A DNA stretch of 64,000 nucleotides from Buttiauxella sp. A111 (lineage in GTDB: Bacteria > Pseudomonadota > Gammaproteobacteria > Enterobacterales > Enterobacteriaceae): NCBI RefSeq assembly GCF_014189855.1, contig NZ_BJFN01000002.1, forward strand, positions 186,001-250,000. Reading direction: 5' to 3'. A model generated the notes under the pieces. It was not told the DNA's origin. It saw only the letters and a program-made list of their open reading frames with translations, and made no database searches. Positions 1-64,000 of this stretch are shown here, in pieces. The translations under genes and the position numbers were made by a program. Within the stretch, counting starts at the first letter, position 1. Every line of letters starts with the position of its first letter.

Positions 1-16
1 ATGAAGAGGATTTACC

Positions 17-1012
17 ATGAAGATTAAAGCAACCATAGAACGTATTCCTGGTGGGATGATGTTGATTCCATTGCTGCTTGGCGCAATGCTAAATACCTTT
101 GCACCGGACACTGGCGCATATTTTGGTTCCTTCACAAAAGGAATGATTAGTGGGACAGTCCCCATTCTGGCGGTCTGGTTCTTCTGTATCGGTGCTTCAA
201 TTGACTTACGTGCAACAGGAACCGTACTGCGTAAATCCGGTACGCTGGTTCTGACTAAAATTGGTGTGGCCTGGGTTGTGGCAATGATTGCCGCTTCGTT
301 TATTCCTGAAGGTGGAATTCAGACCGGTATGTTTGCGGGCCTGTCCGTTCTTGCTCTCGTTTCTGCGATGGACATGACCAACGGTGGCCTGTATGCAAGC
401 CTGATGAACCAATATGGTACTAAAGAAGAATCTGGCGCGTTCGTTCTGATGTCTTTAGAGTCCGGCCCACTAATGACAATGGTTATTTTGGGTTCCGCAG
501 GCCTGGCATCCTTTGAACCACACCACTTTATCGGTGCCGTTCTACCGTTCCTGATTGGATTCACTCTTGGTAACCTGGATCACGATTTCCGTGCTTTCTT
601 CAGCAAAGCGACTCCAGTACTGATTCCGTTCTTCGGCTTTGCTCTGGGTAACACCATCAACCTCAACGTCATTATGGACACGGGTTTGCTGGGCATCATG
701 TTGGGTGTGGCGGTTATCGTTGTAACAGGTATTCCATTGATTATCGCCGATAAATACATTGGTGGTGGCAACGGAACCGCAGGGATTGCAGCCTCTTCCG
801 CAGCAGGTGCAGCGGTTGCCAACCCGGTAATCATTGCGCAAATCAACCCGGCATTTGAGCCTGTTGCAGCTTCAGCTACAGCGTTGGTGGCGGCAAGCGT
901 TATTGTGACCGCGATTCTGGTACCCATTATTACTGCACTGTATTCAAAACGTGTGGGTGGTACCGTCGCGAAAAAGAAAAACAACGATGACGTGGTCGAG
1001 TTATCTCATTAA
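17..1012 (+). CDS. kdgT: 2-keto-3-deoxygluconate permease
   Basis: KdgT is an inner-membrane proton symporter that takes up 2-keto-3-deoxygluconate (KDG), the last free intermediate of pectin and hexuronate breakdown. The 331-residue product is close to the usual length (about 327) and is hydrophobic throughout, with about ten predicted membrane segments, Gly- and Ala-rich helices and a short basic, hydrophilic C-terminus. The start at 17 has an AGAGGA ribosome site at 5-10. The gene stands alone here, about 50 kb from the other pectin genes (kdgF, tog, kduD, ogl, kdgM), but belongs to the same pathway. Its promoter and any KdgR box lie before the window. Family assignment is from sequence recognition and is firm; substrate is inferred from the family. 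Confidence 0.93.
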
Positions 1013-1031
1013 CTCCGCACTTTAAAACCAT

Positions 1032-1061
1032 AAAAAATGGAGCCTTTCGGCTCCATTTTTT
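1032..1061. terminator. Bidirectional intrinsic terminator after kdgT
   Basis: A perfect inverted repeat with a TTTC loop, flanked by an A-run on the left and a T-run on the right (AAAAAATGGAGCC / GGCTCCATTTTTT). It sits between the convergent ends of kdgT (1012) and the aminotransferase gene (1066), so it can stop transcription from both sides. Confidence 0.9.
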
Positions 1062-1065
1062 TATC

Positions 1066-2250
1066 TTATAGCGCGGATTTCAATCGCTGTACCGCTTCAT
1101 AAAGCTGCTCTTCTGTGGCGGTTGCGTAAGAGAAACGTAGTGTTTTCTTGTCCGCGTGATCGCTAAAGAAGAACTCACCCGGCACATACACCACACCTTT
1201 TTCGAGAGTCTGTTGTAACCAGCGAGTTGCATCAAACTCATAACGGAATGACGCCCACAAGAACATCCCGCCCTGCGGCTGGTTAAAGGTAATGTGCTCA
1301 TCCAGTTCCTGATGTAAAAACGTAGAAAGGCTCAGGCACTTCTTCTTATACACTTCGCGAATCAGTTCAATCTGCGGGTTCAGGCGATCAAGCGTCAAAT
1401 ACGCTGACACCAGCGATTGCGTAAATGAGTTGGCGTGCAAATCGGTGGCTTGTTTAATGATGGCCACTTTTTGCTTCATCCACTCTGGCAATACAATCCA
1501 GCCGACTCGCAGCCCTGGCGCCAGAATCTTAGAAAACGTCGAGGTATAAACCACATTTTCCTGGCTGCCGCGTTCTGTTGCCACTTGCAGCAAGGTCTTT
1601 TCGCGCGTTTCAGTGAAGCTTATTGCGCCATACGGATCATCTTCAACAATCACAAAGTGATACTGTTCTGCCAGTTTGACCAACTGCTCACGACGGCTGG
1701 CACTTAACGTTGTGCCACTAGGGTTGCCAAACGTCGGAACCAGGTAGACACCTTTGATTCGCGTCGTTTTGAGTAACGCTTCGAGCTCATCGACAATCAT
1801 CCCGTGCTCATCACTGCCCACCGATTTCACATCGGCCTCATTCAGGCTGAGGATTTGCAGTGCTGCCAGATAAGTTGGACGCTCAACAACAAAAACATCG
1901 CCTGGGTTAACCAGCGCGCGCATCAGCAAATCTAGTGCCTGCTGTGACCCCGAGGTGATCAGAAGTTGCTCTGGGCTGGTGGTGATTCCACGCTCCTGGC
2001 ACAACCCGACCAATTGTTGACGCAGTTCAACGGTGCCTTCAGTCAAACCATACTGGAACGCGTCGTTAAAGTTCTCAGCGACAACTTTTTGTGTCGCAAT
2101 GCTCAGACCTTCTCTATCGAATAACTCACTGGAAGGAATGCCGCCGGCGAGGGAAATAACGCCTGGCATTTTGCTATGCTTTAACAATTCTCTGATTGCT
2201 GAAGGTTGTAGGGCCTGAATGCGTTGTGCGAGGTGTGAACTATGACTCAT
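1066..2250 (-). CDS. PLP-dependent aminotransferase, class I/II (2-aminoadipate aminotransferase-like)
   Basis: A 394-residue fold-type I aminotransferase. The PLP-binding lysine is Lys241 in the TFSKILAPGLRVGW segment, Asp204/Asp205 and Tyr207 form the cofactor-contacting DDPYG motif, and the NPSG motif lies near 176-179. The N-terminal segment with GGIPS (about 37-41) resembles the LysN/ARO8-like group that acts on 2-aminoadipate, leucine or aromatic amino acids. There is no N-terminal GntR domain, so this is a free enzyme and not a MocR regulator. The gene is monocistronic, divergent from xni and convergent with kdgT. It has no counterpart next to xni in E. coli K-12, so it is probably accessory. 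The exact substrate cannot be read from the sequence. Confidence 0.85.
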   Translation of the reverse strand: MSHSSHLAQRIQALQPSAIRELLKHSKMPGVISLAGGIPSSELFDREGLSIATQKVVAENFNDAFQYGLTEGTVELRQQLVGLCQERGITTSPEQLLITSGSQQALDLLMRALVNPGDVFVVERPTYLAALQILSLNEADVKSVGSDEHGMIVDELEALLKTTRIKGVYLVPTFGNPSGTTLSASRREQLVKLAEQYHFVIVEDDPYGAISFTETREKTLLQVATERGSQENVVYTSTFSKILAPGLRVGWIVLPEWMKQKVAIIKQATDLHANSFTQSLVSAYLTLDRLNPQIELIREVYKKKCLSLSTFLHQELDEHITFNQPQGGMFLWASFRYEFDATRWLQQTLEKGVVYVPGEFFFSDHADKKTLRFSYATATEEQLYEAVQRLKSAL

Positions 2251-2395
2251 GTTGTTGTCTCTGACTTGAAATATACATAGTAATCAATAAGCACGACTTT
2301 TTTGCGAGCGGCTTTCCTGATTCATCTTCTCGGGTTCGCGGTCAACACACAGAAATGTTAGTGTGTGCAAAGCGAATATCGAAAGCGAAATACCC

Positions 2396-3151
2396 ATGAT
2401 GATTCATTTACTTATCGTTGATGCCCTGAACTTAATACGCCGTATTCATGCAGTCCAGGGCTCACCTTGTGTTGATACCTGCCTACATGCTCTTGATGCG
2501 CTAATCACACACAGCCAGCCGACGCACGCTGTCGCCGTATTTGATGACGAAGACCGGCGTGAAGGATGGCGACATCAGGTCTTGCCAGACTATAAAGCTG
2601 GCCGTGCGCCAATGCCAGAGTCCTTACATCAAGAAATGCCAATATTGCGAGCGGCCTTCGCCAAAAGAGGCGTGGCTTGTTGGCATTCTCAGGGAAATGA
2701 AGCAGATGATCTGGCGGCAACACTCGCTGTAAAAATAGCAGCAAGTGGGCATCGCGCCACTATTGTCTCGACCGATAAAGGGTTTTGCCAGTTACTCGCC
2801 CCGACAATTCAAATCCGTGACTATTTTCAAAAACGTTGGTTCGATGCGCCATTTATCGCGCAGGAATATGGCGTATTGCCGGAGCAGCTTGCTGATTTCT
2901 GGGGGCTTGCGGGGATCAGCAGCAGCAAGATCTCCGGCGTTCCGGGTATCGGCCCAAAAAGTGCCACGCAATTGATCAATCAGTTTTCAACGCTTGAAGC
3001 GCTGTATGAACGGTTGGATGAAGTACCAGAGAAGTGGCGCAAGAAGTTAGAGCAGCATCGGGAAAGTGCTTTTATCAGCCGCCAGGTGGCTCAACTGCAG
3101 ACGGATTTACAGCTTGATGGGAATTTGCAGCAACTTAGATTACCGGGTTGA
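2396..3151 (+). CDS. xni: Flap endonuclease Xni (ExoIX)
   Basis: Xni is a 5'-nuclease-family flap endonuclease related to the 5' nuclease domain of DNA polymerase I, thought to process Okazaki or flap intermediates. Conserved acidic motifs are seen: LIVDALN near 5-11, FDDE near 50-53, NEADDLAA near 101-108 and STDKG near 126-130, followed by the helix-hairpin-helix [10 protein letters not shown] near 182-191. The open frame extends upstream to 2363, but starting at 2396 gives [12 protein letters not shown] and exactly 251 residues, matching E. coli Xni ([12 protein letters not shown], 251). The gene is followed by a palindromic intergenic repeat and converges on rlmM. Confidence 0.93.
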
Positions 3152-3154
3152 ACG

Positions 3155-3238
3155 CCCTCACCCTAGCCCTCTCCCCCAGGAGAGGGAATAATTCAGCTTT
3201 TCTCCCTCTCCCTCAGGGAGAGGGTCGGGGTGAGGGTG
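3155..3238. repeat. Dispersed palindromic intergenic repeat (CCCTCACCC...GGGTGAGGG type)
   Basis: The stretch starts CCCTCACCCTAGCCCTCTCC and ends in the reverse complement (GGGAGAGGG...GGGGTGAGGG). It forms a long imperfect stem with two inner hairpins built from CCCTCTCC/GGAGAGGG. This type of repeat is common between convergent genes in enterobacteria. Here it fills the space between xni and rlmM and may serve as a bidirectional terminator or mRNA-stabilising structure. That role is inference. Confidence 0.8.
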
Positions 3239-3260
3239 GATTCCCCACCCTCAAACAAGA

Positions 3261-4361
3261 TTAACGTTCGTCGCGACGGCCGCCTACAGCAGCCCACATG
3301 CGGCGCACGTGTACTGTCACTTCTTCACGGTCGTGATACAGCTGACGCGCCTGAATCTCCGCACTGATACCATTCTCTTCCAGCCTTTCACGTATCAGCG
3401 CCAGGTTCTGCGACACCTCTTCGTATCGTTTCTTCATTGGCAGCTTCAGGTTGAAAATGGTTTCGCGGCACCAGCCGTTAACCAGCCAGGTTGCCATCAG
3501 GCTCGCGACTTTCGCAGGTTTCTCAACCATGTCGCAAACCATCCAGGAGATATTGTTTCGTGTTGGCTTATATTTAAAACCATCTTCCTGCAGCCAGGTA
3601 ACCTGTCCGGTATCCATCAAGCTTTGCGCCATTGGGCCGTTATCGACAGAAGAAACCCACATATTGCGTTTCACTAATTGATAGGTCCAACCGCCAGGGC
3701 AAGCCCCTAAATCAATCGCGTACATCCCGTTCGCTAAACGCTCATCCCACTCATCAGCAGGAATAAAAATGTGGAAGGCTTCTTCCAGTTTCAACGTTGA
3801 ACGGCTTGGTGCGTCAGAAGGCAATTTCAGACGCTGGATGCCCATATAGAAAGGCGAGTTGTTAGTGGTATAAGAATAACCGGTGTAACAACATCCCGGT
3901 GCAATAAAGAACACATGCACCACTGGGCGTTTTGTTGTTTCGTAGTTGGTCAGGATACCGGCTTCACGCAGGCTGGCGCGCAGAGGCACGGTCAACTTAC
4001 GGCAGAACTTCATCAACTCTTTACTTTCGTTGGTATCCGCGACTTCGACACGCAGATCGCCGCCTTTCTCTACCACGCCAGTCAGCATTCCGGTGATCGG
4101 CGTAATACGATCTTCTGACGGAAGATCTTTGAGCAGTTCACCCGCAACGATCATTTGACGAGCAAAGATCAGATCTTTGAACGGCAATTCACGCGCCAGT
4201 TTGTCAGCATCATCTTGCTGATAACATTCGTAAATGACGTAACCGCTGTTTTCTTTAACCCGTGCAAAACCGTAAACGCCATGCTGGCCGGCTTTATCGG
4301 TAATCTCTGCCGCACACTCTTTCTCAAAACCTTGTCGGCAGTACAAAATAACTTTATTCAT
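3261..4361 (-). CDS. rlmM: 23S rRNA 2'-O-ribose C2498 methyltransferase RlmM
   Basis: RlmM uses SAM to 2'-O-methylate cytidine 2498 of 23S rRNA before 50S assembly. The product has 366 residues, the same as E. coli. It has an N-terminal THUMP-like region (about 1-170) and a C-terminal Rossmann methyltransferase domain in which [14 protein letters not shown] (about 219-232) is the SAM-binding loop, followed by the VDNGPM and VCDMVE strands. Its start overlaps the 3' end of ygdD by 8 nt, so the two are likely co-translated. Confidence 0.95.
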
Positions 4362-4749
4362 GGCTTGCGCCCCTACGTTTCAGGCGCATTGCACCAATCA
4401 ACATCAAGATCCAACCGGCAAGAAAACTCATTCCGCCGACGGGAGTAACAAACGCCCACAGGCGTAAGTGAGACAGCGCCAGGCAGTAAAGACTGCCGCT
4501 GAATAGAACAGTACCGAGCGCCATAAATACGCTGCTCCAGTAAAACCAAATGCTGATCCGGCGCTGCATCGCAACGGCCAGACCAAAAATCGCTAACGTA
4601 TGAAATGCCTGGTATTCAAGACCGGTTTGAATCCACCCCATCTCAACAACACCAAGCGTTTTACTTAAAACGTGTGCCCCAAAGGCGCCAAGGGCGACAA
4701 AGATAAAACCGCTAATCGCGGTAAAAATCAGCATGAATCGGCTGGTCAT
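4354..4749 (-). CDS. ygdD: DUF423 inner-membrane protein YgdD
   Basis: A small 131-residue membrane protein of the DUF423 family, whose function is unknown. Four hydrophobic segments are visible (about 5-27, 45-62, 70-90 and 97-118), separated by short loops. The first contains the conserved [13 protein letters not shown] motif and the last the GGMSFLAGW motif. It lies 49 nt downstream of gcvA and overlaps rlmM, in the same gcvA-ygdD-rlmM order as E. coli. It is probably read from the gcvA promoter. No catalytic residues can be assigned. Confidence 0.92.
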
Positions 4750-4798
4750 GGTGTAACCCTAAAGTTAGGCGTAGCGGCATGCCTACGCGCTGGTTTGC

Positions 4799-5716
4799 TT
4801 ACTGATCGTAGCGAAAACGGAATTTTTCTTGTTCGCTCGCTGTTTTCGCCAAAATCCACTGCCTGAAGGCCGCTATTTTACCCAGTTCTGCCTGGCTGTC
4901 ATGACAAACAAGATAAAAGGCATTTTTGCTCACCAGAACATCATTGAACGGACAAACCAAACGACCCGCTTCAATCTCTGATTGCGCCATAACATTGTTT
5001 GCTAAAGCAATGCCTTGCCCGTGAATGGCGGCTTGAAGCACCATTGCACTGTGGCTGAAGATCGGGCCTTGCTGCACATTGATATGGCTTACACCCAATT
5101 GGCGGGTATATGTCTGCCAGTCACGACGAGACGCATCGTGCAGCAAAGTATGATGCGCTAAATCTTCTGGGGTTTTGATGGGCTTATCGCCGGTTAACAG
5201 CATCGGTGAACAGACTGGTAACAGATATTCCGCGTACAATTTTTCTACACGCAGACCCGGCCAGTTGCCGCGCCCGTAAAAAATCGCGACGTCGACATCA
5301 TCCGAAAGTTTATCTTCCTGGCGGTCAACAGCCTGTATACGAACGTCGATTCCCGGATAAGCTGTATTAAAGCTTGTTAACCGCGGTACTAGCCAATGAA
5401 TGGCAAAACTAGGCAACAAACTGACCGTTAAAGCCCCTTTGGCACTACGTGCCTGCAGCTTACGGGTTGCCTCGGTTAACTGCGAAAATATCTCTTTGAT
5501 GTCCAGATAGTAACTCTGACCTTCTTCCGTCAGTAGCAGCGAGCGGTTGCGGCGGCGGAACAATTTTAGGCCAAGAAAATCCTCCAGAGACTTAATCTGG
5601 TGGCTGACGGCGGCCTGAGTCACGAATAATTCTTCGGCTGCTTTAGTAAAACTCAGGTGACGAGCTGCAGCGTCAAATACACGTAAGGCATTTAATGGTG
5701 GTAAACGCTTGGACAT
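4799..5716 (-). CDS. gcvA: LysR-type regulator of the glycine cleavage system, GcvA
   Basis: GcvA activates (with glycine) or represses (with GcvR) the gcvTHP operon and activates the divergent sRNA gene gcvB. The product is 305 residues, as in E. coli. It has an N-terminal LysR winged helix (about 1-65; ALRVFDAAARHLSFTKAAEE, then VTQAAVSHQIKSLE as the recognition helix) and a periplasmic-binding-type effector domain (about 90-295). The start at 5716 has no clear Shine-Dalgarno sequence. Its promoter region overlaps that of gcvB in the 5717-5844 interval, the usual arrangement for GcvA autoregulation. Confidence 0.96.
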   Translation of the reverse strand: MSKRLPPLNALRVFDAAARHLSFTKAAEELFVTQAAVSHQIKSLEDFLGLKLFRRRNRSLLLTEEGQSYYLDIKEIFSQLTEATRKLQARSAKGALTVSLLPSFAIHWLVPRLTSFNTAYPGIDVRIQAVDRQEDKLSDDVDVAIFYGRGNWPGLRVEKLYAEYLLPVCSPMLLTGDKPIKTPEDLAHHTLLHDASRRDWQTYTRQLGVSHINVQQGPIFSHSAMVLQAAIHGQGIALANNVMAQSEIEAGRLVCPFNDVLVSKNAFYLVCHDSQAELGKIAAFRQWILAKTASEQEKFRFRYDQ

Positions 5717-5809
5717 AGTTGATTGGCTTAAATGTTAAAGTCCGTTAACAAACAGATTAACTTAGTTAACCTATTAGTTTTTTTTATCTGAGCCATTATA
5801 AATTGTCCG

Positions 5810-5838
5810 TTGAGGATGCACCAGCAAATACCTATAGT
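5810..5838 (+). promoter_or_regulatory. Sigma-70 promoter of gcvB
   Basis: TTGAGG at 5810-5815 (-35) and TATAGT at 5833-5838 (-10), with a 17-nt spacer. The predicted transcript start at 5845 is six bases after the -10 box. GcvA is known to act from the AT-rich DNA just upstream; repeated TTAAC/GTTAA elements at about 5743-5772 are candidates for its contacts. Confidence 0.75.
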
Positions 5839-5844
5839 GGCGTC

Positions 5845-6050
5845 ACTTCCTGAGCCGGAACGAAAAGTTATCTGAAATGCGTGTTTCGGAGGGCTTTTGG
5901 CTTACGGTTGTGATGTTGTGTTGTTGTGTTTGCAATTGGTCTGGCATTCCAGACCCCGGTAGCTAAGCTACCCCTTTTTCACTTCCTGTACATTTACCCT
6001 GTCTGTCCATAGTGATTAATGTAGCACCGCAAATTGCGGTGCTTTTTTTT
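5845..6050 (+). ncRNA. gcvB: GcvB small RNA
   Basis: This Hfq-dependent sRNA represses many amino-acid and peptide transporter mRNAs. The 206-nt segment can be aligned by eye with E. coli GcvB: the 5' start ACTTCCTGAGCCGG, the G/U-rich seed region R1 (GTTGTGATGTTGTGTTGTTG, about 5905-5924), the second conserved target region CACTTCCTGTACATTTACCC (about 5981-6000), and a Rho-independent end with the stem AGCACCGC/GCGGTGCT and eight Ts. It is divergent from gcvA, as in E. coli. The R1 seed is fully intact; differences are mostly in the 5' hairpin. Confidence 0.97.
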
Positions 6051-6059
6051 GCCTGAAAT

Positions 6060-6287
6060 TTACTGATCCAGCTCAACCATCTCTTTTACATCAGTACGGT
6101 TAATCTGCTGTTTATTCCCATTAGCATCTTTGTACTGAATCATCCCTGTTTCATCATCGGTTTGAGGCTTGCCATCGGCGACAATGCTACGTCCGTCATT
6201 GGTGTGCATCACGTAGTTCGGACTTGAACAGGCTGAAAGAGCAAAAACCATTAGACCTGCTGATACTGCTGCGGCTGCCTTATTCAT
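6060..6287 (-). CDS. ygdI: DUF903 lipoprotein YgdI
   Basis: A 75-residue lipoprotein of unknown function. The leader has Lys3 and a hydrophobic core, ending in the lipobox LSAC with Cys20 as the lipidation site. The mature part is an SH3-like DUF903 domain (YVMHTNDGRSIVADGKP). The frame extends 17 codons upstream to 6338, but the ATG at 6287 is preceded by AAGGAGAAG at good spacing and gives the E. coli length. It converges on gcvB, whose terminator ends 9 nt away. A paralogue, ygdR, is at 34642-34860. Confidence 0.93.
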   Translation of the reverse strand: MNKAAAAVSAGLMVFALSACSSPNYVMHTNDGRSIVADGKPQTDDETGMIQYKDANGNKQQINRTDVKEMVELDQ

Positions 6288-6482
6288 ATTCTTCTCCTTA
6301 GTAGCGATTAATGCTGAATTACTCTTAAAAATAACCAAAGTAAAACATTCACCTAACAGTAATCAGCATAACCCTCTTTCACCAGGCTTGCCTGGCGAAG
6401 CAGAATATTCCGAAGGTTATTGATCCCTTGTGCGATTAAGACAAATGCGCCACGATCACTTCATAGTGATATGAGGAAAATC

Positions 6483-7688
6483 ATGAAAACATTTAATCCC
6501 GCCAGTTTTCGCAGCCTGTTTCCGGCGTTGGCTGATGCTGGTGTCTATCTCGACAGTGCCGCAACCACACTTAAACCTCGCGCCGTTATTGAAGCGACTC
6601 AGCAATTTTATAGCCTGAGCGCAGGTAATGTTCATCGCAGCCAGTTTGCCGAGGCGCAGCGCCTTACAGAGCGTTATGAAGCGGCTCGCGATAGCGTGGC
6701 AGCTCTGCTCAATGCCCCTTCTGGAAAAGATATTGTCTGGACGCGTGGCACAACCGAAGCCATAAATCTGGTCGCTCAGTGTTACGCACGCCCGCGCCTG
6801 CAACCCGATGATGAAATTATTGTTAGCGAAGCAGAACACCACGCGAATTTCGTGCCGTGGCTAATGGTCGCTGAGCAGACCGGTGCGAAAATTATCAAAT
6901 TGCCGCTGGGCAAAAATCTCCTTGCCGATCTCAGCAAGCTGCCTGAGTTACTTAACGCGCGGACCAAAATCCTGGCGCTGGGCCAAATGTCTAATGTCAC
7001 AGGCGGCTGCCCGGATCTCGCCAAAGCCATTACGCTTGCCCACGAAGTTGGCGCGGTCGTTATGGTCGACGGCGCACAAGGTGTTGTGCATTGCCCGCCG
7101 GACGTACAGGCGCTGGATATCGATTTTTACGCTTTCTCAGCCCACAAATTGTATGGCCCAACCGGAATCGGGGCGCTCTACGGTAAAAGTGAGCTGCTGG
7201 AAGAGATGTCGCCCTGGCTAGGCGGCGGCAAAATGATTACGCATGTCTCATTCGAAGGATTTAAAACTCAACCCGTACCGTATCGCTTTGAAGCCGGTAC
7301 GCCAAACGTTGCAGGCGTCATTGGCCTGAGCGCGGCACTTGAGTGGCTGGAGTCGGTTGATTTGACTGAGGCTGAGGCCTACAGCCGTGGGTTGGCGACA
7401 CTCGCAGAAGCAGAGCTGGCAAAACGTCCTGGTTTTCGCAGTTTCCGCTGCCAGGACTCGAGCCTGTTGGCGTTTGATTTCGAAGGTGTTCACCATAACG
7501 ACATGGTCACGCTGTTGGCTGAATCAGGCATTTCGCTGCGTGCAGGTCAGCATTGTGCGCAACCTTTGCTTTCAGCACTTGGCGTCACCGGCACATTGCG
7601 GGCTTCTTTTGCCCCGTACAATACGCAGAGTGATGTTGATGCGCTGGTCAAAGCTATCGACAACGCGCTGGAAATTCTGGTGGATTAA
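6483..7688 (+). CDS. csdA: Cysteine desulfurase CsdA
   Basis: CsdA removes sulfur (or selenium) from cysteine with PLP and passes it as a persulfide to CsdE. In the 401-residue product the PLP lysine is Lys222 (SAHKLYGPTG), the PLP-binding His is in EAEHHAN (about 116-122), and the catalytic persulfide cysteine is Cys358 (RAGQHCAQP). The frame opens at 6420, but the ATG at 6483 follows GAGGAAAATC and gives MKTFNPASFR, aligned with E. coli CsdA and of equal length. csdE follows with no gap (stop codon ends at 7688, ATG at 7689), so the two are translationally coupled. Confidence 0.96.
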   Translation: MKTFNPASFRSLFPALADAGVYLDSAATTLKPRAVIEATQQFYSLSAGNVHRSQFAEAQRLTERYEAARDSVAALLNAPSGKDIVWTRGTTEAINLVAQCYARPRLQPDDEIIVSEAEHHANFVPWLMVAEQTGAKIIKLPLGKNLLADLSKLPELLNARTKILALGQMSNVTGGCPDLAKAITLAHEVGAVVMVDGAQGVVHCPPDVQALDIDFYAFSAHKLYGPTGIGALYGKSELLEEMSPWLGGGKMITHVSFEGFKTQPVPYRFEAGTPNVAGVIGLSAALEWLESVDLTEAEAYSRGLATLAEAELAKRPGFRSFRCQDSSLLAFDFEGVHHNDMVTLLAESGISLRAGQHCAQPLLSALGVTGTLRASFAPYNTQSDVDALVKAIDNALEILVD

Positions 7689-8129
7689 ATGACAAGTGGA
7701 TTTTTAGCCGGTCACCCATTCGGGACTGCTATCACCGCCGACAGCTTGCGCAGCAATTTTGCTCCGTTGCAGCAGTGGGAAGATAAATACCGTCAGTTGA
7801 TCCTACTCGGGAAGCAACTTCCGGCCCTTCCTGCGGATCTCAAACGCGATAACATCGAAATTGCCGGTTGTGAAAACCGCGTCTGGCTAGGTCACAGCCT
7901 GCAAGCAAATGGGACGCTGCATTTCTACGGTGATAGTGAAGGACGCATTGTCCGCGGTTTGCTGGCGGTGTTACTTACCGCAATAGAAGGGAAAACGGCG
8001 GAACAGTTGCTGAATGAAGATCCGCTCGCCCTGTTTGATGATTTAGGGCTGCGCAATCAATTAAGTGCGTCGCGCAGCAGCGGGCTTGCGGCATTAGCAC
8101 AAGCCGTTCGCGCGGCAGTTCAGGCCTGA
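7689..8129 (+). CDS. csdE: Sulfur acceptor protein CsdE
   Basis: CsdE is a SufE-like protein that stimulates CsdA and accepts its persulfide sulfur, then passes it on, including to TcdA (CsdL). The acceptor cysteine is Cys61 in [12 protein letters not shown]; the SufE fold residues [12 protein letters not shown] and LSASRSSGL follow. At 146 residues it is one shorter than E. coli CsdE. The start codon directly abuts the csdA stop. Its 3' end overlaps the convergent tcdA gene by 10 nt, bringing the three partners together. Confidence 0.95.
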
Positions 8130-8929
8130 GTACGCGCCGCTTTCGCCATCATTTTCTTTAATACATGGGACACCGCCACGAAACCAAAGCTGGCGGTGAC
8201 CATGGTTGCCGCACCAAAACCGGATGCACAATCCATGCGTTTCGGGCCATCGGCGGTACTTTTCATCGCGCACACAGAGCCATCTGCCTGCGGGTAAACC
8301 AACGCTTCGGTGGAAAACACGCAGTCCACGCCGAGCTTACCTTTACTGTTCTTCACCACGCCAAAATCACTTTTTAATCTTTCGCGAAGCTTAGCTGCCA
8401 GTGGATCCTGAATCGTTTTCGCCAGATCAACCACTTGAATCTGCGTGGGATCGATTTGACCACCCGCGCCACCGGTTGTGACCAGTGGGATCTTGTTGCG
8501 TCGACAATAAGCGATAAGTGCCGCTTTAGGACGAACGCTATCAATGGCATCAATAACGTAACTAAAACCTTGATTAAGCAGCTGCGCCGTATTTTCCGCA
8601 GTAATAAAATCATCAACTACCGTGACGCGGCATTCCGGGTTGATTTCACGAATGCGGGCCGCCATCACTTCAGTCTTGGCCAGTCCTACGTTATCGCGCA
8701 ACGCATGAATCTGACGGTTAGTGTTGGTCACGCAAACATCATCCATATCGATAAGCGTAATCGCGCCGATTCCGGTACGTGCCAGCGCTTCTGCAGCCCA
8801 TGAGCCCACACCACCAATGCCAATCACGCATACATGCGCATCAGCAAACAGTTGCAGAGCATCACGACCATACAAACGAGCAGTGCCGCCAAAGCGTTGC
8901 AGCCAGGCATCGGACAAAACAACAGACAT
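8120..8929 (-). CDS. tcdA: tRNA threonylcarbamoyladenosine dehydratase TcdA (CsdL)
   Basis: TcdA is an E1/ThiF-like enzyme that uses ATP to cyclise t6A37 to ct6A in ANN-decoding tRNAs. The product has 269 residues. It has the nucleotide-binding [19 protein letters not shown] loop (about 36-54), the catalytic-face Asp in LIDMDDV, and the ThiF-family DNRQ-like residues (TNTNRQ). The usual E1 cysteine is not needed for dehydration. The start at 8929 is preceded by GAGGAAAACGTA. It is convergent with csdE and lies downstream of mltA on the same strand. Confidence 0.95.
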
Positions 8930-8991
8930 TACGTTTTCCTCGGAAAAATCTTTGCGGGTGTTGTGATAAATAAACAGTTGCGGATAAAGTT

Positions 8992-9015
8992 GACGGGCTG
9001 ATTATACAGCCCGTC
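8992..9015. terminator. Hairpin between mltA and tcdA
   Basis: A perfect 9-bp stem (GACGGGCTG/CAGCCCGTC) with loop ATTATA lies 12 nt after the mltA stop. There is no strong U-run on the minus strand, so it may be an attenuator or 3' stabiliser more than a full terminator. Confidence 0.55.
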
Positions 9016-9026
9016 GGGGGGAAATA

Positions 9027-10127
9027 TTAACCGGTAAATACGCTGTTAGTCGTGCCTGGGGCGTTTTTCAGTACCCAAACACGGCCATAGTGGTTGTACC
9101 AACCCGCACGGTGGCCGGCATCAGCCCCAATTCCCTGGTAAATGTCGAAGTGCTGGCCTTTAATCGCACCGCCAACATCTAACGCCACCATGACGCGTAA
9201 TTCATACTGCCCACTGAATTTCCCATTGTTATCGAGTAACGGGACTTCAGCCAGAATCGTGGTGCCAGCAGGAATAATGGAGCGGTCAGAAGCCACAGAC
9301 GCGCGGCCAATTAACGGCACGGCGCTCGCCCCTTTCACCGGTGCGAAGCTCGCAGGTTTAAAGAATACGAAGGATGGGTTCTGCTCAAGCAGCTCCTGCA
9401 CTTCAGCCTGGCTGTGAGTTTCACCCCAATGGCGAATAGCCTGCATCGACATATCTTCTTTCTTTACTTCACCGCGATCGATAAGCACTTTGCCGATACT
9501 GCGATAAGCATGGCCGTTTTTGCCCGCGTAACCAAAGAAGGTTAATGGCTGACCATCACCAAAATCGATATAGCCGCTGCCCTGCACATCCATAATGAAG
9601 TTATCCATTAAGGAGTTGCTGTAAGCAATGATGTAGCTGTCGCTCAGTGCGCCATTGTAGATCTCGGCACGGGAAGGTAAACGCCCGCGTTTTGGCGGCA
9701 TGCGGTAAATCGGATACTGGAATTCACCCTGACGGGTGTAACGCGCCTGCACCACCGGCGTGTAGTAGCCTGTGAATTGCACGTTACCGTAGTTGTCTGC
9801 GCCTTCCATCTGCCAGGCGTCAATGCCGTACTGGCTCAGCTTACTGGTATCGCCACCGGCCTGTAGCCACTGTTGAACGGCACCGTAAACATCACTCTTG
9901 CTATTATAGAGGCGAGGAGATGCGGAACGAATTTGGTTAACTTGCTCAGCAAAGTCACCGCCGTTGATCGGGGCCCCTACCGCATCAGGTCGGTTGACGA
10001 GGGAGAAAGGCTGGGTGAATTTCCCGTCCTTATATTGCTGACCTTTATCTGTCGGTTTCGAGGAACAGCCTGCCAGAATGGCAACCATCACTCCAGTTAC
10101 AATGTACTTAGTCCAACGTCCTATCAT
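9027..10127 (-). CDS. mltA: Membrane-bound lytic murein transglycosylase A
   Basis: MltA is an outer-membrane lipoprotein that cleaves the MurNAc-GlcNAc bond of peptidoglycan and leaves 1,6-anhydro ends. The lipobox is LAGC with Cys21. The MltA barrel domain (about 110-250, with YYTPVVQA and YIIAYSNSLMDNF) is followed by the 3D domain, where the catalytic aspartate lies in VALDVGGAIKG. A GTG codon at 10130 also opens the frame, but the ATG at 10127 has GAGG at proper spacing and aligns with MKGRW of E. coli, giving 366 residues (E. coli 365). It is monocistronic and read away from the tRNA cluster. Confidence 0.95.
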   Translation of the reverse strand: MIGRWTKYIVTGVMVAILAGCSSKPTDKGQQYKDGKFTQPFSLVNRPDAVGAPINGGDFAEQVNQIRSASPRLYNSKSDVYGAVQQWLQAGGDTSKLSQYGIDAWQMEGADNYGNVQFTGYYTPVVQARYTRQGEFQYPIYRMPPKRGRLPSRAEIYNGALSDSYIIAYSNSLMDNFIMDVQGSGYIDFGDGQPLTFFGYAGKNGHAYRSIGKVLIDRGEVKKEDMSMQAIRHWGETHSQAEVQELLEQNPSFVFFKPASFAPVKGASAVPLIGRASVASDRSIIPAGTTILAEVPLLDNNGKFSGQYELRVMVALDVGGAIKGQHFDIYQGIGADAGHRAGWYNHYGRVWVLKNAPGTTNSVFTG

Positions 10128-10294
10128 CACTTCCTCGCCAGGTTTATGCCGCTATTCCCGACGGGAAGATAGCAAACGTGCCACAAGAATTAAACGTGTC
10201 GTGGCCCATAGATGCGGGATGTGCTCACTATTTATACTTAAATTAAATTATTATCAGTTACATGAGACAAATCGGGCATTTATTAAAAAAAAGG

Positions 10295-10322
10295 TTGCAT
10301 CAAAAGCCGAGCAGAGTATAGT
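10295..10322 (+). promoter_or_regulatory. Promoter of the initiator tRNA cluster
   Basis: TTGCAT (10295-10300) and TATAGT (10317-10322) are separated by 16 nt. The bases after the -10 box (GCGCTTCC) are GC-rich, as expected for a discriminator under stringent control in a stable-RNA promoter. It lies 13 nt before the first tRNA. Confidence 0.75.
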
Positions 10323-10335
10323 GCGCTTCCACGGA

Positions 10336-10412
<77 letters not shown>

Positions 10413-10474
10413 ATTAAAAAGTCGCTGATAGTAGCGCGGTGATGAAAATCATTAGTAGTAAATAGTTATACGGA

Positions 10475-10551
<77 letters not shown>

Positions 10552-10613
10552 ACTAAGTCGCTGATTATTCGCGCAATGATGAGAATCATTTGGGTACTAA
10601 AGAAGTTTACGGA

Positions 10614-10690
<77 letters not shown>

Positions 10691-10695
10691 ACATT

Positions 10696-10721
10696 AAAGC
10701 ACCTTAACAGGTGCTTTTTTT
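10696..10721 (+). terminator. Terminator of the metZWV operon
   Basis: AAAGCACCT/AGGTGCTTTTTTT stem-loop with a T-run, six bases after the last tRNA. Confidence 0.88.
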
Positions 10722-10750
10722 GTATCTAAAATTCATAGAAACACTCCGCA

Positions 10751-10872
10751 ATACCCTAAATAATTTGAGTTGCAGCAAGGCGGCAAGGACGTGAGCCCAG
10801 GAGCTTACTTGAGTAAGTGACTGGGGTGAACGAACGCAGCCAACACGGCTGCAGCTCGAAGTATGAAGGGGA
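10751..10872. repeat. ERIC (intergenic repeat unit) element
   Basis: It contains the diagnostic ERIC core (GAGCCCAGGAGCTTACTTGA followed by GTAAGTGACTGGGGTGAACG) inside an imperfect palindrome whose ends are ATACCCTAAATAATTTGAGT and ACTTCATACTTCGAGCTG-like complements. It fills the space between the tRNA terminator and the amiC stop codon (which begins at 10873), so the amiC transcript runs into it. Confidence 0.92.
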
Positions 10873-12129
10873 TTATCCGCGTCGTGCCAGGCGCGAGCTA
10901 TCTGCGAAGTACGCTCTGATCCCCGCCAAAATCGACTCCGCAACTTCCTGCTGGAAGGTGGCTGTACGCAGCTTTCGCTCTTCTTCAACGTTACTGAGAA
11001 ATGCCGTTTCCACCAAAATGGAGGGAATATCTGGCGCTTTAAGCACTGCAAACCCCGCCTGATCGACGCTATTTTTATGCAGTTTATTGACGCGCCCCAA
11101 TCGGGTCAGCACTTCTTTGCCGAATTTAAGGCTATCGTTGATAGTCAAAGACTGGACCATATCGAACATTGTATGGTCGAGATATCGGTCGCCACTCTTG
11201 CTCACCCCACCGATTAAGTCGGCGGCGTTCTGTGTTTGAGCGAGGAATTTTGCCGCGGTACTGGTCGCCCCTTTGGTTGAGAGCGCAAACACTGAAGAGC
11301 CTCGCGCCGCGCCAGAGGTAAATGCATCCGCATGAATAGAAACAAACAAATCAGCACGTTGCTTCTGCGCTTTTGCCACCCTGACTTTTAACGGGATAAA
11401 CACATCCTCGTTGCGCGTCATATAGGCTTTCATATTCGCTTCTTTATCAATCAGCGCTTTCAGGCGACGAGCGATTTGCAGCACGATATCTTTTTCACGC
11501 GTCTTGTTCGGCCCAATCGCTCCGGGATCTTCACCACCGTGCCCAGGATCCAGCATGATAATGATCGGTCTGTCGCGACCCGCCTTGCCAGGCTTCGGCC
11601 CTTGTTCCGGTGATGGCAGTGAATCTTTATCCAACTTACCGTTGTTGTAATCTTCCAACAAAGCCAGCAGCGGATCTTGCTCGCTGTTCATATTGGCCGG
11701 ATAGAGATCCATCACCAGGCGTTCTTTGAATTCAGCCACCGGAGCCAGTGCAAACAAGTGCGGTGTTACGTTTTGCTTGAGTTCGAAAACCATGCGCACG
11801 GTTTGAGGATCAAACTGACCCACACGCGCGGATTTAATGAAAGGATCGTCGCCACGAATCTGGGCACCGATGCCCTTCAATACTGAATTTAAATTCACAC
11901 CTTCTATGTCGACAACCACCCGATCAGGATTGCTTAACGCAAATTGTCGGTATTTAAGCTCCCTGTTCGATTCCAGCGTGACTCGCGTGTAAGACGATGC
12001 GGGCCAGACACGAACCGCAATGACCAGGCTTGAGGCCGCAAAGCCAACCTGGCTAACACTCAGTAGCCACAAAGCGCCCGCGCCCTTTAGTAAGCGGCGA
12101 CGACTAATTAATGAACGGGAATCTGACAT
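10873..12129 (-). CDS. amiC: N-acetylmuramoyl-L-alanine amidase AmiC
   Basis: AmiC is a periplasmic zinc amidase that splits septal peptidoglycan during cell separation. It is activated by NlpD and recruited to the septum. The 418-residue protein starts with a twin-arginine signal ([16 protein letters not shown], cleavage expected near residues 31-33). An AMIN domain (about 35-145) follows, then a Pro-rich linker and the Amidase_3 domain (about 190-405). Zinc ligands are visible in [12 protein letters not shown] and in IHADAF; the catalytic Glu is near VETAFLSN. It is divergent from argA and ends at an ERIC element. Confidence 0.96.
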
Positions 12130-12314
12130 AGCTCTCCTGAGCGGTGTGTTTCCGTGAACCGAATAACCAATTTTATTTTTTTGAGCCGAAAACTTTAGCG
12201 AATCGGGCTTAGGCTGTCACTCATAAAAGGGTAAACATTCGCAATCAAGTACCTGGCGGCAACGGCACAGAAATTTCTGCTTTGCGGTAATTGCTGCTTG
12301 CACCGAGAGCAATA

Positions 12315-12353
12315 AAAGAATAAAAATACAGAAATTACGAATAATCATGCAAT
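12315..12353. promoter_or_regulatory. Pair of ARG boxes (ArgR operator) of argA
   Basis: Two 18-bp ARG boxes with the standard 3-bp spacing: 12315-12332 (AAAGAATAAAAATACAGA, about 16 of 18 consensus positions) and 12336-12353 (TACGAATAATCATGCAAT, about 15 of 18). The second ends 11 nt before the argA start, so hexameric ArgR-arginine bound here would block initiation. Confidence 0.85.
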
Positions 12354-12364
12354 GAGGGCTTGCC

Positions 12365-13696
12365 GTGGTGAAGGAACGTAGAACCGAACTGGTACAGGGA
12401 TTTCGCCATTCTGTTCCCTATATAAATGCCCATCGGGGAAAAACGTTTGTCATTATGCTTGGCGGCGAAGCCATTGAACACGAGAACTTCTCCAGTATCG
12501 TCAATGATATTGGGCTGTTGCACAGCCTGGGGATTCGTCTGGTGGTGGTGTATGGTGCGCGCCCGCAAATTGATGCCAATCTGGCTTCGCATAATCATGA
12601 ACCTGTCTATCACAAACATACGCGTGTTACTGATGCAAAAACCCTTGAGCTGGTTAAACAAGCCGCCGGTTTATTGCAGTTGGATATCACTGCGCGTTTG
12701 TCCATGAGCCTTGGCAACACACCGTTGCAAGGGGCGCATATCAATGTCGTCAGCGGTAACTTTATTATCGCGCAGCCGTTAGGCGTAGATGATGGTGTGG
12801 ATTACTGCCACAGCGGTCGTGTTCGTCGTATCGACGAAGAAGCCATTCACCGCCAGCTTGATAACGGGGCGATTGTATTGATGGGCCCAGTTGCGGTTTC
12901 CGTTACAGGTGAAAGTTTTAATCTCACCTCCGAAGAAATTGCTACGCAATTGGCCGTAAAACTGAAAGCCGAAAAAATGATTGGTTTCTGCTCTTCACAG
13001 GGCGTGATCGACGATACCGGCAATATCGTTTCTGAACTCTTTCCTAACGATGCGCAAAAACGCATTGAAGAGCTGGAAGAAGCGGGTGATTACCATTCTG
13101 GCACCGTGCGTTTTCTGCGAGGCGCAGTCAAAGCCTGCCGTAGCGGCGTGCGTCGCAGCCATTTGATCAGCTATCAAGAAGACGGTGCGCTATTGCAGGA
13201 GTTGTTCTCCCGTGATGGTATCGGTACGCAAATCGTAATGGAGAGTGCGGAGCAAATTCGTCGAGCCACCATTAACGATATCGGCGGTATCCTGGAACTC
13301 ATTCGCCCACTGGAACAGCAAGGGATTCTGGTGCGTCGCTCACGTGAACAACTGGAAATGGAGATCGACAAATTCACCATTATCCAGCGCGACAATCTGA
13401 CCATCGCTTGTGCGGCGTTGTATCCGTTCCAGGAAGAAGGGATTGGTGAAATGGCCTGTGTTGCAGTTCATCCTGACTATCGCAGCTCATCACGTGGCGA
13501 AGTATTGCTACAACGCATTGCCACACAAGCCCGGCAAATGGGGCTGAGCAAGCTATTTGTCCTGACAACCCGTAGCATTCACTGGTTCCAGGAGCGTGGC
13601 TTTATGCCAGTTGATGTCGAGTTGCTGCCCGAAAGCAAAAAAGAAATGTACAACTATCAGCGCCGCTCAAAAGTGCTGATGGCAGATTTAGCCTGA
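12365..13696 (+). CDS. argA: Amino-acid N-acetyltransferase (N-acetylglutamate synthase)
   Basis: ArgA makes N-acetylglutamate from glutamate and acetyl-CoA, the first step of arginine synthesis, and is feedback-inhibited by arginine. The 443-residue length equals E. coli. The N-terminal amino-acid-kinase-like domain (about 25-280, with VIMLGGEAI and VVVYGARPQ) binds arginine. The C-terminal GNAT domain (about 295-435) carries [20 protein letters not shown] as the acetyl-CoA-binding loop. The start is GTG, as in E. coli, with a weak GAGGGC ribosome site. Two ARG boxes lie just upstream. Confidence 0.96.
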
Positions 13697-13703
13697 CAAA
13701 CTC

Positions 13704-13725
13704 GCTAGCCCTGCTAAGGGCTAGC
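13704..13725. other. Perfect hairpin between argA and recD
   Basis: GCTAGCCCT/AGGGCTAGC with loop GCTA. It overlaps the recD stop codon. There is no T-run after it on either strand, so it is recorded as a structure and not called a terminator. Confidence 0.5.
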
Positions 13726-15556
13726 TAAAACTTTCCATCAATCCGCTGCGTCGTTCCGTCTTCGTCACAATCGCTTTTTCCAACACCCGATCATCGGCAT
13801 ACAAAGACAATCTGCTGCGCGCACGGGTGATAGCGGTATAGACCAGCTCACGCGTCACCACAGCGGTGTATTGATTTGGCAGAACCAGGGCGGCGTGCTC
13901 GAATTCCGACCCCTGTGATTTATGTACCGTCATGGCGTACGCTGTGTCATGCCCCGGCAAACGGCTTGGTTGCACAGATTTGATGGTGCCATCAGGCATC
14001 GGGAACCAGACGCGCAGCCCCTCACCTCTATCCAACGCAATACCGATATCCCCGTTGAACAACCCCAATGAACTGTCGTTACGGGAAATCATAATGGGTC
14101 TGCCGTTATACCAGCGCGAAACCGTCGGGTTTGGCCGCTCAATCCATCGTTTTTGAACCAGCGCCTGCTCAATGCGATTATTCAGGCCACTGACGCCAAA
14201 CGGGCCATCCCGCAATGCGCATAACAGCTGATAGCGTCCGAAGGCATCAAGAATAGCGGCGGGTTCGGCATGATTGCGAACTAACTCCAGGTATGGCCGA
14301 TAACCTTCCACCGCATCAGCAATCATCAACGCATAATCTTCAGTCTCACGCAGCGGCTGTTTCGAAATATCGCCAAAGCCTTTGGCAAAGACAATTCTGG
14401 CCTGCTTCACATCGCTGGCGTTGACAGCAAATGCCAATTGTCCGATGCCGGACTTGCTATCAAAACGGTAGCTTTTTTGCAGCAAACATAGCCCATCGCG
14501 CAGCACGCTCGCCTGACTTCCCTCCCCCGCAGGCAGTGAATAGCCCGTCAGTCGACTTAACTCCGCCGCTCTTTCGCGTGGATACCCATGCGTAACGTAG
14601 TGGCAGATATCCCCAAGCACCGCCCCTGCTTCCACAGATGCAAGTTGATCGCGATCGCCGAGGAAAATGACCCTCGCGTGCGGTGGCAACGCGTTAATTA
14701 ACTTCGCCATCATCGGCAAGTCGACCATCGAGGCTTCATCTACCACCAGCACATCCAGATGCAACGGATTACCGGCGTGATAACGCAGACGTTGGCTATT
14801 GGGTTGTGCGCCCAATAAACGGTGCAACGTACAAGCGTCGTTCGGCAATGCGGCTTTCTGCGTGTCATCCAGCGGTAAACGTCGTAACGCTGAACCCAGT
14901 GATTCCGTTAATCGCGCTGCGGCTTTACCTGTCGGCGCCGCCAATTGGATGCGTAAGGGGGCTGTAGTGGTGAGCTGAACCAGGGCTGCGAGTAACTTCG
15001 CCACGGTGGTCGTTTTACCTGTTCCCGGCCCGCCAGAAATCACTGAAATACGTCGAGTCAGCGCTACAGCTGCTGCAACTTTTTGCCAGTCGATATCAGC
15101 CATCGGTTCAAAAAGCTGGCTCAGAACGCGAATGACCTGCTCATCATCGAGAGGTATCGCGCGGTTCTCCTCTCCAAAAAACCGCGCAACTAACTGTTCG
15201 TTTTGCCACATCCGGTTGAGATACAACCGTTCGCCAATCAGCTTTAATGGCGTGGCACCTTCATGCTCACTCACCGCATCTGATGCCAGCAACACTTCGC
15301 GCCAGCCGGACTTGACGGCGGCCCCGGCAAAAAGTTGTTCGGCCAGGTCTGGTTGCCGCCCGTTAAAACAGAATTCGGGTGTTAAACGTGAAAGAGGAAG
15401 GCACACATGGCCTTCACCGGCATCATGGCTGACTAACGCGGCCGCCAGCATGACGGCAGGTTGCTCATCACCGGCAATCATCATGGCGAACTGGGCATCC
15501 AGAGCACGCAGCGATTTCTGCTCAACCGCTTGCTGTAACAACTCAGACATTTTCAT
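13721..15556 (-). CDS. recD: Exonuclease V subunit alpha, RecD
   Basis: RecD is the fast 5'-3' helicase of the RecBCD complex, needed for full nuclease activity and Chi regulation. The product has 611 residues (E. coli 608). Helicase motif I is [10 protein letters not shown] (about 170-179), motif II VVDEASM, motif [14 protein letters not shown], and motif [14 protein letters not shown] near the C-terminus. The N-terminal 110 residues form the RecB-contacting domain. The start overlaps the recB stop by 4 nt (ATGA), so translation is coupled and fixes a 1:1 ratio. Confidence 0.96.
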
Positions 15557-18500
15557 GGCGCAACCTCGTCCGTTTGTTCCGCAATATCCGTTTTCAATGC
15601 AAAGAGTGTGTCCATTTTCGCTATTAATTGTTCGTCAGGACGGGTGGTAAATATTCCTTGTGACGAACCGTTACTTTCAACGCCGCGCAAGAAGAGGTAG
15701 ATGACGCCCCCGAAGTGAGTTTGGTAGTCATAATCAGCAATGCGGTGGCGTAAATAACGGTGCAGCGCCAACGTATACAGCTGATATTGCAGATCATAAC
15801 GATGAGCCTGCATCGCCTGGGCCATGGCATCCTGAGTGTAGGCGCTGCTGTCTTCTCCTAACCAGTTCGATTTGTAATCCAGCAGGTAATACCGCCCTTG
15901 CCAGCGGAACACCAGGTCGATAAAGCCTTTCAGCATGCCGCGTACTTGTCTGAAGTTTAACGGTGAGCAACCTGATGATAACGGATCATATTCCCGAACC
16001 AGTTTATCCAATTGCGCGGCGTGTAAATCACTCGCAATCGGCAGATAAAACTCCAGCTCGACCTGTTTGTTCTGAGGCGTTAACTGGCTGAGGGAGACGC
16101 CCGTTTCATTTAACGGAGCCTGTAAAATGGTGTGCAGCCATTCCTTTAATCTCGGCTGCCACTCCTCGCTAAATCCCTGCTCAGTGAGTTGCTTCAGAAT
16201 CCACGCATCGTCAAGCGGCTGTGTAAAATCAATACCTTCGAATAAGCTATGGAGGAAAGTGCCAGGACCTGCCCCGCGTGGGAAGGTGTGCGGAGTGAGT
16301 AATGGTTCACTTTGTACCGATGCCACTCCTGCGGCATCCACATCCAGCCGCGGCAATAAATCCTGTGCAAGACTGCTGCCATGCTGTTGCAAACCTGAAT
16401 AACTGGTAACACGCCAGTTATCAGTAACCTGCCGTTCCATCGTGCGGGCACTCAACTGCGGGAGTTCGGCACTCACCGGTTGCCAGGGCGTGTAATCATC
16501 AGATTGGGCTTCTTCGATACTCACCGACTCACTCGCCAGTTGCGTTAAGCAAGACTGTAATCCCGCCGCATCTTTCGCTTCGCCCTTTTGCACAAGATAA
16601 CCCAATGCCCCGAGATGCAGGTCGCTGGCCCCTTTTTTGGCGCGGTTGCCTTTAAACAACGGCGCCACACCAATACTGCAATGCCAAATGGAACGCGTCA
16701 GCGCGACATACAACAGACGCAAATCCTCCGCCAAACGTTCTTCTTCAGCGAGACTCAGGCTCTCTGCATCGTCGCTCAAATCCAGCAACGGCGAGAATGT
16801 CGAGCGGTCGTGATATAAGCCACTGTTTTGCGAACGATAGTTAGCGATGAACGGTAGCCAAACCAGCGGATATTCCAGCCCTTTTGATTTGTGAATAGTG
16901 ACAACCTGCACCAAATGCCTGTCGCTTTCGAGACGCAATTGTTGGCTGAATGAATTGCTGTCAGGTTCGGCAACCTGCTGCGCCAACCAACGAACCAACG
17001 CATGCTCACTGTCAGTCTGCGAGGCTTCTTCTTGCAGCAATTCGCTGATGTGCAAAATATCGGTCAGACGTCGCTCACCACCTGGCGTTGCCAACAAGTT
17101 TTCGGCTATCTGGCGACGGGCAATTAGCGCACGCAACATCGGCATCACGCCCCGGCGCAGCCAGATGTGGCGATATTCTGAAAACTCCTCGACCAGTTGA
17201 TCCCAGGCATTTTCATCTTCGTTAAGCGCTTCAATCATGCGGGCATCAAGACCTAACATGCTGGTCGCGACGGCACTGCGCAGCGCGGTTTCTATTTCAG
17301 GCGCCAAAACAGCCTGCAAAATCCACAATATTTCTCGCGCTTCTGGCGTTGCGAACACCGAGTCGCGGTTTGAAAGATACACGGACGGAATATTCAGACT
17401 CGTCAGTGCTTCACGCACAATGGACGCCTCGCCACGGCTGCGTACCAGAATGGTGATGTCAGACGACTGTACTGGACGCGATTCTTCGCCTTTCCACAAC
17501 AAAGCTTCGCCGCGCTGTCCGGCACTCAACCAGTCCCGAATCTGCTGCGCGCACTGCATGGCCATGGTTTGTTGGTAATCACTCACTCCGCAGCCATCAC
17601 CCGATTGGGCCCAGAATGTCATCGCCGCCTGATTTTTTCCTTTGAACGTAAAACGCAGGCCGCTGTTTTTCGCCGCAGCTTTCACCGCTAAGAAAGGAAT
17701 TTGCTGGAATAAGAAGGGATTATCCAATTGCTGGAACAAGGTATTGACGCTGCTAATCATCCCAGGAGATGAGCGCCAGTTGGTATCCAGCGTGTAGTGG
17801 GCACTTACCTCATGACGCGCTTTCATATAGGTAAAAATGTCCGCGCCACGGAATGCGTAAATCGCCTGCTTGGGGTCACCGATAAGCAACAATGCCGTAT
17901 CAGGCTGATTGATATATAAGCGTCTGAAAATACGATATTGCTGCGGGTCGGTATCCTGGAATTCATCAATCATTGCTGCCGGGAAACGTGCCCTGATGGC
18001 CGCGGCCAGCGCGTCGCCACCTGGTTTGTGCAGCGCTTCATCCAGGCGAGTCAGCATGTCGTCAAATCCTAACTCGCCACGGCGACGTTTTTCCTGCTGC
18101 ACGGTGTAGCGGATTTCAGACATTGCGCGGGCGATGACCAAATCACGCAGCGTCAGCGGCTCACCCAACAGCGAATTAATTGCCCTGAAAACAGGATGCT
18201 GCGGCGGTTGGCCTTCTTTGGTTTTCTCATCCAGCATCGATTGAGAAAAGCGTTCCAACTGCTCAGGCAATTTGTAGGTTGTGGTTTCTGTTTGCGCCCA
18301 GGTTCCGACAATATTCAGCCAGTTAGGCAAATTTTTACTGCTGTAACTGCGGCGATCAATTTTTGCTTCACTGAGAATTTGAGCAATGTCGTCCGCGCAG
18401 TCACGCCACTGAGTTTTCACATCCTCAATCGCGGCAATGATCTTTTGATGTCGAGCGAGCAGGGTTTCATCATCCGCAGGCGGCTGCTTCAGGACCGGCT

Positions 18501-19113
18501 GCTCACCCTGAAGCCAGCTGTTTATATCCTTGAGCAACTCCTCAGGCCCTGCCCATTCCTCGGCCATAACTTTCGCTATCGGCTTCGGCAGTGGGTAGCA
18601 ATGGCGACGCCAAAAGTCAGCACAAGCATGGCGACGTAACAGCGATTCATCTTCTATAAGCTGTTGCTCGAACAACATACCCGATTCAAACGCGTTAAGG
18701 CTGAGCATCCTTTGGCAAAAGCCATGAATGGTAAAAATGGCCGCATCATCCATTTGCTGTTCAGCAAGACGCAAAATTCGGGCCGCCTGGTGAAGATCGG
18801 GGATCTCTGCCAACAAGTTTTGGAACAGGGGATTATCAGTTCGGTTGCGAACGCAGGCGATGCGCAATTCATGAATGTTGGCACGAATGCGACCACGGAG
18901 TTCTTCGGTCGCCGCCTGAGTAAACGTTACGACCAATAATTCTTCAACGGAGAGTGGGCGGGGATGGGCATTTTCACCACCCAGGCCAAGCAGCAAGCGT
19001 AAATAAAGTGCTGCGATGGTGAATGTCTTTCCGGTACCGGCAGAGGCTTCAATCAACCTCTCCCCTGTCAAAGGTAAACTTAGGGGATCAAGAGGTTGCG
19101 TGGTTCCGGTCAT
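15553..19113 (-). CDS. recB: Exonuclease V subunit beta, RecB
   Basis: RecB is the 3'-5' SF1 helicase and the only nuclease of RecBCD. It loads RecA after Chi. The 1186-residue product (E. coli 1180) has Walker [16 protein letters not shown] near 22-36, motif [12 protein letters not shown], motif [20 protein letters not shown], and motif [11 protein letters not shown]. The C-terminal RecB nuclease domain holds the metal site in [12 protein letters not shown] (Asp and Lys of the D-x-K motif). In E. coli, ptrA and recB overlap; here 112 nt separate them, carrying remnants of an ERIC-type repeat end. Confidence 0.96.
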
Positions 19114-19225
19114 TATTTACCCTTCATCTTTCAAGTTGCGGGTGTATTAGCTGCACATTATCACCCATTGACTGAATCAAATCAGCCAATGAGTTAATTC
19201 CTTTGCGGCCCGGCAGTATCTCAAA

Positions 19226-22111
19226 CTATTTAGGATCGACGAGCGGCAATGATTGTTGCAGGCCGCTGACTCCCTTCCAGGTTTTCCACCCATCTGGCGC
19301 AGCGTATTCCGCCTTGCCATTGTTGTTGCCAGAAATTTGCGAAAGAACAGCCATTCCTTGCGGTTCAATCACAGCCTGATGGAAGAAATCAGCCAGTTTT
19401 TGTGGCGTCAGCTTTTTAATTTCAGCGACAACTTTATCACGCGAATCAAAGTCCAGGTTTCCGCGATCGAAATCTTTGCTCAATTGAGAAGCTTCCTGCG
19501 ACAAGGTTTGCGGCGCCTGCATAATTTCACTGATCATCCCCTGCTGCATTTGTGCAAAATCCTCTGCACTCATGCTACGCAGCTTTTGCTCAGCGGTTGG
19601 GTAAAACGCTTTAAAGCGTTGGTACAAATAGGCCGGTTGTTTGTCGTTGCTTTGCAGCAAGAAACCAATCCCCCACTGACGCCCAATCGACATCGGGAAG
19701 GCAAATACCGCATAACCCAACTGCTCTTGTGTACGTAACTGGTTGTAGAACCACGGCTGAATAATTTGCCCTAACATTGAGCTGTAAGCGGTACTTACAG
19801 TTTCATCAAAACCTTTTGGCACGTAAACCGCTGCCAGAGCGGAATCCGTACTGCTGCCCGCTTTTTCGAACATGGCTAAATGTTGTTTATCTACCAGCAC
19901 ATCCTTATTACGGCACCATTCGTTTCCTTCGGTGGCAAGTTGGCTTTGTACGTTATGCGCCAGATCCTTTGCCTGCTGAGGAGACATGTTACCCAGTACC
20001 AAAAATTCAGGTTTAGCATGGGTTTTTAACGCATCACGGTAATCAAGCACATCTTGTAATGTCAGTCCTGGCAACAGCGAACGGCGCACTTCGCGTTGGA
20101 AATAAGGTACCTGCGACACCATTTGCACTGGCATAATCGCCTGATCGTAAGCTTTGCCCTTGTCCGCCGAATCCATCATTTGGGCATACCATGACTTCGC
20201 CTGATCCAGTTGTTCCTGGGTCGGGGTATAGGAGAAATAGCCCTTCAACAGCGCTTCAAATAATTGCGGCAAACGTTGGGTGTAGCCATTGGCATTCACC
20301 ATCAAACCGCTGTTAGCATTGGTTGAGAAACCAATCCCCCCGACAGATGCCTGGTTGCTTAACTGATCCAGCGCAATACCTGCCAGATAGTCATTCAGAG
20401 CAAATAATACCTGGTTTTTCGCGCTGTCCATCGCCTGCGGATTGCGCAGCACCATCGTCACATCTGCCTTAGGTTCGCTGGCAAAATAGCGGCTTGGCAT
20501 ATACAGCACGCGTAAACCAGGCTCTTTTACCAACAACTCTGGATGAGCGTAGGTTTTTTCAGGTTTGACCAACGTAAAGTCATCAGGGATGTAAGGGTTC
20601 AACTTAGGCAGTTCCAGCTTAATTGCCGCTGATTTTTGCTGCCAGTCGTTGAACACTTGCGGCGTAATTTTATCGACCTGATAGGGAGCTTCAACAAAAT
20701 AAGCCGTTTTGTTATGAGGCTCTTTCGGGCTGATATACCAGACGCGGGCATTTTGCGGCGTCATCATATCCAGCCGTGCTTTGATAGCTGCCGGGTCATA
20801 TTGATCGGCAATATTCACGAAATCCAGTGTATGTTCAACCGGCACACGCAGCATGGTGTCGGCTAACCATTCAACGTAATCCATATTGCGGGTTATTGAC
20901 GGGTAACGGAAGTCGAGATCCAGCACATGGGCGAGCTCATCGAAGTAGCTTTTATCGACACCTGTTTCACGTAATTTATTCAAATAGCTGAAAATAGCCG
21001 CCACGACTTCATCACGCTGGGCAAGACCTTTATCAGTCAATGACACTGAAATGGCGAACACGCCGCTATTGCCATTAACAATGGGATCGGAATCAGCACG
21101 AATGCTGTCTGCGAGGCCTTGCTTTTGTAACCAGTCGGAAAGGGTATCGTTGCTACGGTTGCCGATCAAATAGCCAATCAATTCATCCGTTTTGCTGCGG
21201 AATTTATCGCTATTATTGTCGATTCGGAACTCCACTCGCACCACTTTGCGCGGCAAGGCTGGCACGTAGTGAATCACTATGCCTTTTTGCGCGTCAGTCA
21301 CAACGGGCACGTCAATGGTCGGCCTTTCGATATTTTTATTCGGCACACGCCCATAGGTATCCACCGCAATCTTTGCCAATTCAGGCAATGGCTTATTGCT
21401 GTAAATAACCGCTTTCATCAGGTTCGCGGAATAATATTTATCGCGGAAAGCCACCAGCGCATCCAGCAACTTGCTGCCCGGTTTATCGCGCAATGTTTCC
21501 AGATTACCGCCCGAAAAACGTGAGCCAGGGTGAGCTGGGTTGATCGTTTCTGCACTGACTTGCGCCATACGCATACCGTCACGGGCACGGGCTAAGGTCA
21601 GTTCAGCATTCACCGCATTGCGTTCACGTTCGGCATATTCAGGTGCGAGATTTGGTTCAGCGATAGCATCAGACAAACGGTCGACCGCTCCTTCCAGTGC
21701 ATCGTTTTCCACCTCAAGGTAGAACGCGGTACGGTAAGTTGCGGTGCTGGCGTTATGGCTGCCACCATGCTTTTTGAGAAACTCCGACAGGCTATCCGGT
21801 TCAGGATATTTTTTAGAACCCATCAGCGTCATATGTTCAAGGTAGTGAGCCAGGCCAAGATGGTCGTCTGGATCTTCTAATGATCCAACCGGAACCACTA
21901 ATGCAGACAATGACTTAACGGCTTGCGGATCAGAGACCAGCAGGACCGTCATACCATTATCAAGACGTACGGCCTGATATTGACGATTGTCTTTCTCACT
22001 TTTACGGATAGTTTCCTGGATAGGTTGCCAACCCGTGTCTGCCTGACTTAATGGTGCCCAAAGAGCGACTAACAAGAAAAGCGGTTTTAACCAGGTGCTA
22101 CATTTAGGCAT
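19226..22111 (-). CDS. ptrA: Protease III (pitrilysin)
   Basis: Pitrilysin is a periplasmic M16 zinc metallopeptidase that degrades small proteins and peptides such as insulin B chain. The 961-residue product (E. coli 962) starts with a Sec signal peptide ending near LSQA-DTGW (residues 24-25). The inverted zinc motif HYLEH lies near 88-92, with the distal Glu in the following ERNAVNAEL region (about 162-170). Four homologous M16 domains span the length. It sits between recC and recB, the conserved enterobacterial arrangement, although it has no known role in recombination. Confidence 0.96.
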   Translation of the reverse strand: MPKCSTWLKPLFLLVALWAPLSQADTGWQPIQETIRKSEKDNRQYQAVRLDNGMTVLLVSDPQAVKSLSALVVPVGSLEDPDDHLGLAHYLEHMTLMGSKKYPEPDSLSEFLKKHGGSHNASTATYRTAFYLEVENDALEGAVDRLSDAIAEPNLAPEYAERERNAVNAELTLARARDGMRMAQVSAETINPAHPGSRFSGGNLETLRDKPGSKLLDALVAFRDKYYSANLMKAVIYSNKPLPELAKIAVDTYGRVPNKNIERPTIDVPVVTDAQKGIVIHYVPALPRKVVRVEFRIDNNSDKFRSKTDELIGYLIGNRSNDTLSDWLQKQGLADSIRADSDPIVNGNSGVFAISVSLTDKGLAQRDEVVAAIFSYLNKLRETGVDKSYFDELAHVLDLDFRYPSITRNMDYVEWLADTMLRVPVEHTLDFVNIADQYDPAAIKARLDMMTPQNARVWYISPKEPHNKTAYFVEAPYQVDKITPQVFNDWQQKSAAIKLELPKLNPYIPDDFTLVKPEKTYAHPELLVKEPGLRVLYMPSRYFASEPKADVTMVLRNPQAMDSAKNQVLFALNDYLAGIALDQLSNQASVGGIGFSTNANSGLMVNANGYTQRLPQLFEALLKGYFSYTPTQEQLDQAKSWYAQMMDSADKGKAYDQAIMPVQMVSQVPYFQREVRRSLLPGLTLQDVLDYRDALKTHAKPEFLVLGNMSPQQAKDLAHNVQSQLATEGNEWCRNKDVLVDKQHLAMFEKAGSSTDSALAAVYVPKGFDETVSTAYSSMLGQIIQPWFYNQLRTQEQLGYAVFAFPMSIGRQWGIGFLLQSNDKQPAYLYQRFKAFYPTAEQKLRSMSAEDFAQMQQGMISEIMQAPQTLSQEASQLSKDFDRGNLDFDSRDKVVAEIKKLTPQKLADFFHQAVIEPQGMAVLSQISGNNNGKAEYAAPDGWKTWKGVSGLQQSLPLVDPK

Positions 22112-22140
22112 TAACGAACCTCATAATCACGAAACTTCCT

Positions 22141-22196
22141 ATACCCTTAGGACTTCAAGTTGCAGGAGTCGCTGTAATTTGAAGTACTAAGGGTAT
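22141..22196. repeat. Short palindromic element (ERIC-end-like) upstream of ptrA
   Basis: A 56-bp inverted repeat with outer arms ATACCCTTAG/CTAAGGGTAT and inner arms ACTTCAAgTT/AaTTTGAAGT. The arms resemble ERIC termini, but the ERIC core is absent. It looks like a collapsed copy. It lies in the ptrA 5' leader, 30 nt before the start codon. Confidence 0.7.
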
Positions 22197-22322
22197 AACT
22201 CACTCATCATTAACAACTTTCAAACAAACATGTTATTTTTAGTTGATGCTTTTTTCGCCAATCCTGAGCAAGTTGCGCATAATAGATGAACCTGCCGGAT
22301 TGTGCAATTTTTATACAACTTT

Positions 22323-25300
22323 TTAAGCTTTGTTGAAACGAAACAAAGGCAGCAAGTAACGCTCAGCCTCGGTGATGATGGCATCGTAGTAATCCGGATC
22401 CAGCGTTCGATACAGGCGTTGTAGCCACATATCAGCCCCTTCACCTTCCACTCTCTGATTCCCTTCCCAGGCTGCCAATAACTTGCTTTTGGCTTTCTGC
22501 TGCATTTGCTCATCCCATAAAATGGCATCATTCGCCGGTTCGTAACAGGCTTTTATCCACGCCCCACCACTTATTGGGAGGAGGAGAAGGGGTTGTACTA
22601 ATCCTTTGCGATAACCATCAATAAGTTGCTGGAGATAGTTTTTTGCCTGCTCGAGATCGAGGGAAGGGAATTTCCATTCGGTCGAATCCCGCCCGTACAG
22701 ACGGCTTTCACCTCTTCCTCCCATCGCACACCAAACCACATGTTCAATCCACAATTGCAAACCATGTGCAGGATTGAGAATGGAAGGCCGCCAGCGCAGC
22801 AGACCATCTTCCTGTACATCCGACAGCCATCCTTCCAGACTTGTTCCATCGATTTGCAACGACACTTCCAGGCTATTGCCATTCTGTCGCTCGGCTCTCA
22901 CTTTTTTCGCCAGCTCTTCCATCTCTGTGAGCTGGCTTTCCCATAAAATTTCCCCAAAAGCGCCGTACGGCAAGATCCCCGCCGCCCGATAACGGCGGAA
23001 TAGCTGCTGCGTGTCACCTTCCTGAACCAGGGTATTCAGCAATTCCTGATTCATCTGGAAACGTTCAAGGCTATCTAATGTGAAAGGTTCCGCATCCGGG
23101 AGATCGGTTTCTTCAAGTCGGAAATTGATGCCCAAACGCATCTGGAAAAAGGCGCGAACAGGATGCCGCCAGAAACGTTGCAATTGATCCAACGTGATGA
23201 CGTCATCAGCATCTTCCTGCAAGGGTTGAATAAACGGAACCTGCGGATTGCCTTGCTCGCTTGCGGCGGGCAACCATTCCCTGGCATAGCTTTGTGCCGT
23301 TACGCCGGGGATAAAATTCCCCGACTCAAACGGGGTACGGTAATGCTGCTGAACCAAATATTTTTTCACACGCTCGTTGCTAACATCACAGGTTTGTTCT
23401 GAGTCCTGCGGCAAACAATGGCTTTGTGCGATGTAGTCCAGGAGTTCGTCAACCAATACAGAAGGATAGCGCTGGCTGTTGTCCTGAATAGAACGCCCGA
23501 TATAACTGATATAGAAGCGCATTTGTGCTGAGTTAAGCGCTTCAAGGAACAAGTATCGATCGTCATCGCGACGGCTACGATCACCTCGCTGAGGTTTCTG
23601 ACTCATTAGATCAAACCCAAGCGGTGCCAATGCGCGTGGGTAAACGCCATCATTCATGCCAAGCAAACAGACCACTTTGAACGGAATTGAACGCATCGGC
23701 ATCAGGGTGCAGAAGTTGATCGGCCCTGCCAAGAAACGCTGGCTAATGCGCTCTTGATCTAACCGCTGTGCCAGCTCCTCACGCAATAAAATTAAGGAGA
23801 TGTTCTCTTGATAACGCGACTCAAGGCCATATTTGATGATGTCCTGCCACTGTTGTTCAATCAGCGCCAACGCGCCTTCCGTTTCCGTATCTGGAAGGAA
23901 GAAGCTCGCTAGCATTTCACGGCAAACAGTCGTCCATTCCGCCAATGGGCGCGCCACCGAGAGCTCGCGACGCCAATTGTTCAACTGCATTAACAGCTCG
24001 GCAAGTTGCCCTACGAGTTCAGCAATTAAGCCGCTCGATTCATCATAAGGAAGGATCGACTGCCACTCTCCTGCCTGGCTATCCATTGCATAGCCCAACA
24101 ACATGCGAGTTAAACCAAAGCGCCAGGTGTGCTGCCCGGTAGCCGGAAGATCCCATTCACGTACGTTGTCGTCGTCAATCCCCCACCGGATCCCCGATTC
24201 ATTCACCCACTGGCGTAGGTAGCGCAGCCCTTCTTCATTAATTGAGAAACGCGCAGCCAGTGCGGGAACTTCAAGTAAAGCAAGGACATCCTGCGCGGCA
24301 AAACGGCTATCAGGTAGTGAAAGTAAGGAGATAAATGCTTGTAACGCTGGGTGAGCTTGTCTCGCTCGCCGGTCAGAAATCGCAAACGGCAACCGCCGTT
24401 CACCTACAGCATTACCGAATACAGCCTGGATAAACGGGCTGTAACTGTCGATATCTGCCACCATCACGATGATGTCACGCGGCGTAAGTGTTGGGTCAGC
24501 ATCCAACATAGCCAACAATTGATCATGCAGTACTTCTACTTCGCGTTGAGGGCTATGACACTCATGGAAGGTGACAGAATAATCTTCCGGTGAAAAGACG
24601 CGTTTATTATGGCTGTGCTCAAACTCTTCTAGGGTAAGCCCCGTGACCGCATTGTTTTGTAACTCAAGCAAATCGTACTGCAAATTGCGCAGTAAATTAT
24701 TGGGCTCGATATCAACGAAAACATCAATTTCTTCGAATTGTTGCAGCTCGGCCAACAAGTACGTGTAATCACGCCCTAATTTCCCCCACGATGCCAACAA
24801 AGGGTTGCCAATATCTTGCTCACCGTCGTCGTTGAATAGTGAAGAAGCGGTATTGCTGTCTTTAAATAGCGGAAGCGTAATGTCTTCCTGAGTATGTTTG
24901 CGTCGGCGGCGACTGATTAACCGGGCAAGATAAGACGGATCTTTAATATCGCCCCAGTAGTAACGGCAAGGGTTCGTAAACAGTAAATGCACATCAATGT
25001 GTTTACCCAGAGCTTGCAGCGCCTGAAGGTAAACCGGTGGTAACGCTGAAATCCCACATATAAAGACGCGGGGCGGTAAACCTGGCGGACATTCAGAGGT
25101 AGATTCTAGGGCTTTAATGAAACGCTGATAGAGATTTGCGCGGTGCCATTCTGGCTGACCAAGTTCTTGCGTATGGCGAACCAGTGCCGCCCATAGCGGA
25201 GCCTGCCACAATTGAGCTTCGCCCACATTGTCGACAAGCTCTCCCTTTTCCCACTGACTTAGCCAATCTGGACGATAGACTAAATATTGGTCATAAAGGT

Positions 25301-25697
25301 CAGCAATTCTTGAGGCTAGTTGAGAAAGTTTTCGGCCATTTTCATCGTCTTCAAGATATTGCTTGAGCAGTGCAAACTCAGGCTGTTCAAACATGGTCGG
25401 GATGAGCGTCATTAACTTCCAGCTCATGCTTTGTTTATTGAACGCACTTTGCTCTGGGATATTCGGCAACACGCGGACAAACATATCCCATATAAAGCTC
25501 GCCGGAAGGGGGAAGCTGATGTTGGCCGCGATACCGAATTTTTGCGCCAGCGTCATTTGTAGCCATTGCGCCATGCCGGTACTTTGTACCAATATCACTT
25601 CGGGCTCAAAAGGGTCCGGCAATGGTTGCTGTTCTACAATAAATTCCATAATTGCTTCCAGCACATCCAGCTGGTTGGAATGGTAAACACGCAACAT
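22323..25697 (-). CDS. recC: Exonuclease V subunit gamma, RecC
   Basis: RecC holds RecB and RecD together and its inactive helicase/nuclease-like channels read the Chi sequence. Opening at 25697 gives MLRVYHSNQLDVLEA, the E. coli N-terminus, and 1124 residues (E. coli 1122), with AGGAG at suitable spacing. The longer frame to 25868 would run through ppdC and is rejected. Typical segments include LVQSTGMAQWLQMTLAQKFG (about 43-62), SFIWDMFVRVLP, FKVVCLLGMNDGVYPR and the HPVRAFFQMRLGINFR region. It is 7 nt downstream of ppdC and 211 nt upstream of ptrA. Confidence 0.96.
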   Translation of the reverse strand: MLRVYHSNQLDVLEAIMEFIVEQQPLPDPFEPEVILVQSTGMAQWLQMTLAQKFGIAANISFPLPASFIWDMFVRVLPNIPEQSAFNKQSMSWKLMTLIPTMFEQPEFALLKQYLEDDENGRKLSQLASRIADLYDQYLVYRPDWLSQWEKGELVDNVGEAQLWQAPLWAALVRHTQELGQPEWHRANLYQRFIKALESTSECPPGLPPRVFICGISALPPVYLQALQALGKHIDVHLLFTNPCRYYWGDIKDPSYLARLISRRRRKHTQEDITLPLFKDSNTASSLFNDDGEQDIGNPLLASWGKLGRDYTYLLAELQQFEEIDVFVDIEPNNLLRNLQYDLLELQNNAVTGLTLEEFEHSHNKRVFSPEDYSVTFHECHSPQREVEVLHDQLLAMLDADPTLTPRDIIVMVADIDSYSPFIQAVFGNAVGERRLPFAISDRRARQAHPALQAFISLLSLPDSRFAAQDVLALLEVPALAARFSINEEGLRYLRQWVNESGIRWGIDDDNVREWDLPATGQHTWRFGLTRMLLGYAMDSQAGEWQSILPYDESSGLIAELVGQLAELLMQLNNWRRELSVARPLAEWTTVCREMLASFFLPDTETEGALALIEQQWQDIIKYGLESRYQENISLILLREELAQRLDQERISQRFLAGPINFCTLMPMRSIPFKVVCLLGMNDGVYPRALAPLGFDLMSQKPQRGDRSRRDDDRYLFLEALNSAQMRFYISYIGRSIQDNSQRYPSVLVDELLDYIAQSHCLPQDSEQTCDVSNERVKKYLVQQHYRTPFESGNFIPGVTAQSYAREWLPAASEQGNPQVPFIQPLQEDADDVITLDQLQRFWRHPVRAFFQMRLGINFRLEETDLPDAEPFTLDSLERFQMNQELLNTLVQEGDTQQLFRRYRAAGILPYGAFGEILWESQLTEMEELAKKVRAERQNGNSLEVSLQIDGTSLEGWLSDVQEDGLLRWRPSILNPAHGLQLWIEHVVWCAMGGRGESRLYGRDSTEWKFPSLDLEQAKNYLQQLIDGYRKGLVQPLLLLPISGGAWIKACYEPANDAILWDEQMQQKAKSKLLAAWEGNQRVEGEGADMWLQRLYRTLDPDYYDAIITEAERYLLPLFRFNKA

Positions 25698-25704
25698 AGA
25701 ATCG

Positions 25705-26046
25705 CTACTCCTGACTTTTCTCTTTCTGCAGGCAATGTAACCGTGACAGCTGCCCAGTTCGCCCTGCCGGGCTCTTAATCGTAACATCGATGCTGACACA
25801 TCCAGCCGCCGATGTCTGCTGCCGACTGACTTTCCATTCATCAGCCGGTAAAGGGGATTCTGGCTCACTCATTTCCAGCGCCAGCCTCCAAAGTTGCCGG
25901 AATTGCCACTGAGACTGAAAACCTTGCTGTAAAACCCGGTGATAGCCAAGTAAAGCCAACATCACTACCGAGAACAAGGCCATGGCACAAAGCACTTCAA
26001 CCAAGCTGAATCCACGCTGCAATGATTTTATTGGGGGAGTTGGCAT
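25705..26046 (-). CDS. ppdC: Prepilin-like protein PpdC
   Basis: A 113-residue type II/IV pseudopilin-like protein. The basic leader ends in Gly before the cleavage site (QRG-FSLVEVLCAMALFSVVM), which matches the prepilin peptidase signal G-FxxxE with Glu at mature position 5. A single N-terminal hydrophobic helix is followed by a small globular part with a Cys pair (SAAGCVS...LHC). It belongs to the ppdA-ppdB-ygdB-ppdC set between thyA and recC and overlaps ygdB by 19 nt. The role is unproven; a minor-pilin function is inferred. Confidence 0.9.
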   Translation of the reverse strand: MPTPPIKSLQRGFSLVEVLCAMALFSVVMLALLGYHRVLQQGFQSQWQFRQLWRLALEMSEPESPLPADEWKVSRQQTSAAGCVSIDVTIKSPAGRTGQLSRLHCLQKEKSQE

Positions 26047-26462
26047 CGTGTCGCCTCAGAAAAAGGGCAGAAATCCAACCAGCCATGTGGTGTTGATGAC
26101 CATTGTGAGTTAACCAGTGTTCCCCATTCCCAAAGAATCAGCGGCATTTTTTGTCCTGATACCATACCGAACGCCGCCATAACAGCTTCATTTTTCTCCA
26201 CCACTCGCACACAACTTTTCCAGCCTTTTCCAGTGTGCTGCTGGCACTGCCAGGATTGCTGTGATTGCCACGATAACTGGCCTCCCCAAGCTTGAGCTGA
26301 AACTGCACTGGCATATTGTTTAAGGAAATCGACTTCACTGGCGACCAGAAACCGTTGGTGGCTTAACTGCTGCTGTAATCCGCCGAGCATTAAGATCCCC
26401 AGAGCAAATAGCAGTAGTACAAATCCAAGGGTGATATTCCCCCGCTCTAATTGCCTGCTCAC
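26028..26462 (-). CDS. ygdB: DUF2509 family minor-pilin-operon protein YgdB
   Basis: A 144-residue protein (E. coli 135) with an N-terminal hydrophobic segment (about 12-28) and a Cys-bearing globular region ending FSEATRCQLPQ, as in E. coli YgdB (DFCPLKERALCQLP). The leader lacks a clear Gly-Phe-xxx-Glu site, so it may not be processed as a normal prepilin. The start is GTG and overlaps the ppdB stop by 4 nt (GTGA). It is part of a tightly packed four-gene set. Confidence 0.88.
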   Translation of the reverse strand: MSRQLERGNITLGFVLLLFALGILMLGGLQQQLSHQRFLVASEVDFLKQYASAVSAQAWGGQLSWQSQQSWQCQQHTGKGWKSCVRVVEKNEAVMAAFGMVSGQKMPLILWEWGTLVNSQWSSTPHGWLDFCPFSEATRCQLPQ

Positions 26463-27019
26463 AGGTTATATCCCACTACTGTGTGGCGAAGTGACACTGG
26501 GTTTTGACCACTTTTCGAGGCCCCTGCAAGTTCGATAACCAACAAGGGCGACATGGCATGTCGAGCCAAGCGGGTGACTGTAAATCGCTGTATGACCAGC
26601 GTCGCAGGATCGGATAATTTATCCCAACCACCGCCTTCGCAATGGGTCGCCCCACGTAGTGTTTCCAGATCGGTACCGTTCAGTCGAAAGCCTGTCTGCT
26701 CTGCTTGTGCATGGCTGCCTGGTTCCCAGCGTCCGTTGCTATTGCTATCCCATTGCGACAACACGCATTCCCCTCCTTTGCTCAATACCAGTCCCTGCCC
26801 TGAGCAGTTTCCGTGGCAATAGCCTGCCCGCTGCAGCTGCTTTCCCAAACTGAATGCTAATTGCCATAGCGACTCTTGCACGGTTTCTTTCTGGTACTGC
26901 TGCAATACAGCGCGTTGAAGTACCGGAAATAATCGGCCAGCCCCAAGCAGAACAATGCTACTTAATGCCATCGCAATGAGCGTTTCAAGTAAAGTAAACC
27001 CCTGCTGATTTAGCTGCAT
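26459..27019 (-). CDS. ppdB: Prepilin-like protein PpdB
   Basis: A 186-residue prepilin-like protein (E. coli 187). The short leader MQLNQQG precedes FTLLETLIAMALSSIVLLGAG, giving a clear prepilin-peptidase site with Glu at +5 and a long hydrophobic helix. Several cysteines (YCHGNC, GECV, THCEGGG) suggest disulfides in the periplasmic part. It overlaps ppdA by 10 nt and ygdB by 4 nt. It resembles the PulJ/GspJ-type minor pseudopilins in size. The function is inferred. Confidence 0.9.
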   Translation of the reverse strand: MQLNQQGFTLLETLIAMALSSIVLLGAGRLFPVLQRAVLQQYQKETVQESLWQLAFSLGKQLQRAGYCHGNCSGQGLVLSKGGECVLSQWDSNSNGRWEPGSHAQAEQTGFRLNGTDLETLRGATHCEGGGWDKLSDPATLVIQRFTVTRLARHAMSPLLVIELAGASKSGQNPVSLRHTVVGYNL

Positions 27020-27492
27020 TTGTTACTCCCGACAACCTCACAAACTCGAATGCGTCCTTGAGCCGACAGCACCACACGCCATTTTCCTGCCGCGCTTTGC
27101 AACGTGATGTGACCTGGCCAGGCGGTATTTCTCAGGCCATAAAATCCAAGCCCCGCCGTTACCTCGCTAATATCGACATCTGTAAAAGGTTGAATTAACC
27201 TCCAGCGCCCTTCAGATAAACATTGGGTAGCTTCAATTAGCTTGCTGGATAGGCACCAGCTTTTCCCTGGGCGATTCACCGTAAGCAAATGGTCGCGATT
27301 ATTCCAATTGGCATCGCTGCGTAGCTGTTCGAGCAAATGACGAATATGCTGGGTGGTTATCCACATTCGCTGCTGTTGCTGCCATTGTTGCCATTGTTGC
27401 CAGCCGTACACCCCGCCTGTGCTAAGCGTTGCGACAATAACCATCACCACCATCATTTCTATTAAGCTAAATCCAGACTGTTTTGTTTTCAT
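27010..27492 (-). CDS. ppdA: Prepilin-like protein PpdA
   Basis: A 160-residue prepilin-like protein (E. coli 156). The leader MKTKQSG is followed by FSLIEMMVVMVIVATLSTGG, a standard prepilin cleavage site and helix. The frame can be extended to 27516 through a TTG codon, but the ATG at 27492 gives the usual short leader. The globular part keeps the DANWNNRDH and FYGLRNTAWPGHI segments of PpdA. It is first in the ppdA-ppdB-ygdB-ppdC-recC run, so recC may share this transcript. Confidence 0.9.
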   Translation of the reverse strand: MKTKQSGFSLIEMMVVMVIVATLSTGGVYGWQQWQQWQQQQRMWITTQHIRHLLEQLRSDANWNNRDHLLTVNRPGKSWCLSSKLIEATQCLSEGRWRLIQPFTDVDISEVTAGLGFYGLRNTAWPGHITLQSAAGKWRVVLSAQGRIRVCEVVGSNKCS

Positions 27493-27627
27493 GGCAGCAG
27501 TGTGCCAGTCACTCAATTCTTCGCTACTGAAGATGATTGGATTCTGAGGATGTCTCGAAGGAAATTTTTGCTGTTGCTGTACGTTTCAGAAGTGCTGGAA
27601 GGAGGCTCGCAATACCATAATTGGGGC

Positions 27628-27659
27628 AAAAAAAACCGGCGCACAAGTGGCACCGGTTA
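27628..27659 (-). terminator. Intrinsic terminator of thyA
   Basis: Read on the minus strand, an ACCGGTGCC...GCGCCGGT stem-loop is followed by eight Ts, beginning 17 nt after the thyA stop codon. Confidence 0.75.
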
Positions 27660-27676
27660 TGGCAGGCTGTCACCCG

Positions 27677-28471
27677 TTAGATAGCGACAGGAGCTTTGAT
27701 CGCAGGATGAGGATCGTAGCCTTCAATTTCGAAATCGTCGAAACGATAGTCAAACAGAGACTCAGGTTTGCGTTTGATTACCAGTTTTGGCAGAGCGCGG
27801 GGTTCACGCGTTAACTGCAAACGCGTTTGCTCGAGGTGGTTGCTGTACAAATGGGTATCGCCACCTGTCCAGACAAAATCACCCACTTCCAAATCGCATT
27901 GCTGCGCCATCATATGTACCAGTAATGCGTAGCTGGCAATATTAAATGGCAGGCCAAGGAAGATGTCGCATGAACGCTGGTAAAGCTGGCAAGAAAGCTT
28001 GCCGTCAGCCACGTAGAACTGGAAAAACGCATGGCATGGAGCCAACGCCATTTTATCCAGCTCACCCACATTCCACGCCGAAACAATGATGCGGCGAGAA
28101 TCTGGGTCGTTTTTTAACTGGTTAATGACAGTGGTTAACTGGTCAATGTAGCGGCCATCAGGGGTTGCCCAGGAGCGCCACTGTTTGCCATAAACGGGGC
28201 CAAGATCGCCATTTTCATCTGCCCATTCGTCCCAAATTGAGACGTTGTTTTCGTGCAGATATGCGACGTTGGTATCCCCTTTCAGGAACCACAGCAGTTC
28301 ATGAATGATGGAGCGTAAATGGCAGCGTTTAGTGGTAACCAGAGGGAAACCATCTTGCAAATTAAAGCGCATTTGATGACCGAAAATCGACAGCGTACCT
28401 GTACCCGTACGGTCATCTTTTGGTGTACCGTTTTCCAGCACATGTTTCATCAAATCAAGATATTGTTGCAT
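27677..28471 (-). CDS. thyA: Thymidylate synthase
   Basis: ThyA methylates dUMP to dTMP with methylenetetrahydrofolate. The product has 264 residues, the same as E. coli. The catalytic cysteine is in [12 protein letters not shown] (Cys146), with the dUMP-phosphate arginines in DRTGTGT (about 20-26) and SRRI (about 125-128). It ends with the characteristic APVAI. AGGAAAC precedes the ATG. It lies 6 nt downstream of lgt, and the two are expected to be co-transcribed as in E. coli. Confidence 0.97.
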
Positions 28472-28477
28472 GTTTCC

Positions 28478-29353
28478 TCACGAAAGCTGTTGCTGTGGAC
28501 GACGACGATACGCCCAAACCATCATAATCACACCGGCCACAATCATCGGAATCGAGAGGATTTGCCCCATGCTGATGTACTGTACCCACTCACCGGTAAA
28601 CTGAGCATCTGGCTGGCGGAAGAATTCGACAATGATACGGAAAGCACCGTAGCCAATCAGGAACAGGCCGGAAACAGCCCCCATCGGACGTGGCTTACGA
28701 ATATACAGGTTCAGGATAATGAACAGTACGATGCCTTCCAGAACCATTTCGTAAAGCTGAGAAGGATGGCGCGGCAAAACACCGTAGGTGTTAAACAAGG
28801 ACTGCCATTCAGGATGCGTCGCCAGCAGGCCGATATCTTCGCTGCGCGAACCAGGGAACAGCATTGCCCAATGGAAGCCAGGATCAACGCGCCCCCACAA
28901 CTCGCCATTGATAAAATTACCAAGACGACCAGCACCCAAGCCAAATGGAATCAGTGGCGCAATGAAATCCGATACCTGGAAGAAGGAGCGATGAGTTCGA
29001 CGTGCGAACCAGATCATCACACAAATAACGCCGACCAACCCACCATGGAAGGACATACCGCCATCCCAAACTTTAAACAGGTACAGTGGATCGGCAAGGA
29101 AAGAAGGCAGGTTGTAGAAGAATACATAACCAAGACGCCCTCCAAGGAATACCCCCAGGAAGCCGGCGTACAGCAGGTTTTCGACTTCGTCTTTCGTCCA
29201 ACCGCTGCCTGGTTTCTTGGCACGACGACCCGCAAGCCACATGGCAAACACGAAGCCGACCAGGTACATCACTCCGTACCAGTGCAAAGAGACTGGCCCA
29301 ATGGAAAAAATCACCGGGTCAAATTCAGGGAAATGCAGATAGCCACTATTCAT
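28478..29353 (-). CDS. lgt: Phosphatidylglycerol--prolipoprotein diacylglyceryl transferase
   Basis: Lgt transfers diacylglycerol from phosphatidylglycerol to the lipobox cysteine of prolipoproteins in the inner membrane, the first step of lipoprotein maturation. The 291-residue protein has seven membrane segments. It has the Lgt signature [18 protein letters not shown] (about 137-154), the HGGLVG loop with the essential His, and the catalytic-region Arg and Glu residues. It is upstream of and close to thyA. Downstream targets in this window include MltA, YgdI and YgdR. Confidence 0.97.
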
Positions 29354-29563
29354 CTGTCACCACAAACCGTTGTTACCCCACCGAAAGTCGACGATGGGTT
29401 GCAAATACGCATCTGTGCAGATGCGCTCCGAAAGCAGCGGATCATAGCATAAAGGGCGTCGGGGTAGAGTCGGCGATGTTGTAAAAGATATGTAATATCC
29501 CCGTCATCCTTCAAGTCGCAGGGGTGTTTATAAACTGGAAAATATGAGGGAACAACGAGCGCC

Positions 29564-31810
29564 TTAGCGCCCGCCGCGAATCAAACCACCCATGCCACGA
29601 CGCTCCATGAAGGATGCAACTTGATGGCGTACTTCTGTCGCAAGCTGAGCCTCAAGGCTGCGCTGTGCCAGTAATTGCACCTCTTCCAGACTAATGTGTC
29701 GCAGCAAATATTTAACACGCGCCACTGAACGACCATTCATCGACAAATGGCGATAGCCCATGCCAACCAGCAGAGCAACACACATCGGGTCGCCTGCCAT
29801 TTCACCGCAAAGGCACAAATCGATGCCGTTACGTTCAGCTTCTTTAGCAATATGATTCAATGCACGCAGCATCGCCGGGTGCAGGCTGTCATAGAGGCTA
29901 GCTACGCGAGTGTTGTTACGATCGACAGCCAGTAAATACTGCGTTAGGTCGTTAGTGCCGACAGAGATGAAATCAACGCGGCTGGCAAGATGCCCAAGCA
30001 TGAACACCATCGACGGGACTTCAACCATGATGCCAATACGTAGTTTGGGTAACTCGTAGCCCAGCACTTCTTCTACTTCGCGCCCGGCGCGGTCTATCAG
30101 TCTACGAGCTTCGTCAATCTCGTCGATGCTGGTTATCATCGGCAGCAGAATGCTCAGGTTGCCAGTGGCAGCATTGGCACGCAGCATGGCACGCACCTGC
30201 ACCAGGAAAATCTCAGGTTGGTCAAGCGTGATACGGATCCCTCGCCAGCCAAGACACGGGTTTTCCTCGCTGATTGGCATGTAGGGCAGTTGTTTATCCG
30301 CGCCAACATCCAGTGTTCGCAGCGTAACGGGTTTGTCGTTAAACATCTGCAACATGCCCTGATACTGGGCGACCTGCTCTTCTTCCGACGGGAAACCACT
30401 TTGCAGCATGAATGGGATTTCGGTGCGATATAAACCAATGCCATCAATGCGGCTGCCAAGCAGTTGTTCATGCTCGGGACTCAGACCAGCATTCAGCATC
30501 ACCTGCACACGCTCACCGCTTTTTAGCGCAGCGGGGCTATCAACGTCGTCCTCAACCAATCGGCTAAGTTCGTTCTCTTCGGTAATGAGCCGCTGGTATT
30601 CCTGCAACAGTACCGTTTCCGGGTCAACCAGCAATTCGCCGCGGTAACCATCCACAACTAAAGTTCGGCGATGCAGCACCGAAGGCTGGATATCCGCCCC
30701 CATGACCGTTGGGATGCCCAACGCACGCACCATGATCGCCGCGTGCGAGTTCGCCGCACCATCGCGCACGACTACGCCAACCAGGCGGTTTTGCGGTAAC
30801 TCAGCAAGGGTCGTCGCGGATAACTCATCAGCCACCAACACAAAGCGTTCAGGCCAGGTGTTTGGGCTCTGGATGGTGTCATCGAGATGGAATAACAGAC
30901 GTTGACCGAGGGTACGAAGATCGCCTGCGCGTTCTTTTAAGTAGCCGTCAGTCAGGCTTGCGAATTGCTCCGCAAACTTTTCGATAACTTTTTTAACCGC
31001 CCATTCTGCAACCGAGCCTTTATCAACTTCTTCGAATAATTCTCGACGAAGACGGGCATCGGTTAACAGGTGCGAATAGAGGTCAAAGATAGCCGCAGTT
31101 TCTTTCTGGGCCCCCGCCGCAAAACGTTTGCTGTAACGTCGAAATTCGTTAGACGCTTCTTCAAGTGCCGCGGTAAGACGCTCGCGCTCAAGCGTGGTAT
31201 CCAGTGTCGACGCTTCAGACACTTGCTCCATTAATGGGAGCGTTGAGTCCATCCAGCCTTCAGCAATCGCAACGCCTGGCGATGCAGGCAATGCCCGGAT
31301 ACGCGTCTGGCGATATTGGCCAAATAAGGCGGCTAACTGTGATTGAGAGAGGATGGCTGCCATTTGTGTGGCGAGCGTAACGAGAAAGGACTCCTCGCTT
31401 TCATCATATTGCCGGTGCTCACGTTGTTGTACCACCAGCACCCCCAGCAATTGACGTCGCTGGATGATGGGTACGCCAAGGAAGGCTCGAAATCGTTCTT
31501 CTTTTACTGCGGGGACATATTTAAAGCTGGGATGTTTTTGCGCATCAGCAAGGTTTATCGGTTCTGCAAGACGGCCGACCAACCCGACAATGCCTTCATC
31601 AAATGCGAGTGTGATTGTGCGACCACGCGGCTTTTTAAGGCCGCGCGTCGCCATCAGGTAAAAGCAACGCCGGTCATGATCTGCGAGATAAACCGAGCAT
31701 ACCTCGGTGTCCATCGCAAGGCAGATATCTGTAACCAAAATATCCAGCGCCTCATTGAGGCGCGGAGCACTGGCAACCTTCTCGACTATTTCTCGCAAAC
31801 GGGTGAGCAT
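29564..31810 (-). CDS. ptsP: PTS-Ntr phosphotransferase EI-Ntr
   Basis: EI-Ntr is the PEP-dependent kinase that starts the nitrogen phosphotransfer chain (PtsP-NPr-EIIA-Ntr), linked to potassium, nitrogen and stress control. The product has 748 residues as in E. coli. It has an N-terminal GAF domain (about 15-155) that senses glutamine/2-oxoglutarate, an EI N-domain with the phosphorylated His in DGAANSHAAIMVRALGIP (about 350-367), and a C-terminal PEP-binding TIM barrel with LYRTEIPFM, VEVPSMVF, SVGTNDLTQY and the Cys of LCLCGEMAGDP. It follows rppH with an 11-nt gap, as in E. coli. Confidence 0.97.
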   Translation of the reverse strand: MLTRLREIVEKVASAPRLNEALDILVTDICLAMDTEVCSVYLADHDRRCFYLMATRGLKKPRGRTITLAFDEGIVGLVGRLAEPINLADAQKHPSFKYVPAVKEERFRAFLGVPIIQRRQLLGVLVVQQREHRQYDESEESFLVTLATQMAAILSQSQLAALFGQYRQTRIRALPASPGVAIAEGWMDSTLPLMEQVSEASTLDTTLERERLTAALEEASNEFRRYSKRFAAGAQKETAAIFDLYSHLLTDARLRRELFEEVDKGSVAEWAVKKVIEKFAEQFASLTDGYLKERAGDLRTLGQRLLFHLDDTIQSPNTWPERFVLVADELSATTLAELPQNRLVGVVVRDGAANSHAAIMVRALGIPTVMGADIQPSVLHRRTLVVDGYRGELLVDPETVLLQEYQRLITEENELSRLVEDDVDSPAALKSGERVQVMLNAGLSPEHEQLLGSRIDGIGLYRTEIPFMLQSGFPSEEEQVAQYQGMLQMFNDKPVTLRTLDVGADKQLPYMPISEENPCLGWRGIRITLDQPEIFLVQVRAMLRANAATGNLSILLPMITSIDEIDEARRLIDRAGREVEEVLGYELPKLRIGIMVEVPSMVFMLGHLASRVDFISVGTNDLTQYLLAVDRNNTRVASLYDSLHPAMLRALNHIAKEAERNGIDLCLCGEMAGDPMCVALLVGMGYRHLSMNGRSVARVKYLLRHISLEEVQLLAQRSLEAQLATEVRHQVASFMERRGMGGLIRGGR

Positions 31811-31821
31811 TTTTGCGTGAC

Positions 31822-32352
31822 TTAACCTCTTTTACGTCGCCAAGCAGGCGCGTTATTACGTGGTGGCGTAACTTCCTGCAGCGGCATTACGACGCTTGCA
31901 AACTCTTTCATCACCCGACGATAGACATCGCGTTTAAAGGAGACAACCTGACGAACCGGATACCAATAGCTAACCCAGCGCCAGCCATCAAACTCTGGGG
32001 TACTGCTGGTTTGCATATTGATATCGTTATCGCTACTGATCAACTGCAAGAGAAACCATTTTTGTTTCTGGCCGATACAAACCGGCTTTGTGTCCCAACG
32101 CACCAAACGTTTAGGTAACTTGTAACGTAACCAGTTTCGGGTCGAGGCGAGTATTCGGACATCTTTTCGCTGTAAACCCACTTCCTCGAAAAGCTCCCGG
32201 TACATTGCCTGTTCCGGGGATTCGCCAGGATTGATGCCACCTTGCGGAAACTGCCAGGAATGTTGACCAAAACGCCTGGCCCACATCACTTGACCCTGCC
32301 GATTACAGATTACGATACCAACATTCGGGCGGTAGCCATCATCATCGATCAC
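31822..32352 (-). CDS. rppH: RNA pyrophosphohydrolase RppH
   Basis: RppH removes pyrophosphate from 5'-triphosphorylated mRNA and so starts 5'-end-dependent decay by RNase E. The 176-residue product equals E. coli in length. The Nudix box is seen as [11 protein letters not shown] followed by [12 protein letters not shown] (about 38-60), with the REx2EE metal ligands intact. The C-terminus ends in a basic tail (WRRKRG). The start is GTG at 32352, with GAGGTAG upstream. It is transcribed together with ptsP and divergently from mutH across the DARS2-like region. Confidence 0.96.
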
Positions 32353-32521
32353 CGGACTACCTCAAAACAAACTTAGATTAGGGCGATTGTTTCATACAAG
32401 CGCTAGACGGTAAACCACTGTGTAACGGTTGCCAGAAAGGAATAACAATTGAATAACTCACAAAATATGACCGAGTTATAAACATTAGGCCGTTTTGAGC
32501 GGTGAGTTTATTCACTTTTTC

Positions 32522-32975
32522 TGTGGATATAACTGTGAAGAACTACCTAATACTCTCGGGACAACTTAGGATAACTTCAAAATCGCCTCGCGACTCATAA
32601 AAAAAATACACAATAATTTCAAAGCAATAGTGAGTTAAAAATTAGTTCACAGCTCAGTAGTGTGATGATCATCACATACTAGGATCTTTCACTGATGAAA
32701 GATCGACCAATGACGTTTTTATCCACAGATTGTGCCAACAAGTTAGTCACAAACTGGTGAAAAAATGGGTTTTACCCCCCCGTCAAGGCTGTAAATCGAA
32801 CCAGTAGTGAGCTTTTTTACCAGTTATCCCATTTTTCTGTGGATAACCCGGTGTAAGATCCTGTTCATTGCCAGTGACCAGAATGGGAAAAGGTTTTTGC
32901 ACAATTCAAAATTGATCATTTTTAGCGATAAAAATGATTCAAAATCAGTGCATTGCCATTCTTATCCCCGACACG
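32522..32975. other. Probable DARS2 DnaA-reactivating sequence (687-bp gene-free interval rppH-mutH)
   Basis: In E. coli, DARS2 lies between rppH (ygdP) and mutH and promotes exchange of DnaA-ADP to DnaA-ATP. The same interval here is gene-free (32353-33039) and contains DnaA boxes: a perfect TTATCCACA at 32719-32727 (plus), a perfect TGTGGATAA at 32838-32846 (minus) facing a TTATCCCAT at 32824-32832, and a one-mismatch TGTGGATAT at 32522-32530. Several GATC sites are also present (for example near 32667, 32681, 32700, 32858 and 32914). IHF and Fis sites known for DARS2 could not be placed with confidence. The boundaries are approximate. Confidence 0.8.
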
Positions 32976-33039
32976 CTAAACTATTTCCATGTTGTGGGTA
33001 AACCACGTTCATTTTTTAACCACTTAGCAGTCAGGCACA

Positions 33040-33726
33040 ATGGAAGCACTTCGTCCTTTACTTACCCCTCCAGAAAATGAACAGATTTTACTGGCTCAAG
33101 CCCAGAAACTGGCAGGCTATACGCTGGGCGAATTGGCGGCGCTTGCCAGTTTACCCATCCCCAAAGATCTCAAACGCGACAAAGGTTGGATTGGTGTTTT
33201 ACTCGAATTGTGGTTAGGAGCCAGTGCCGGAAGCAAACCCGAGCAAGATTTCGCAGCACTTGGTATCGAGTTAAAAACAATCCCTGTTGATAGAATGGGA
33301 CGTCCACTGGAAACCACCTTTGTTTGTGTCGCCCCGCTCACTGGTAATACTGGTGTGGTTTGGGAAACCAGCCATGTGCGCCACAAGTTAAAACGCGTGC
33401 TGTGGATCCCTGTTGAAGGAGAGCGGCAAATTCCGTTGGCTGAAAGGCATATTGGCTCACCATTACTGTGGGCACCTTCTGCAGAAGAGGAACGGCAGTT
33501 GCGTTTGGACTGGGAAGAATTGATGGATTTAATTGTGCTTGGGCAGGTCGAACGTATCACTGCTCGTCATGGGGAAGTGTTGCAGTTGCGTCCAAAAGCC
33601 GCCAACAGCAAAGCGTTAACCGATGCGATTGGTGCCGATGGCGCGCCAATTCTGACGTTGCCGCGCGGTTTCTATCTGAAAAAGAATTTTACGGCTGCTC
33701 TGCTGGCTAATCATTTCTCGTTGTAG
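33040..33726 (+). CDS. mutH: DNA mismatch repair endonuclease MutH
   Basis: MutH nicks the unmethylated strand at hemimethylated GATC after activation by MutS-MutL. The product has 228 residues (E. coli 229). The catalytic residues are visible in [12 protein letters not shown]: Asp70, Glu77 and Lys79. The flexible loop and C-terminal region ([18 protein letters not shown]) that contact MutL and DNA are intact. It is divergent from rppH across the DARS2-like region and followed by ygdQ. Confidence 0.97.
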
Positions 33727-33801
33727 ATTCATTTAACTTGCACCCAGATCAGGGCTGGCGTTTATAATTGGCGTTTTATAAATTTCAGGCAGGATTTTTT
33801 A

Positions 33802-34515
33802 ATGTTGTTTGCATGGATTACCGATCCTAATGCGTGGATGGCGCTGGGCACCCTGACGATTCTGGAAATCGTTCTGGGTATCGACAATATCATTTTTCTC
33901 TCGTTAGTCGTGGCGAAACTGCCAAAAGCTCAACAGGCCAAAGCGCGCCGTCTGGGTCTGGGTGCCGCGATGATCATGCGTCTGGTGCTGCTGGCGTCTA
34001 TCGCCTGGATGACGCATTTGATTCACCCACTGTTTAGCATAATGGGCCATGATTTCTCTGCGCGAGACCTCATTTTGTCATTGGGCGGTCTGTTCTTAAT
34101 CTGGAAGGCCAGCAAAGAGATCCACGAATCCATCGAAGGGGAAGAAGAGAGCATAAAAACCAACGTTCACTCTTTCTTTGGCGCGATAGTGCAAATCATG
34201 CTGCTGGATATTATTTTCAGCCTCGATTCGGTGATTACCGCTGTCGGCCTGTCCGACCATCTTTTCATCATGATGGCAGCCGTGGTTATTGCCGTGCTGG
34301 TGATGATGTTCGCGGCAAAATCGATTGGTGATTTTGTTGAGCGTCACCCGTCGGTGAAAATGTTGGCGTTGTCATTCCTGTTACTGGTCGGCTTTACCTT
34401 GATTCTTGAAGGCTTCGATATTCACGTGCCGAAAGGTTACATCTACTTTGCGATGTTCTTCTCAATCGCCGTAGAAACACTGAACCTGATCCGTAACAAA
34501 AAGAACCCGCTGTAA
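33802..34515 (+). CDS. ygdQ: TerC-family inner-membrane protein YgdQ
   Basis: A 237-residue integral membrane protein of the TerC family, the group that includes candidate manganese exporters. About seven membrane segments are seen, with the conserved acidic motifs EIVLGIDNIIF (about 22-32) and LDIIFSLDSVITAVG (about 135-149), where the Asp and Asn residues within membranes are thought to bind metal. It lies 75 nt after mutH, as in E. coli, and is followed by a terminator. A manganese role is an inference from homologues. Confidence 0.92.
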   Translation: MLFAWITDPNAWMALGTLTILEIVLGIDNIIFLSLVVAKLPKAQQAKARRLGLGAAMIMRLVLLASIAWMTHLIHPLFSIMGHDFSARDLILSLGGLFLIWKASKEIHESIEGEEESIKTNVHSFFGAIVQIMLLDIIFSLDSVITAVGLSDHLFIMMAAVVIAVLVMMFAAKSIGDFVERHPSVKMLALSFLLLVGFTLILEGFDIHVPKGYIYFAMFFSIAVETLNLIRNKKNPL

Positions 34516-34522
34516 CCCACGC

Positions 34523-34557
34523 AGGGGAAGCATTCACGCTTCCCCTCTGTTTCTTTT
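34523..34557 (+). terminator. Terminator after ygdQ
   Basis: A perfect stem AGGGGAAGC/GCTTCCCCT (34523-34531 and 34538-34546) with loop ATTCAC, followed by CTGTTTCTTTT. Confidence 0.78.
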
Positions 34558-34641
34558 AAGAATTTGCTGCTTATCATCATCATCAAATCTAGTTATTACT
34601 AGACTGTATATGTCACTCCATACCACTCGAGGCGAATAACG

Positions 34642-34860
34642 ATGAAAAAATGGGCTGTTCTTATTTCCGCTGTCGGTCTGGCATTTGCGGTTTCCGGTTG
34701 TAGTAGCGATTACGTGATGGCAACCAAAGATGGTCGTATGATCCTGACTGACGGTAAACCCAAAGTCGATGACGACACCGGCTTAGTCAGCTACCGTGAT
34801 CAGCAAGGCAACGAGATGCAGATCAATCGCGACGATGTTTCACAAATCATTGAGCGTTAA
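34642..34860 (+). CDS. ygdR: DUF903 lipoprotein YgdR
   Basis: A 72-residue lipoprotein and paralogue of YgdI (6060-6287). The leader has Lys2-Lys3, a hydrophobic core and a lipobox ending VSGC with Cys20. The mature DUF903 part ([20 protein letters not shown]...[11 protein letters not shown]) is colinear with YgdI. It has its own GAGG ribosome site before the ATG and stands alone between ygdQ and tas. The function is not known. Confidence 0.93.
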
Positions 34861-35004
34861 AATATAAAGGTCAGCGCCTGGCTGGCCTGTAATACTTTTC
34901 TTCACTTCCCCTCTTCCGCTTTTGTCTCCCCTCTGCCATGTTTATAGTCCATTTTTTGTTGGGCGCATGCCTGACCGTCAGACTGAATAATAAGGAAAGC
35001 GGCT

Positions 35005-36045
35005 ATGCACTATCACCGTATCCCCCACAGCTCTCTTGAAATAAGTACGCTAGGGCTGGGAACCATGACGTTTGGTGAGCAAAACAGCGAAGCCGACGCA
35101 CATGCACAGCTTGATTACGCAGTCCATCAGGGGGTTAACCTCATTGATGTCGCTGAAATGTATCCGGTCCCGCCACGCCCGGAGACACAAGGACTCACCG
35201 AAACTTATGTCGGCAACTGGCTAAAACAGCGCGCTAATCGCGAGAAGCTGATTATTGCCACCAAAGTCAGCGGTCCGAGCCGCAATAACGACGCAGGCAT
35301 TCGACCGAATCAGATACTGGATCGCAGAAATATTCGTGATGCGCTGGATGCCAGTTTGAAGCGTCTGCAAACCGACTATATCGATCTCTATCAAGTACAC
35401 TGGCCGCAACGCGCCACTAACTGTTTTGGCAAACTGGGTTATACGTGGACCGATAATGCAGTGCCGGTCACGCTGCTTGAAACACTTGAAGCACTCACAG
35501 AGTTTCAGCGCGCCGGGAAAATCCGTTACATCGGTGTTTCCAACGAGACTCCGTGGGGTGTGATGCGTTATCTGCAATTGGCAGAGAAGCATGATTTACC
35601 GCGTATCGTTACCATCCAGAACCCGTACAGTCTGGTAAACCGTAGCTTTGAAGTGGGTCTGGCAGAGATTACTCAGCGCGAAGGCGTGGAGCTATTGGCC
35701 TATTCTTGTCTGGGGTTCGGTACTCTGACGGGTAAATACCTCAACGGAGCCAAACCTGCTGGTGCGCGCAATACCCTATTCAGCCGTTTCACCCGTTACA
35801 GCGGTGAGCAAACGCAGCTAGCGGTTGCCGCTTATGTCGATGTTGCGAAGCGACACAATCTCGACCCGGCTCAAATGGCACTGGCGTTTGTCCGCCGCCA
35901 ACCGTTTGTCGCCAGCACGCTGTTAGGTGCCACCACGCTTGAGCAATTGAAAACCAACCTTGAGAGCCTGCATCTGGACTTGAGTGAAGAGGTGATTGAG
36001 GAGTTGGAAGCGGTGAATCGGGTTTATACCTATCCAGCGCCATGA
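35005..36045 (+). CDS. tas: Aldo-keto reductase Tas
   Basis: An NADP(H)-dependent aldo-keto reductase of the Tas group, 346 residues as in E. coli, where it was found as a suppressor of tyrosine auxotrophy. The AKR catalytic set is seen as Asp48 and Tyr53 in NLIDVAEMYPVPP (about 45-57), Lys in ATKVSG (about 86-91) and His in YQVHWP (about 131-136). The NADP-binding segment SCLGFGTLTGKYL and QMALAFVRRQPFV follow. AAGGAAAG precedes the start. It is followed by a dispersed repeat, not by a gene in the same direction. Confidence 0.93.
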   Translation: MHYHRIPHSSLEISTLGLGTMTFGEQNSEADAHAQLDYAVHQGVNLIDVAEMYPVPPRPETQGLTETYVGNWLKQRANREKLIIATKVSGPSRNNDAGIRPNQILDRRNIRDALDASLKRLQTDYIDLYQVHWPQRATNCFGKLGYTWTDNAVPVTLLETLEALTEFQRAGKIRYIGVSNETPWGVMRYLQLAEKHDLPRIVTIQNPYSLVNRSFEVGLAEITQREGVELLAYSCLGFGTLTGKYLNGAKPAGARNTLFSRFTRYSGEQTQLAVAAYVDVAKRHNLDPAQMALAFVRRQPFVASTLLGATTLEQLKTNLESLHLDLSEEVIEELEAVNRVYTYPAP

Positions 36046-36088
36046 TGTGGTAATCCACAACGCTGGGATCTGCCATTCCCCTGTTTTT

Positions 36089-36287
36089 CCGTTCACCCGT
36101 GCGTTTGGCTATCTCTGTAACCGTTGCTAACGGTGAACGTGCCAGGAGGATTACGCCATCCTCCTGGCGACCTCGGCGCCCGGTTTTAAATTGCCGGGAG
36201 TCCGGGTTCTTAGGGTGGCGACGGTGGCCACCCTAAGTCGTTCACCGGTTCGGTAACTGCATATAACGGAAGACTTCGGGTGAACGG
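36089..36287 (+). repeat. Short copy of the stem-variable palindromic repeat
   Basis: A 199-bp element bounded by CCGTTCACC and GGGTGAACGG. It holds two perfect hairpins: GCCAGGAGGA/TCCTCCTGGC (36141-36150 and 36159-36168, loop TTACGCCA) and CTTAGGGTGGC/GCCACCCTAAG (36209-36219 and 36227-36237, loop GACGGTG). Its two ends match the two ends of the 538-bp copy at 56683-57220 in opposite orientation, but the central part is missing. The junction lies in TTGCCG (about 36191-36196), a sequence present at both edges of the missing part. Confidence 0.85.
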
Positions 36288-36369
36288 AACCTTTTCGACA
36301 CTGACAAAGTGCCCCTCTCCACCTAACCTCAAAAAGATGACTAAGAGACAGCCAGATGGCGATGCCCCC

Positions 36370-37566
36370 CTATTTCTGTCGAATCTGCCAAACCCACAAC
36401 CCGCCGATAGCCAGCGCAAACACTGCCCCAAAGCCAATGCCAATACCGACAATCGGCGCACCGGTTTTTACCGCCAGTGAGTAAAGCCCCAACATCAGCA
36501 ACATCGCGGTATTTTCACCGAGATTCTGCACTGCAATGGCATTCCCCGCGCCAACCGAATGTTTGCCTCGCTCCTGAAGAAGTGCGTTAAGCGGAACAAC
36601 GAAGAACCCGCCCAAAATACCAATCAGCACGAGCAGCATGTAAGACGGCAGCAACGCGTTTTGCATGGCAAAGAACAAAACGCCAACGCCGATCAAAATC
36701 CCCGCCGGCATACACCGCGCTACAGTTTTCAGTGTCACCAGTTTTGCCGCAGCCCCTGCACCAACCACGATGCCCACTGCAACCATGGCATTCAGATACG
36801 TTGGCGTCGCGTTATCGGTAATTCCCAGCGCCACCGGCACCCATAAAACCAGTAAGAAACGCAACGTCACGCCCGCGCCCCAGAACAAGCTAGTGCCAAC
36901 TAACGAGAAACGAGTTTCACCATTTTGCCAAAGTGTACGGCAGGCATTGAAGAAACTGCGGGTCATCGGGGTAAAACGCCAGGACTGCCCAGGACGGGCT
37001 GGCGCAAGTTTCGGAATAAAAATATTCGCCACGACCGCCCCGGCATACACCAGTACACATACGCCAAGTGCCGCAACAATATGCCAATCAGCCAGCACAC
37101 CGCCCGCCATAGAACCCAGCAGAATGGCAGCAATGGTCGATGACTCCATCAGGCCATTTGCCTTAACCAGACGATCGCCAGTCGTTAACTCACCAAGGAT
37201 TCCGTATTTAGCCGGTGAATACGTCGCAGCACCTATACCCACCAGCGTGTAACCGATAAAGGGATTGAGCCCAAAACAGATAACCGCCGCGCCGATTAGC
37301 TTAAGGCTGTTGGCAAACATCATCACTCGCCCTTTGGCAAAGCTATCAGCCACCTGTCCGACAAACGGGGCAAACAAAATGTAAGCGCCGACAAATACCA
37401 TCTGCAAAACGGGCTGGCTCCAGTCGGGATAGAACTGCTGCTTCAATACCGCCAGAGTTGCAAACAGCAAAGCGTTATCACCAAACGCCGATAAAAATTG
37501 CGCGCAAGTGACTGCCATCATGCCCCTGGACCAAATGGAGGTATCGTTCACGGCGCTATCACGCAT
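36370..37566 (-). CDS. lplT: Lysophospholipid transporter LplT
   Basis: LplT is an MFS protein that flips lysophosphatidylethanolamine inward across the inner membrane for re-acylation by Aas. The 398-residue product has 12 hydrophobic segments. It has MFS-type loop motifs after TM2 ([14 protein letters not shown], about 65-78) and the [12 protein letters not shown] segment typical of LplT. Its start overlaps the aas 3' end by 8 nt (37559-37566), so the two are one coupled operon. Confidence 0.95.
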
Positions 37567-39718
37567 GCTTTGTCTCCGGTTGGTCTACCATTGCTTTCAG
37601 GCTGACAAAATCAGGTTTACCACTACCCAACACAGGTAACTGTTTCAGGAAGCGGATATCTCGTGGTACAGCCAACTCAGGCACACCATGGGCGCGAGCG
37701 TATTGCAGCAGTTTTTCTCGATTGAGTTCGTTATCCGTGGTGTACATCACCAATGCTTCACCTTTCGCCGCATCCGTTTTGATAACGGTTGCATGCATTT
37801 TCTCTGGTGAAACACCCAGCGCCAGTTGCTCGACCATTTCCAGCGAAACCATTTCACCCGCAATTTTGGCGAAGCGTTTAGCGCGCCCCTGAATCACACA
37901 AAAACCCTGCTCATCGAATCTGACAATATCACCCGTGTCATACCAACCCGCTTCCACTTCGCCCTGCGCATTTTCAGCACTCGGCGCTTCCAGCACGCCT
38001 GGGTTTTCGACTCGCAGGTAACCCTTCATGATGTTCGGCCCTTTCAGTTGCAACCGCCCACCGTTTTCAATACCGGGTACCGCCATCAGACGGGCATCCA
38101 TCGCTGGCAAAATACGCCCCACCGTGCCTACTTTTGCCGCCATAGGGACATTAATTGAAACGACTGGCGCGCATTCCGTAACGCCATAACCTTCAAGAAT
38201 ACGCAGGCCAAATTTATCCTGCCAAAGCTGCTTAGTGCTTTCCTGAAGTTTTTCTGCTCCCGCAACCACGTAACGCAGACGGAAGAAGTCATAAGGATTG
38301 GCGAAGCGTGCATAGTTGCCAAGGAAGGTCGAGGTGCCAAACAATACGGTGCAGTTACGGTCATAAACCAGTTCCGGCACAATGCGGTAATGCAGAGGGC
38401 TTGGATAGAGGAATACTTCGGCCCCTGTAAGTAGCGGGGTAAATAGGCCGACTGTCAGACCAAACGAGTGGAACAGCGGCAGTGCCGACATAAAGCGATC
38501 GTTGGCGGTGAAATCCGCGATAGTACGAATTTGCTCAACGTTCGCCAGTAAGCTTTTGTGGCTGTGCACCACACCTTTGGGATTTCCTTCCGAGCCGGAT
38601 GTAAATAACACCATCGCTGCATCTTCGGGTTGCTGTTTAACCTGTGCCAGGCGCGGCATAAATAAATGACTGAAAATCCAAATTTTATCGGCGAGCGTAA
38701 CATCGGCTTTTAAATCTTCCAGAAACACCCAGCGCACCTGCGAAAGTTGCTCTGGCAAATGCCATAACTTGCCTTTGTCGAGAAACTGACGGGAGGTGAA
38801 AATGGTTTTGAGTTGCGCGGCCGTAATCGCGCTGGTCAGCCCTTTCACACCTGAGGTGTAGTTCATCATCGCCGGAATGCGTCCGCGCGAAGACGCACCA
38901 AAAATCACCGCCGCGCTGATTGCCGCATTCGGCAACATCAGGCCAATCGTTTCACCAGGAGCGGTGTATTTATTCAAAATACGCCCGACAAACAGCGTTT
39001 TGGTCAGCAAGCTGCGGTATGTGTCGGGTTTGAAATTAATATCTTCGATGCAGTTTTTGCGCTCACCATAACGATATTGCGCGGCGAGTAACGCTTCGTA
39101 TAACGTCTCTCTTGGGCGCACAGCCATACGCGCTTCCATCATTATTTGATGCAGCATTTCTCCGGCCATTTTGCGGCGTTCACGCGCACGTGGCGCGTCC
39201 GGCATTGGAAGCGAGGTCGGTGGCAGGATATGCAGGCTGATACGTGGAAATAAGCGACGTTTGACTAACCCTTTCAGGCGGCTAAAGAACGTCAGTTCAG
39301 CTCCATCAATACGAATCGGGATGACCGTCGCATTCGATTTAGCAGCGACAAACCCGGCCCCTTCATAGATTTTCATCAAAGAACCGGTCACCGAGATACG
39401 TCCTTCCGGGAAAATAACCACCGGACGGCCCTGCTCAACCAGACGCACCAGATGTTTAATCGACATCGGTTTCGTTGGGTCAAGCGGCACAAAATCAATC
39501 AGTGATTTCAGCCAACGGATGTACCACTGCTGGCTAATGGAAGAATAGACGGCGAAAACCGGGCGCACCGGTAAAAATAGCGCTAATAAAATCCCGTCAA
39601 TAAACGAAACGTGATTGGGGACGATCAGAGTGCGCGATTGGGAAAGAACGTGTTGATCGCCATAAAGTCGTACTCTGAACAAAATACGAAATAGCGTCCG
39701 GAAAAAACCAAATAGCAT
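37559..39718 (-). CDS. aas: 2-acyl-glycerophosphoethanolamine acyltransferase / acyl-ACP synthetase Aas
   Basis: A bifunctional inner-membrane enzyme that activates fatty acids onto an ACP subunit and transfers them to 2-acyl-lysophosphatidylethanolamine delivered by LplT. The product has 719 residues as in E. coli. The N-terminal PlsC-type domain (about 1-190) has NHVSFID (H-x4-D, about 36-42) and FPEGRI (about 98-103). The C-terminal AMP-binding domain has [19 protein letters not shown] (about 370-388), [10 protein letters not shown] and [10 protein letters not shown]. It is the first gene of aas-lplT and lies downstream of omrA on the same strand. Confidence 0.96.
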
Positions 39719-39833
39719 AGCAACTCCCTTTGTCGTGAATAAGCCGCAGACAGTTAAGTGTAATGCCTGCAGATTACATGAGTAACATTAAAGGAGCGAT
39801 AGTGTGAGTGAATGTAAAGTCTGAAAAAAAGGC

Positions 39834-39921
39834 AAAAAAAACCTGCGCATCTGCGCAGGTTGGTGCAAAAGAATTGTACTTAACAACGTACCTAGAATTC
39901 TCACCAATCAATACCTCTGGG
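39834..39921 (-). ncRNA. omrA: OmrA small RNA
   Basis: An Hfq-dependent, OmpR-activated sRNA that represses outer-membrane protein, curli and flagellar mRNAs. It reads on the minus strand from the conserved 5' seed CCCAGAGGTATTGATTGGTG to the terminator ACCAACCTGCGC...GCGCAGGTTTTTTTT, 88 nt in all. The seed and terminator agree with E. coli OmrA as I know it; the middle (about 39860-39895) differs. It lies between aas and omrB, as in E. coli. Confidence 0.93.
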
Positions 39922-40041
39922 ATTTGAATTGTGGCGTACTCTTAGCAGGCTCACCAGTAAGAAAAAGAAAGGGAATTAGCGGAAAGTGCAACCAGGTGTT
40001 TAAAACATCTTTTCCTGTTACAGGCTGGTGAATTTTGGGCA

Positions 40042-40125
40042 AAAAAAAACCTGCGCATCCGCGCAGGTTGGTGTAATTCATGTGATCAGCATTAGATGCT
40101 GACATCACCTATCAATACCTCTGGG
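40042..40125 (-). ncRNA. omrB: OmrB small RNA
   Basis: The tandem paralogue of OmrA, with the same seed (CCCAGAGGTATTGATAGGTG) and the same terminator stem (CCTGCGCGGATGCGCAGG) with a nine-T tail. Its middle region contains an extra hairpin GTCAGCATC-TAAT-GCTGATCAC. It lies on the minus strand, 120 nt upstream of OmrA. Confidence 0.93.
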
Positions 40126-40275
40126 ACTTCAAATGTAGCAGTGGCTTGTGAGTTTTCGCCATGGCGAAATAGCAACAGCGCGATGCAAACTGTAAGCAAA
40201 GATTTGGCCTGAAATCTTTAAAAATCCAGAGCATGCCTTTTAATGCCGCTGCGCTTGAATTTCAGGGTCGCAAAA

Positions 40276-40394
40276 GTGTAACGATTACACTAAAAATGGC
40301 TGCATTTTGCTTTAGTTTGCGACGCGAACTACAGTTGCGCCCTTGAAGTAGCGCGCCTTTTCCGTAACACTTAAAATTGTGTAAACGCTTACCC
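40276..40394. promoter_or_regulatory. galR upstream operators (GalR/GalS-type boxes)
   Basis: GTGTAAACGCTTACCC at 40379-40394 fits the GalR box (GTG-x-AA-x-CG-x-TT-x-CAC type) and lies 17 nt before galR, consistent with autoregulation. A second palindrome, GTGTAACGATTACAC at 40276-40290, has the same half-sites but is 15 bp long where the consensus is 16, so binding by GalR itself is uncertain. Confidence 0.6.
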
Positions 40395-40411
40395 ACTCAG
40401 GAACACTTTCG

Positions 40412-41419
40412 ATGGCGACAATAAAGGATGTAGCAAAACTGGCAGGCGTTTCTGTCGCCACGGTATCTCGTGTCATTAATGATTCACCGAAAGCCAGCGA
40501 TGCGTCGCGTCAGGCAGTGACCAGCGCGATGGAAGAACTTAACTACCATCCCAACGCTAATGCGAGAGCACTTGCCCAGCAAACCACTGAAACAATTGGC
40601 CTGATTGTGGGAGATGTGTCCGACCCTTTCTTTGGCGCGATGGTCAAAGCCGTCGAGCAAGTGGCCTATCGTACTGGCAACTTTTTACTGATCGGCAACG
40701 GTTATCACAACGAACAAAAAGAACGTCAGGCCATAGAGCAGCTGATTCGCCATCGTTGTGCAGCCCTGGTGGTGCATGCAAAAAAAATCCCTGATAGCGA
40801 ATTGATTTCATTAATGAAACAGATGCCAGGCATGGTTGTTATCAACCGCATTCTTCCCGGCTTCGAACAGCGATGTGTGGCTCTGGATGACCGCTACGGC
40901 GCATGGCTTGCGACGCGTCATTTGATTCAGCAAGGCCATACCAAAATTGGCTACCTTTGCTCTAACCACCAGATTTCGGATGCAGAAGACCGTTTGCAAG
41001 GTTATTACGACGCGCTAACTGAACACGGTTTACCGGTCAACGATCGGCTAGTGACTTATGGCGAGCCCGACGAAAGCGGTGGTGAGCAAGCAATGACGGA
41101 GTTACTCGGGCGCGGCAGGCATTTCAGCGCGGTGGCGTGTTACAACGACTCCATGGCCGCCGGGGCAATGGGTGTGCTCAACGATAACGGCATTGATGTT
41201 CCGAAAGAGATTTCATTGATTGGCTTCGATGATGTATTGATTTCACGTTATGTCCGCCCACGTCTGACCACTGTTCGTTATCCAATAATCACCATGGCCG
41301 CGCAAGCCGCAGAATTAGCGCTGGCACTGGCTGAAAAACGCGAATTGCCGGAAATAACCAATATGTTTAGCCCAACACTTGTGCGCCGACATTCGGTGAT
41401 TTCACATTCTGATGAGTGA
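40412..41419 (+). CDS. galR: Galactose operon repressor GalR
   Basis: GalR is a LacI-family repressor of the gal operon and galP, relieved by galactose. The product has 335 residues (E. coli 343; the C-terminus is shorter). The N-terminal helix-turn-helix and hinge are MATIKDVAKLAGVSVATVSR followed by VINDSPKASDASR and the hinge helix ANARALAQQ. A periplasmic-binding-like sugar domain (about 60-330) ends with the SLIGFDDVLISRYVRPRLTT segment. It converges on the acetyltransferase gene with only 3 nt between. In E. coli, lysA follows galR; here a 5.4-kb locus is interposed. Confidence 0.95.
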   Translation: MATIKDVAKLAGVSVATVSRVINDSPKASDASRQAVTSAMEELNYHPNANARALAQQTTETIGLIVGDVSDPFFGAMVKAVEQVAYRTGNFLLIGNGYHNEQKERQAIEQLIRHRCAALVVHAKKIPDSELISLMKQMPGMVVINRILPGFEQRCVALDDRYGAWLATRHLIQQGHTKIGYLCSNHQISDAEDRLQGYYDALTEHGLPVNDRLVTYGEPDESGGEQAMTELLGRGRHFSAVACYNDSMAAGAMGVLNDNGIDVPKEISLIGFDDVLISRYVRPRLTTVRYPIITMAAQAAELALALAEKRELPEITNMFSPTLVRRHSVISHSDE

Positions 41420-41422
41420 TGT

Positions 41423-41872
41423 TTAAAGACTAAAACGATAAATGTGAACGGGCTTATTCGGGTAATCCAACCCGTCTCCGATGTACTGCCAGCCGAAACG
41501 CTCGTAGTACTCTTTACAGGCAGAGTAGAGATAAAGTTGTGGGTAGCCGAGTGTGCGGGCGTAATGGATAACGTATTCCTGAAGTTTTTCTCCGAGCCCG
41601 CGCCCACGCTGGTTTTCATCGATGTATAACGCAGCAAGCCACGGATAAAGATCCTGCCGGCTGATCAAATCACAGCGCCACAATCCTACCGTCCCGACCA
41701 ATTTCTCACCCTCTACAGCAACAAATGTCAGCGGCATTTCCCCTTCTCGCTGGCTTGTTGCGACAATCGAGGCGAAAAAGTCACGGCTGTCTTCAGTGCC
41801 GAACGCCTGCCACTGCCAGTCAATAACTTGCTGTGCATGCTGAGGTACGGCGTAAAGCGGCAGGATTTTCAC
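41423..41872 (-). CDS. GNAT family N-acetyltransferase
   Basis: A 149-residue acetyl-CoA-dependent N-acetyltransferase of unknown substrate. The GNAT core is visible: strand LVGTVGLWRCDL (about 56-67), the acetyl-CoA pyrophosphate loop YIDENQRGRGLGEKLQEYVI (about 84-103; R/Q-x-x-G-x-G/A) and the final LYLYSACKEYYERFGWQYIG segment. The start is GTG at 41872 and overlaps the stop of the upstream GntR gene by 4 nt (GTGA), so it is co-translated with it. It is the last gene of the inserted PTS/GH1 locus. A possible role in modifying a sugar or antibiotic cannot be inferred from sequence. Confidence 0.85.
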   Translation of the reverse strand: MKILPLYAVPQHAQQVIDWQWQAFGTEDSRDFFASIVATSQREGEMPLTFVAVEGEKLVGTVGLWRCDLISRQDLYPWLAALYIDENQRGRGLGEKLQEYVIHYARTLGYPQLYLYSACKEYYERFGWQYIGDGLDYPNKPVHIYRFSL

Positions 41873-42675
41873 ATTAACTTTCCCTGGAAAATAGGGACCG
41901 ACTCGAAAAGATAACCGTCAAAATCTGGCGCATCAGAATCGGACTGCTCCAGCAGGCTGTTTTTGACATTTTCCAGGTGTTGCCACATCGCCTGCCACGA
42001 CCCCATCACATCACGACGGCGCAGAGCTGCCAATATCGTTTGCAGGTCGCCAAGCCATTTCAGGCGATAACTGCGGGTATCAATATTTGAGCGTAATTTC
42101 TGCCACATCGGGCTGCTATCAAGATGACGCCAGATACTCTCCACCGTCGCCAGCAACATCTGGTTTTGCGAAGCGCCTGCCAAAACCAAATGAAACATCT
42201 TGCAGTTATCCTGGCTAAGATCGTTTATCGCAATGGCTCGCTGTTCCTGCTCAAGGATACGTTTAAGGTTATCGATGTCGGCTTTGGTCGCCATTTTTGC
42301 GGCAAATGCCGCAATGTTACTTTCCAGGAGTTGGCGTGCTTGTAGCATTTCAAACGGGCCAATATCGCTACTGAAAAAAGCCTCTTCTTCCGCTTCGTTT
42401 TCTGCCGGAACACGAGTGACATACACTCCCGAGCCCTGGCGAATATCCACCGTGCCTTGTAACTCAAGCATCAGCAAAGCTTCACGAACAATGGTGCGAC
42501 TGACACCGTAAGTCTCAGCAATATTACGTTCAGGCGGCAAACGCGAGCCAACCGGATACAAACCCTGCATAATTTGTGCGCGCAGATCCTCACCAATTTC
42601 CTGGTATTGTTTTTTTTCTGGCGAAAGCACTACCTTGTCCACAATATCACCCGCATTGTTGATTCTCAGCGGCAT
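41869..42675 (-). CDS. GntR/FadR-family regulator, UxuR/ExuR-like
   Basis: A 268-residue transcription regulator. It has an N-terminal winged helix (about 20-90; GSRLPPERNIAETYGVSRTI then VREALLMLELQGTVDIRQG) and a C-terminal FCD ligand domain (about 110-250). The segment GPFEMLQARQLLESNIAAFA and the end MWQHLENVKNSLLE...FDGYLFES closely resemble UxuR/ExuR of E. coli, which sense hexuronates. It is encoded third in the EIIC-GH1-GntR-GNAT run. The palindromes TTTGGTATACCAAA in front of the EIIC gene are of the UxuR operator type and are the likely targets, so it probably autoregulates this operon. The effector is unknown. Confidence 0.85.
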   Translation of the reverse strand: MPLRINNAGDIVDKVVLSPEKKQYQEIGEDLRAQIMQGLYPVGSRLPPERNIAETYGVSRTIVREALLMLELQGTVDIRQGSGVYVTRVPAENEAEEEAFFSSDIGPFEMLQARQLLESNIAAFAAKMATKADIDNLKRILEQEQRAIAINDLSQDNCKMFHLVLAGASQNQMLLATVESIWRHLDSSPMWQKLRSNIDTRSYRLKWLGDLQTILAALRRRDVMGSWQAMWQHLENVKNSLLEQSDSDAPDFDGYLFESVPIFQGKLM

Positions 42676-42731
42676 AGTGTTCTGCCGCTGATTAATATCC
42701 GCTAGCTTATCAAACTATCCATCTGAAAAGA

Positions 42732-44159
42732 TTATTTCCATTCATCATCAATATCGAGCTGTAAGACGCGAGACTCACTCAGCGCACGATACCAATGGGC
42801 CGATTTTTTCGCACGACGCTCGCGGTTATTTTGCAGATTGATTTCAATTAAACCATAGCGGTTTTTGAACGCATTCATGGGTGAAACGTTGTCTGTAAAC
42901 GCCCACAGCATGTAACCCTGGCAGTTTGCACCGTCTTCGCGCGCACGCAGCGTTTGGTACAGATGTTCGCTGATAAACGCAATGCGATAGTTGTCTTCAA
43001 TGACGCCGTCGGAATTGCGGAATTGCGCTTCATTTTCTGTCCCCATACCGCTTTCCGCGACAAACCATGGGATATTGCGATAGTCGGTTTTAATCCGCAT
43101 CGCCATGTCGTAAATAATGCGCGGATAAATTTCCCAGCCCCGTGACGTATTCATGCGCCGCCCCGGTAATTCAAACGGTTCGTAGTAATAAGCGGGATGG
43201 AAAGGCGTTTCTGGATTCCACGCACGCGATGGTGCTTTAACACGGTGCGGGTAATAGAGATTGATACCCAATTCATCGACCGTGTTTTCACGAATGATCG
43301 CCAGCTCTTCTTCCGTGTAATCCCACTGCACATGGTGTTTTTCCAGCAGTTCAATCAGTTGTTGCGGGTATTCACCGTGTACCAAAGGGTCTAAAAAAAC
43401 GCGGTTGTAGAACAGATCGTAAATCTGCGCGGCCTGCTGATCGTGTGCCGCACTGGATCGCGCATAGGTGACTTCCGGGTTGAGAATGCAGCCGACAGTC
43501 CCGCGATAACCTTTCTCGCGGAACAGTTTCACGACTTTCGCCGTGGCGAGGTTTTTATGGTGATTCCACTGCATCCATTTATGGGTGTTTTGCTCATACG
43601 GCCAGCGCAGCGCATCAAGGTAAACGCGCGTTTGCACCACAATCGGCTCGTTGAAGGTAAACCAGCGATTCACCTTGTGGGCGTAACGGGCAAAGACTTT
43701 TTCCGCATACAGCACATATAACTCAACGACTTTTTTCGATGCCCAACCGCCGTAGTTTTCGAATAGCGTGGCAGGCAATTCGTAGTGTTCAAGGCAGATC
43801 ATCGGTTCAATACCGGTACTCAGCATTTCGTCGAAAAGATTATCGTAATACTGCGCGTAATCTTCATCGATGATGCCATTTTCGTAATCGGTGAAAAAAC
43901 GTGACCAGTTTATCGAGGTGCGATAGTGCGTCAGTCCTGCCTGTTTCATCAGCCACACGTCTTCGCGGTATCGATTAATGAAATCCGTCGCGACTGCCGG
44001 GCCATAACCGTTGTGCCAGACGTGCCGGTCGTTTTTGTACCAGGCATCAAGCCAGGAATCCTGCCCTTCTTTTTTGCCGCTCCAGCCTTCAGTTTGCCAG
44101 GCCGAAGCCGCAGCACCGAGAATAAAATCTTTTGGAATGGTGACTTTTACGTTGCTCAT
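42732..44159 (-). CDS. GH1 6-phospho-beta-glucosidase
   Basis: A 475-residue glycoside hydrolase family 1 enzyme expected to split phosphorylated beta-glucosides delivered by the adjacent PTS permease. The acid/base glutamate is in WFTFNEP and the nucleophile in WFVAESGMG. The phosphate-binding Ser, Lys and Tyr of 6-phospho enzymes appear as Ser426, Lys432 and Tyr435 in DNVSPMNAFKNRYGL. The frame extends to 44222, but the ATG at 44159 is preceded by GAGGAAGGC and gives a normal N-terminus (MSNVKVTIPKDFILGAAASA). It starts 7 nt after the EIIC stop. Confidence 0.9.
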   Translation of the reverse strand: MSNVKVTIPKDFILGAAASAWQTEGWSGKKEGQDSWLDAWYKNDRHVWHNGYGPAVATDFINRYREDVWLMKQAGLTHYRTSINWSRFFTDYENGIIDEDYAQYYDNLFDEMLSTGIEPMICLEHYELPATLFENYGGWASKKVVELYVLYAEKVFARYAHKVNRWFTFNEPIVVQTRVYLDALRWPYEQNTHKWMQWNHHKNLATAKVVKLFREKGYRGTVGCILNPEVTYARSSAAHDQQAAQIYDLFYNRVFLDPLVHGEYPQQLIELLEKHHVQWDYTEEELAIIRENTVDELGINLYYPHRVKAPSRAWNPETPFHPAYYYEPFELPGRRMNTSRGWEIYPRIIYDMAMRIKTDYRNIPWFVAESGMGTENEAQFRNSDGVIEDNYRIAFISEHLYQTLRAREDGANCQGYMLWAFTDNVSPMNAFKNRYGLIEINLQNNRERRAKKSAHWYRALSESRVLQLDIDDEWK

Positions 44160-44166
44160 GCCTTCC

Positions 44167-45504
44167 TCACGCGTTATTGGCAATTTGTTGCTGTTCAGCC
44201 TGCAACTGCGCCTGTTCAGCACGGCGTGAGGCGATTTTCACAAACGGTAGGTAAATCAGAACGGAAACCAGAATGCAGCCCAATTGCGTCACTACTGCGC
44301 CCATAGAACCCGCAGTGGAGAGCCAGGCGTTAATCAATGGCGGTGTCGTCCACGGCACCATGACGACCGCTTTCCCCGCAAAACCCATGACCGTTGCGAA
44401 ATATCCAATAGTCCCGGTGACCAGCGGTGTGATGATGAAAGGAATAGCCAAAATTGGATTTAGCATAATCGGCATACCAAAAATCACCGGTTCGTTAATG
44501 TTGAAGATCCCCGGCCCAAAAGAGAGTTTTGCTATCTCTTTCATTTCTTTGCGTTTAGTCGCGATCATGACTGCAATCAACAGCCCGATGGTTAAACCCG
44601 AACCACCAATACTCATGTACACATCCCAGAAAGGCATGGTGATGATGTTGGGGATCTCTTTACCCTGCTCAAACGCACTCATGTTGACGGTTATCGCCCC
44701 GAGCAACAGCGGTTCGCGGATAGGTTTAATCATCTGGTTACCGTGAATACCGATGACCCAGAAAAGCTGCGCGACAAACATCAGCAACAGGATACCCGGC
44801 AGGCTTTGCACCACTTTTTCCAGCGGTTGCTGCACCACCTGATACACCGCGTCATACAGATACATCCCGGTGGTTTGGTGAAAGATAAAGCCAAAGGTAG
44901 CAATTGCCGTGACGGTAATAATTGAAGGGATTAGCGCTGAGAATGAAGCGGAAACATTCGGTGGAACGGTGTCGGGCATCTTTATCTTCAGCCCTTCGCG
45001 TTTTTCCAGCCAGCAGTAAACTTCAACCGACAAAATAGCAATAAACATGCCGAGGAACAGACTGCGCGTGTCAGAAAACTGACGGGCCAGAATGTCTTTC
45101 ACCATATGCATTTGCCCATCGACCATCATTTCAATGGTTGTTGGGGTGACGCAAATAAAACAAATGACCGCCAGTAAACCGGGGAACAGGCTTTTAATGC
45201 CGTTAATTCGCCCCAGTTCTATGCCAATCAGAAAGACGGCACCAATGTTCAGGAAGTTAAGTGTGGCGTAGTTAATCGCCGCGGTAATCGGTTTGAGTTG
45301 CGCAAGAAATGACAATGCAGAAAAGCTGGCGAGGCCGTTTTTAGGGTCCAACACCATGTTTGAAATCAGTACCGAAAATGCCCCGACAATAATCACTGGC
45401 ATCAGGGTGATGAACGAGGCTTTGATCGCCATGATGTAACGGTAGCTGTTGAATTTAGTAGCAAAACTCCCCAGCGAGTCAATTAACTTTTCCTGCAATG
45501 CCAT
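44167..45504 (-). CDS. PTS EIIC permease, lactose/cellobiose family
   Basis: A 445-residue membrane component of a phosphoenolpyruvate-dependent sugar phosphotransferase system, of the lactose/chitobiose (ChbC/CelB) family. About ten membrane segments are predicted. Conserved EIIC features include IGIHGNQMI near the middle and FNINEPVIFGMPIMLNP (about 325-341), the sugar-binding motif with the N-E-P triad. No EIIA or EIIB gene is adjacent, so it must borrow these subunits from elsewhere. It is the first gene of the operon, with operators of GGTATACC type upstream. Confidence 0.9.
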   Translation of the reverse strand: MALQEKLIDSLGSFATKFNSYRYIMAIKASFITLMPVIIVGAFSVLISNMVLDPKNGLASFSALSFLAQLKPITAAINYATLNFLNIGAVFLIGIELGRINGIKSLFPGLLAVICFICVTPTTIEMMVDGQMHMVKDILARQFSDTRSLFLGMFIAILSVEVYCWLEKREGLKIKMPDTVPPNVSASFSALIPSIITVTAIATFGFIFHQTTGMYLYDAVYQVVQQPLEKVVQSLPGILLLMFVAQLFWVIGIHGNQMIKPIREPLLLGAITVNMSAFEQGKEIPNIITMPFWDVYMSIGGSGLTIGLLIAVMIATKRKEMKEIAKLSFGPGIFNINEPVIFGMPIMLNPILAIPFIITPLVTGTIGYFATVMGFAGKAVVMVPWTTPPLINAWLSTAGSMGAVVTQLGCILVSVLIYLPFVKIASRRAEQAQLQAEQQQIANNA

Positions 45505-45560
45505 AGGGTATACCTCAGTTATGTCGTTTTTTATTATTTAGGGCGATGGATAACTAACGA

Positions 45561-45670
45561 TTTGGTATACCAAAAATAGAACCAACTCCTTAACATTTCC
45601 GTGATAAAAGTCCCAAGTTGCTATATTGGAATTCCAATGCCAACCAATTCCGTCATTTTGGTATACCAAA
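45561..45670. promoter_or_regulatory. Three operator palindromes between EIIC and the LacI-type gene
   Basis: TTTGGTATACCAAA occurs perfectly at 45561-45574 and again at 45657-45670, 96 bp apart. Between them a related palindrome TTGGAATTCCAA lies at 45626-45637. The TTGGTATACCAA core is the operator type known for UxuR/ExuR regulators, and a regulator of that group is encoded in the operon (41869-42675). LacI-type sites usually have a central CG, which these lack. The interval 45505-45820 holds no gene. Confidence 0.75.
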
Positions 45671-45820
45671 TAAAGATAAACGGTGTGAATCATTTAAAAG
45701 CGTGATCCGGTACGACAAATGGCATAACGAAGCCGCAAGCCCGATGTTTCGCCATCGCAGCATGGTAAACTAGCGAAATTATGCGACCACGCCGCAAGCG
45801 TCTTAATCAGGAATGAATTG

Positions 45821-46849
45821 ATGGTCACAATGCTAGATGTCGCGCTTCGCGCAGGCGTTTCCAAAGCAACGGTATCTCGCGTGCTCAATGGAATTGGACA
45901 AGTTAAAGAGAGCACCCGCGAGCAGGTCTTTAACGCCATGGAAGAGTTAGGTTATCGGCCTAATTTTCTGGCGCGATCGCTTGCGAATCGCAGCAGCAAT
46001 AGCGTGGGTCTGGTGGTGTCGACTTTTGATGGGTTTTACTTTGGCCGCTTGCTACAGCAAGCCTCACGTCAGACTGAAGCGTGGGGAAAGCAGCTGATTG
46101 TCACCGACGGGCACGATACGCCGCAAAAAGAGCTCGAAGCCGTTCAAATGTTGGTAGATCGTCACTGCGATGCCATCGTGCTGTACACCCGTTTTATGAA
46201 TGAACGGACGTTGCTTTCACTCATGAACAGCATCAATGTGCCGCTGGTCGTGATTAACCGGGATATCAGCCAGGCCCGGGATCGTTGCGTTTTCTTTGAG
46301 CAACAGGATGCCGCATTTAAAGCGACCGAGTATTTAATTCAGCAAGGGCATCGTGAGATAGCCTGCATTACGGTGCCAATTTCCACGCCGACCGGCCAGG
46401 CTCGATTAATGGGGTATCGGAAAGCACTGCAAAAACATGGTATTGCCTATAACGAAGAGCGCGTCAAATACGGCGATTCCACGATGACACTCGGTCACAA
46501 GCTGTGCCAGGAATTGCTCGAAAGCCGCGTGCCATTCAGCGCGCTGTTTGCCTGTAACGACGATATGGCGCTTGGAGCATCAAAAGCGCTGCATCAGGCA
46601 GGCGTACGGATACCGCAGGATATTTCGTTGTTTGGTTTTGATGATGCGCCGAGCGCGCAGTGGTTGGAGCCCGCATTATCCAGCGTTTATTTGCCTATCG
46701 ATAGCATGATCACCACAGCCATTGATCAGGCGGTAAAACTGGCAAACGGTGAATCGCTCGAAGCGATTCCACCGTTTGTTGGCAAGCTGGTGTTGCGTGA
46801 GTCAGTAGCCCCTGGGCCGTATTACAACTCTAGTGCCAGCAGTTCCTGA
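45821..46849 (+). CDS. LacI-family regulator, AscG-like
   Basis: A 342-residue LacI-type regulator resembling AscG, the repressor of a beta-glucoside PTS operon. The helix-turn-helix is MVTMLDVALRAGVSKATVSR and the hinge helix NFLARSLANRSS. The sugar-binding domain (about 60-330) includes FACNDDMALGASKAL and SLFGFDDAPSAQWLEP. The frame can start at a TTG at 45818, but the ATG at 45821 aligns with AscG. It is divergent from the EIIC operon, so it may be a second regulator of it. Its 3' end overlaps the 3' end of lysA by 28 nt, which suggests a tight insertion junction. Confidence 0.88.
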   Translation: MVTMLDVALRAGVSKATVSRVLNGIGQVKESTREQVFNAMEELGYRPNFLARSLANRSSNSVGLVVSTFDGFYFGRLLQQASRQTEAWGKQLIVTDGHDTPQKELEAVQMLVDRHCDAIVLYTRFMNERTLLSLMNSINVPLVVINRDISQARDRCVFFEQQDAAFKATEYLIQQGHREIACITVPISTPTGQARLMGYRKALQKHGIAYNEERVKYGDSTMTLGHKLCQELLESRVPFSALFACNDDMALGASKALHQAGVRIPQDISLFGFDDAPSAQWLEPALSSVYLPIDSMITTAIDQAVKLANGESLEAIPPFVGKLVLRESVAPGPYYNSSASSS

Positions 46850-48081
46850 ATAGTCTGGCGACGGCGAATCAGCCGCGCCTGGCCATGATCAAACAGAACT
46901 TCCGGGAGCAATGGGCGGCTGTTGTAGTTGGACGACATGGACGCGCCATACGCGCCGGTATCATGAAGCACCAGATAGTCGCCGACCTGCACTGGCGGTA
47001 ACTTGCGTGTTTCCACTTTGCCGCCTTCTTGCTGGGTAAACACATCACCCGATTCACACAACGGCCCCGCAACGACGGTTTCGACCCATTGCTGCGCCTC
47101 CAGATCACGCCCGTCGCCCGCCAAAGCAGAAATATGGTGGTAGCTGCCATACATTGAAGGACGCATCAAATCGTTAAAACCGGCGTCAATCAGTACAAAG
47201 TGGCGCGACCCCATATTTTTAACGGAACGAACCTGAGCCACCAGCACGCCCGATTCCGCCACCAGGAAACGGCCTGGTTCAATTTCGAGTTTTACCGGAT
47301 GCCCCAGGCGGTGAGCTATTTTTTCACGCGCAGCGTTCCACAGGCCGTAATAGTGATCGGTATCGATTGTCTCTTCGCCTTCGCGATAAGGAATCGACAA
47401 ACCACCGCCCGCTGAAATCGCCTCTAAATCCTGCCCGAAATCAATCACCTGTTGCACCATCGCGCCACAAACACGTTCCAGATGACCGTAATCAACACCA
47501 GAACCAATGTGCATATGAATGCCGACTAAATGCAGTTTGTAGCGTTGGATAACTTCCAGCGCCTGCGGTAGATCCGCATGCCAGATCCCGTGCTTGCTAT
47601 TCTCGCCGCCGGTATTGGTTTTCTGGCTATGCCCATGACCAAAGCCTGGATTAACGCGCAGCCACACACGATGCCCCGGCGATACTTCGCCCAACTGCTG
47701 CAGCATATCCACGGAACCGGCGTTGACCGGAATTTGTTGCTCAGCCACCAGCTCAAGTGTCGCCTGGTCAATCATATCGGCGGTGAAAACGATGTCATCG
47801 GGGTTTTCCAGCGGCTGATATCCCGCCGCCAACGCACGTTCAATTTCGCCCTGCGATACCGAATCAACCTTCACACCCTGCTCACGCATCAAGCGCAAAA
47901 TATGAATATTCGAACATGCCTTTTGAGCAAAACGAATGACATCAAACTGGCGCAGCTGGGCAATCTGCTGGCGAATAATATCCGCGTCGTAAACCCAGAC
48001 CGGGCAACCAAATTCCGCAGGCAGTGTCAGTAAATTTTGCGCGTTCAAAGCAGTGTTGGTGTTATTCAGTGGGCGTGGCAT
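46822..48081 (-). CDS. lysA: Diaminopimelate decarboxylase
   Basis: LysA makes L-lysine from meso-diaminopimelate with PLP. The 419-residue product (E. coli 420) is a fold-type III enzyme. The PLP lysine is in VIRFAQKACSNIHIL (about Lys54), the glycine-rich phosphate loop is SAGGGLSIPY, and the EPGRFLVAESG and GPLCESGDV motifs contribute the active-site Arg and Cys. It is divergent from its activator lysR across 48082-48193. Its 3' end overlaps that of the LacI-type gene. Confidence 0.96.
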   Translation of the reverse strand: MPRPLNNTNTALNAQNLLTLPAEFGCPVWVYDADIIRQQIAQLRQFDVIRFAQKACSNIHILRLMREQGVKVDSVSQGEIERALAAGYQPLENPDDIVFTADMIDQATLELVAEQQIPVNAGSVDMLQQLGEVSPGHRVWLRVNPGFGHGHSQKTNTGGENSKHGIWHADLPQALEVIQRYKLHLVGIHMHIGSGVDYGHLERVCGAMVQQVIDFGQDLEAISAGGGLSIPYREGEETIDTDHYYGLWNAAREKIAHRLGHPVKLEIEPGRFLVAESGVLVAQVRSVKNMGSRHFVLIDAGFNDLMRPSMYGSYHHISALAGDGRDLEAQQWVETVVAGPLCESGDVFTQQEGGKVETRKLPPVQVGDYLVLHDTGAYGASMSSNYNSRPLLPEVLFDHGQARLIRRRQTIQELLALEL

Positions 48082-48193
48082 GACGAGCTCCGGTAATCAT
48101 TCATTTTCTTCATTACGCCATAGAGTGTGATGAAGAAAAAATATCGATTTCTCGCAAGTCTATTCATATATGATATGGATAAAGGAGATAATC

Positions 48194-49117
48194 ATGCCCT
48201 CAATTACCTTACGCCATATCGAAATTTTCCACGCCGTCATGACCGCCGGAAATCTCACCGAGGCCGCAGGGCTGCTGCATACCTCGCAGCCTACCGTCAG
48301 CCGTGAACTGGCAAGGTTTGAGAAGCTGATTGGTCTGCAATTGTTCGAGCGCAGCCGTGGGCGGTTACATCCCACGGTCCAGGGTTTACGGCTATTTGAA
48401 GAAGTGCAGCGATCCTGGTACGGGCTGGATAGAATTTTGAGTGCCGCTGAAAGCCTGCGTGAGTTCCGCCAGGGCGAACTGTCTATTGCCTGCCTGCCCG
48501 TGTTTTCGCAATCTTTTTTGCCCGTTTTAGTCCAACCGTTTCTGGCGCGATACCCGGAGTTAAGCCTGAATATTGTGCCGCAAGAATCCCCGTTGTTAGA
48601 GGAATGGTTGTCTGCCCAGCGTCATGATCTTGGGTTGACCGAAAATACGGTCACGCCCGCCGGAACGGAACGCCAAACCTTGCTCACACTCAACGAAGTC
48701 TGCGTACTGCCAGCCGGGCACCGCCTTGCGGATAAAAAAGTGCTTACGCCACAAGATTTTGCAGGGGAAAACTATATCAGCCTGTCGCGCACTGACACCT
48801 ATCGTCAGTTGCTGGATTCGCTGTTTCAGGAGCACGACGTTAAACGACGGATGGTGATGGAAACACACAGCGCGGCGTCCGTGTGTGCGATGGTGAGGGC
48901 GGGTGTCGGTGTATCCGTGGTCAATCCTTTGACCGCACTGGATTATGCTTCGAGTGGCGTTGTCGCGCGGCGCTTTAGCGTGGCGGTGCCGTTTACCGTG
49001 AGCCTGATCAGGCCGCTGCACCGGCCTGCTTCCGCGCTAGTTAACGCTTTTAGCGAACATCTCCAAAATAGTATGCAAATCTACCTCGAGCCGCTGAGTA
49101 CGCTGCTTGACGCCTGA
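48194..49117 (+). CDS. lysR: LysR, activator of lysA
   Basis: LysR activates lysA when diaminopimelate is present, and represses itself. The 307-residue product (E. coli 311) has an N-terminal winged helix with HIEIFHAVMTAGNLTEAAGL and TSQPTVSRELARFE, and an effector domain from about residue 90. An open frame exists to 48170, but the ATG at 48194 follows AAAGGAGATAATC directly and matches the E. coli N-terminus (NLRHIEIFHAVMTAG). It is divergent from lysA, and the 112-bp interval carries both promoters. Confidence 0.95.
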   Translation: MPSITLRHIEIFHAVMTAGNLTEAAGLLHTSQPTVSRELARFEKLIGLQLFERSRGRLHPTVQGLRLFEEVQRSWYGLDRILSAAESLREFRQGELSIACLPVFSQSFLPVLVQPFLARYPELSLNIVPQESPLLEEWLSAQRHDLGLTENTVTPAGTERQTLLTLNEVCVLPAGHRLADKKVLTPQDFAGENYISLSRTDTYRQLLDSLFQEHDVKRRMVMETHSAASVCAMVRAGVGVSVVNPLTALDYASSGVVARRFSVAVPFTVSLIRPLHRPASALVNAFSEHLQNSMQIYLEPLSTLLDA

Positions 49118-49118
49118 G

Positions 49119-50285
49119 TTACTGCTCGGTCGCAGGTTGTTGATGCCCGGTGCCATTGCTGAAGTTAATCAGGCAAATGATCAGCCCGATGGCTGCCAGC
49201 CCAGCCGCTGCAACCGGTACGGCGGTGAGGTCGAAACCGTGGGCAATGACGGAGCCCCCCACCCACGCACCTAACGCATTGCCCACATTAAAAGCGGCAA
49301 TGTTGAGCGTGGAGACCAGATTGGGCGCATCTTTGCCGTGAAGCACGACGTTGATTTGCAGCGCGGGAACGGTAGCAAACGCCGCCATCGCCCAGAGAAA
49401 CAGCGTGATTTCCGCAAGCCACATGCCATGGCTGGTCCAGTGGAACAGCAACGAGAAGAGAGCAATCAGGCTAAAGCTCAGGATCAAGCTAAAGGAAACG
49501 CGCCAGTCAGCCAGACGCCCACCAAGGATATTCCCGACGGTTAAACCCGCGCCAATCAGGAACAAAGTCCAGCTCACGCCCTGATGTGTCACTCCCGTGA
49601 CCTGTAGCAGCATTGGCGCAATATAACTAAACAGGGCAAACATCGCGGCGGCAAAAAACACCGTCATAGAAAGAGAAAGCCAAAGTTTGCCATTCGCCAG
49701 CGCGCTGACTTCGCGTTTCAGGTCGGTAGGCGTTTCTTCCTTTTGCGCGGGTAAACTGACAATCAGTGCCACAAATGCCACAACGCCGATAATCGCCACA
49801 CCCCAGAATGTCGAACGCCACCCGAACAACTGCCCGAACCAGGTGCCAATCGGCACGCCCAACACATTCGCTAATGTCAGGCCGGTGAACATCAACGCCA
49901 CAGCCGAAGCTTTGCGATTTGGCGCGACCAGACTGGCAGCCACCACCGCGCCAATACCGAAGAAGGCGCCGTGGCACAACGCCGTAATAATGCGAGCCAG
50001 CATCAGGAACGAGTAATTCAGCGCCAGCGCACACAGAATGTTACCGACAATAAAAATCACCATCAGCAGAATCAGCGAAAGTTTGCGCGGCAATCGTGCC
50101 GTCAGTAATGCCATGATCGGTGCGCCGATTGCCACCCCGAGCGCGTAGCCGCTAATCAGCCAGCCCGCTGAGGGAATAGAAATCGCCAGATCCCCCGCAA
50201 CATCGGGCAGCAGGCCCATAATAACGAACTCCGTCGTGCCGATGGCAAACGCGCTCATCGCCAGCGCGAGTAAGGAAACAGGCAT
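49119..50285 (-). CDS. MFS transporter, DHA1 family (AraJ/YdhP-like)
   Basis: A 388-residue drug:proton-antiporter-1 family exporter with 12 membrane segments. MFS motif A-like residues occur after TM2 (MALLTARLPRKLSL) and the typical DHA1 FAIGTTEFVIMGLLPDVA in TM1. The frame opens at 50336, but the ATG at 50285 has GGAG upstream and gives a normal cytoplasmic N-terminus (MPVSLLALAMSAFAIG). It converges on lysR with only one base between stop codons. In E. coli another gene set (ygeA, araE) lies here, so it is a lineage-specific neighbour. The substrate is unknown; it may export sugars or drugs. Confidence 0.87.
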   Translation of the reverse strand: MPVSLLALAMSAFAIGTTEFVIMGLLPDVAGDLAISIPSAGWLISGYALGVAIGAPIMALLTARLPRKLSLILLMVIFIVGNILCALALNYSFLMLARIITALCHGAFFGIGAVVAASLVAPNRKASAVALMFTGLTLANVLGVPIGTWFGQLFGWRSTFWGVAIIGVVAFVALIVSLPAQKEETPTDLKREVSALANGKLWLSLSMTVFFAAAMFALFSYIAPMLLQVTGVTHQGVSWTLFLIGAGLTVGNILGGRLADWRVSFSLILSFSLIALFSLLFHWTSHGMWLAEITLFLWAMAAFATVPALQINVVLHGKDAPNLVSTLNIAAFNVGNALGAWVGGSVIAHGFDLTAVPVAAAGLAAIGLIICLINFSNGTGHQQPATEQ

Positions 50286-50514
50286 GGAATAACTCCAGGT
50301 TGAATACCCCAGGTATGACGGGTATAGAAATAACAAAAGGCGGGAGAGCGAAGCTCAACCGCCAGATTACGGGGATGTCAGAGGTGCAGCTTGTATGAAA
50401 AACCGTGCGCTGCTTAACAAATTTATAACACACAAAACGCAGGAGGTGACCCGGCGAGCGCTAAGGATACTCTGCTTTATCCATTAACCCTCTGAACTTT
50501 AAAATAAAAAAAGA

Positions 50515-51210
50515 CTATTCTGCCAACATGAAATTGACTGCATCAGCTGCGTGAATAGCCGCAGTATCGAATACGGGTAGCGTGCAATCTTGCTGAGTGA
50601 GCAGCAAACCGATTTCAGTGCAGCCAAAAATCACACCCTGCGCGCCCTGCCCCTGCAATTCCTCAATCACCTGCTGATAAAAGTGCTTAGACTCGGCAGT
50701 GATTTTTCCCAGGCACAGTTCTTCGAAGATTATCTGATTAATACGCAAACGCTGTTCTTCGTTTGGGATCAACGATTCAATACCGAACTCGGCATGCAGG
50801 CGGCCCCGGTAGAAATCTTGCTCCATGGTGTAACGTGTGCCTAGCAGCGCAACACGCTGTACATTTTGCGCGGTGATGGCGCGCCCTGTTGCATCGGCGA
50901 TATGCAAGAACGGCAGCGTGCAACGTGACTCAATGTGGTGTGCCACTTTGTGCATGGTGTTGGTACAAAGTACGATGCCCTCGGCTCCGGCTTTTTGCAG
51001 GCCGAGCGCCGCTTGTGCCAGCATGTCGCCGGCTAAATCCCACTCTCCCTTGGCCTGACACGCTTCGATTTCATGGAAATCCACACTGTGCAGTACGATT
51101 TTGGCCGAGTGCAACCCACCTAAGCGCTGCTTAATCCCTTCATTTATCAAACGATAATAGGGGATTGTCGATTCCCAACTCATCCCGCCCAACAGACCAA
51201 TTGTTTTCAT
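50515..51210 (-). CDS. ygeA: Broad-specificity amino acid racemase YgeA (RacD)
   Basis: A 231-residue aspartate/glutamate-racemase-superfamily enzyme; E. coli YgeA racemises several amino acids such as homoserine without PLP. The two catalytic cysteines are in [11 protein letters not shown] (about 80-90) and [13 protein letters not shown] (about 190-202). The N-terminus [20 protein letters not shown] is nearly identical to E. coli. A GTG at 51213 also opens the frame; the ATG at 51210 matches E. coli and has AGGTGAC upstream. It is divergent from kdgF. Confidence 0.94.
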
Positions 51211-51341
51211 CACGTGTCACCTGTTCATATTTATTTCATTGGTTATATCAGAGAGATGACGCAATGCGAAAGCGTGATCGGCACTACAAAACGCCGGAGC
51301 CAACTATCGCAAAGGAATTTTTCAGGATACGATTATTTAAA

Positions 51342-51356
51342 TGAAACGTCGTTTCA
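51342..51356. promoter_or_regulatory. KdgR box upstream of kdgF
   Basis: A perfect palindrome TGAAAC-GTC-GTTTCA, with A/T-rich flanks, 19 nt before the kdgF start. It matches the KdgR operator consensus of pectinolytic enterobacteria. Its position overlaps the expected transcript start or leader, fitting repression. Confidence 0.85.
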
Positions 51357-51375
51357 CATGATAAGGAATCGAGAA

Positions 51376-51702
51376 ATGTTCACTTTTATTAAAGATACTC
51401 AATTGGAAGATTTAGGTGCGGGCGTCAGCCGCCGCATTCTCGCGCACGACGGTAAAATGATGGCGGTGCAGGTTAACTTTGAAAAAGGTGCCATCGGCCC
51501 GATGCATAATCACCCGCATGAGCAGTTAACTTATGTGCTGTCTGGCGAATTTGAATTCACTATCGGTGAAGAAACCCAGCGCGTTAGCGCAGGCGACACC
51601 CTGTATAAAGAACCTCACGTGATGCATGGTTGCGTTTGCCTTGCCGCAGGCACGCTGTTGGATACCTTCACTCCAATACGTGAAGACTTCCTGAAGAAAT
51701 AA
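51376..51702 (+). CDS. kdgF: Pectin-degradation cupin KdgF
   Basis: KdgF opens the ring of 4,5-unsaturated galacturonate released from pectin oligomers to give the open-chain keturonate (DKI), the step between Ogl and KduI/KduD. The product is a 108-residue single-domain cupin. The metal-binding HNHPHEQ lies at 44-50 and the second cupin histidines at His81/His84 (HVMHG). The frame runs back to 51214, but the ATG at 51376 has AAGGAATCG upstream, gives the usual N-terminus (MFTFIKDTQLEDLG) and follows the KdgR box. No other gene is co-directional upstream. Confidence 0.93.
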   Translation: MFTFIKDTQLEDLGAGVSRRILAHDGKMMAVQVNFEKGAIGPMHNHPHEQLTYVLSGEFEFTIGEETQRVSAGDTLYKEPHVMHGCVCLAAGTLLDTFTPIREDFLKK

Positions 51703-51710
51703 TTGCTGAA

Positions 51711-51750
51711 TGAACTGCTCTGAACTGGCGCAAAAGTCGGGAGCAGTTCA
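51711..51750 (+). terminator. Hairpin after kdgF
   Basis: TGAACTGCTC (51711-51720) pairs with GAGCAGTTCA (51741-51750) across a 20-nt loop. There is no T-run, so termination would be weak or Rho-assisted. Confidence 0.4.
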
Positions 51751-52022
51751 TCACTAATATAAATATAAGACGCTCCAGCCTGCATTTAACAAAACCCCCT
51801 CTCCGTTAATATTTACACACGAAACAAATAAGAAACCTTCATTATTGATAAAATAATAACCATATGATTTATATGATTATTTAAACAATAAAATAGTTAT
51901 CCTCTTCTGCAACTCTCTCCAATCGATAAGAAATTTATTCATCACTCCTTCGTCCCTATACCCTGACTTATTTCAGGTCATTTTTTAGCCGCAAAGGGAA
52001 AAACGCCACATGCATCAAACAA

Positions 52023-52114
52023 TCGAAACAGCGTTTCGACTTTGATCACATTTCCATGATTAATCGAATGACTCACTTACAAATAGTAATAAGATTATTT
52101 AAAACAATGTTTCA
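52023..52114. promoter_or_regulatory. KdgR boxes and CRP-like half-site in the togM leader region
   Basis: The 645-bp interval between kdgF and togM (51703-52347) is AT-rich and gene-free apart from two tiny frames. TCGAAAC-AGC-GTTTCGA at 52023-52039 is a KdgR-like palindrome overlapping a CRP-like TTCGA-N6-TCACA at 52035-52050 (8 of 10 core positions). TAAAAC-AAT-GTTTCA at 52100-52114 is a second KdgR-like box. This fits dual control by KdgR repression and CRP activation. Confidence 0.65.
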
Positions 52115-52228
52115 CAATTCAGGAACCACGGTTCGCATGTTTATGAAATCTGTAAATCCCCCACAGATATCAAAAACAGACACCGGTGATTTAATACTTA
52201 TTTATCAATCAATTATCAGGGAATGAAT

Positions 52229-52288
52229 ATGATATGTACGCCCACCGCTTTCCGACCCAGCCGTATGGATTTACGGGTGAGGCAATGA
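52229..52288 (+). CDS. Possible 19-codon leader peptide 1 upstream of togM
   Basis: ATG at 52229 follows CAGGGAATGAAT and encodes MICTPTAFRPSRMDLRVRQ before TGA. The stop overlaps the start of a second tiny frame (ATGA at 52285-52288). It is too short to judge by coding statistics; the support is only the ribosome site and the overlap. It could be chance. Confidence 0.25.
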   Translation: MICTPTAFRPSRMDLRVRQ

Positions 52289-52341
52289 GTTTCAAGAACA
52301 ATTTTGTAAAAACAATTTTTAAACCATTGATTGCCAGGTAG
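52285..52341 (+). CDS. Possible 18-codon leader peptide 2 upstream of togM
   Basis: ATG at 52285 is preceded by GTGAGG and encodes MSFKNNFVKTIFKPLIAR, a basic and amphipathic peptide. Its stop TAG (52339-52341) lies inside the AGGTAGG ribosome site of togM, 7 nt before the togM ATG. This arrangement would allow translation coupling with togM. Expression is not shown by the sequence. Confidence 0.3.
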   Translation: MSFKNNFVKTIFKPLIAR

Positions 52342-52347
52342 GTATGT

Positions 52348-53238
52348 ATGAATGAAAACAAAATGCTGGGATTGGCATGGATATCGCCCTACATAATCGG
52401 GTTGCTTATCTTTACTGCCTTCCCGTTTGTTTCATCTTTCTTCCTCAGTTTTACTGAGTACGATTTGATGAACCCGCCGGTGTTCACCGGTATTGAAAAC
52501 TATCGCTACATGTTGACCGAAGATTCACTCTTCTGGAAATCCATGGGCGTGACGTTTGCGTACGTGTTTTTAACTATCCCGTTAAAACTCGCTTTCGCAC
52601 TGGGTATCGCCTTTGTTCTGAACTTTAAACTGCGCGGCATCGGCTTCTTCCGTACTGCGTATTACATCCCATCCATTTTGGGTAGCTCGGTGGCTATCGC
52701 GGTTTTATGGCGTGCGCTGTTTGCTATCGATGGACTGCTCAACAGCTTTATCGGCGTGTTTGGTTTGGACCCGGTGAACTGGTTGGGCGAGCCTTCTCTG
52801 GCGCTGATGTCCGTTACGCTGCTGCGTGTCTGGCAGTTCGGTTCTGCAATGGTCATCTTCCTTGCCGCGTTGCAAAACGTTCCGCAATCACAATATGAAG
52901 CGGCAATGATCGACGGTGCGTCTAAATGGCAGATGTTCATGAAAGTGACGGTGCCTTTGATTACACCGGTTATTTTCTTCAACTTCATTATGCAGACCAC
53001 GCAGGCGTTCCAGGAGTTTACCGCGCCATACATCATTACCGGCGGCGGCCCGACTCACTACACCTACTTGTTCTCACTCTACATCTACGACACCGCGTTC
53101 AAATACTTCGATATGGGTTATGGCGCAGCGCTGGCGTGGGTTCTGTTCCTGGTCGTGGCGGTCTTTGCCTCCATCGCCTTTAAGTCATCGAAATACTGGG
53201 TGTTCTACTCCGCAGATAAGGGAGGCAAAAATGGCTGA
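52348..53238 (+). CDS. togM: Oligogalacturonide ABC transporter permease TogM
   Basis: An inner-membrane permease of the MalF/carbohydrate-uptake-1 type, 296 residues, with six predicted membrane segments. The conserved cytoplasmic EAA loop is EAAMIDGASKWQMFMKVTVP (about 190-209), which docks onto the ATPase TogA. The protein starts MNENKMLGLAWISPYIIGLL. The order M-N-A-B, the KdgR boxes and the neighbours kdgF, kduD, ogl and kdgM identify this as the Tog system of pectinolytic bacteria. It is the first gene of the operon and overlaps togN by 8 nt. Confidence 0.9.
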   Translation: MNENKMLGLAWISPYIIGLLIFTAFPFVSSFFLSFTEYDLMNPPVFTGIENYRYMLTEDSLFWKSMGVTFAYVFLTIPLKLAFALGIAFVLNFKLRGIGFFRTAYYIPSILGSSVAIAVLWRALFAIDGLLNSFIGVFGLDPVNWLGEPSLALMSVTLLRVWQFGSAMVIFLAALQNVPQSQYEAAMIDGASKWQMFMKVTVPLITPVIFFNFIMQTTQAFQEFTAPYIITGGGPTHYTYLFSLYIYDTAFKYFDMGYGAALAWVLFLVVAVFASIAFKSSKYWVFYSADKGGKNG

Positions 53239-54145
53239 TATTTCAAATAACCAGCTCGGGTCTACAAGCCAGACAGATTTGGCCGAGCAAGAAGTCGCAC
53301 GTACGTTACGTCGCGAAAAGATCAGCCGTACCATCCGCTATGTGGTGCTGATATTTGTTGGTCTGTTAATGCTCTACCCGCTGGTGTGGATGTTCTCTGC
53401 GGCATTTAAACCGAACCACGAGATCTTCACCACTCTGGGTCTGTGGCCGTCAAACCCAACCAGCGACGGTTTCGTCAACGGCTGGAAAACCGGTACTGAG
53501 TACACCTTTGGTCACTACATGTGGAACACCATGCAGTATGTGATTCCAAAAGTGCTGCTGACCATTATCTCTTCAACGATTGTCGCTTACGGCTTCGCCC
53601 GTTTCGAAATCCCGTTCAAGAAGTTTTGGTTCGCCACGCTGATTACGACCATGCTGCTACCAAGCACCGTGCTGTTAATCCCGCAATACCTGATGTTCCG
53701 TGAAATGGGCATGTTGAATAGCTATCTGCCGCTGTGGCTGCCAATGGCGTTCGCAACCCAAGGGTTCTTTGTCTTCATGTTGATCCAGTTCCTGCGTGGT
53801 GTTCCACGCGATATGGAAGAAGCCGCGCAAATTGATGGCTGCAACTCCTTCCAGGTGCTGTGGTATGTGGTCGTGCCGATTCTGAAACCGGCCATTATCT
53901 CCGTCGCCCTGTTCCAGTTCATGTGGTCAATGAACGACTTCATCGGGCCGCTGATTTATGTGTACAGCGTAGACAAATACCCAATTGCACTGGCGCTCAA
54001 AATGTCTATCGACGTGACTGAAGGCGCTCCATGGAACGAAATTCTGGCAATGGCGAGCATCTCCATTCTGCCATCGATCATCATCTTCTTCCTGGCTCAA
54101 CGCTACTTCGTTCAAGGCGTGACCAGCAGCGGAATTAAAGGTTAA
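53231..54145 (+). CDS. togN: Oligogalacturonide ABC transporter permease TogN
   Basis: The MalG-type partner permease, 304 residues, with a hydrophilic N-terminal stretch (about 1-45) and six membrane segments. The EAA loop is EEAAQIDGCNSFQVLWYVVV (about 195-214). The frame is open from 53120, but the ATG at 53231 has GGAGGC upstream and gives a standard permease N-terminus (MADISNNQLGS), overlapping the togM stop by 8 nt. togA follows after 13 nt. Confidence 0.9.
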   Translation: MADISNNQLGSTSQTDLAEQEVARTLRREKISRTIRYVVLIFVGLLMLYPLVWMFSAAFKPNHEIFTTLGLWPSNPTSDGFVNGWKTGTEYTFGHYMWNTMQYVIPKVLLTIISSTIVAYGFARFEIPFKKFWFATLITTMLLPSTVLLIPQYLMFREMGMLNSYLPLWLPMAFATQGFFVFMLIQFLRGVPRDMEEAAQIDGCNSFQVLWYVVVPILKPAIISVALFQFMWSMNDFIGPLIYVYSVDKYPIALALKMSIDVTEGAPWNEILAMASISILPSIIIFFLAQRYFVQGVTSSGIKG

Positions 54146-54158
54146 GTGAGGGAATATC

Positions 54159-55286
54159 ATGGCTGAAGTTATTTTCAACAAATTGCAAAAAGTGTACTCC
54201 AACGGCTTCCAGGCGGTTCATGGTATCGACCTGAAAATTGAAGACGGTGAGTTCATGGTTATCGTCGGCCCATCTGGCTGCGCGAAATCAACCACCCTGC
54301 GTATGCTGGCGGGCCTCGAAACCATCAGCGGCGGTGAAGTTCGCATCGGCGACCGTGTCGTCAACAACCTGGCTCCAAAATCTCGCGGAATTGCGATGGT
54401 GTTCCAGAACTACGCCCTGTATCCGCACATGACGGTGCGTGAGAACCTGGCGTTCGGCCTGAAACTGAGCAAATTGCCAAAAGATCAGATTGAAACTCAA
54501 GTTAATGACGCTGCAAAAATTCTTGAACTCGATGAGCTGATGGACCGCCTGCCGCGCCAGCTGTCAGGCGGGCAGGCACAACGTGTGGCCGTAGGCCGTG
54601 CGATTGTGAAAAAACCCGACGTGTTCTTGTTTGACGAACCGCTGTCTAACCTTGATGCCAAGCTGCGTGCGTCGATGCGTATTCGTATCTCTGACCTGCA
54701 TAAGCAACTCAAGAAGAGCGGCAAACCGGCCACCACCGTTTACGTGACCCACGATCAGACCGAAGCGATGACCATGGGTGACCGCATCTGCGTGATGAAA
54801 CTCGGTCACATCATGCAGGTGGACACGCCAGATAACCTCTATCACTACCCGAAAAATATGTTCGTGGCAGGCTTTATTGGCGCGCCAGAAATGAACATTC
54901 GCCCGAGTAAGCTGATTGAGAAAGAGGGTCGTCTGCAAATCAGCGTCGGTCATGACACGCTTGCCCTGAATGAGCGCCAGCAGAAGCGTTGTGCTGAATA
55001 CAAAGATCAGGACATCTTCTTCGGCATCCGTCCTGAATTTATTTCTCTCTCAGATGAACCGTTCGCTGACAGCCACTCCAGCGGTGAAATGGTACGTGTG
55101 GAGAACATGGGCCATGAGTTCTTCATCTACCTGAAAGTAGCTGATTTCGAAATGACCTGCCGCATCCCTTCCGATGAAGCTAAGCCAATAATTGAAAAGG
55201 GTCTTCACCGCAAGGTGTATTTCAAATTTGACATGGAAAAATGTCATATTTTCGACGCAAAAACAGAACAGAACATCTCTCTCTGA
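54159..55286 (+). CDS. togA: Oligogalacturonide ABC transporter ATPase TogA
   Basis: A 375-residue MalK/UgpC-type ATPase. Walker A is GPSGCAKST at 37-45, Q-loop near VFQNYALYPHM, signature LSGGQAQRVAVGRA (about 135-148), Walker B VFLFDEPLSNLDA and the switch His in YVTHDQTEAM. The C-terminal half (about 240-375) is the TOBE/OB-fold regulatory domain of the MalK group. In Walker A, the residue before the lysine is Ala (GCAKST) where Gly is usual. The start is preceded by GAGGGAATATC. Confidence 0.92.
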   Translation: MAEVIFNKLQKVYSNGFQAVHGIDLKIEDGEFMVIVGPSGCAKSTTLRMLAGLETISGGEVRIGDRVVNNLAPKSRGIAMVFQNYALYPHMTVRENLAFGLKLSKLPKDQIETQVNDAAKILELDELMDRLPRQLSGGQAQRVAVGRAIVKKPDVFLFDEPLSNLDAKLRASMRIRISDLHKQLKKSGKPATTVYVTHDQTEAMTMGDRICVMKLGHIMQVDTPDNLYHYPKNMFVAGFIGAPEMNIRPSKLIEKEGRLQISVGHDTLALNERQQKRCAEYKDQDIFFGIRPEFISLSDEPFADSHSSGEMVRVENMGHEFFIYLKVADFEMTCRIPSDEAKPIIEKGLHRKVYFKFDMEKCHIFDAKTEQNISL

Positions 55287-55301
55287 CAGGAGTCTATGAT
55301 A

Positions 55302-56591
55302 ATGAAAAAAGTGCTGTTAAGTACCCTGATTGCCTCCACACTCGGCATGGCTGCTGGCTCGGCGTTTGCGGCAGATGACGTTGATTTACGTATGTCCTGG
55401 TGGGGCGGTAATGGACGCCATCAGGTGACGTTAAAGGCAGTTGAAGAGTTCCAGAAACAACATCCAAACATTAAGGTGAAGTCTGAATACACCGGTTGGG
55501 ACGGCCACTTGTCCCGTCTGACCACCCAGATTGCTGGCGGCACAGAACCGGACGTGATGCAGACAAACTGGAACTGGCTGCCTATTTTCTCTAAAACCGG
55601 CACCGGCTTCTACGATCTGAATACCGTGAAAGATGAGCTGAATTTAGCGCAGTTTGATCCTAAAGAATTGCAGTCGACGACCGTCGATGGAAAGCTGAAC
55701 GGTATTCCGATTTCCGTCACCGCGCGCGTGTTCTATTTCAATGACGAAACCTGGAAAAAAGCGGGCATCGCTTACCCGAAAACATGGGATGAGCTGATGG
55801 CGGCGGGTAAAACCTTCGAATCCAAACTGGGCAAGCAGTACTTCCCGGTGGTGTTAGAGCATCAGGATACGCTGTCTTTGCTGCGCTCTTATATGGTGCA
55901 GAAATACAATATTCCAGAAATCGACACGACGAAAAAACAGTTCGGTTACAGCAAAGAACAGTGGGTTGAGTTCTTTGGAATGTATAAGAAACTCATCGAC
56001 AGCCACGTGATGCCTGACACCAAATACTATGCCTCATTTGGTAAGAGCAACATGTATGAGATGAAGCCGTGGATTGAGGGCGAGTGGGCCGGTACTTACA
56101 TGTGGAACTCCACCATTAAGAAGTATTCCGACAACCTTAAGCCACCAGCGAAACTGGAACTGGGCTCTTACCCAATGCTGCCAGGTGCCACTGACGCCGG
56201 TCTGTTCTTCAAACCTGCGCAAATGTTCTCTATCAGTAAAACGACTAAGCATCCGAAAGAAGCAGCGATGCTGATTAACTTCTTGCTGAACGAGAAAGCG
56301 GGTGTAGAAGCGCTGGGTCTGGAGCGTGGTGTTCCGTTAAGCAAAGCCGCTGTCACCCAATTGACTGCTGACGGCGTGATCAAAGATAACGATCCGGCGG
56401 TTGCAGGTCTGAAACTGGCGCAATCTCTGCCAAACAAACTACCAACGTCCCCGTACTTTGACGATCCGCAAATTGTGTCCCTGTTCGGTACCTCTTTGCA
56501 GTACATCGATTATGGTCAGAAAACGGTAGAAGAAACGGCTGCTGAGTTTGAGCGCCAGGGTAACCGGATTCTGAAGCGCGCAATGCGTTAA
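55302..56591 (+). CDS. togB: Oligogalacturonide-binding periplasmic protein TogB
   Basis: The extracellular-solute-binding protein (family 1) of the Tog importer, about 429 residues. It begins with a Sec signal peptide ending in AGSAFA-ADD (near residue 24), then DLRMSWWGGNGRHQ. The mature part has the two-lobed SBP fold with several Trp residues suited to binding sugars (WDGHLSRLT, NWNWLP, WIEGEWAGTYMWN). Two ATGs occur at 55296 and 55302; the second is 9 nt from AGGAG and gives MKKVLLSTLIASTLG, so it is preferred. It is the last gene of togMNAB and ends at a strong terminator. Confidence 0.9.
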   Translation: MKKVLLSTLIASTLGMAAGSAFAADDVDLRMSWWGGNGRHQVTLKAVEEFQKQHPNIKVKSEYTGWDGHLSRLTTQIAGGTEPDVMQTNWNWLPIFSKTGTGFYDLNTVKDELNLAQFDPKELQSTTVDGKLNGIPISVTARVFYFNDETWKKAGIAYPKTWDELMAAGKTFESKLGKQYFPVVLEHQDTLSLLRSYMVQKYNIPEIDTTKKQFGYSKEQWVEFFGMYKKLIDSHVMPDTKYYASFGKSNMYEMKPWIEGEWAGTYMWNSTIKKYSDNLKPPAKLELGSYPMLPGATDAGLFFKPAQMFSISKTTKHPKEAAMLINFLLNEKAGVEALGLERGVPLSKAAVTQLTADGVIKDNDPAVAGLKLAQSLPNKLPTSPYFDDPQIVSLFGTSLQYIDYGQKTVEETAAEFERQGNRILKRAMR

Positions 56592-56618
56592 TTATTCCTG
56601 GTTCCAGGTGTTATGTAT

Positions 56619-56641
56619 GGCCCCGCTTGCGGGGCTTTTTT
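56619..56641 (+). terminator. Terminator of togMNAB
   Basis: GCCCCGC-TT-GCGGGGC followed by TTTTTT, 28 nt after the togB stop. Confidence 0.9.
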
Positions 56642-56682
56642 AGTTCTGAAGAACGTGATTTATATTGAAAATAGCGAAGGTT

Positions 56683-57220
56683 CCGTTCACCAGAAGAACT
56701 CCGGTATATGGAACCACCGAACCGGTGAACGTCATAGGGGAGCCGCCGTCGCTCCCCTATGGACCCCGACTCCCGGCAAATAAATCGCCGCTGCGCGGTA
56801 AACACCGTTTTTCACCCAACATTCGCGGTCGTTCGCGATTCGTTCCCGACGATCGCTCTCTTTCGCCGCTCCCGGCGGCTCAACCACGACTGAAGGGCAA
56901 AAAACGGTGCGATTTAAGCCGGAACCAAAGTCAACGTCAAAACCTAAGGTCAAATGCCAAACCGGTTTTGACCTTGTTCCCGGTATAAATTGCCCCAGCG
57001 TTCCCCATAAGTCAGGGTGGCGTGGTCGGGAACCACGCCAGTGAGCGATCGCCTGGAGCGAATCGCGAACGACCCTGAACGTTGGGGATAAGCTGGGGTT
57101 TACCGCGCAGCGGCAATTTAAAGACCGGGCGCCGGGGTTGCCAGGGGGCTGGCGTGAGCCACCTGGCACGTTCACCGTTAACAACAGTTACAGAGATAAT
57201 CAAATGCGCGGGTGAACGGA
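56683..57220 (-). repeat. Long copy of the stem-variable palindromic repeat
   Basis: A 538-bp element bounded by CCGTTCACC and GGGTGAACGG and filling the space between the tog terminator and kduD. It has two end modules matching the short copy at 36089-36287 (in reverse), and two internal modules that are inverted copies of each other (56781-56889 and 57012-57120; both include CGCTGCGCGGTAAAC and GGTCGTTCGCGATTCG). Hairpins: 56733-56761 (11 bp, loop CGCCGTC), 57140-57167 (10 of 11 pairs), 57019-57039 (8 bp, loop CGGGA), 56865-56879 (5 bp, loop TCCCG). Open frames of 107 and 150 codons cross it on opposite strands, but they look like composition effects. Confidence 0.85.
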
Positions 57221-57263
57221 AAAACAACGGAGTATGAAGAGATAACCCTGATAAATATCCAAT

Positions 57264-57298
57264 GAAAAAAGCCCCCAGTCCAACCTGAACTGAGGGCC
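57264..57298 (-). terminator. Terminator of kduD
   Basis: Read on the minus strand, GCCCTCAGTTCA...GGACTGGGGGC forms a long stem with a few mismatches, followed by TTTTTTC. It lies 26 nt after the kduD stop. Confidence 0.8.
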
Positions 57299-57323
57299 TT
57301 CAAACAATAAAACGTATGCAGAA

Positions 57324-58085
57324 TTAACGCGCTAACCAGCCGCCATCAACAGCAACGGTGTAACCGTTGATATAATCAGAAGCAGTGGACGCCAGGAACA
57401 CGATTGGCCCTTTCAGATCTTCTGGCAGACCCCAACGGCCAGCAGGGATACGCTCAAGAATGGCAGCGCTACGCTCTTCATCAGCACGCAATTGCTGGGT
57501 GTTGTTAGTTGCCATATAGCCCGGAGCGATAGCATTCACGTTGATACCGTGTTGTGCCCACTCGTTCGCCAGCAGACGGGTCACGCCCATCACTGCGCTT
57601 TTAGACGCGGTGTAAGAAGGAACGCGGATGCCACCCTGGTAAGAAAGCATGGAAGCGATGTTAATGATTTTGCCGCCTTTGCCTTGAGCAATGAACTGGC
57701 GAGCAACAGCCTGAGACATGAAGAATACGCTCTTGATGTTCAGGTTCATGACATCGTCCCAGTCTTTTTCGCTGAAGTTGATCGCATCTTCACGACGAAT
57801 CAAACCGGCGTTGTTCACCAGGATATCGATTTGGCCGTATTCAGCAACAGCACGCTCCAGCAGCGCTGGAATACCATCGATCTGACGCAGGTCAGCGGTA
57901 AGGCTCAGGAAGCGGCGACCCAGAGCAGTAACACGCTCGATAGTTTCAGCCGGCTCAACGATGTTAATACCAACGATGTCACAACCCGCTTCAGCAAGAC
58001 CGATAGCCATGCCCTGGCCCAGACCTGTATCACAGCCAGTAACAACAGCAACTTTACCTTCCAGGGAGAACGAATCCAAAATCAT
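57324..58085 (-). CDS. kduD: 2-dehydro-3-deoxy-D-gluconate 5-dehydrogenase
   Basis: KduD is a short-chain dehydrogenase that reduces 2,5-diketo-3-deoxygluconate (DKII) to KDG, using NAD(H). The product has 253 residues as in E. coli. The cofactor loop is TGCDTGLGQGMA (about 16-27), NNAG is near 89-92, and the catalytic Ser and Tyr-x3-Lys are in IASMLSYQGG and YTASKSAVMG (about 157-166). The C-terminus ends YTVAVDGGWLAR. It is divergent from ogl over a region with KdgR and CRP sites. Its usual neighbour kduI is not next to it. Confidence 0.94.
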   Translation of the reverse strand: MILDSFSLEGKVAVVTGCDTGLGQGMAIGLAEAGCDIVGINIVEPAETIERVTALGRRFLSLTADLRQIDGIPALLERAVAEYGQIDILVNNAGLIRREDAINFSEKDWDDVMNLNIKSVFFMSQAVARQFIAQGKGGKIINIASMLSYQGGIRVPSYTASKSAVMGVTRLLANEWAQHGINVNAIAPGYMATNNTQQLRADEERSAAILERIPAGRWGLPEDLKGPIVFLASTASDYINGYTVAVDGGWLAR

Positions 58086-58226
58086 GTAGGTTTCCTTTTT
58101 TATACGGGCCTGCTGTTAGCGCAAGCATTTTGGGGAAAATTTTATTCGCGCTAACTGCGCGTTTCAGAAATCACTTACGGTAAAAATACTGTTCCGTAAT
58201 CTTTGATGGGTTAATAGTAATCTTGT

Positions 58227-58409
58227 TGAAACTGCTTTTCAAATATAAATGAAACGTTGTTTCAACTTTTAGAGGATACTTATCAAATTTGATATTGGGA
58301 TCACGGTTAGCCTCCGCTCCCCTCCTGCCGACCTCTTTGTATTCCTGATGAATTGTGAGATGAGTTGCGGTTTAGTGAATGCAATCACACACTTTGAAAC
58401 AATGTTTTG
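58227..58409. promoter_or_regulatory. KdgR boxes and CRP site between kduD and ogl
   Basis: Three KdgR-like palindromes lie in the 380-bp divergent region: TGAAAC-TGC-TTTTCA (58227-58241), the perfect TGAAAC-GTT-GTTTCA (58250-58264) and TGAAAC-AAT-GTTTTG (58395-58409). A CRP-like site AGTGA-ATGCAA-TCACA (58374-58389; 9 of 10 core positions) is just upstream of the third box on the ogl side. The arrangement suggests that both genes are repressed by KdgR and that at least ogl is activated by CRP. Confidence 0.75.
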
Positions 58410-58465
58410 ATAAATTGATACCAATTGTTCAAACATGAATTTCAACAGATTACATGGAGGAAGTT

Positions 58466-59644
58466 ATGGCTAAAGGTATGCGGGTTAAACTGGTTTACGA
58501 AGTGAGCCAGGACCCAGACACAGGCGTCGAAGTTACCCGCCTAACGCCACCAGAAGTGACGTGTCATCGTAATTACTTCTATCAAAAGTGCTTTACCAAT
58601 GATGGCAGTAAGTTACTGTTTGCTGGAGAATTTGATGGCAACTGGAACTACTATCTGCTGGATATCGCTGCGGGCGAAGCGGTGCAATTAACTGAAGGCA
58701 CCGGCGACAATACGTTTGGTGGTTTCCTCTCCCCGGATGACAAATCCCTCTATTACGTGAAAAACGAACGCACGTTACTTGAAGTCAATCTTGAGACTCA
58801 GGTTGAACGAGAAGTTTATCGCGTACCGGCGGATTGGGTCGGTTACGGCACCTGGGTTGCTAACAGCGATTGCACCAAGTTAGTCGGTATCGAAATTTCT
58901 AAAGACGATTGGGTTCCGTTGAACGACTGGAAAATCTTCCACGACTTCTTCCACAAAGGACCCCACTGCCGCCTGCTGCGAGTTGATCTGCAAACCGGCG
59001 AAAGTGCTGTGATCCACCAGGAGAAAAACTGGCTCGGCCATCCAATTTATCGCCCATTCGATGACAATACCGTCGCATTCTGCCATGAAGGTCCACATGA
59101 TCTGGTTGATGCGCGTATGTGGATGGTCAACGAAGATGGCAGCAACGTGCGTAAAGTAAAAGAACATGCGGAAGGTGAAAGCTGCACGCATGAGTTCTGG
59201 GTGCCAAACGGTTCATCTTTGATATACGTTTCTTACCTGAAAGGTCAGCAAGGTCGTACCATTTATAGCTACAACCCAGAAACGGGTGTTAACGCAGAAG
59301 TGATGCAGATGCCAGCGTGTTCCCATCTGATGAGTAACTTTGATGGCACGTTGTTAGTCGGTGATGGTTCCGGTACGCCAGTGGATGTGAAAGACACCGG
59401 CGGTTACACCATCGACAACGACCCGTATTTGTATGCCTTCGATGTGGCGAAAAAAGCCTGGTTCCGCGTCGCACGCCACGATACATCCTGGGCCACGTTT
59501 GCAAATAGCCGCCAGGTCACGCATCCACATCCTTCATTTACGCCGGATGATAGCGCGATTCTTTTCAGCTCTGATAAAGACGGTAAGCCTGCACTGTATA
59601 TTGCGAAAATGCCCGCTAACCCAGAATTAATCTCAGCCAAATAA
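58466..59644 (+). CDS. ogl: Oligogalacturonate lyase (PL22)
   Basis: Ogl is a cytoplasmic manganese-dependent lyase that splits digalacturonate and unsaturated digalacturonate into monomers. The 392-residue product has a seven-bladed beta-propeller pattern of strands. From the chosen start, the four metal ligands known from the family fall at His287 (ACSHLMSN), Gln350, His353 and His355 (RQVTHPHP), which supports both identity and start. The ATG at 58466 follows GGAGGAAGTT; an upstream ATG at 58454 would add four residues without a ribosome site. It is divergent from kduD. Confidence 0.95.
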   Translation: MAKGMRVKLVYEVSQDPDTGVEVTRLTPPEVTCHRNYFYQKCFTNDGSKLLFAGEFDGNWNYYLLDIAAGEAVQLTEGTGDNTFGGFLSPDDKSLYYVKNERTLLEVNLETQVEREVYRVPADWVGYGTWVANSDCTKLVGIEISKDDWVPLNDWKIFHDFFHKGPHCRLLRVDLQTGESAVIHQEKNWLGHPIYRPFDDNTVAFCHEGPHDLVDARMWMVNEDGSNVRKVKEHAEGESCTHEFWVPNGSSLIYVSYLKGQQGRTIYSYNPETGVNAEVMQMPACSHLMSNFDGTLLVGDGSGTPVDVKDTGGYTIDNDPYLYAFDVAKKAWFRVARHDTSWATFANSRQVTHPHPSFTPDDSAILFSSDKDGKPALYIAKMPANPELISAK

Positions 59645-59667
59645 TGTATGTGCCCTGTAAGGCCTTT

Positions 59668-59695
59668 GCCCTCTCTTAATCGGGAGGGCTTTTTT
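59668..59695 (+). terminator. Terminator of ogl
   Basis: GCCCTCTC-TTAATC-GGGAGGGC with one G-T type pair, followed by six Ts, 24 nt after the stop codon. Confidence 0.87.
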
Positions 59696-59718
59696 ATATG
59701 CCTCTCATACTTCCAACC

Positions 59719-59750
59719 AATAAAAAAGCCCCCGCGAATTGCAGAGGCCT
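59719..59750 (-). terminator. Probable terminator of kdgM
   Basis: On the minus strand, GGCCTCTGC-AATTC-GCGGGGGC is followed by a T-run. Several pairs are G-T, so the stem is weaker than that of ogl. Confidence 0.65.
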
Positions 59751-59766
59751 TGAGAGAAATTAAAAA

Positions 59767-60453
59767 TTAGAAAGAGTACGCCACACCTACACGATAACGC
59801 GTCTGGCGTTCATCAGTAGATTTACTCCCCGCAACGTTACCTAATTCTGCATACGGCGCCCAGTTCTTATCGATTTTATAAGCCACCTTCACGTTATATT
59901 CATCTGAGTCTTTGTCGTTATTAGAACGAATTTGATGCTCACTCTTCGCATAAACATAGTTCAACTCGGTACGCCAGTCACCGAGAGCAAAACCAGCCCA
60001 GAGATCGCCACGATTCACTTTATCGTCTTCATTTTTAGTATTGTCATTCGGATAACGGGTATATTCAAAACGATAACGTGCCGCAACATAAAAACCATTA
60101 TCGAAGCTATATTGCGCATGTAAGTAAGGCTTCCAGGTGGTTTTGCTGTCGTTACTGTCAATATTTAAACCCGGTGTCAGAGCAATATTCTCTGTCGCTT
60201 TCCAACGCCAGTTAATGGATTCTTCATGGCCGCTGCCAACAATGTCACTAAATGGCTGGTCTTTATCCGTGCCGCCAGATTTCCATTTAGCTTCCACACC
60301 GAATCCAAGGCCGTTAGCGAAACGGTGAGATACCGCTACACGGTCGCCATTGGAGCCAGCATCAACATATTCGTGACGTAAATCAACAGTGACGGCTTGC
60401 GCAGCAATACTCACACCACAGAGAACAACCACGCCCAGAGCTTTCTTCAACAT
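59767..60453 (-). CDS. kdgM: Oligogalacturonate-specific outer-membrane porin KdgM
   Basis: KdgM is a small monomeric outer-membrane channel for oligogalacturonides. The 228-residue precursor has a signal peptide ending SIAAQA-VTVD (about residues 15-21). The mature part shows alternating-residue beta strands typical of a 12-strand barrel, with many charged loop residues, and ends in YSF with the C-terminal Phe used by the Bam complex. The frame is open to 60486, but the ATG at 60453 (AAAGGGAATGCG upstream) starts the signal peptide directly. A KdgR box lies 18 nt upstream. Its gene is convergent with ogl. Confidence 0.93.
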   Translation of the reverse strand: MLKKALGVVVLCGVSIAAQAVTVDLRHEYVDAGSNGDRVAVSHRFANGLGFGVEAKWKSGGTDKDQPFSDIVGSGHEESINWRWKATENIALTPGLNIDSNDSKTTWKPYLHAQYSFDNGFYVAARYRFEYTRYPNDNTKNEDDKVNRGDLWAGFALGDWRTELNYVYAKSEHQIRSNNDKDSDEYNVKVAYKIDKNWAPYAELGNVAGSKSTDERQTRYRVGVAYSF

Positions 60454-60470
60454 AATCGCATTCCCTTTAT

Positions 60471-60686
60471 TGAAATATTGTTTCATTTTTATGAAACTGA
60501 ATTTTATTTATAATTAAACAATATTTTAGTGATCGAGATCGTAAATACTTATGTCAAAATACACACCTGGTAATCTTCGTGACGACTATCAACAAAACAA
60601 AGATCAAAACCTATTGTTTAGCGATCAACATCACAATCAATCGCTCAAAAACACAAATAAAACATTATTTCAATAATGTTTTATTT
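60471..60686. promoter_or_regulatory. kdgM regulatory region: KdgR box, CRP-like site and long palindrome
   Basis: A KdgR box TGAAAT-ATT-GTTTCA lies at 60471-60485, right in front of the kdgM ribosome site. A CRP-like 22-mer with a strong centre (AGTGATCGAGATCGTAA) is at 60525-60546. A perfect 32-bp palindrome with 15-bp arms AAATAAAACATTATT and a TC centre lies at 60655-60686; each half includes a TAAAAC-ATT-ATTTCA that resembles a KdgR site. The rest of the interval to 60906 is AT-rich with no gene seen. Confidence 0.6.
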
Positions 60687-60906
60687 GATTTACATAAGAA
60701 TAATCCTGATTTGGCTTTAGTCAGAAAATGAGTGTGAAGCTATTAGGATTGAAATAATACCGCATGGAACACTGTCTATTTTATTATAAAAAAGACAGAT
60801 AACCACAAAGCATGAGAGGGTAAATTAATGAGTCAGGATGGATATTAAGTGGGAATAATGTGATCTAATTAAATAAAACCACAGCAGAATGTGACGTATT
60901 TAAAAT

Positions 60907-60937
60907 AAAAAGCACCTTTATCGTAAAGGTGCTTTTT
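60907..60937. terminator. Bidirectional terminator downstream of yqeF
   Basis: A perfect 14-bp stem AAAAAGCACCTTTA/TAAAGGTGCTTTTT with loop TCG. It can stop yqeF transcripts on the minus strand after the ERIC element. On the plus strand no gene precedes it, which leaves open an unannotated small transcript. Confidence 0.8.
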
Positions 60938-60967
60938 GTTTAGGTAAGAATATTTAATGTAAGCACG

Positions 60968-61075
60968 CTACTTCAAGATGCAGGTAGGCGGCAATGGAGT
61001 GAATCCCGATGAGCTTACTAAAGTAAGTGATTCGGGTGAACGAGAGCAGCCAACACCCCTGCATCTTGAAGGAGC
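60968..61075. repeat. ERIC element downstream of yqeF
   Basis: ERIC core GTGAATCCCGATGAGCTTAC and AAGTAAGTGATTCGGGTGAA inside terminal arms CTTCAAGATGCAG/CTGCATCTTGAAG. It ends 4 bp before the yqeF stop codon. Confidence 0.9.
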
Positions 61076-61079
61076 TTGA

Positions 61080-62261
61080 TTAATCGCGCTCTATGGCCAA
61101 AGCCACACCCTGCCCACCACCAATACACAATGTTGCCAGCCCCTTTTTGGCATCGCGTTTGATCATCTCATGAACCAGCGAAACCAGGATACGGCAGCCT
61201 GACGCGCCAATAGGATGCCCAAGCGCCAGTGCACCACCGTTAACATTGACCTTACGCTCATCCCATTCCAGCATTTTGCCAACAGATAGCGCTTGTGCCG
61301 CAAACGCTTCATTTGCTTCGATAAGATCCAATTCATCGAGCGTCCAGCCTGCACGATCAAGGCAGCGCCGTGTTGCCGTCACGGGTGCAATCCCCATGTA
61401 GGCGGGGTCGACACCGACGCTGGCAAAAGCCCGGATGCGCGCCAAAACAGGCAAATTCAACTCTTCCGCTTTACTGGCGCTCATCATTAACACGGCGGCT
61501 GCGCCATCATTAATCGAAGAGGCATTTCCGGCAGTCACGCTGCCCAGGCTATCAAACGTTGGGCGCAACTGCGCCAGGGCTTCCGCGCTGGCATCGGTTT
61601 GCGGTTGTTCGTCGGTATCGACAATGACCGATTGACCGGCATTAAGCTCGACCGTCACCGGCACAATTTCATCTTTAAAACGCCCGGCATCAATTGCCGC
61701 CCGCGCTTTGTGCTGCGACGCCAACGCATAGGCATCCTGGCTTTCACGGCTAATACCGTACTCACGGGCAAGGTTTTCTGCGGTGACGCCCATATGGTAA
61801 TCATTGAATGCATCCCACAGCCCGTCATGCACCAGACTGTCGATAAGCTGGCTATTTCCCAAACCAGCGCCATTGCGGCTGTCAGCCAGCACGTGCGGTG
61901 CCCGGCTCATATTCTCCTGGCCCCCGGCAATCACGACATCCGCTTCACCGCATTGAATAGCCTGGGTCGCCAGGTGCAACGCTTTTAGACCGGAACCACA
62001 CACATCATTGATGGTGATAGCCGAAACTGACCACGGTAAACCGCTATTTAACGCGGTTTGTCGTGCGGGATTTTGGCCCGCGCCTGCGGTCAGCACCTGG
62101 CCAAGAATCACTTCGTCGACTTCTTGTTCGCTAACGCCACTGCGTTCAAGCAGCGCTTTCACTACCGCACTGCCCAGTTCTGAGGCACTGCGTGGGGCTA
62201 ACGCCCCCTGAAAGCAGCCTATGGGCGTACGCGCGGCTCCCACGATGACGACATCTTTCAT
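61080..62261 (-). CDS. yqeF: Acetyl-CoA acetyltransferase YqeF
   Basis: A 393-residue biosynthetic-type thiolase that reversibly joins two acetyl-CoA to acetoacetyl-CoA. The nucleophile is Cys88 (NDVCGSGLKA), the His is in GGALALGHPIGASG and the second Cys in LCIGGGQGVAL. Length equals E. coli YqeF, and the kduD-to-yqeF order is also that of E. coli. The frame extends to 62330 through the ERIC element, but the ATG at 62261 gives the thiolase N-terminus MKDVVIVGAARTPIG. ERIC elements lie on both sides, so the mRNA leader and tail carry them. The physiological role is uncertain. Confidence 0.93.
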   Translation of the reverse strand: MKDVVIVGAARTPIGCFQGALAPRSASELGSAVVKALLERSGVSEQEVDEVILGQVLTAGAGQNPARQTALNSGLPWSVSAITINDVCGSGLKALHLATQAIQCGEADVVIAGGQENMSRAPHVLADSRNGAGLGNSQLIDSLVHDGLWDAFNDYHMGVTAENLAREYGISRESQDAYALASQHKARAAIDAGRFKDEIVPVTVELNAGQSVIVDTDEQPQTDASAEALAQLRPTFDSLGSVTAGNASSINDGAAAVLMMSASKAEELNLPVLARIRAFASVGVDPAYMGIAPVTATRRCLDRAGWTLDELDLIEANEAFAAQALSVGKMLEWDERKVNVNGGALALGHPIGASGCRILVSLVHEMIKRDAKKGLATLCIGGGQGVALAIERD

Positions 62262-62277
62262 TGTATTCTCGCAAAAC

Positions 62278-62398
62278 CCGTCATAATTCAAGCGGCCTCT
62301 TTGTTGGCTGCGCTCACGCGCCCAGGTCACTTACTCATGTAAGCTCCCAGGGACTTGTTCTCTTGCCGCCGCGATGCCACTCGAATTATTTTGGGTTG
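62278..62398. repeat. ERIC element upstream of yqeF
   Basis: Inverted ERIC with CGCTCACGCGCCCAGGTCAC and TTACTCATGTAAGCTCCCAG as core, within arms TCATAATTCAAG and ACTCGAATTATTTTGGG. It occupies nearly the whole gap between the diguanylate cyclase gene (stop at 62408) and the yqeF start. Confidence 0.9.
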
Positions 62399-62407
62399 AT
62401 AATGAGG

Positions 62408-63424
62408 TTAATAATCATGACCCCGGCGATGTGCCTTTTCGAGATACATCGCCGTATCGGCTTCACGCAAAGCCGTATCGTGGTCTGTCTCAGCCGGATT
62501 GACCGCGACGACGCCGATACTCGGGCCTGCATAATTAATCACACTGGAATGTAGCTGAAACTCGCCGGTCAGCAAGTTCGCGAGGCGAATGTTGAAGGCC
62601 TGCGCAGCATGTTGTACTTCGTCAGTATCTGACGGCCCAAATCCCGCCACGATAAACTCATCGCCACCGACGCGGCCAATGACCTCGTCAGGGCGAGTGC
62701 CCTTTTGCAAACGCTGGCCTATTTCACACAAGAAGTCATCGCCAGCTTCATGACCATGGATATCATTAATTTCTTTGAAATCATCGAGATCGGCAAAGGC
62801 CAGCAGCACATAACGCGCTTCCTTTCTGGCCCTGGAAAAGAGTTTTGGTAATTGCTCAAACACCGCCCGGCGATTGGGTAATCCCGTCAGCTCATCAGTA
62901 TAACTGGCGGCTGTCAGCGCGATATTTGCCTGCTGTAACTGCTGCAACAGCCGCTCATTCTGAATCTGCTGAGCAATCAGCTGCGCAAAGAGTTGCAGCA
63001 CTTGTTCACTGCGCTCGTTCAACACTCGGGTTTCTGAGCTGGCCGCGCAAAGCGTGCCATAAAGGGAGCCATCAGCAAGCGTCACAGGCGTACTGACATA
63101 CGTCGTGATCCCCAACGCTTTCGCAGCCTGGGAATCGCCCCAAATATTGGCAACATCACTGGTATAGCGCCTTCCTTCATCCAGAGCACGTTTGCAAAGC
63201 GTATCGCCCCAGGGCACCGAAAGCCCTTCAGGGATCTGCATTTGTCGGGTGTTACGGGAAAACAGGATATGTTGGAAGCTGCCATCCGGTTCAATGCGAG
63301 TCAGGTAAGTTGACTCCATATTGGTGACCAGTTCGAGCATTTCAAGCAGCTGTCGGACAAGACCTTCGAGGGTATATTCAGATTCTAACGCCGTGGAAAT
63401 GCGCTCGATAAGATTGTCGGACAT
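62408..63424 (-). CDS. GAF-GGDEF diguanylate cyclase, DgcP/YeaP-like
   Basis: A 338-residue predicted cytoplasmic enzyme that makes cyclic di-GMP from GTP. An N-terminal GAF domain (about 20-155; STYLTRI, TLCKRALDEGR, TYVSTPVTLADGSLYGTLCAAS) is followed by a short coil and a GGDEF domain (about 175-335) with an intact GRVGGDEFIVAG. The sequence is colinear with E. coli YeaP (DgcP) from the first residues (SLVRQLLEMLE-like). At the inhibitory I-site position the motif is RPDE where RxxD is usual, so product inhibition may be weak or absent. There is no membrane segment. It is upstream of yqeF on the same strand but separated by an ERIC element. Confidence 0.88.
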   Translation of the reverse strand: MSDNLIERISTALESEYTLEGLVRQLLEMLELVTNMESTYLTRIEPDGSFQHILFSRNTRQMQIPEGLSVPWGDTLCKRALDEGRRYTSDVANIWGDSQAAKALGITTYVSTPVTLADGSLYGTLCAASSETRVLNERSEQVLQLFAQLIAQQIQNERLLQQLQQANIALTAASYTDELTGLPNRRAVFEQLPKLFSRARKEARYVLLAFADLDDFKEINDIHGHEAGDDFLCEIGQRLQKGTRPDEVIGRVGGDEFIVAGFGPSDTDEVQHAAQAFNIRLANLLTGEFQLHSSVINYAGPSIGVVAVNPAETDHDTALREADTAMYLEKAHRRGHDY

Positions 63425-63592
63425 AAAGCAGAATTACCTTTTTAAAATTATGCATAGACGAAAGCGGTGTTCAGGCTCGTTTCTAACATATTTTAAATAC
63501 AACTTCCCCTACCGGATATGACATTTGAGATATGGCACGTGACGGTCGTCGGAGGGATAAGCAAGAGCGACATCCCCCTTCGAACGAATGGC

Positions 63593-63949
63593 CTACCAAC
63601 TTAACAACGGGCTAAAACTCTTATCCTTCACTAATGCACGTAACGCCGGTAACGTGCTGCAAAGCTGTACCAGTTCAGGCAGAGGGAAAATATCACTCGC
63701 CTGTAGCGTCACATTTTCCAGCTCGCCCCAGAAATGCCATCCCTCGTCCACCTTGCTGGCAGGCACCCATAAATGAAGATGCAACCCCTGCTCGGGTTCA
63801 TCAGGTAACCCTAGCCATTGGCTAAAACGTGGAATATCAGGGGTTTCATCATCCACCAGCGCACAACGCTGTACCTGGGCGGCAGGAATATAGAAGTACT
63901 GCGCCCCAAGCGTGATGCGCACTGCTGCAAGTTTAAGAGAGTGGGCCAT
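63593..63949 (-). CDS. Uncharacterised small protein, possibly CheW-like
   Basis: A 118-residue soluble protein I do not recognise with certainty. The pattern ITLGAQYFYIPAAQVQRCAL at the N-terminus and ASDIFPLPELVQLCSTLPAL near the C-terminus weakly resembles a minimal CheW-like fold. The ATG at 63949 (MAHSLKLAAVRI) has GGAAACC upstream; a longer frame from a TTG at 63976 is less likely. It overlaps the end of a partial gene by 17 nt, indicating an operon. No catalytic motif is visible. Confidence 0.6.
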   Translation of the reverse strand: MAHSLKLAAVRITLGAQYFYIPAAQVQRCALVDDETPDIPRFSQWLGLPDEPEQGLHLHLWVPASKVDEGWHFWGELENVTLQASDIFPLPELVQLCSTLPALRALVKDKSFSPLLSW

Positions 63950-64000
63950 AACCACTGGTTTCCAGATAACGCTCAAAAATTAAATTCAAATCCAGCAGGG
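63933..64000 (-). CDS. 3' end of an unidentified gene cut by the window edge
   Basis: On the minus strand from 63998 a frame reads LLDLNLIFERYLETSGYGPLS and stops at TAA (63933-63935). It overlaps the next gene by 17 nt, a typical operon overlap, and no other frame is open to the edge. The fragment is too short to name the family. Confidence 0.5.
   Translation of the reverse strand, partial: LLDLNLIFERYLETSGYGPLS

Follow-up and report, generated by a model that had tools for sequence, protein, structure and literature searches.

TRIP1, reportedly first described by Rudd in 1999, is a relative of the repeat family examined here. According to the available part of PMC10888264, Escherichia coli genomes contain 0–5 copies, 99% of them at five loci, and TRIP1a and TRIP1c occur in either orientation at their loci; a conserved double-Y RNA fold has already been predicted and a non-coding RNA proposed, with no established function in E. 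coli K-12. A second comparable system is TwoAYGGAY (Rfam RF01731), in which two GGA-loop hairpins share a stem, and which is proposed as a CsrA-binding family and discussed for Clostridia in the accessible part of PMC4333381. For CsrA itself, the accessible parts of PMC7652899 and PMC4005645 give the SELEX consensus RUACARGGAUGU and an ANGGAX loop rule. No work treating TRIP1 and CsrA together for Escherichia coli was found in the literature searched, which mostly excluded subscription journals, and the CsrA paper PMC8144298 makes no mention of TRIP.

The stretch analysed here (hereafter, the window) is 64,000 nt of Buttiauxella sp. A111 (assembly GCF_014189855.1, contig NZ_BJFN01000002.1, positions 186,001–250,000; genome G000). 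It contains two copies of the family, of 199 bp (36089–36287) and 538 bp (56683–57220), both located where a sequence-only reading of the window had placed them. The copies are opposite in orientation, and two inverted alignments connect them, one 114 nt long at 85% identity and one 108 nt long at 81%. The positions are correct but are not the true ends of the elements, as the flanks align further out and an IS50-like end lies at 36339–36351. A full copy is composed of two inverted halves, each with its own branched core, terminal hairpin and terminal repeat helix. The branched core is a long stem capped by two hairpins with GGA loops, and the sequence of the terminal repeat helix varies between subfamilies. 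The features of the two copies are as follows.

36089–36287, plus strand: short copy without core, between inner terminal repeats; G009 has the full-length form at the same site
36141–36168, minus strand: left-type terminal hairpin GCCAGGAGGAT/ATCCTCCTGGC, 11 bp
36190–36196, no strand: junction ATTGCCG at the missing core, from alignment with the same site in G009; TTGCCG is at both core ends in the full form
36209–36237, plus strand: right-type terminal hairpin CTTAGGGTGGC GACGGTG GCCACCCTAAG, 11 bp
36339–36351, plus strand: right outer end GACTAAGAGACAG, IS50/Tn5-like, from comparison with the occupied site in G003 and nine empty sites
56683–57220, minus strand: full copy, two inverted halves
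56684–56691, no strand: inner terminal repeat CGTTCACC, pairing with GGTGAACG at 56724–56731 (helix 2)
56733–56761, minus strand: right-type terminal hairpin, stem CATAGGGGAGC, minus-strand loop GACGGCG
56772–56923, minus strand: right-half branched core (model R1, G000:C2:242772-242923 minus)
56843–56849, minus strand: branch loop TCGGGAA
56869–56875, minus strand: branch loop CCGGGAG
56979–57129, plus strand: left-half branched core (model R1, G000:C2:242979-243129 plus)
57026–57032, plus strand: branch loop TCGGGAA, stem TGGCGTGGT/ACCACGCCA
57052–57058, plus strand: branch loop CCTGGAG
57140–57167, plus strand: left-type terminal hairpin GCCAGGGGGCT GGCGTG AGCCACCTGGC, one G.A mismatch
57169–57176, no strand: inner terminal repeat CGTTCACC, pairing with GGTGAACG at 57211–57218

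The central observation of the sequence-only reading, hairpins at matching places with nearly equal loops and different stems, is confirmed. The stem CTTAGGGTGGC with loop GACGGTG at 36209–36237 corresponds to CATAGGGGAGC with loop GACGGCG at 56733–56761 (minus strand), and a second pair likewise has different stems, GCCAGGAGGAT at 36141–36168 and GCCAGGGGGCT at 57140–57167, the latter with one G.A mismatch. The phenomenon is broader than first described: other stems, in the core, covary as well while their loops hardly change, a point absent from the sequence-only reading. The 199-bp copy corresponds to the full form minus its core, and is most simply accounted for as an internal deletion.

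The sequence-only reading knew of no described family of just this layout, but a described relative exists. A model (R2) trained on 24 cores from Buttiauxella and on no E. coli sequence matches TRIP1a and TRIP1c of E. coli K-12 with E values of 1.5e-9 and 2.2e-9, whereas blastn of TRIP1 against the window element is weak (18/18 bases; 59 nt at 75%, E 0.001). The two share the branched core, the layout and an intergenic position, and TRIP1 too has a core-less form, TRIP1b. However, the terminal repeat is GTTCACC/GGTGAAC in the window family and GCGCTCC/GGAGCGC in TRIP1, and the terminal stem differs too. With a homologous core but another terminal repeat and stem, the window family is a TRIP1 relative and not TRIP1 proper. 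Moreover, TRIP1 is a single half with ANGGAU loops (the TRIP1a loops carry ACAUGGAUGU and UUACAGGGAUGU), in contrast to the inverted dimer of the window. The A111 genome has 14 family loci, and each of the 12 genus genomes sampled has matches. Across the wider sample, 47 of 198 genomes and 35 of 154 genera contain the core family. A pattern scan of genome contigs was unspecific; some relatives are among the matches it listed.

Maintenance of pairing across the family is strongly supported. In 87 of 101 representative terminal modules (sample A1), 97.8% of the cells of the terminal hairpin are paired. The count of compensated changes proposed with the sequence-only reading gave 265 double-changed cells. 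Shuffling yields 62.4 ± 10.5, and none of 500 shuffles comes as high; sliding the partner strand yields 15–45. Nine of the 11 hairpin pairs show a double change somewhere, a number that 273 of 500 shuffles reach, so that this measure is not above chance. The branched core also covaries by shuffle and slid-partner controls, with 58 pairs counted; the counted structure is the fold of one sequence, L016, a choice that by itself favours the unslid version, RNAalifold having returned just 18 pairs from the mixed alignment. Further pair types in the core do not exceed the shuffles, being equalled by 53 of 500 in one set and by 242 of 500 in another. Sample A2 comprised 37 of 42 representatives and TRIP1a, its row for L189 beginning at a wrong start. 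Since pairing is maintained in both terminal hairpin and core, the structure is preserved, and the combination of paired stems and near-fixed loops suggests a preserved fold, possibly that of a CsrA-binding RNA. Of the earlier proposal of selection on structure, as RNA or as cruciform DNA, the preserved structure is thus upheld by covariation, while the strand tests described below do not clearly favour RNA.

How the stems came to differ can be approached from their distribution. The window stem types recur among 161 hairpins, CTTAGGGTGGC 22 times and GCCAGGGGGCT seven times; these are 161 of 168 hairpins, three being outside the length range and four having more than three mismatches in the fixed register (three of these four pair when shifted). 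At the site of the 538-bp copy (site 2), the window and G009, two strains of the same species, differ in that the left hairpin has switched along with the sequence immediately flanking it, and both types of this hairpin are present in other copies; this pattern fits short conversion between copies as the source of stem differences within the species. The earlier idea of a copying process that rewrites one arm is partly right, in this other sense. Independent compensated point mutation in each copy, which would give the window stem pair directly, is very improbable given the recurrence of the stem types, seen in part even in unrelated backgrounds, and the concerted change of the site-2 flanks, even though single-step intermediates are found. 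When 42 distinct arm pairs from Buttiauxella are joined in a minimum tree, it contains 34 double pair changes with Watson-Crick pairs on both sides, 16 one-sided changes to a mismatch and 10 one-sided changes to a wobble; one such mismatch form connects two perfect forms (ATCAAGGGGTT/AACACCTTGAT).

These tree counts and the connecting mismatch form are also points in favour of a purely mutational process, in which template switching between arms, or conversion, would keep the DNA palindromes of a mobile element paired with no selection on RNA and no function for the cell. The loss of the core at a short repeat, which suggests that the palindromes act as substrates, agrees with it, as do strand tests that show no clear preference for RNA. 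On the GGA strand wobble pairs exceed A-C mismatches, significantly in one filtered set (A3, p 0.02) and in none under a symmetric filter. Fold energy was rejected as evidence for the RNA strand: of 77 representatives, 76 fold better on the sense strand, yet the mean difference (−10.24, versus −10.55 in shuffles) is explained by base composition. Also counting against an RNA, promoter-like sites occur at chance in TRIP1a (1 versus 1.0) and in the window copy (1 versus 0.6), and any transcript of a full element, built as an inverted dimer, would also contain one antisense half. We nevertheless consider a mutational process alone unlikely, because it leaves unexplained the retention of GGA in both branch loops (49 of 51 matches for each) while the stems change. 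Those 51 matches represent 48 distinct sequences and 34 loci (30 from 21 genera, going by genome), and model R1 had been trained on some of them; they are given as totals only, L265 and L266 being from a genus other than Buttiauxella.

The outer ends bear on mobility. Among 55 two-hairpin elements, ends resembling the Tn5/IS50 end sequence CTGTCTCTTATACACA are present on both sides in 16, on one side in 15 and on neither in 24, whereas none of 110 flanks has one after shuffling. Some of the 55 are copies that two strains have at the same site, and a further 35 loci were set aside because the number of terminal hairpins detected in them was not two. Tn5 duplicates 9 bp of its target. Flanking 9-mers alike at 8–9 of 9 positions directly abut the ends in 3 of the 16 both-ended copies versus 2 of 240 mispaired flanks, and do so with shifts of up to two bases in 6 of 16 versus 9 of 240. 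An unshifted duplication of 9/9 is present in L173 and L179 and, in addition, in L253, and 10 of the 16 have no clear 9-bp duplication. Of the window copies, the shorter has a single IS50-like end, with no left outer end found, and the longer has none within the flanks searched; CTGTCTCTTATACACA itself has no match with one mismatch or fewer in the A111 genome. Nine of 12 genomes have an empty site where the shorter copy lies (site 1); in G003 it is occupied, and the empty sites show a short hairpin between the genes whose loop is where the G003 copy sits. At site 2, only G007 among 10 other genomes compared has the flanking genes together, and there the site is occupied by a reversed copy, which is probably an independent insertion, so that site 2 yields no empty site. 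Given their IS50/Tn5-like outer ends and, in a few, the duplications, some Buttiauxella copies were most likely moved by an IS50/Tn5-type transposase. Such copies resemble IS50/Tn5 (IS4 family) and its derived MITEs in these respects, but the interior is TRIP1-like, and a search for the co-occurring transposase that the sequence-only reading had envisaged found a Tn5-type protein (PF14706) in 0 of 12 genus genomes. Among the other-genus loci searched for such ends, L070 alone gave a match, weak, one-sided and with 3 of 12 bases off.

The insertion sites also raise the possibility that the elements stop transcription in both directions or protect 3' ends, settling in terminator-like hairpins between convergent genes. 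Both window copies are indeed between convergent open frames, and GGAGAG or CTCTCC, as in the empty-site hairpins, is present in the flanks of 12 of the 16 IS50-ended copies. Against this, TRIP1a has no terminator-like sites versus 1.5 in shuffles, the stretch with the longer window copy has 3 versus 1.7 (one within the element, at 56700–56721), and a terminator does not need conserved GGA loops; we regard this explanation as improbable.

The predicted core loops contain GGA in 271 of 428 cases and TCC in 3, and ANGGA occurs in 33 and 27 of the 51 matches for the two branch loops. The window loops TCGGGAA, CCGGGAG and CCTGGAG are without the leading A preferred by CsrA, a protein encoded in the A111 genome. 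The RF01731 cut-off is passed by 4 of 20 relative loci (L275, L287, L290 and L291), and no match in the window reaches it; the family shares with TwoAYGGAY the pair of GGA-loop hairpins on one stem, and any common descent is putative. Two of the four passing loci are from one genus and have equal scores.

Taken jointly, the favoured reading, to which we assign a probability of roughly one half, is that the repeats are mobile but non-autonomous members of the TRIP1 family, whose stems are kept for the fold of a GGA-strand RNA with putative CsrA binding and are spread by conversion. The RNA would be made by read-through or from a promoter of its own, and the stems would be kept because it must fold. 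The two GGA loops would bind CsrA, so that each copy may act as a small CsrA-binding RNA or as a read-through tail. Ready-made stem types would spread within a species by short gene conversion, rather than by double mutation each time. A more tentative proposal, which we consider somewhat less likely than not, unites TRIP1, the TwoAYGGAY-like copies and the elements of Buttiauxella in a single superfamily of mobile RNAs with paired CsrA-binding loops. If true, a transposable element has spread CsrA decoys through Enterobacteriaceae, its stems free to vary while they pair. The link to a covarying family with GGA loops offers TRIP1 a testable function, and in Buttiauxella the location of a TRIP1-like module inside IS50-ended elements would make a regulator decoy mobile.

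The two repeats at 36089-36287 (199 bp) and 56683-57220 (538 bp), which the sequence-only reading had assigned to one family, were confirmed as such, and the copies are oppositely oriented. They represent a real, structured and mobile repeat family. The earlier reading knew of no described family with this exact layout; a described relative does exist, the closest one being TRIP1 of E. coli. Within the genome of Buttiauxella sp. A111, 14 family loci were identified (13 using the 199-bp query and a further one that only the 538-bp query detected), and every one of the 12 genomes sampled from the genus has matches, at 1 to 74 pieces each.

The full copy is composed of two mutually inverted halves. 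From the inside outwards, each half comprises a branched core roughly 150 nt long, an 11-bp terminal hairpin and a GTTCACC/GGTGAAC helix; the core is predicted to fold as a long stem topped by two hairpins, together with a small third hairpin. IS50/Tn5-like ends, in copies that have one, are located roughly 35-65 nt outside the inner repeats, and in the own-genome copies the flanking sequence can be aligned across this interval. Covariance model matches place the two cores of the 538-bp copy as follows:

56772-56923, minus strand, core of window copy 56683-57220
56979-57129, plus strand, core of window copy 56683-57220

The 199-bp copy corresponds to the copy at the same site in G009, another strain of the species, minus the core and with TTGCCG at the junction. 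The same junction is seen at a second locus (L002), for which the G009 counterpart (L165) is of the full form with matching flanks, and from these alignments we infer that the short form was derived by deletion. At another own-genome locus (L010, G000:C11) the spacer between the halves contains a TTGAAG-like hexamer array that exceeds those of the other copies in that genome in length. The window also contains another inverted repeat pair (10800-10870 and 62277-62347; 71 nt, 77%) as well as several RNA genes:

5845-6050, plus strand, GcvB
10336-10687, plus strand, three tRNA genes in tandem
39834-40125, minus strand, OmrA/OmrB pair

Each stem had been noted to pair still with its own partner, and this is borne out in 97.8% of terminal-hairpin cells (n=87 sequences). 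Cells changed on both sides of a pair number 265 for the terminal hairpin and repeat helix together, every one in the hairpin, versus 62.4 +/- 10.5 in shuffles and 15-45 in slid controls, for which the pairing partner is shifted. Both-sided change affects 9 of 11 hairpin pairs, a value equalled in 273 of 500 shuffles. The repeat helix is nearly invariant within this set; elsewhere it is GCGCTCC/GGAGCGC (TRIP1) or GTTCGC/GCGAAC (loci L276, L278 and L292). In the core, 37 of 58 pairs are changed on both sides in a mixed alignment (n=38; 215 cells versus 86.5 shuffled and 49-85 slid), as are 30 of 58 in Buttiauxella only (n=24; 147 cells versus 54.3 and 3-25), where further pair types were no higher than in shuffles. 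The corresponding values for 51 model matches (48 distinct) are 54 of 58 pairs and 491 cells, versus 174.5 shuffled and 92-118 slid, to be read with caution as this alignment was itself fitted to the structure. Relatedness alone may lift counts above shuffles without structure; the slid controls retain relatedness yet give far lower counts, with a bias toward the unslid version arising from derivation of the structure from one of the sequences.

A fixed-register comparison covered 161 of the 168 terminal hairpins detected. They fall into 60 distinct forms (29 perfect); pairing is perfect in 106 of these hairpins, and no more than one pair departs from Watson-Crick in 154. A minimum tree connecting the 42 distinct arm pairs of Buttiauxella, which represent 144 hairpins, has 34 double pair changes with Watson-Crick pairing on both sides. 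One-sided changes lead to a mismatch in 16 cases and to a wobble in 10, and the remaining double changes lead to a mismatch in 3 and to a wobble in 1. An example of an intermediate stem, ATCAAGGGGTT with AACACCTTGAT, links two perfect forms. At the site of the 538-bp copy, the left hairpin and near flanks differ jointly between the window and G009, and both hairpin types recur in other copies, so that the simplest reading of this within-species difference would be a short conversion between copies. The suggestion of structure in RNA or cruciform DNA is supported by the covarying stems as regards structure, with the choice between RNA and DNA left undecided: the strand energy difference is accounted for by base composition, the wobble bias is not significant under a symmetric filter, and promoter scans are at chance level.

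Allowing one mismatch, CTGTCTCTTATACACA has 40 occurrences, spread over 10 of the 12 genus genomes (21 in G003) and counted wherever located, in a family copy or not; there is none in the own genome, and the reversed control gave 0 in the genus genomes. IS50-like ends, defined as differing from one or other of two 14-base motifs at no more than 3 positions, are found on both sides of 16, one side of 15 and neither side of 24 elements with two detected terminal hairpins (55 in all), versus 0 of 110 shuffled flanks. The flanking 9-mers are alike at the exact place in elements L173 and L179 (9/9) and L174 (8/9), and 8 or 9 bases are alike at a one-base shift in L180, L183 and L192. Agreement among the 16 both-ended elements is thus 3/16 exact and 6/16 when displacement by at most two bases is allowed, versus 2/240 and 9/240 when left and right flanks were taken from different elements. 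At the site of the 199-bp copy, three of 12 genomes are occupied and nine are element-free and show a short hairpin, for example CTCCTCTCC..GGAGAGGAG; in G003 the insertion is in the loop of that hairpin and has a 9-bp repeat without mismatch, CTCAGTCCG. A search of the 12 genomes for a PF14706 (Tn5-type) transposase was negative, and the mover is therefore absent or of another sequence type. Two IS50-like end motifs in opposite orientation, about 170 bp apart with one mismatch each, at G007:C21:62675-62844 in another genus genome are perhaps a second, shorter element.

The copies in E. coli are single halves (L040, L041), whereas the Buttiauxella full copy is an inverted dimer; core pairs in inverted arrangement are also seen in other genera (e.g. 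L285, L287 and L292). TRIP1a matches the yegH element with 85% identity over 189 nt (blastn), and the Buttiauxella-only model detects TRIP1a and TRIP1c (both E about 1e-9) and gives no match to TRIP1b, which is without the core. By these sequence matches, TRIP1a and TRIP1c of E. coli K-12 are homologous to the window family. The window element is matched in part by 3904 of 5426 E. coli genomes; with 501 bp from around the yegH-side element as the query, 5374 of 5426 genomes match at a median of 3 places, which is an upper bound because this query contains 26 bp of yegH. The mixed model at E 1e-5 gave at least 47 of 198 genomes and at least 35 of 154 genera of the taxonomic family, lower bounds owing to stricter filters and at most 15 candidates scored per genome. 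A double-Y RNA fold was predicted earlier for TRIP1 (PMC10888264).

Among 428 predicted core loops (142 distinct cores), GGA is present in 271 and TCC in 3. In the 51 model matches (34 loci, four from E. coli), each of two branch loops has GGA in 49/51, and ANGGA in 33/51 and 27/51, respectively. CsrA is described as preferring GGA presented in the loop of a hairpin, with RUACARGGAUGU as the SELEX consensus, and a stem-borne ANGGAX loop; TRIP1a carries ACAUGGAUGU and UUACAGGGAUGU. The Rfam family RF01731 (TwoAYGGAY), for which CsrA binding has been proposed, scored above its cut-off of 43 at four of 20 loci tested (L275, 53.2; L287 and L290, of one genus, 49.2 each; L291, 43.2), inside the covariance model matches of these loci, with no match over the cut-off in the window. 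The window branch loops (TCGGGAA, CCGGGAG and CCTGGAG) are without an A ahead of NGGA, so predicted CsrA binding is less certain there than for TRIP1. In 11 of the 148 halves from Buttiauxella (L013, L189, L190, L192-L194, L207, L211, L213, L219 and L223), an additional CACAGGGATGTG or CACACGGATGTG, which may form an ANGGAX hairpin, lies upstream of the terminal module at a distance of up to 260 nt. The literature searched, in the parts available, gave no published link between TRIP1 and TwoAYGGAY or CsrA-type loops. As far as seen, the new elements are this link, the measured covariation and the Buttiauxella inverted dimer with IS50-like ends.
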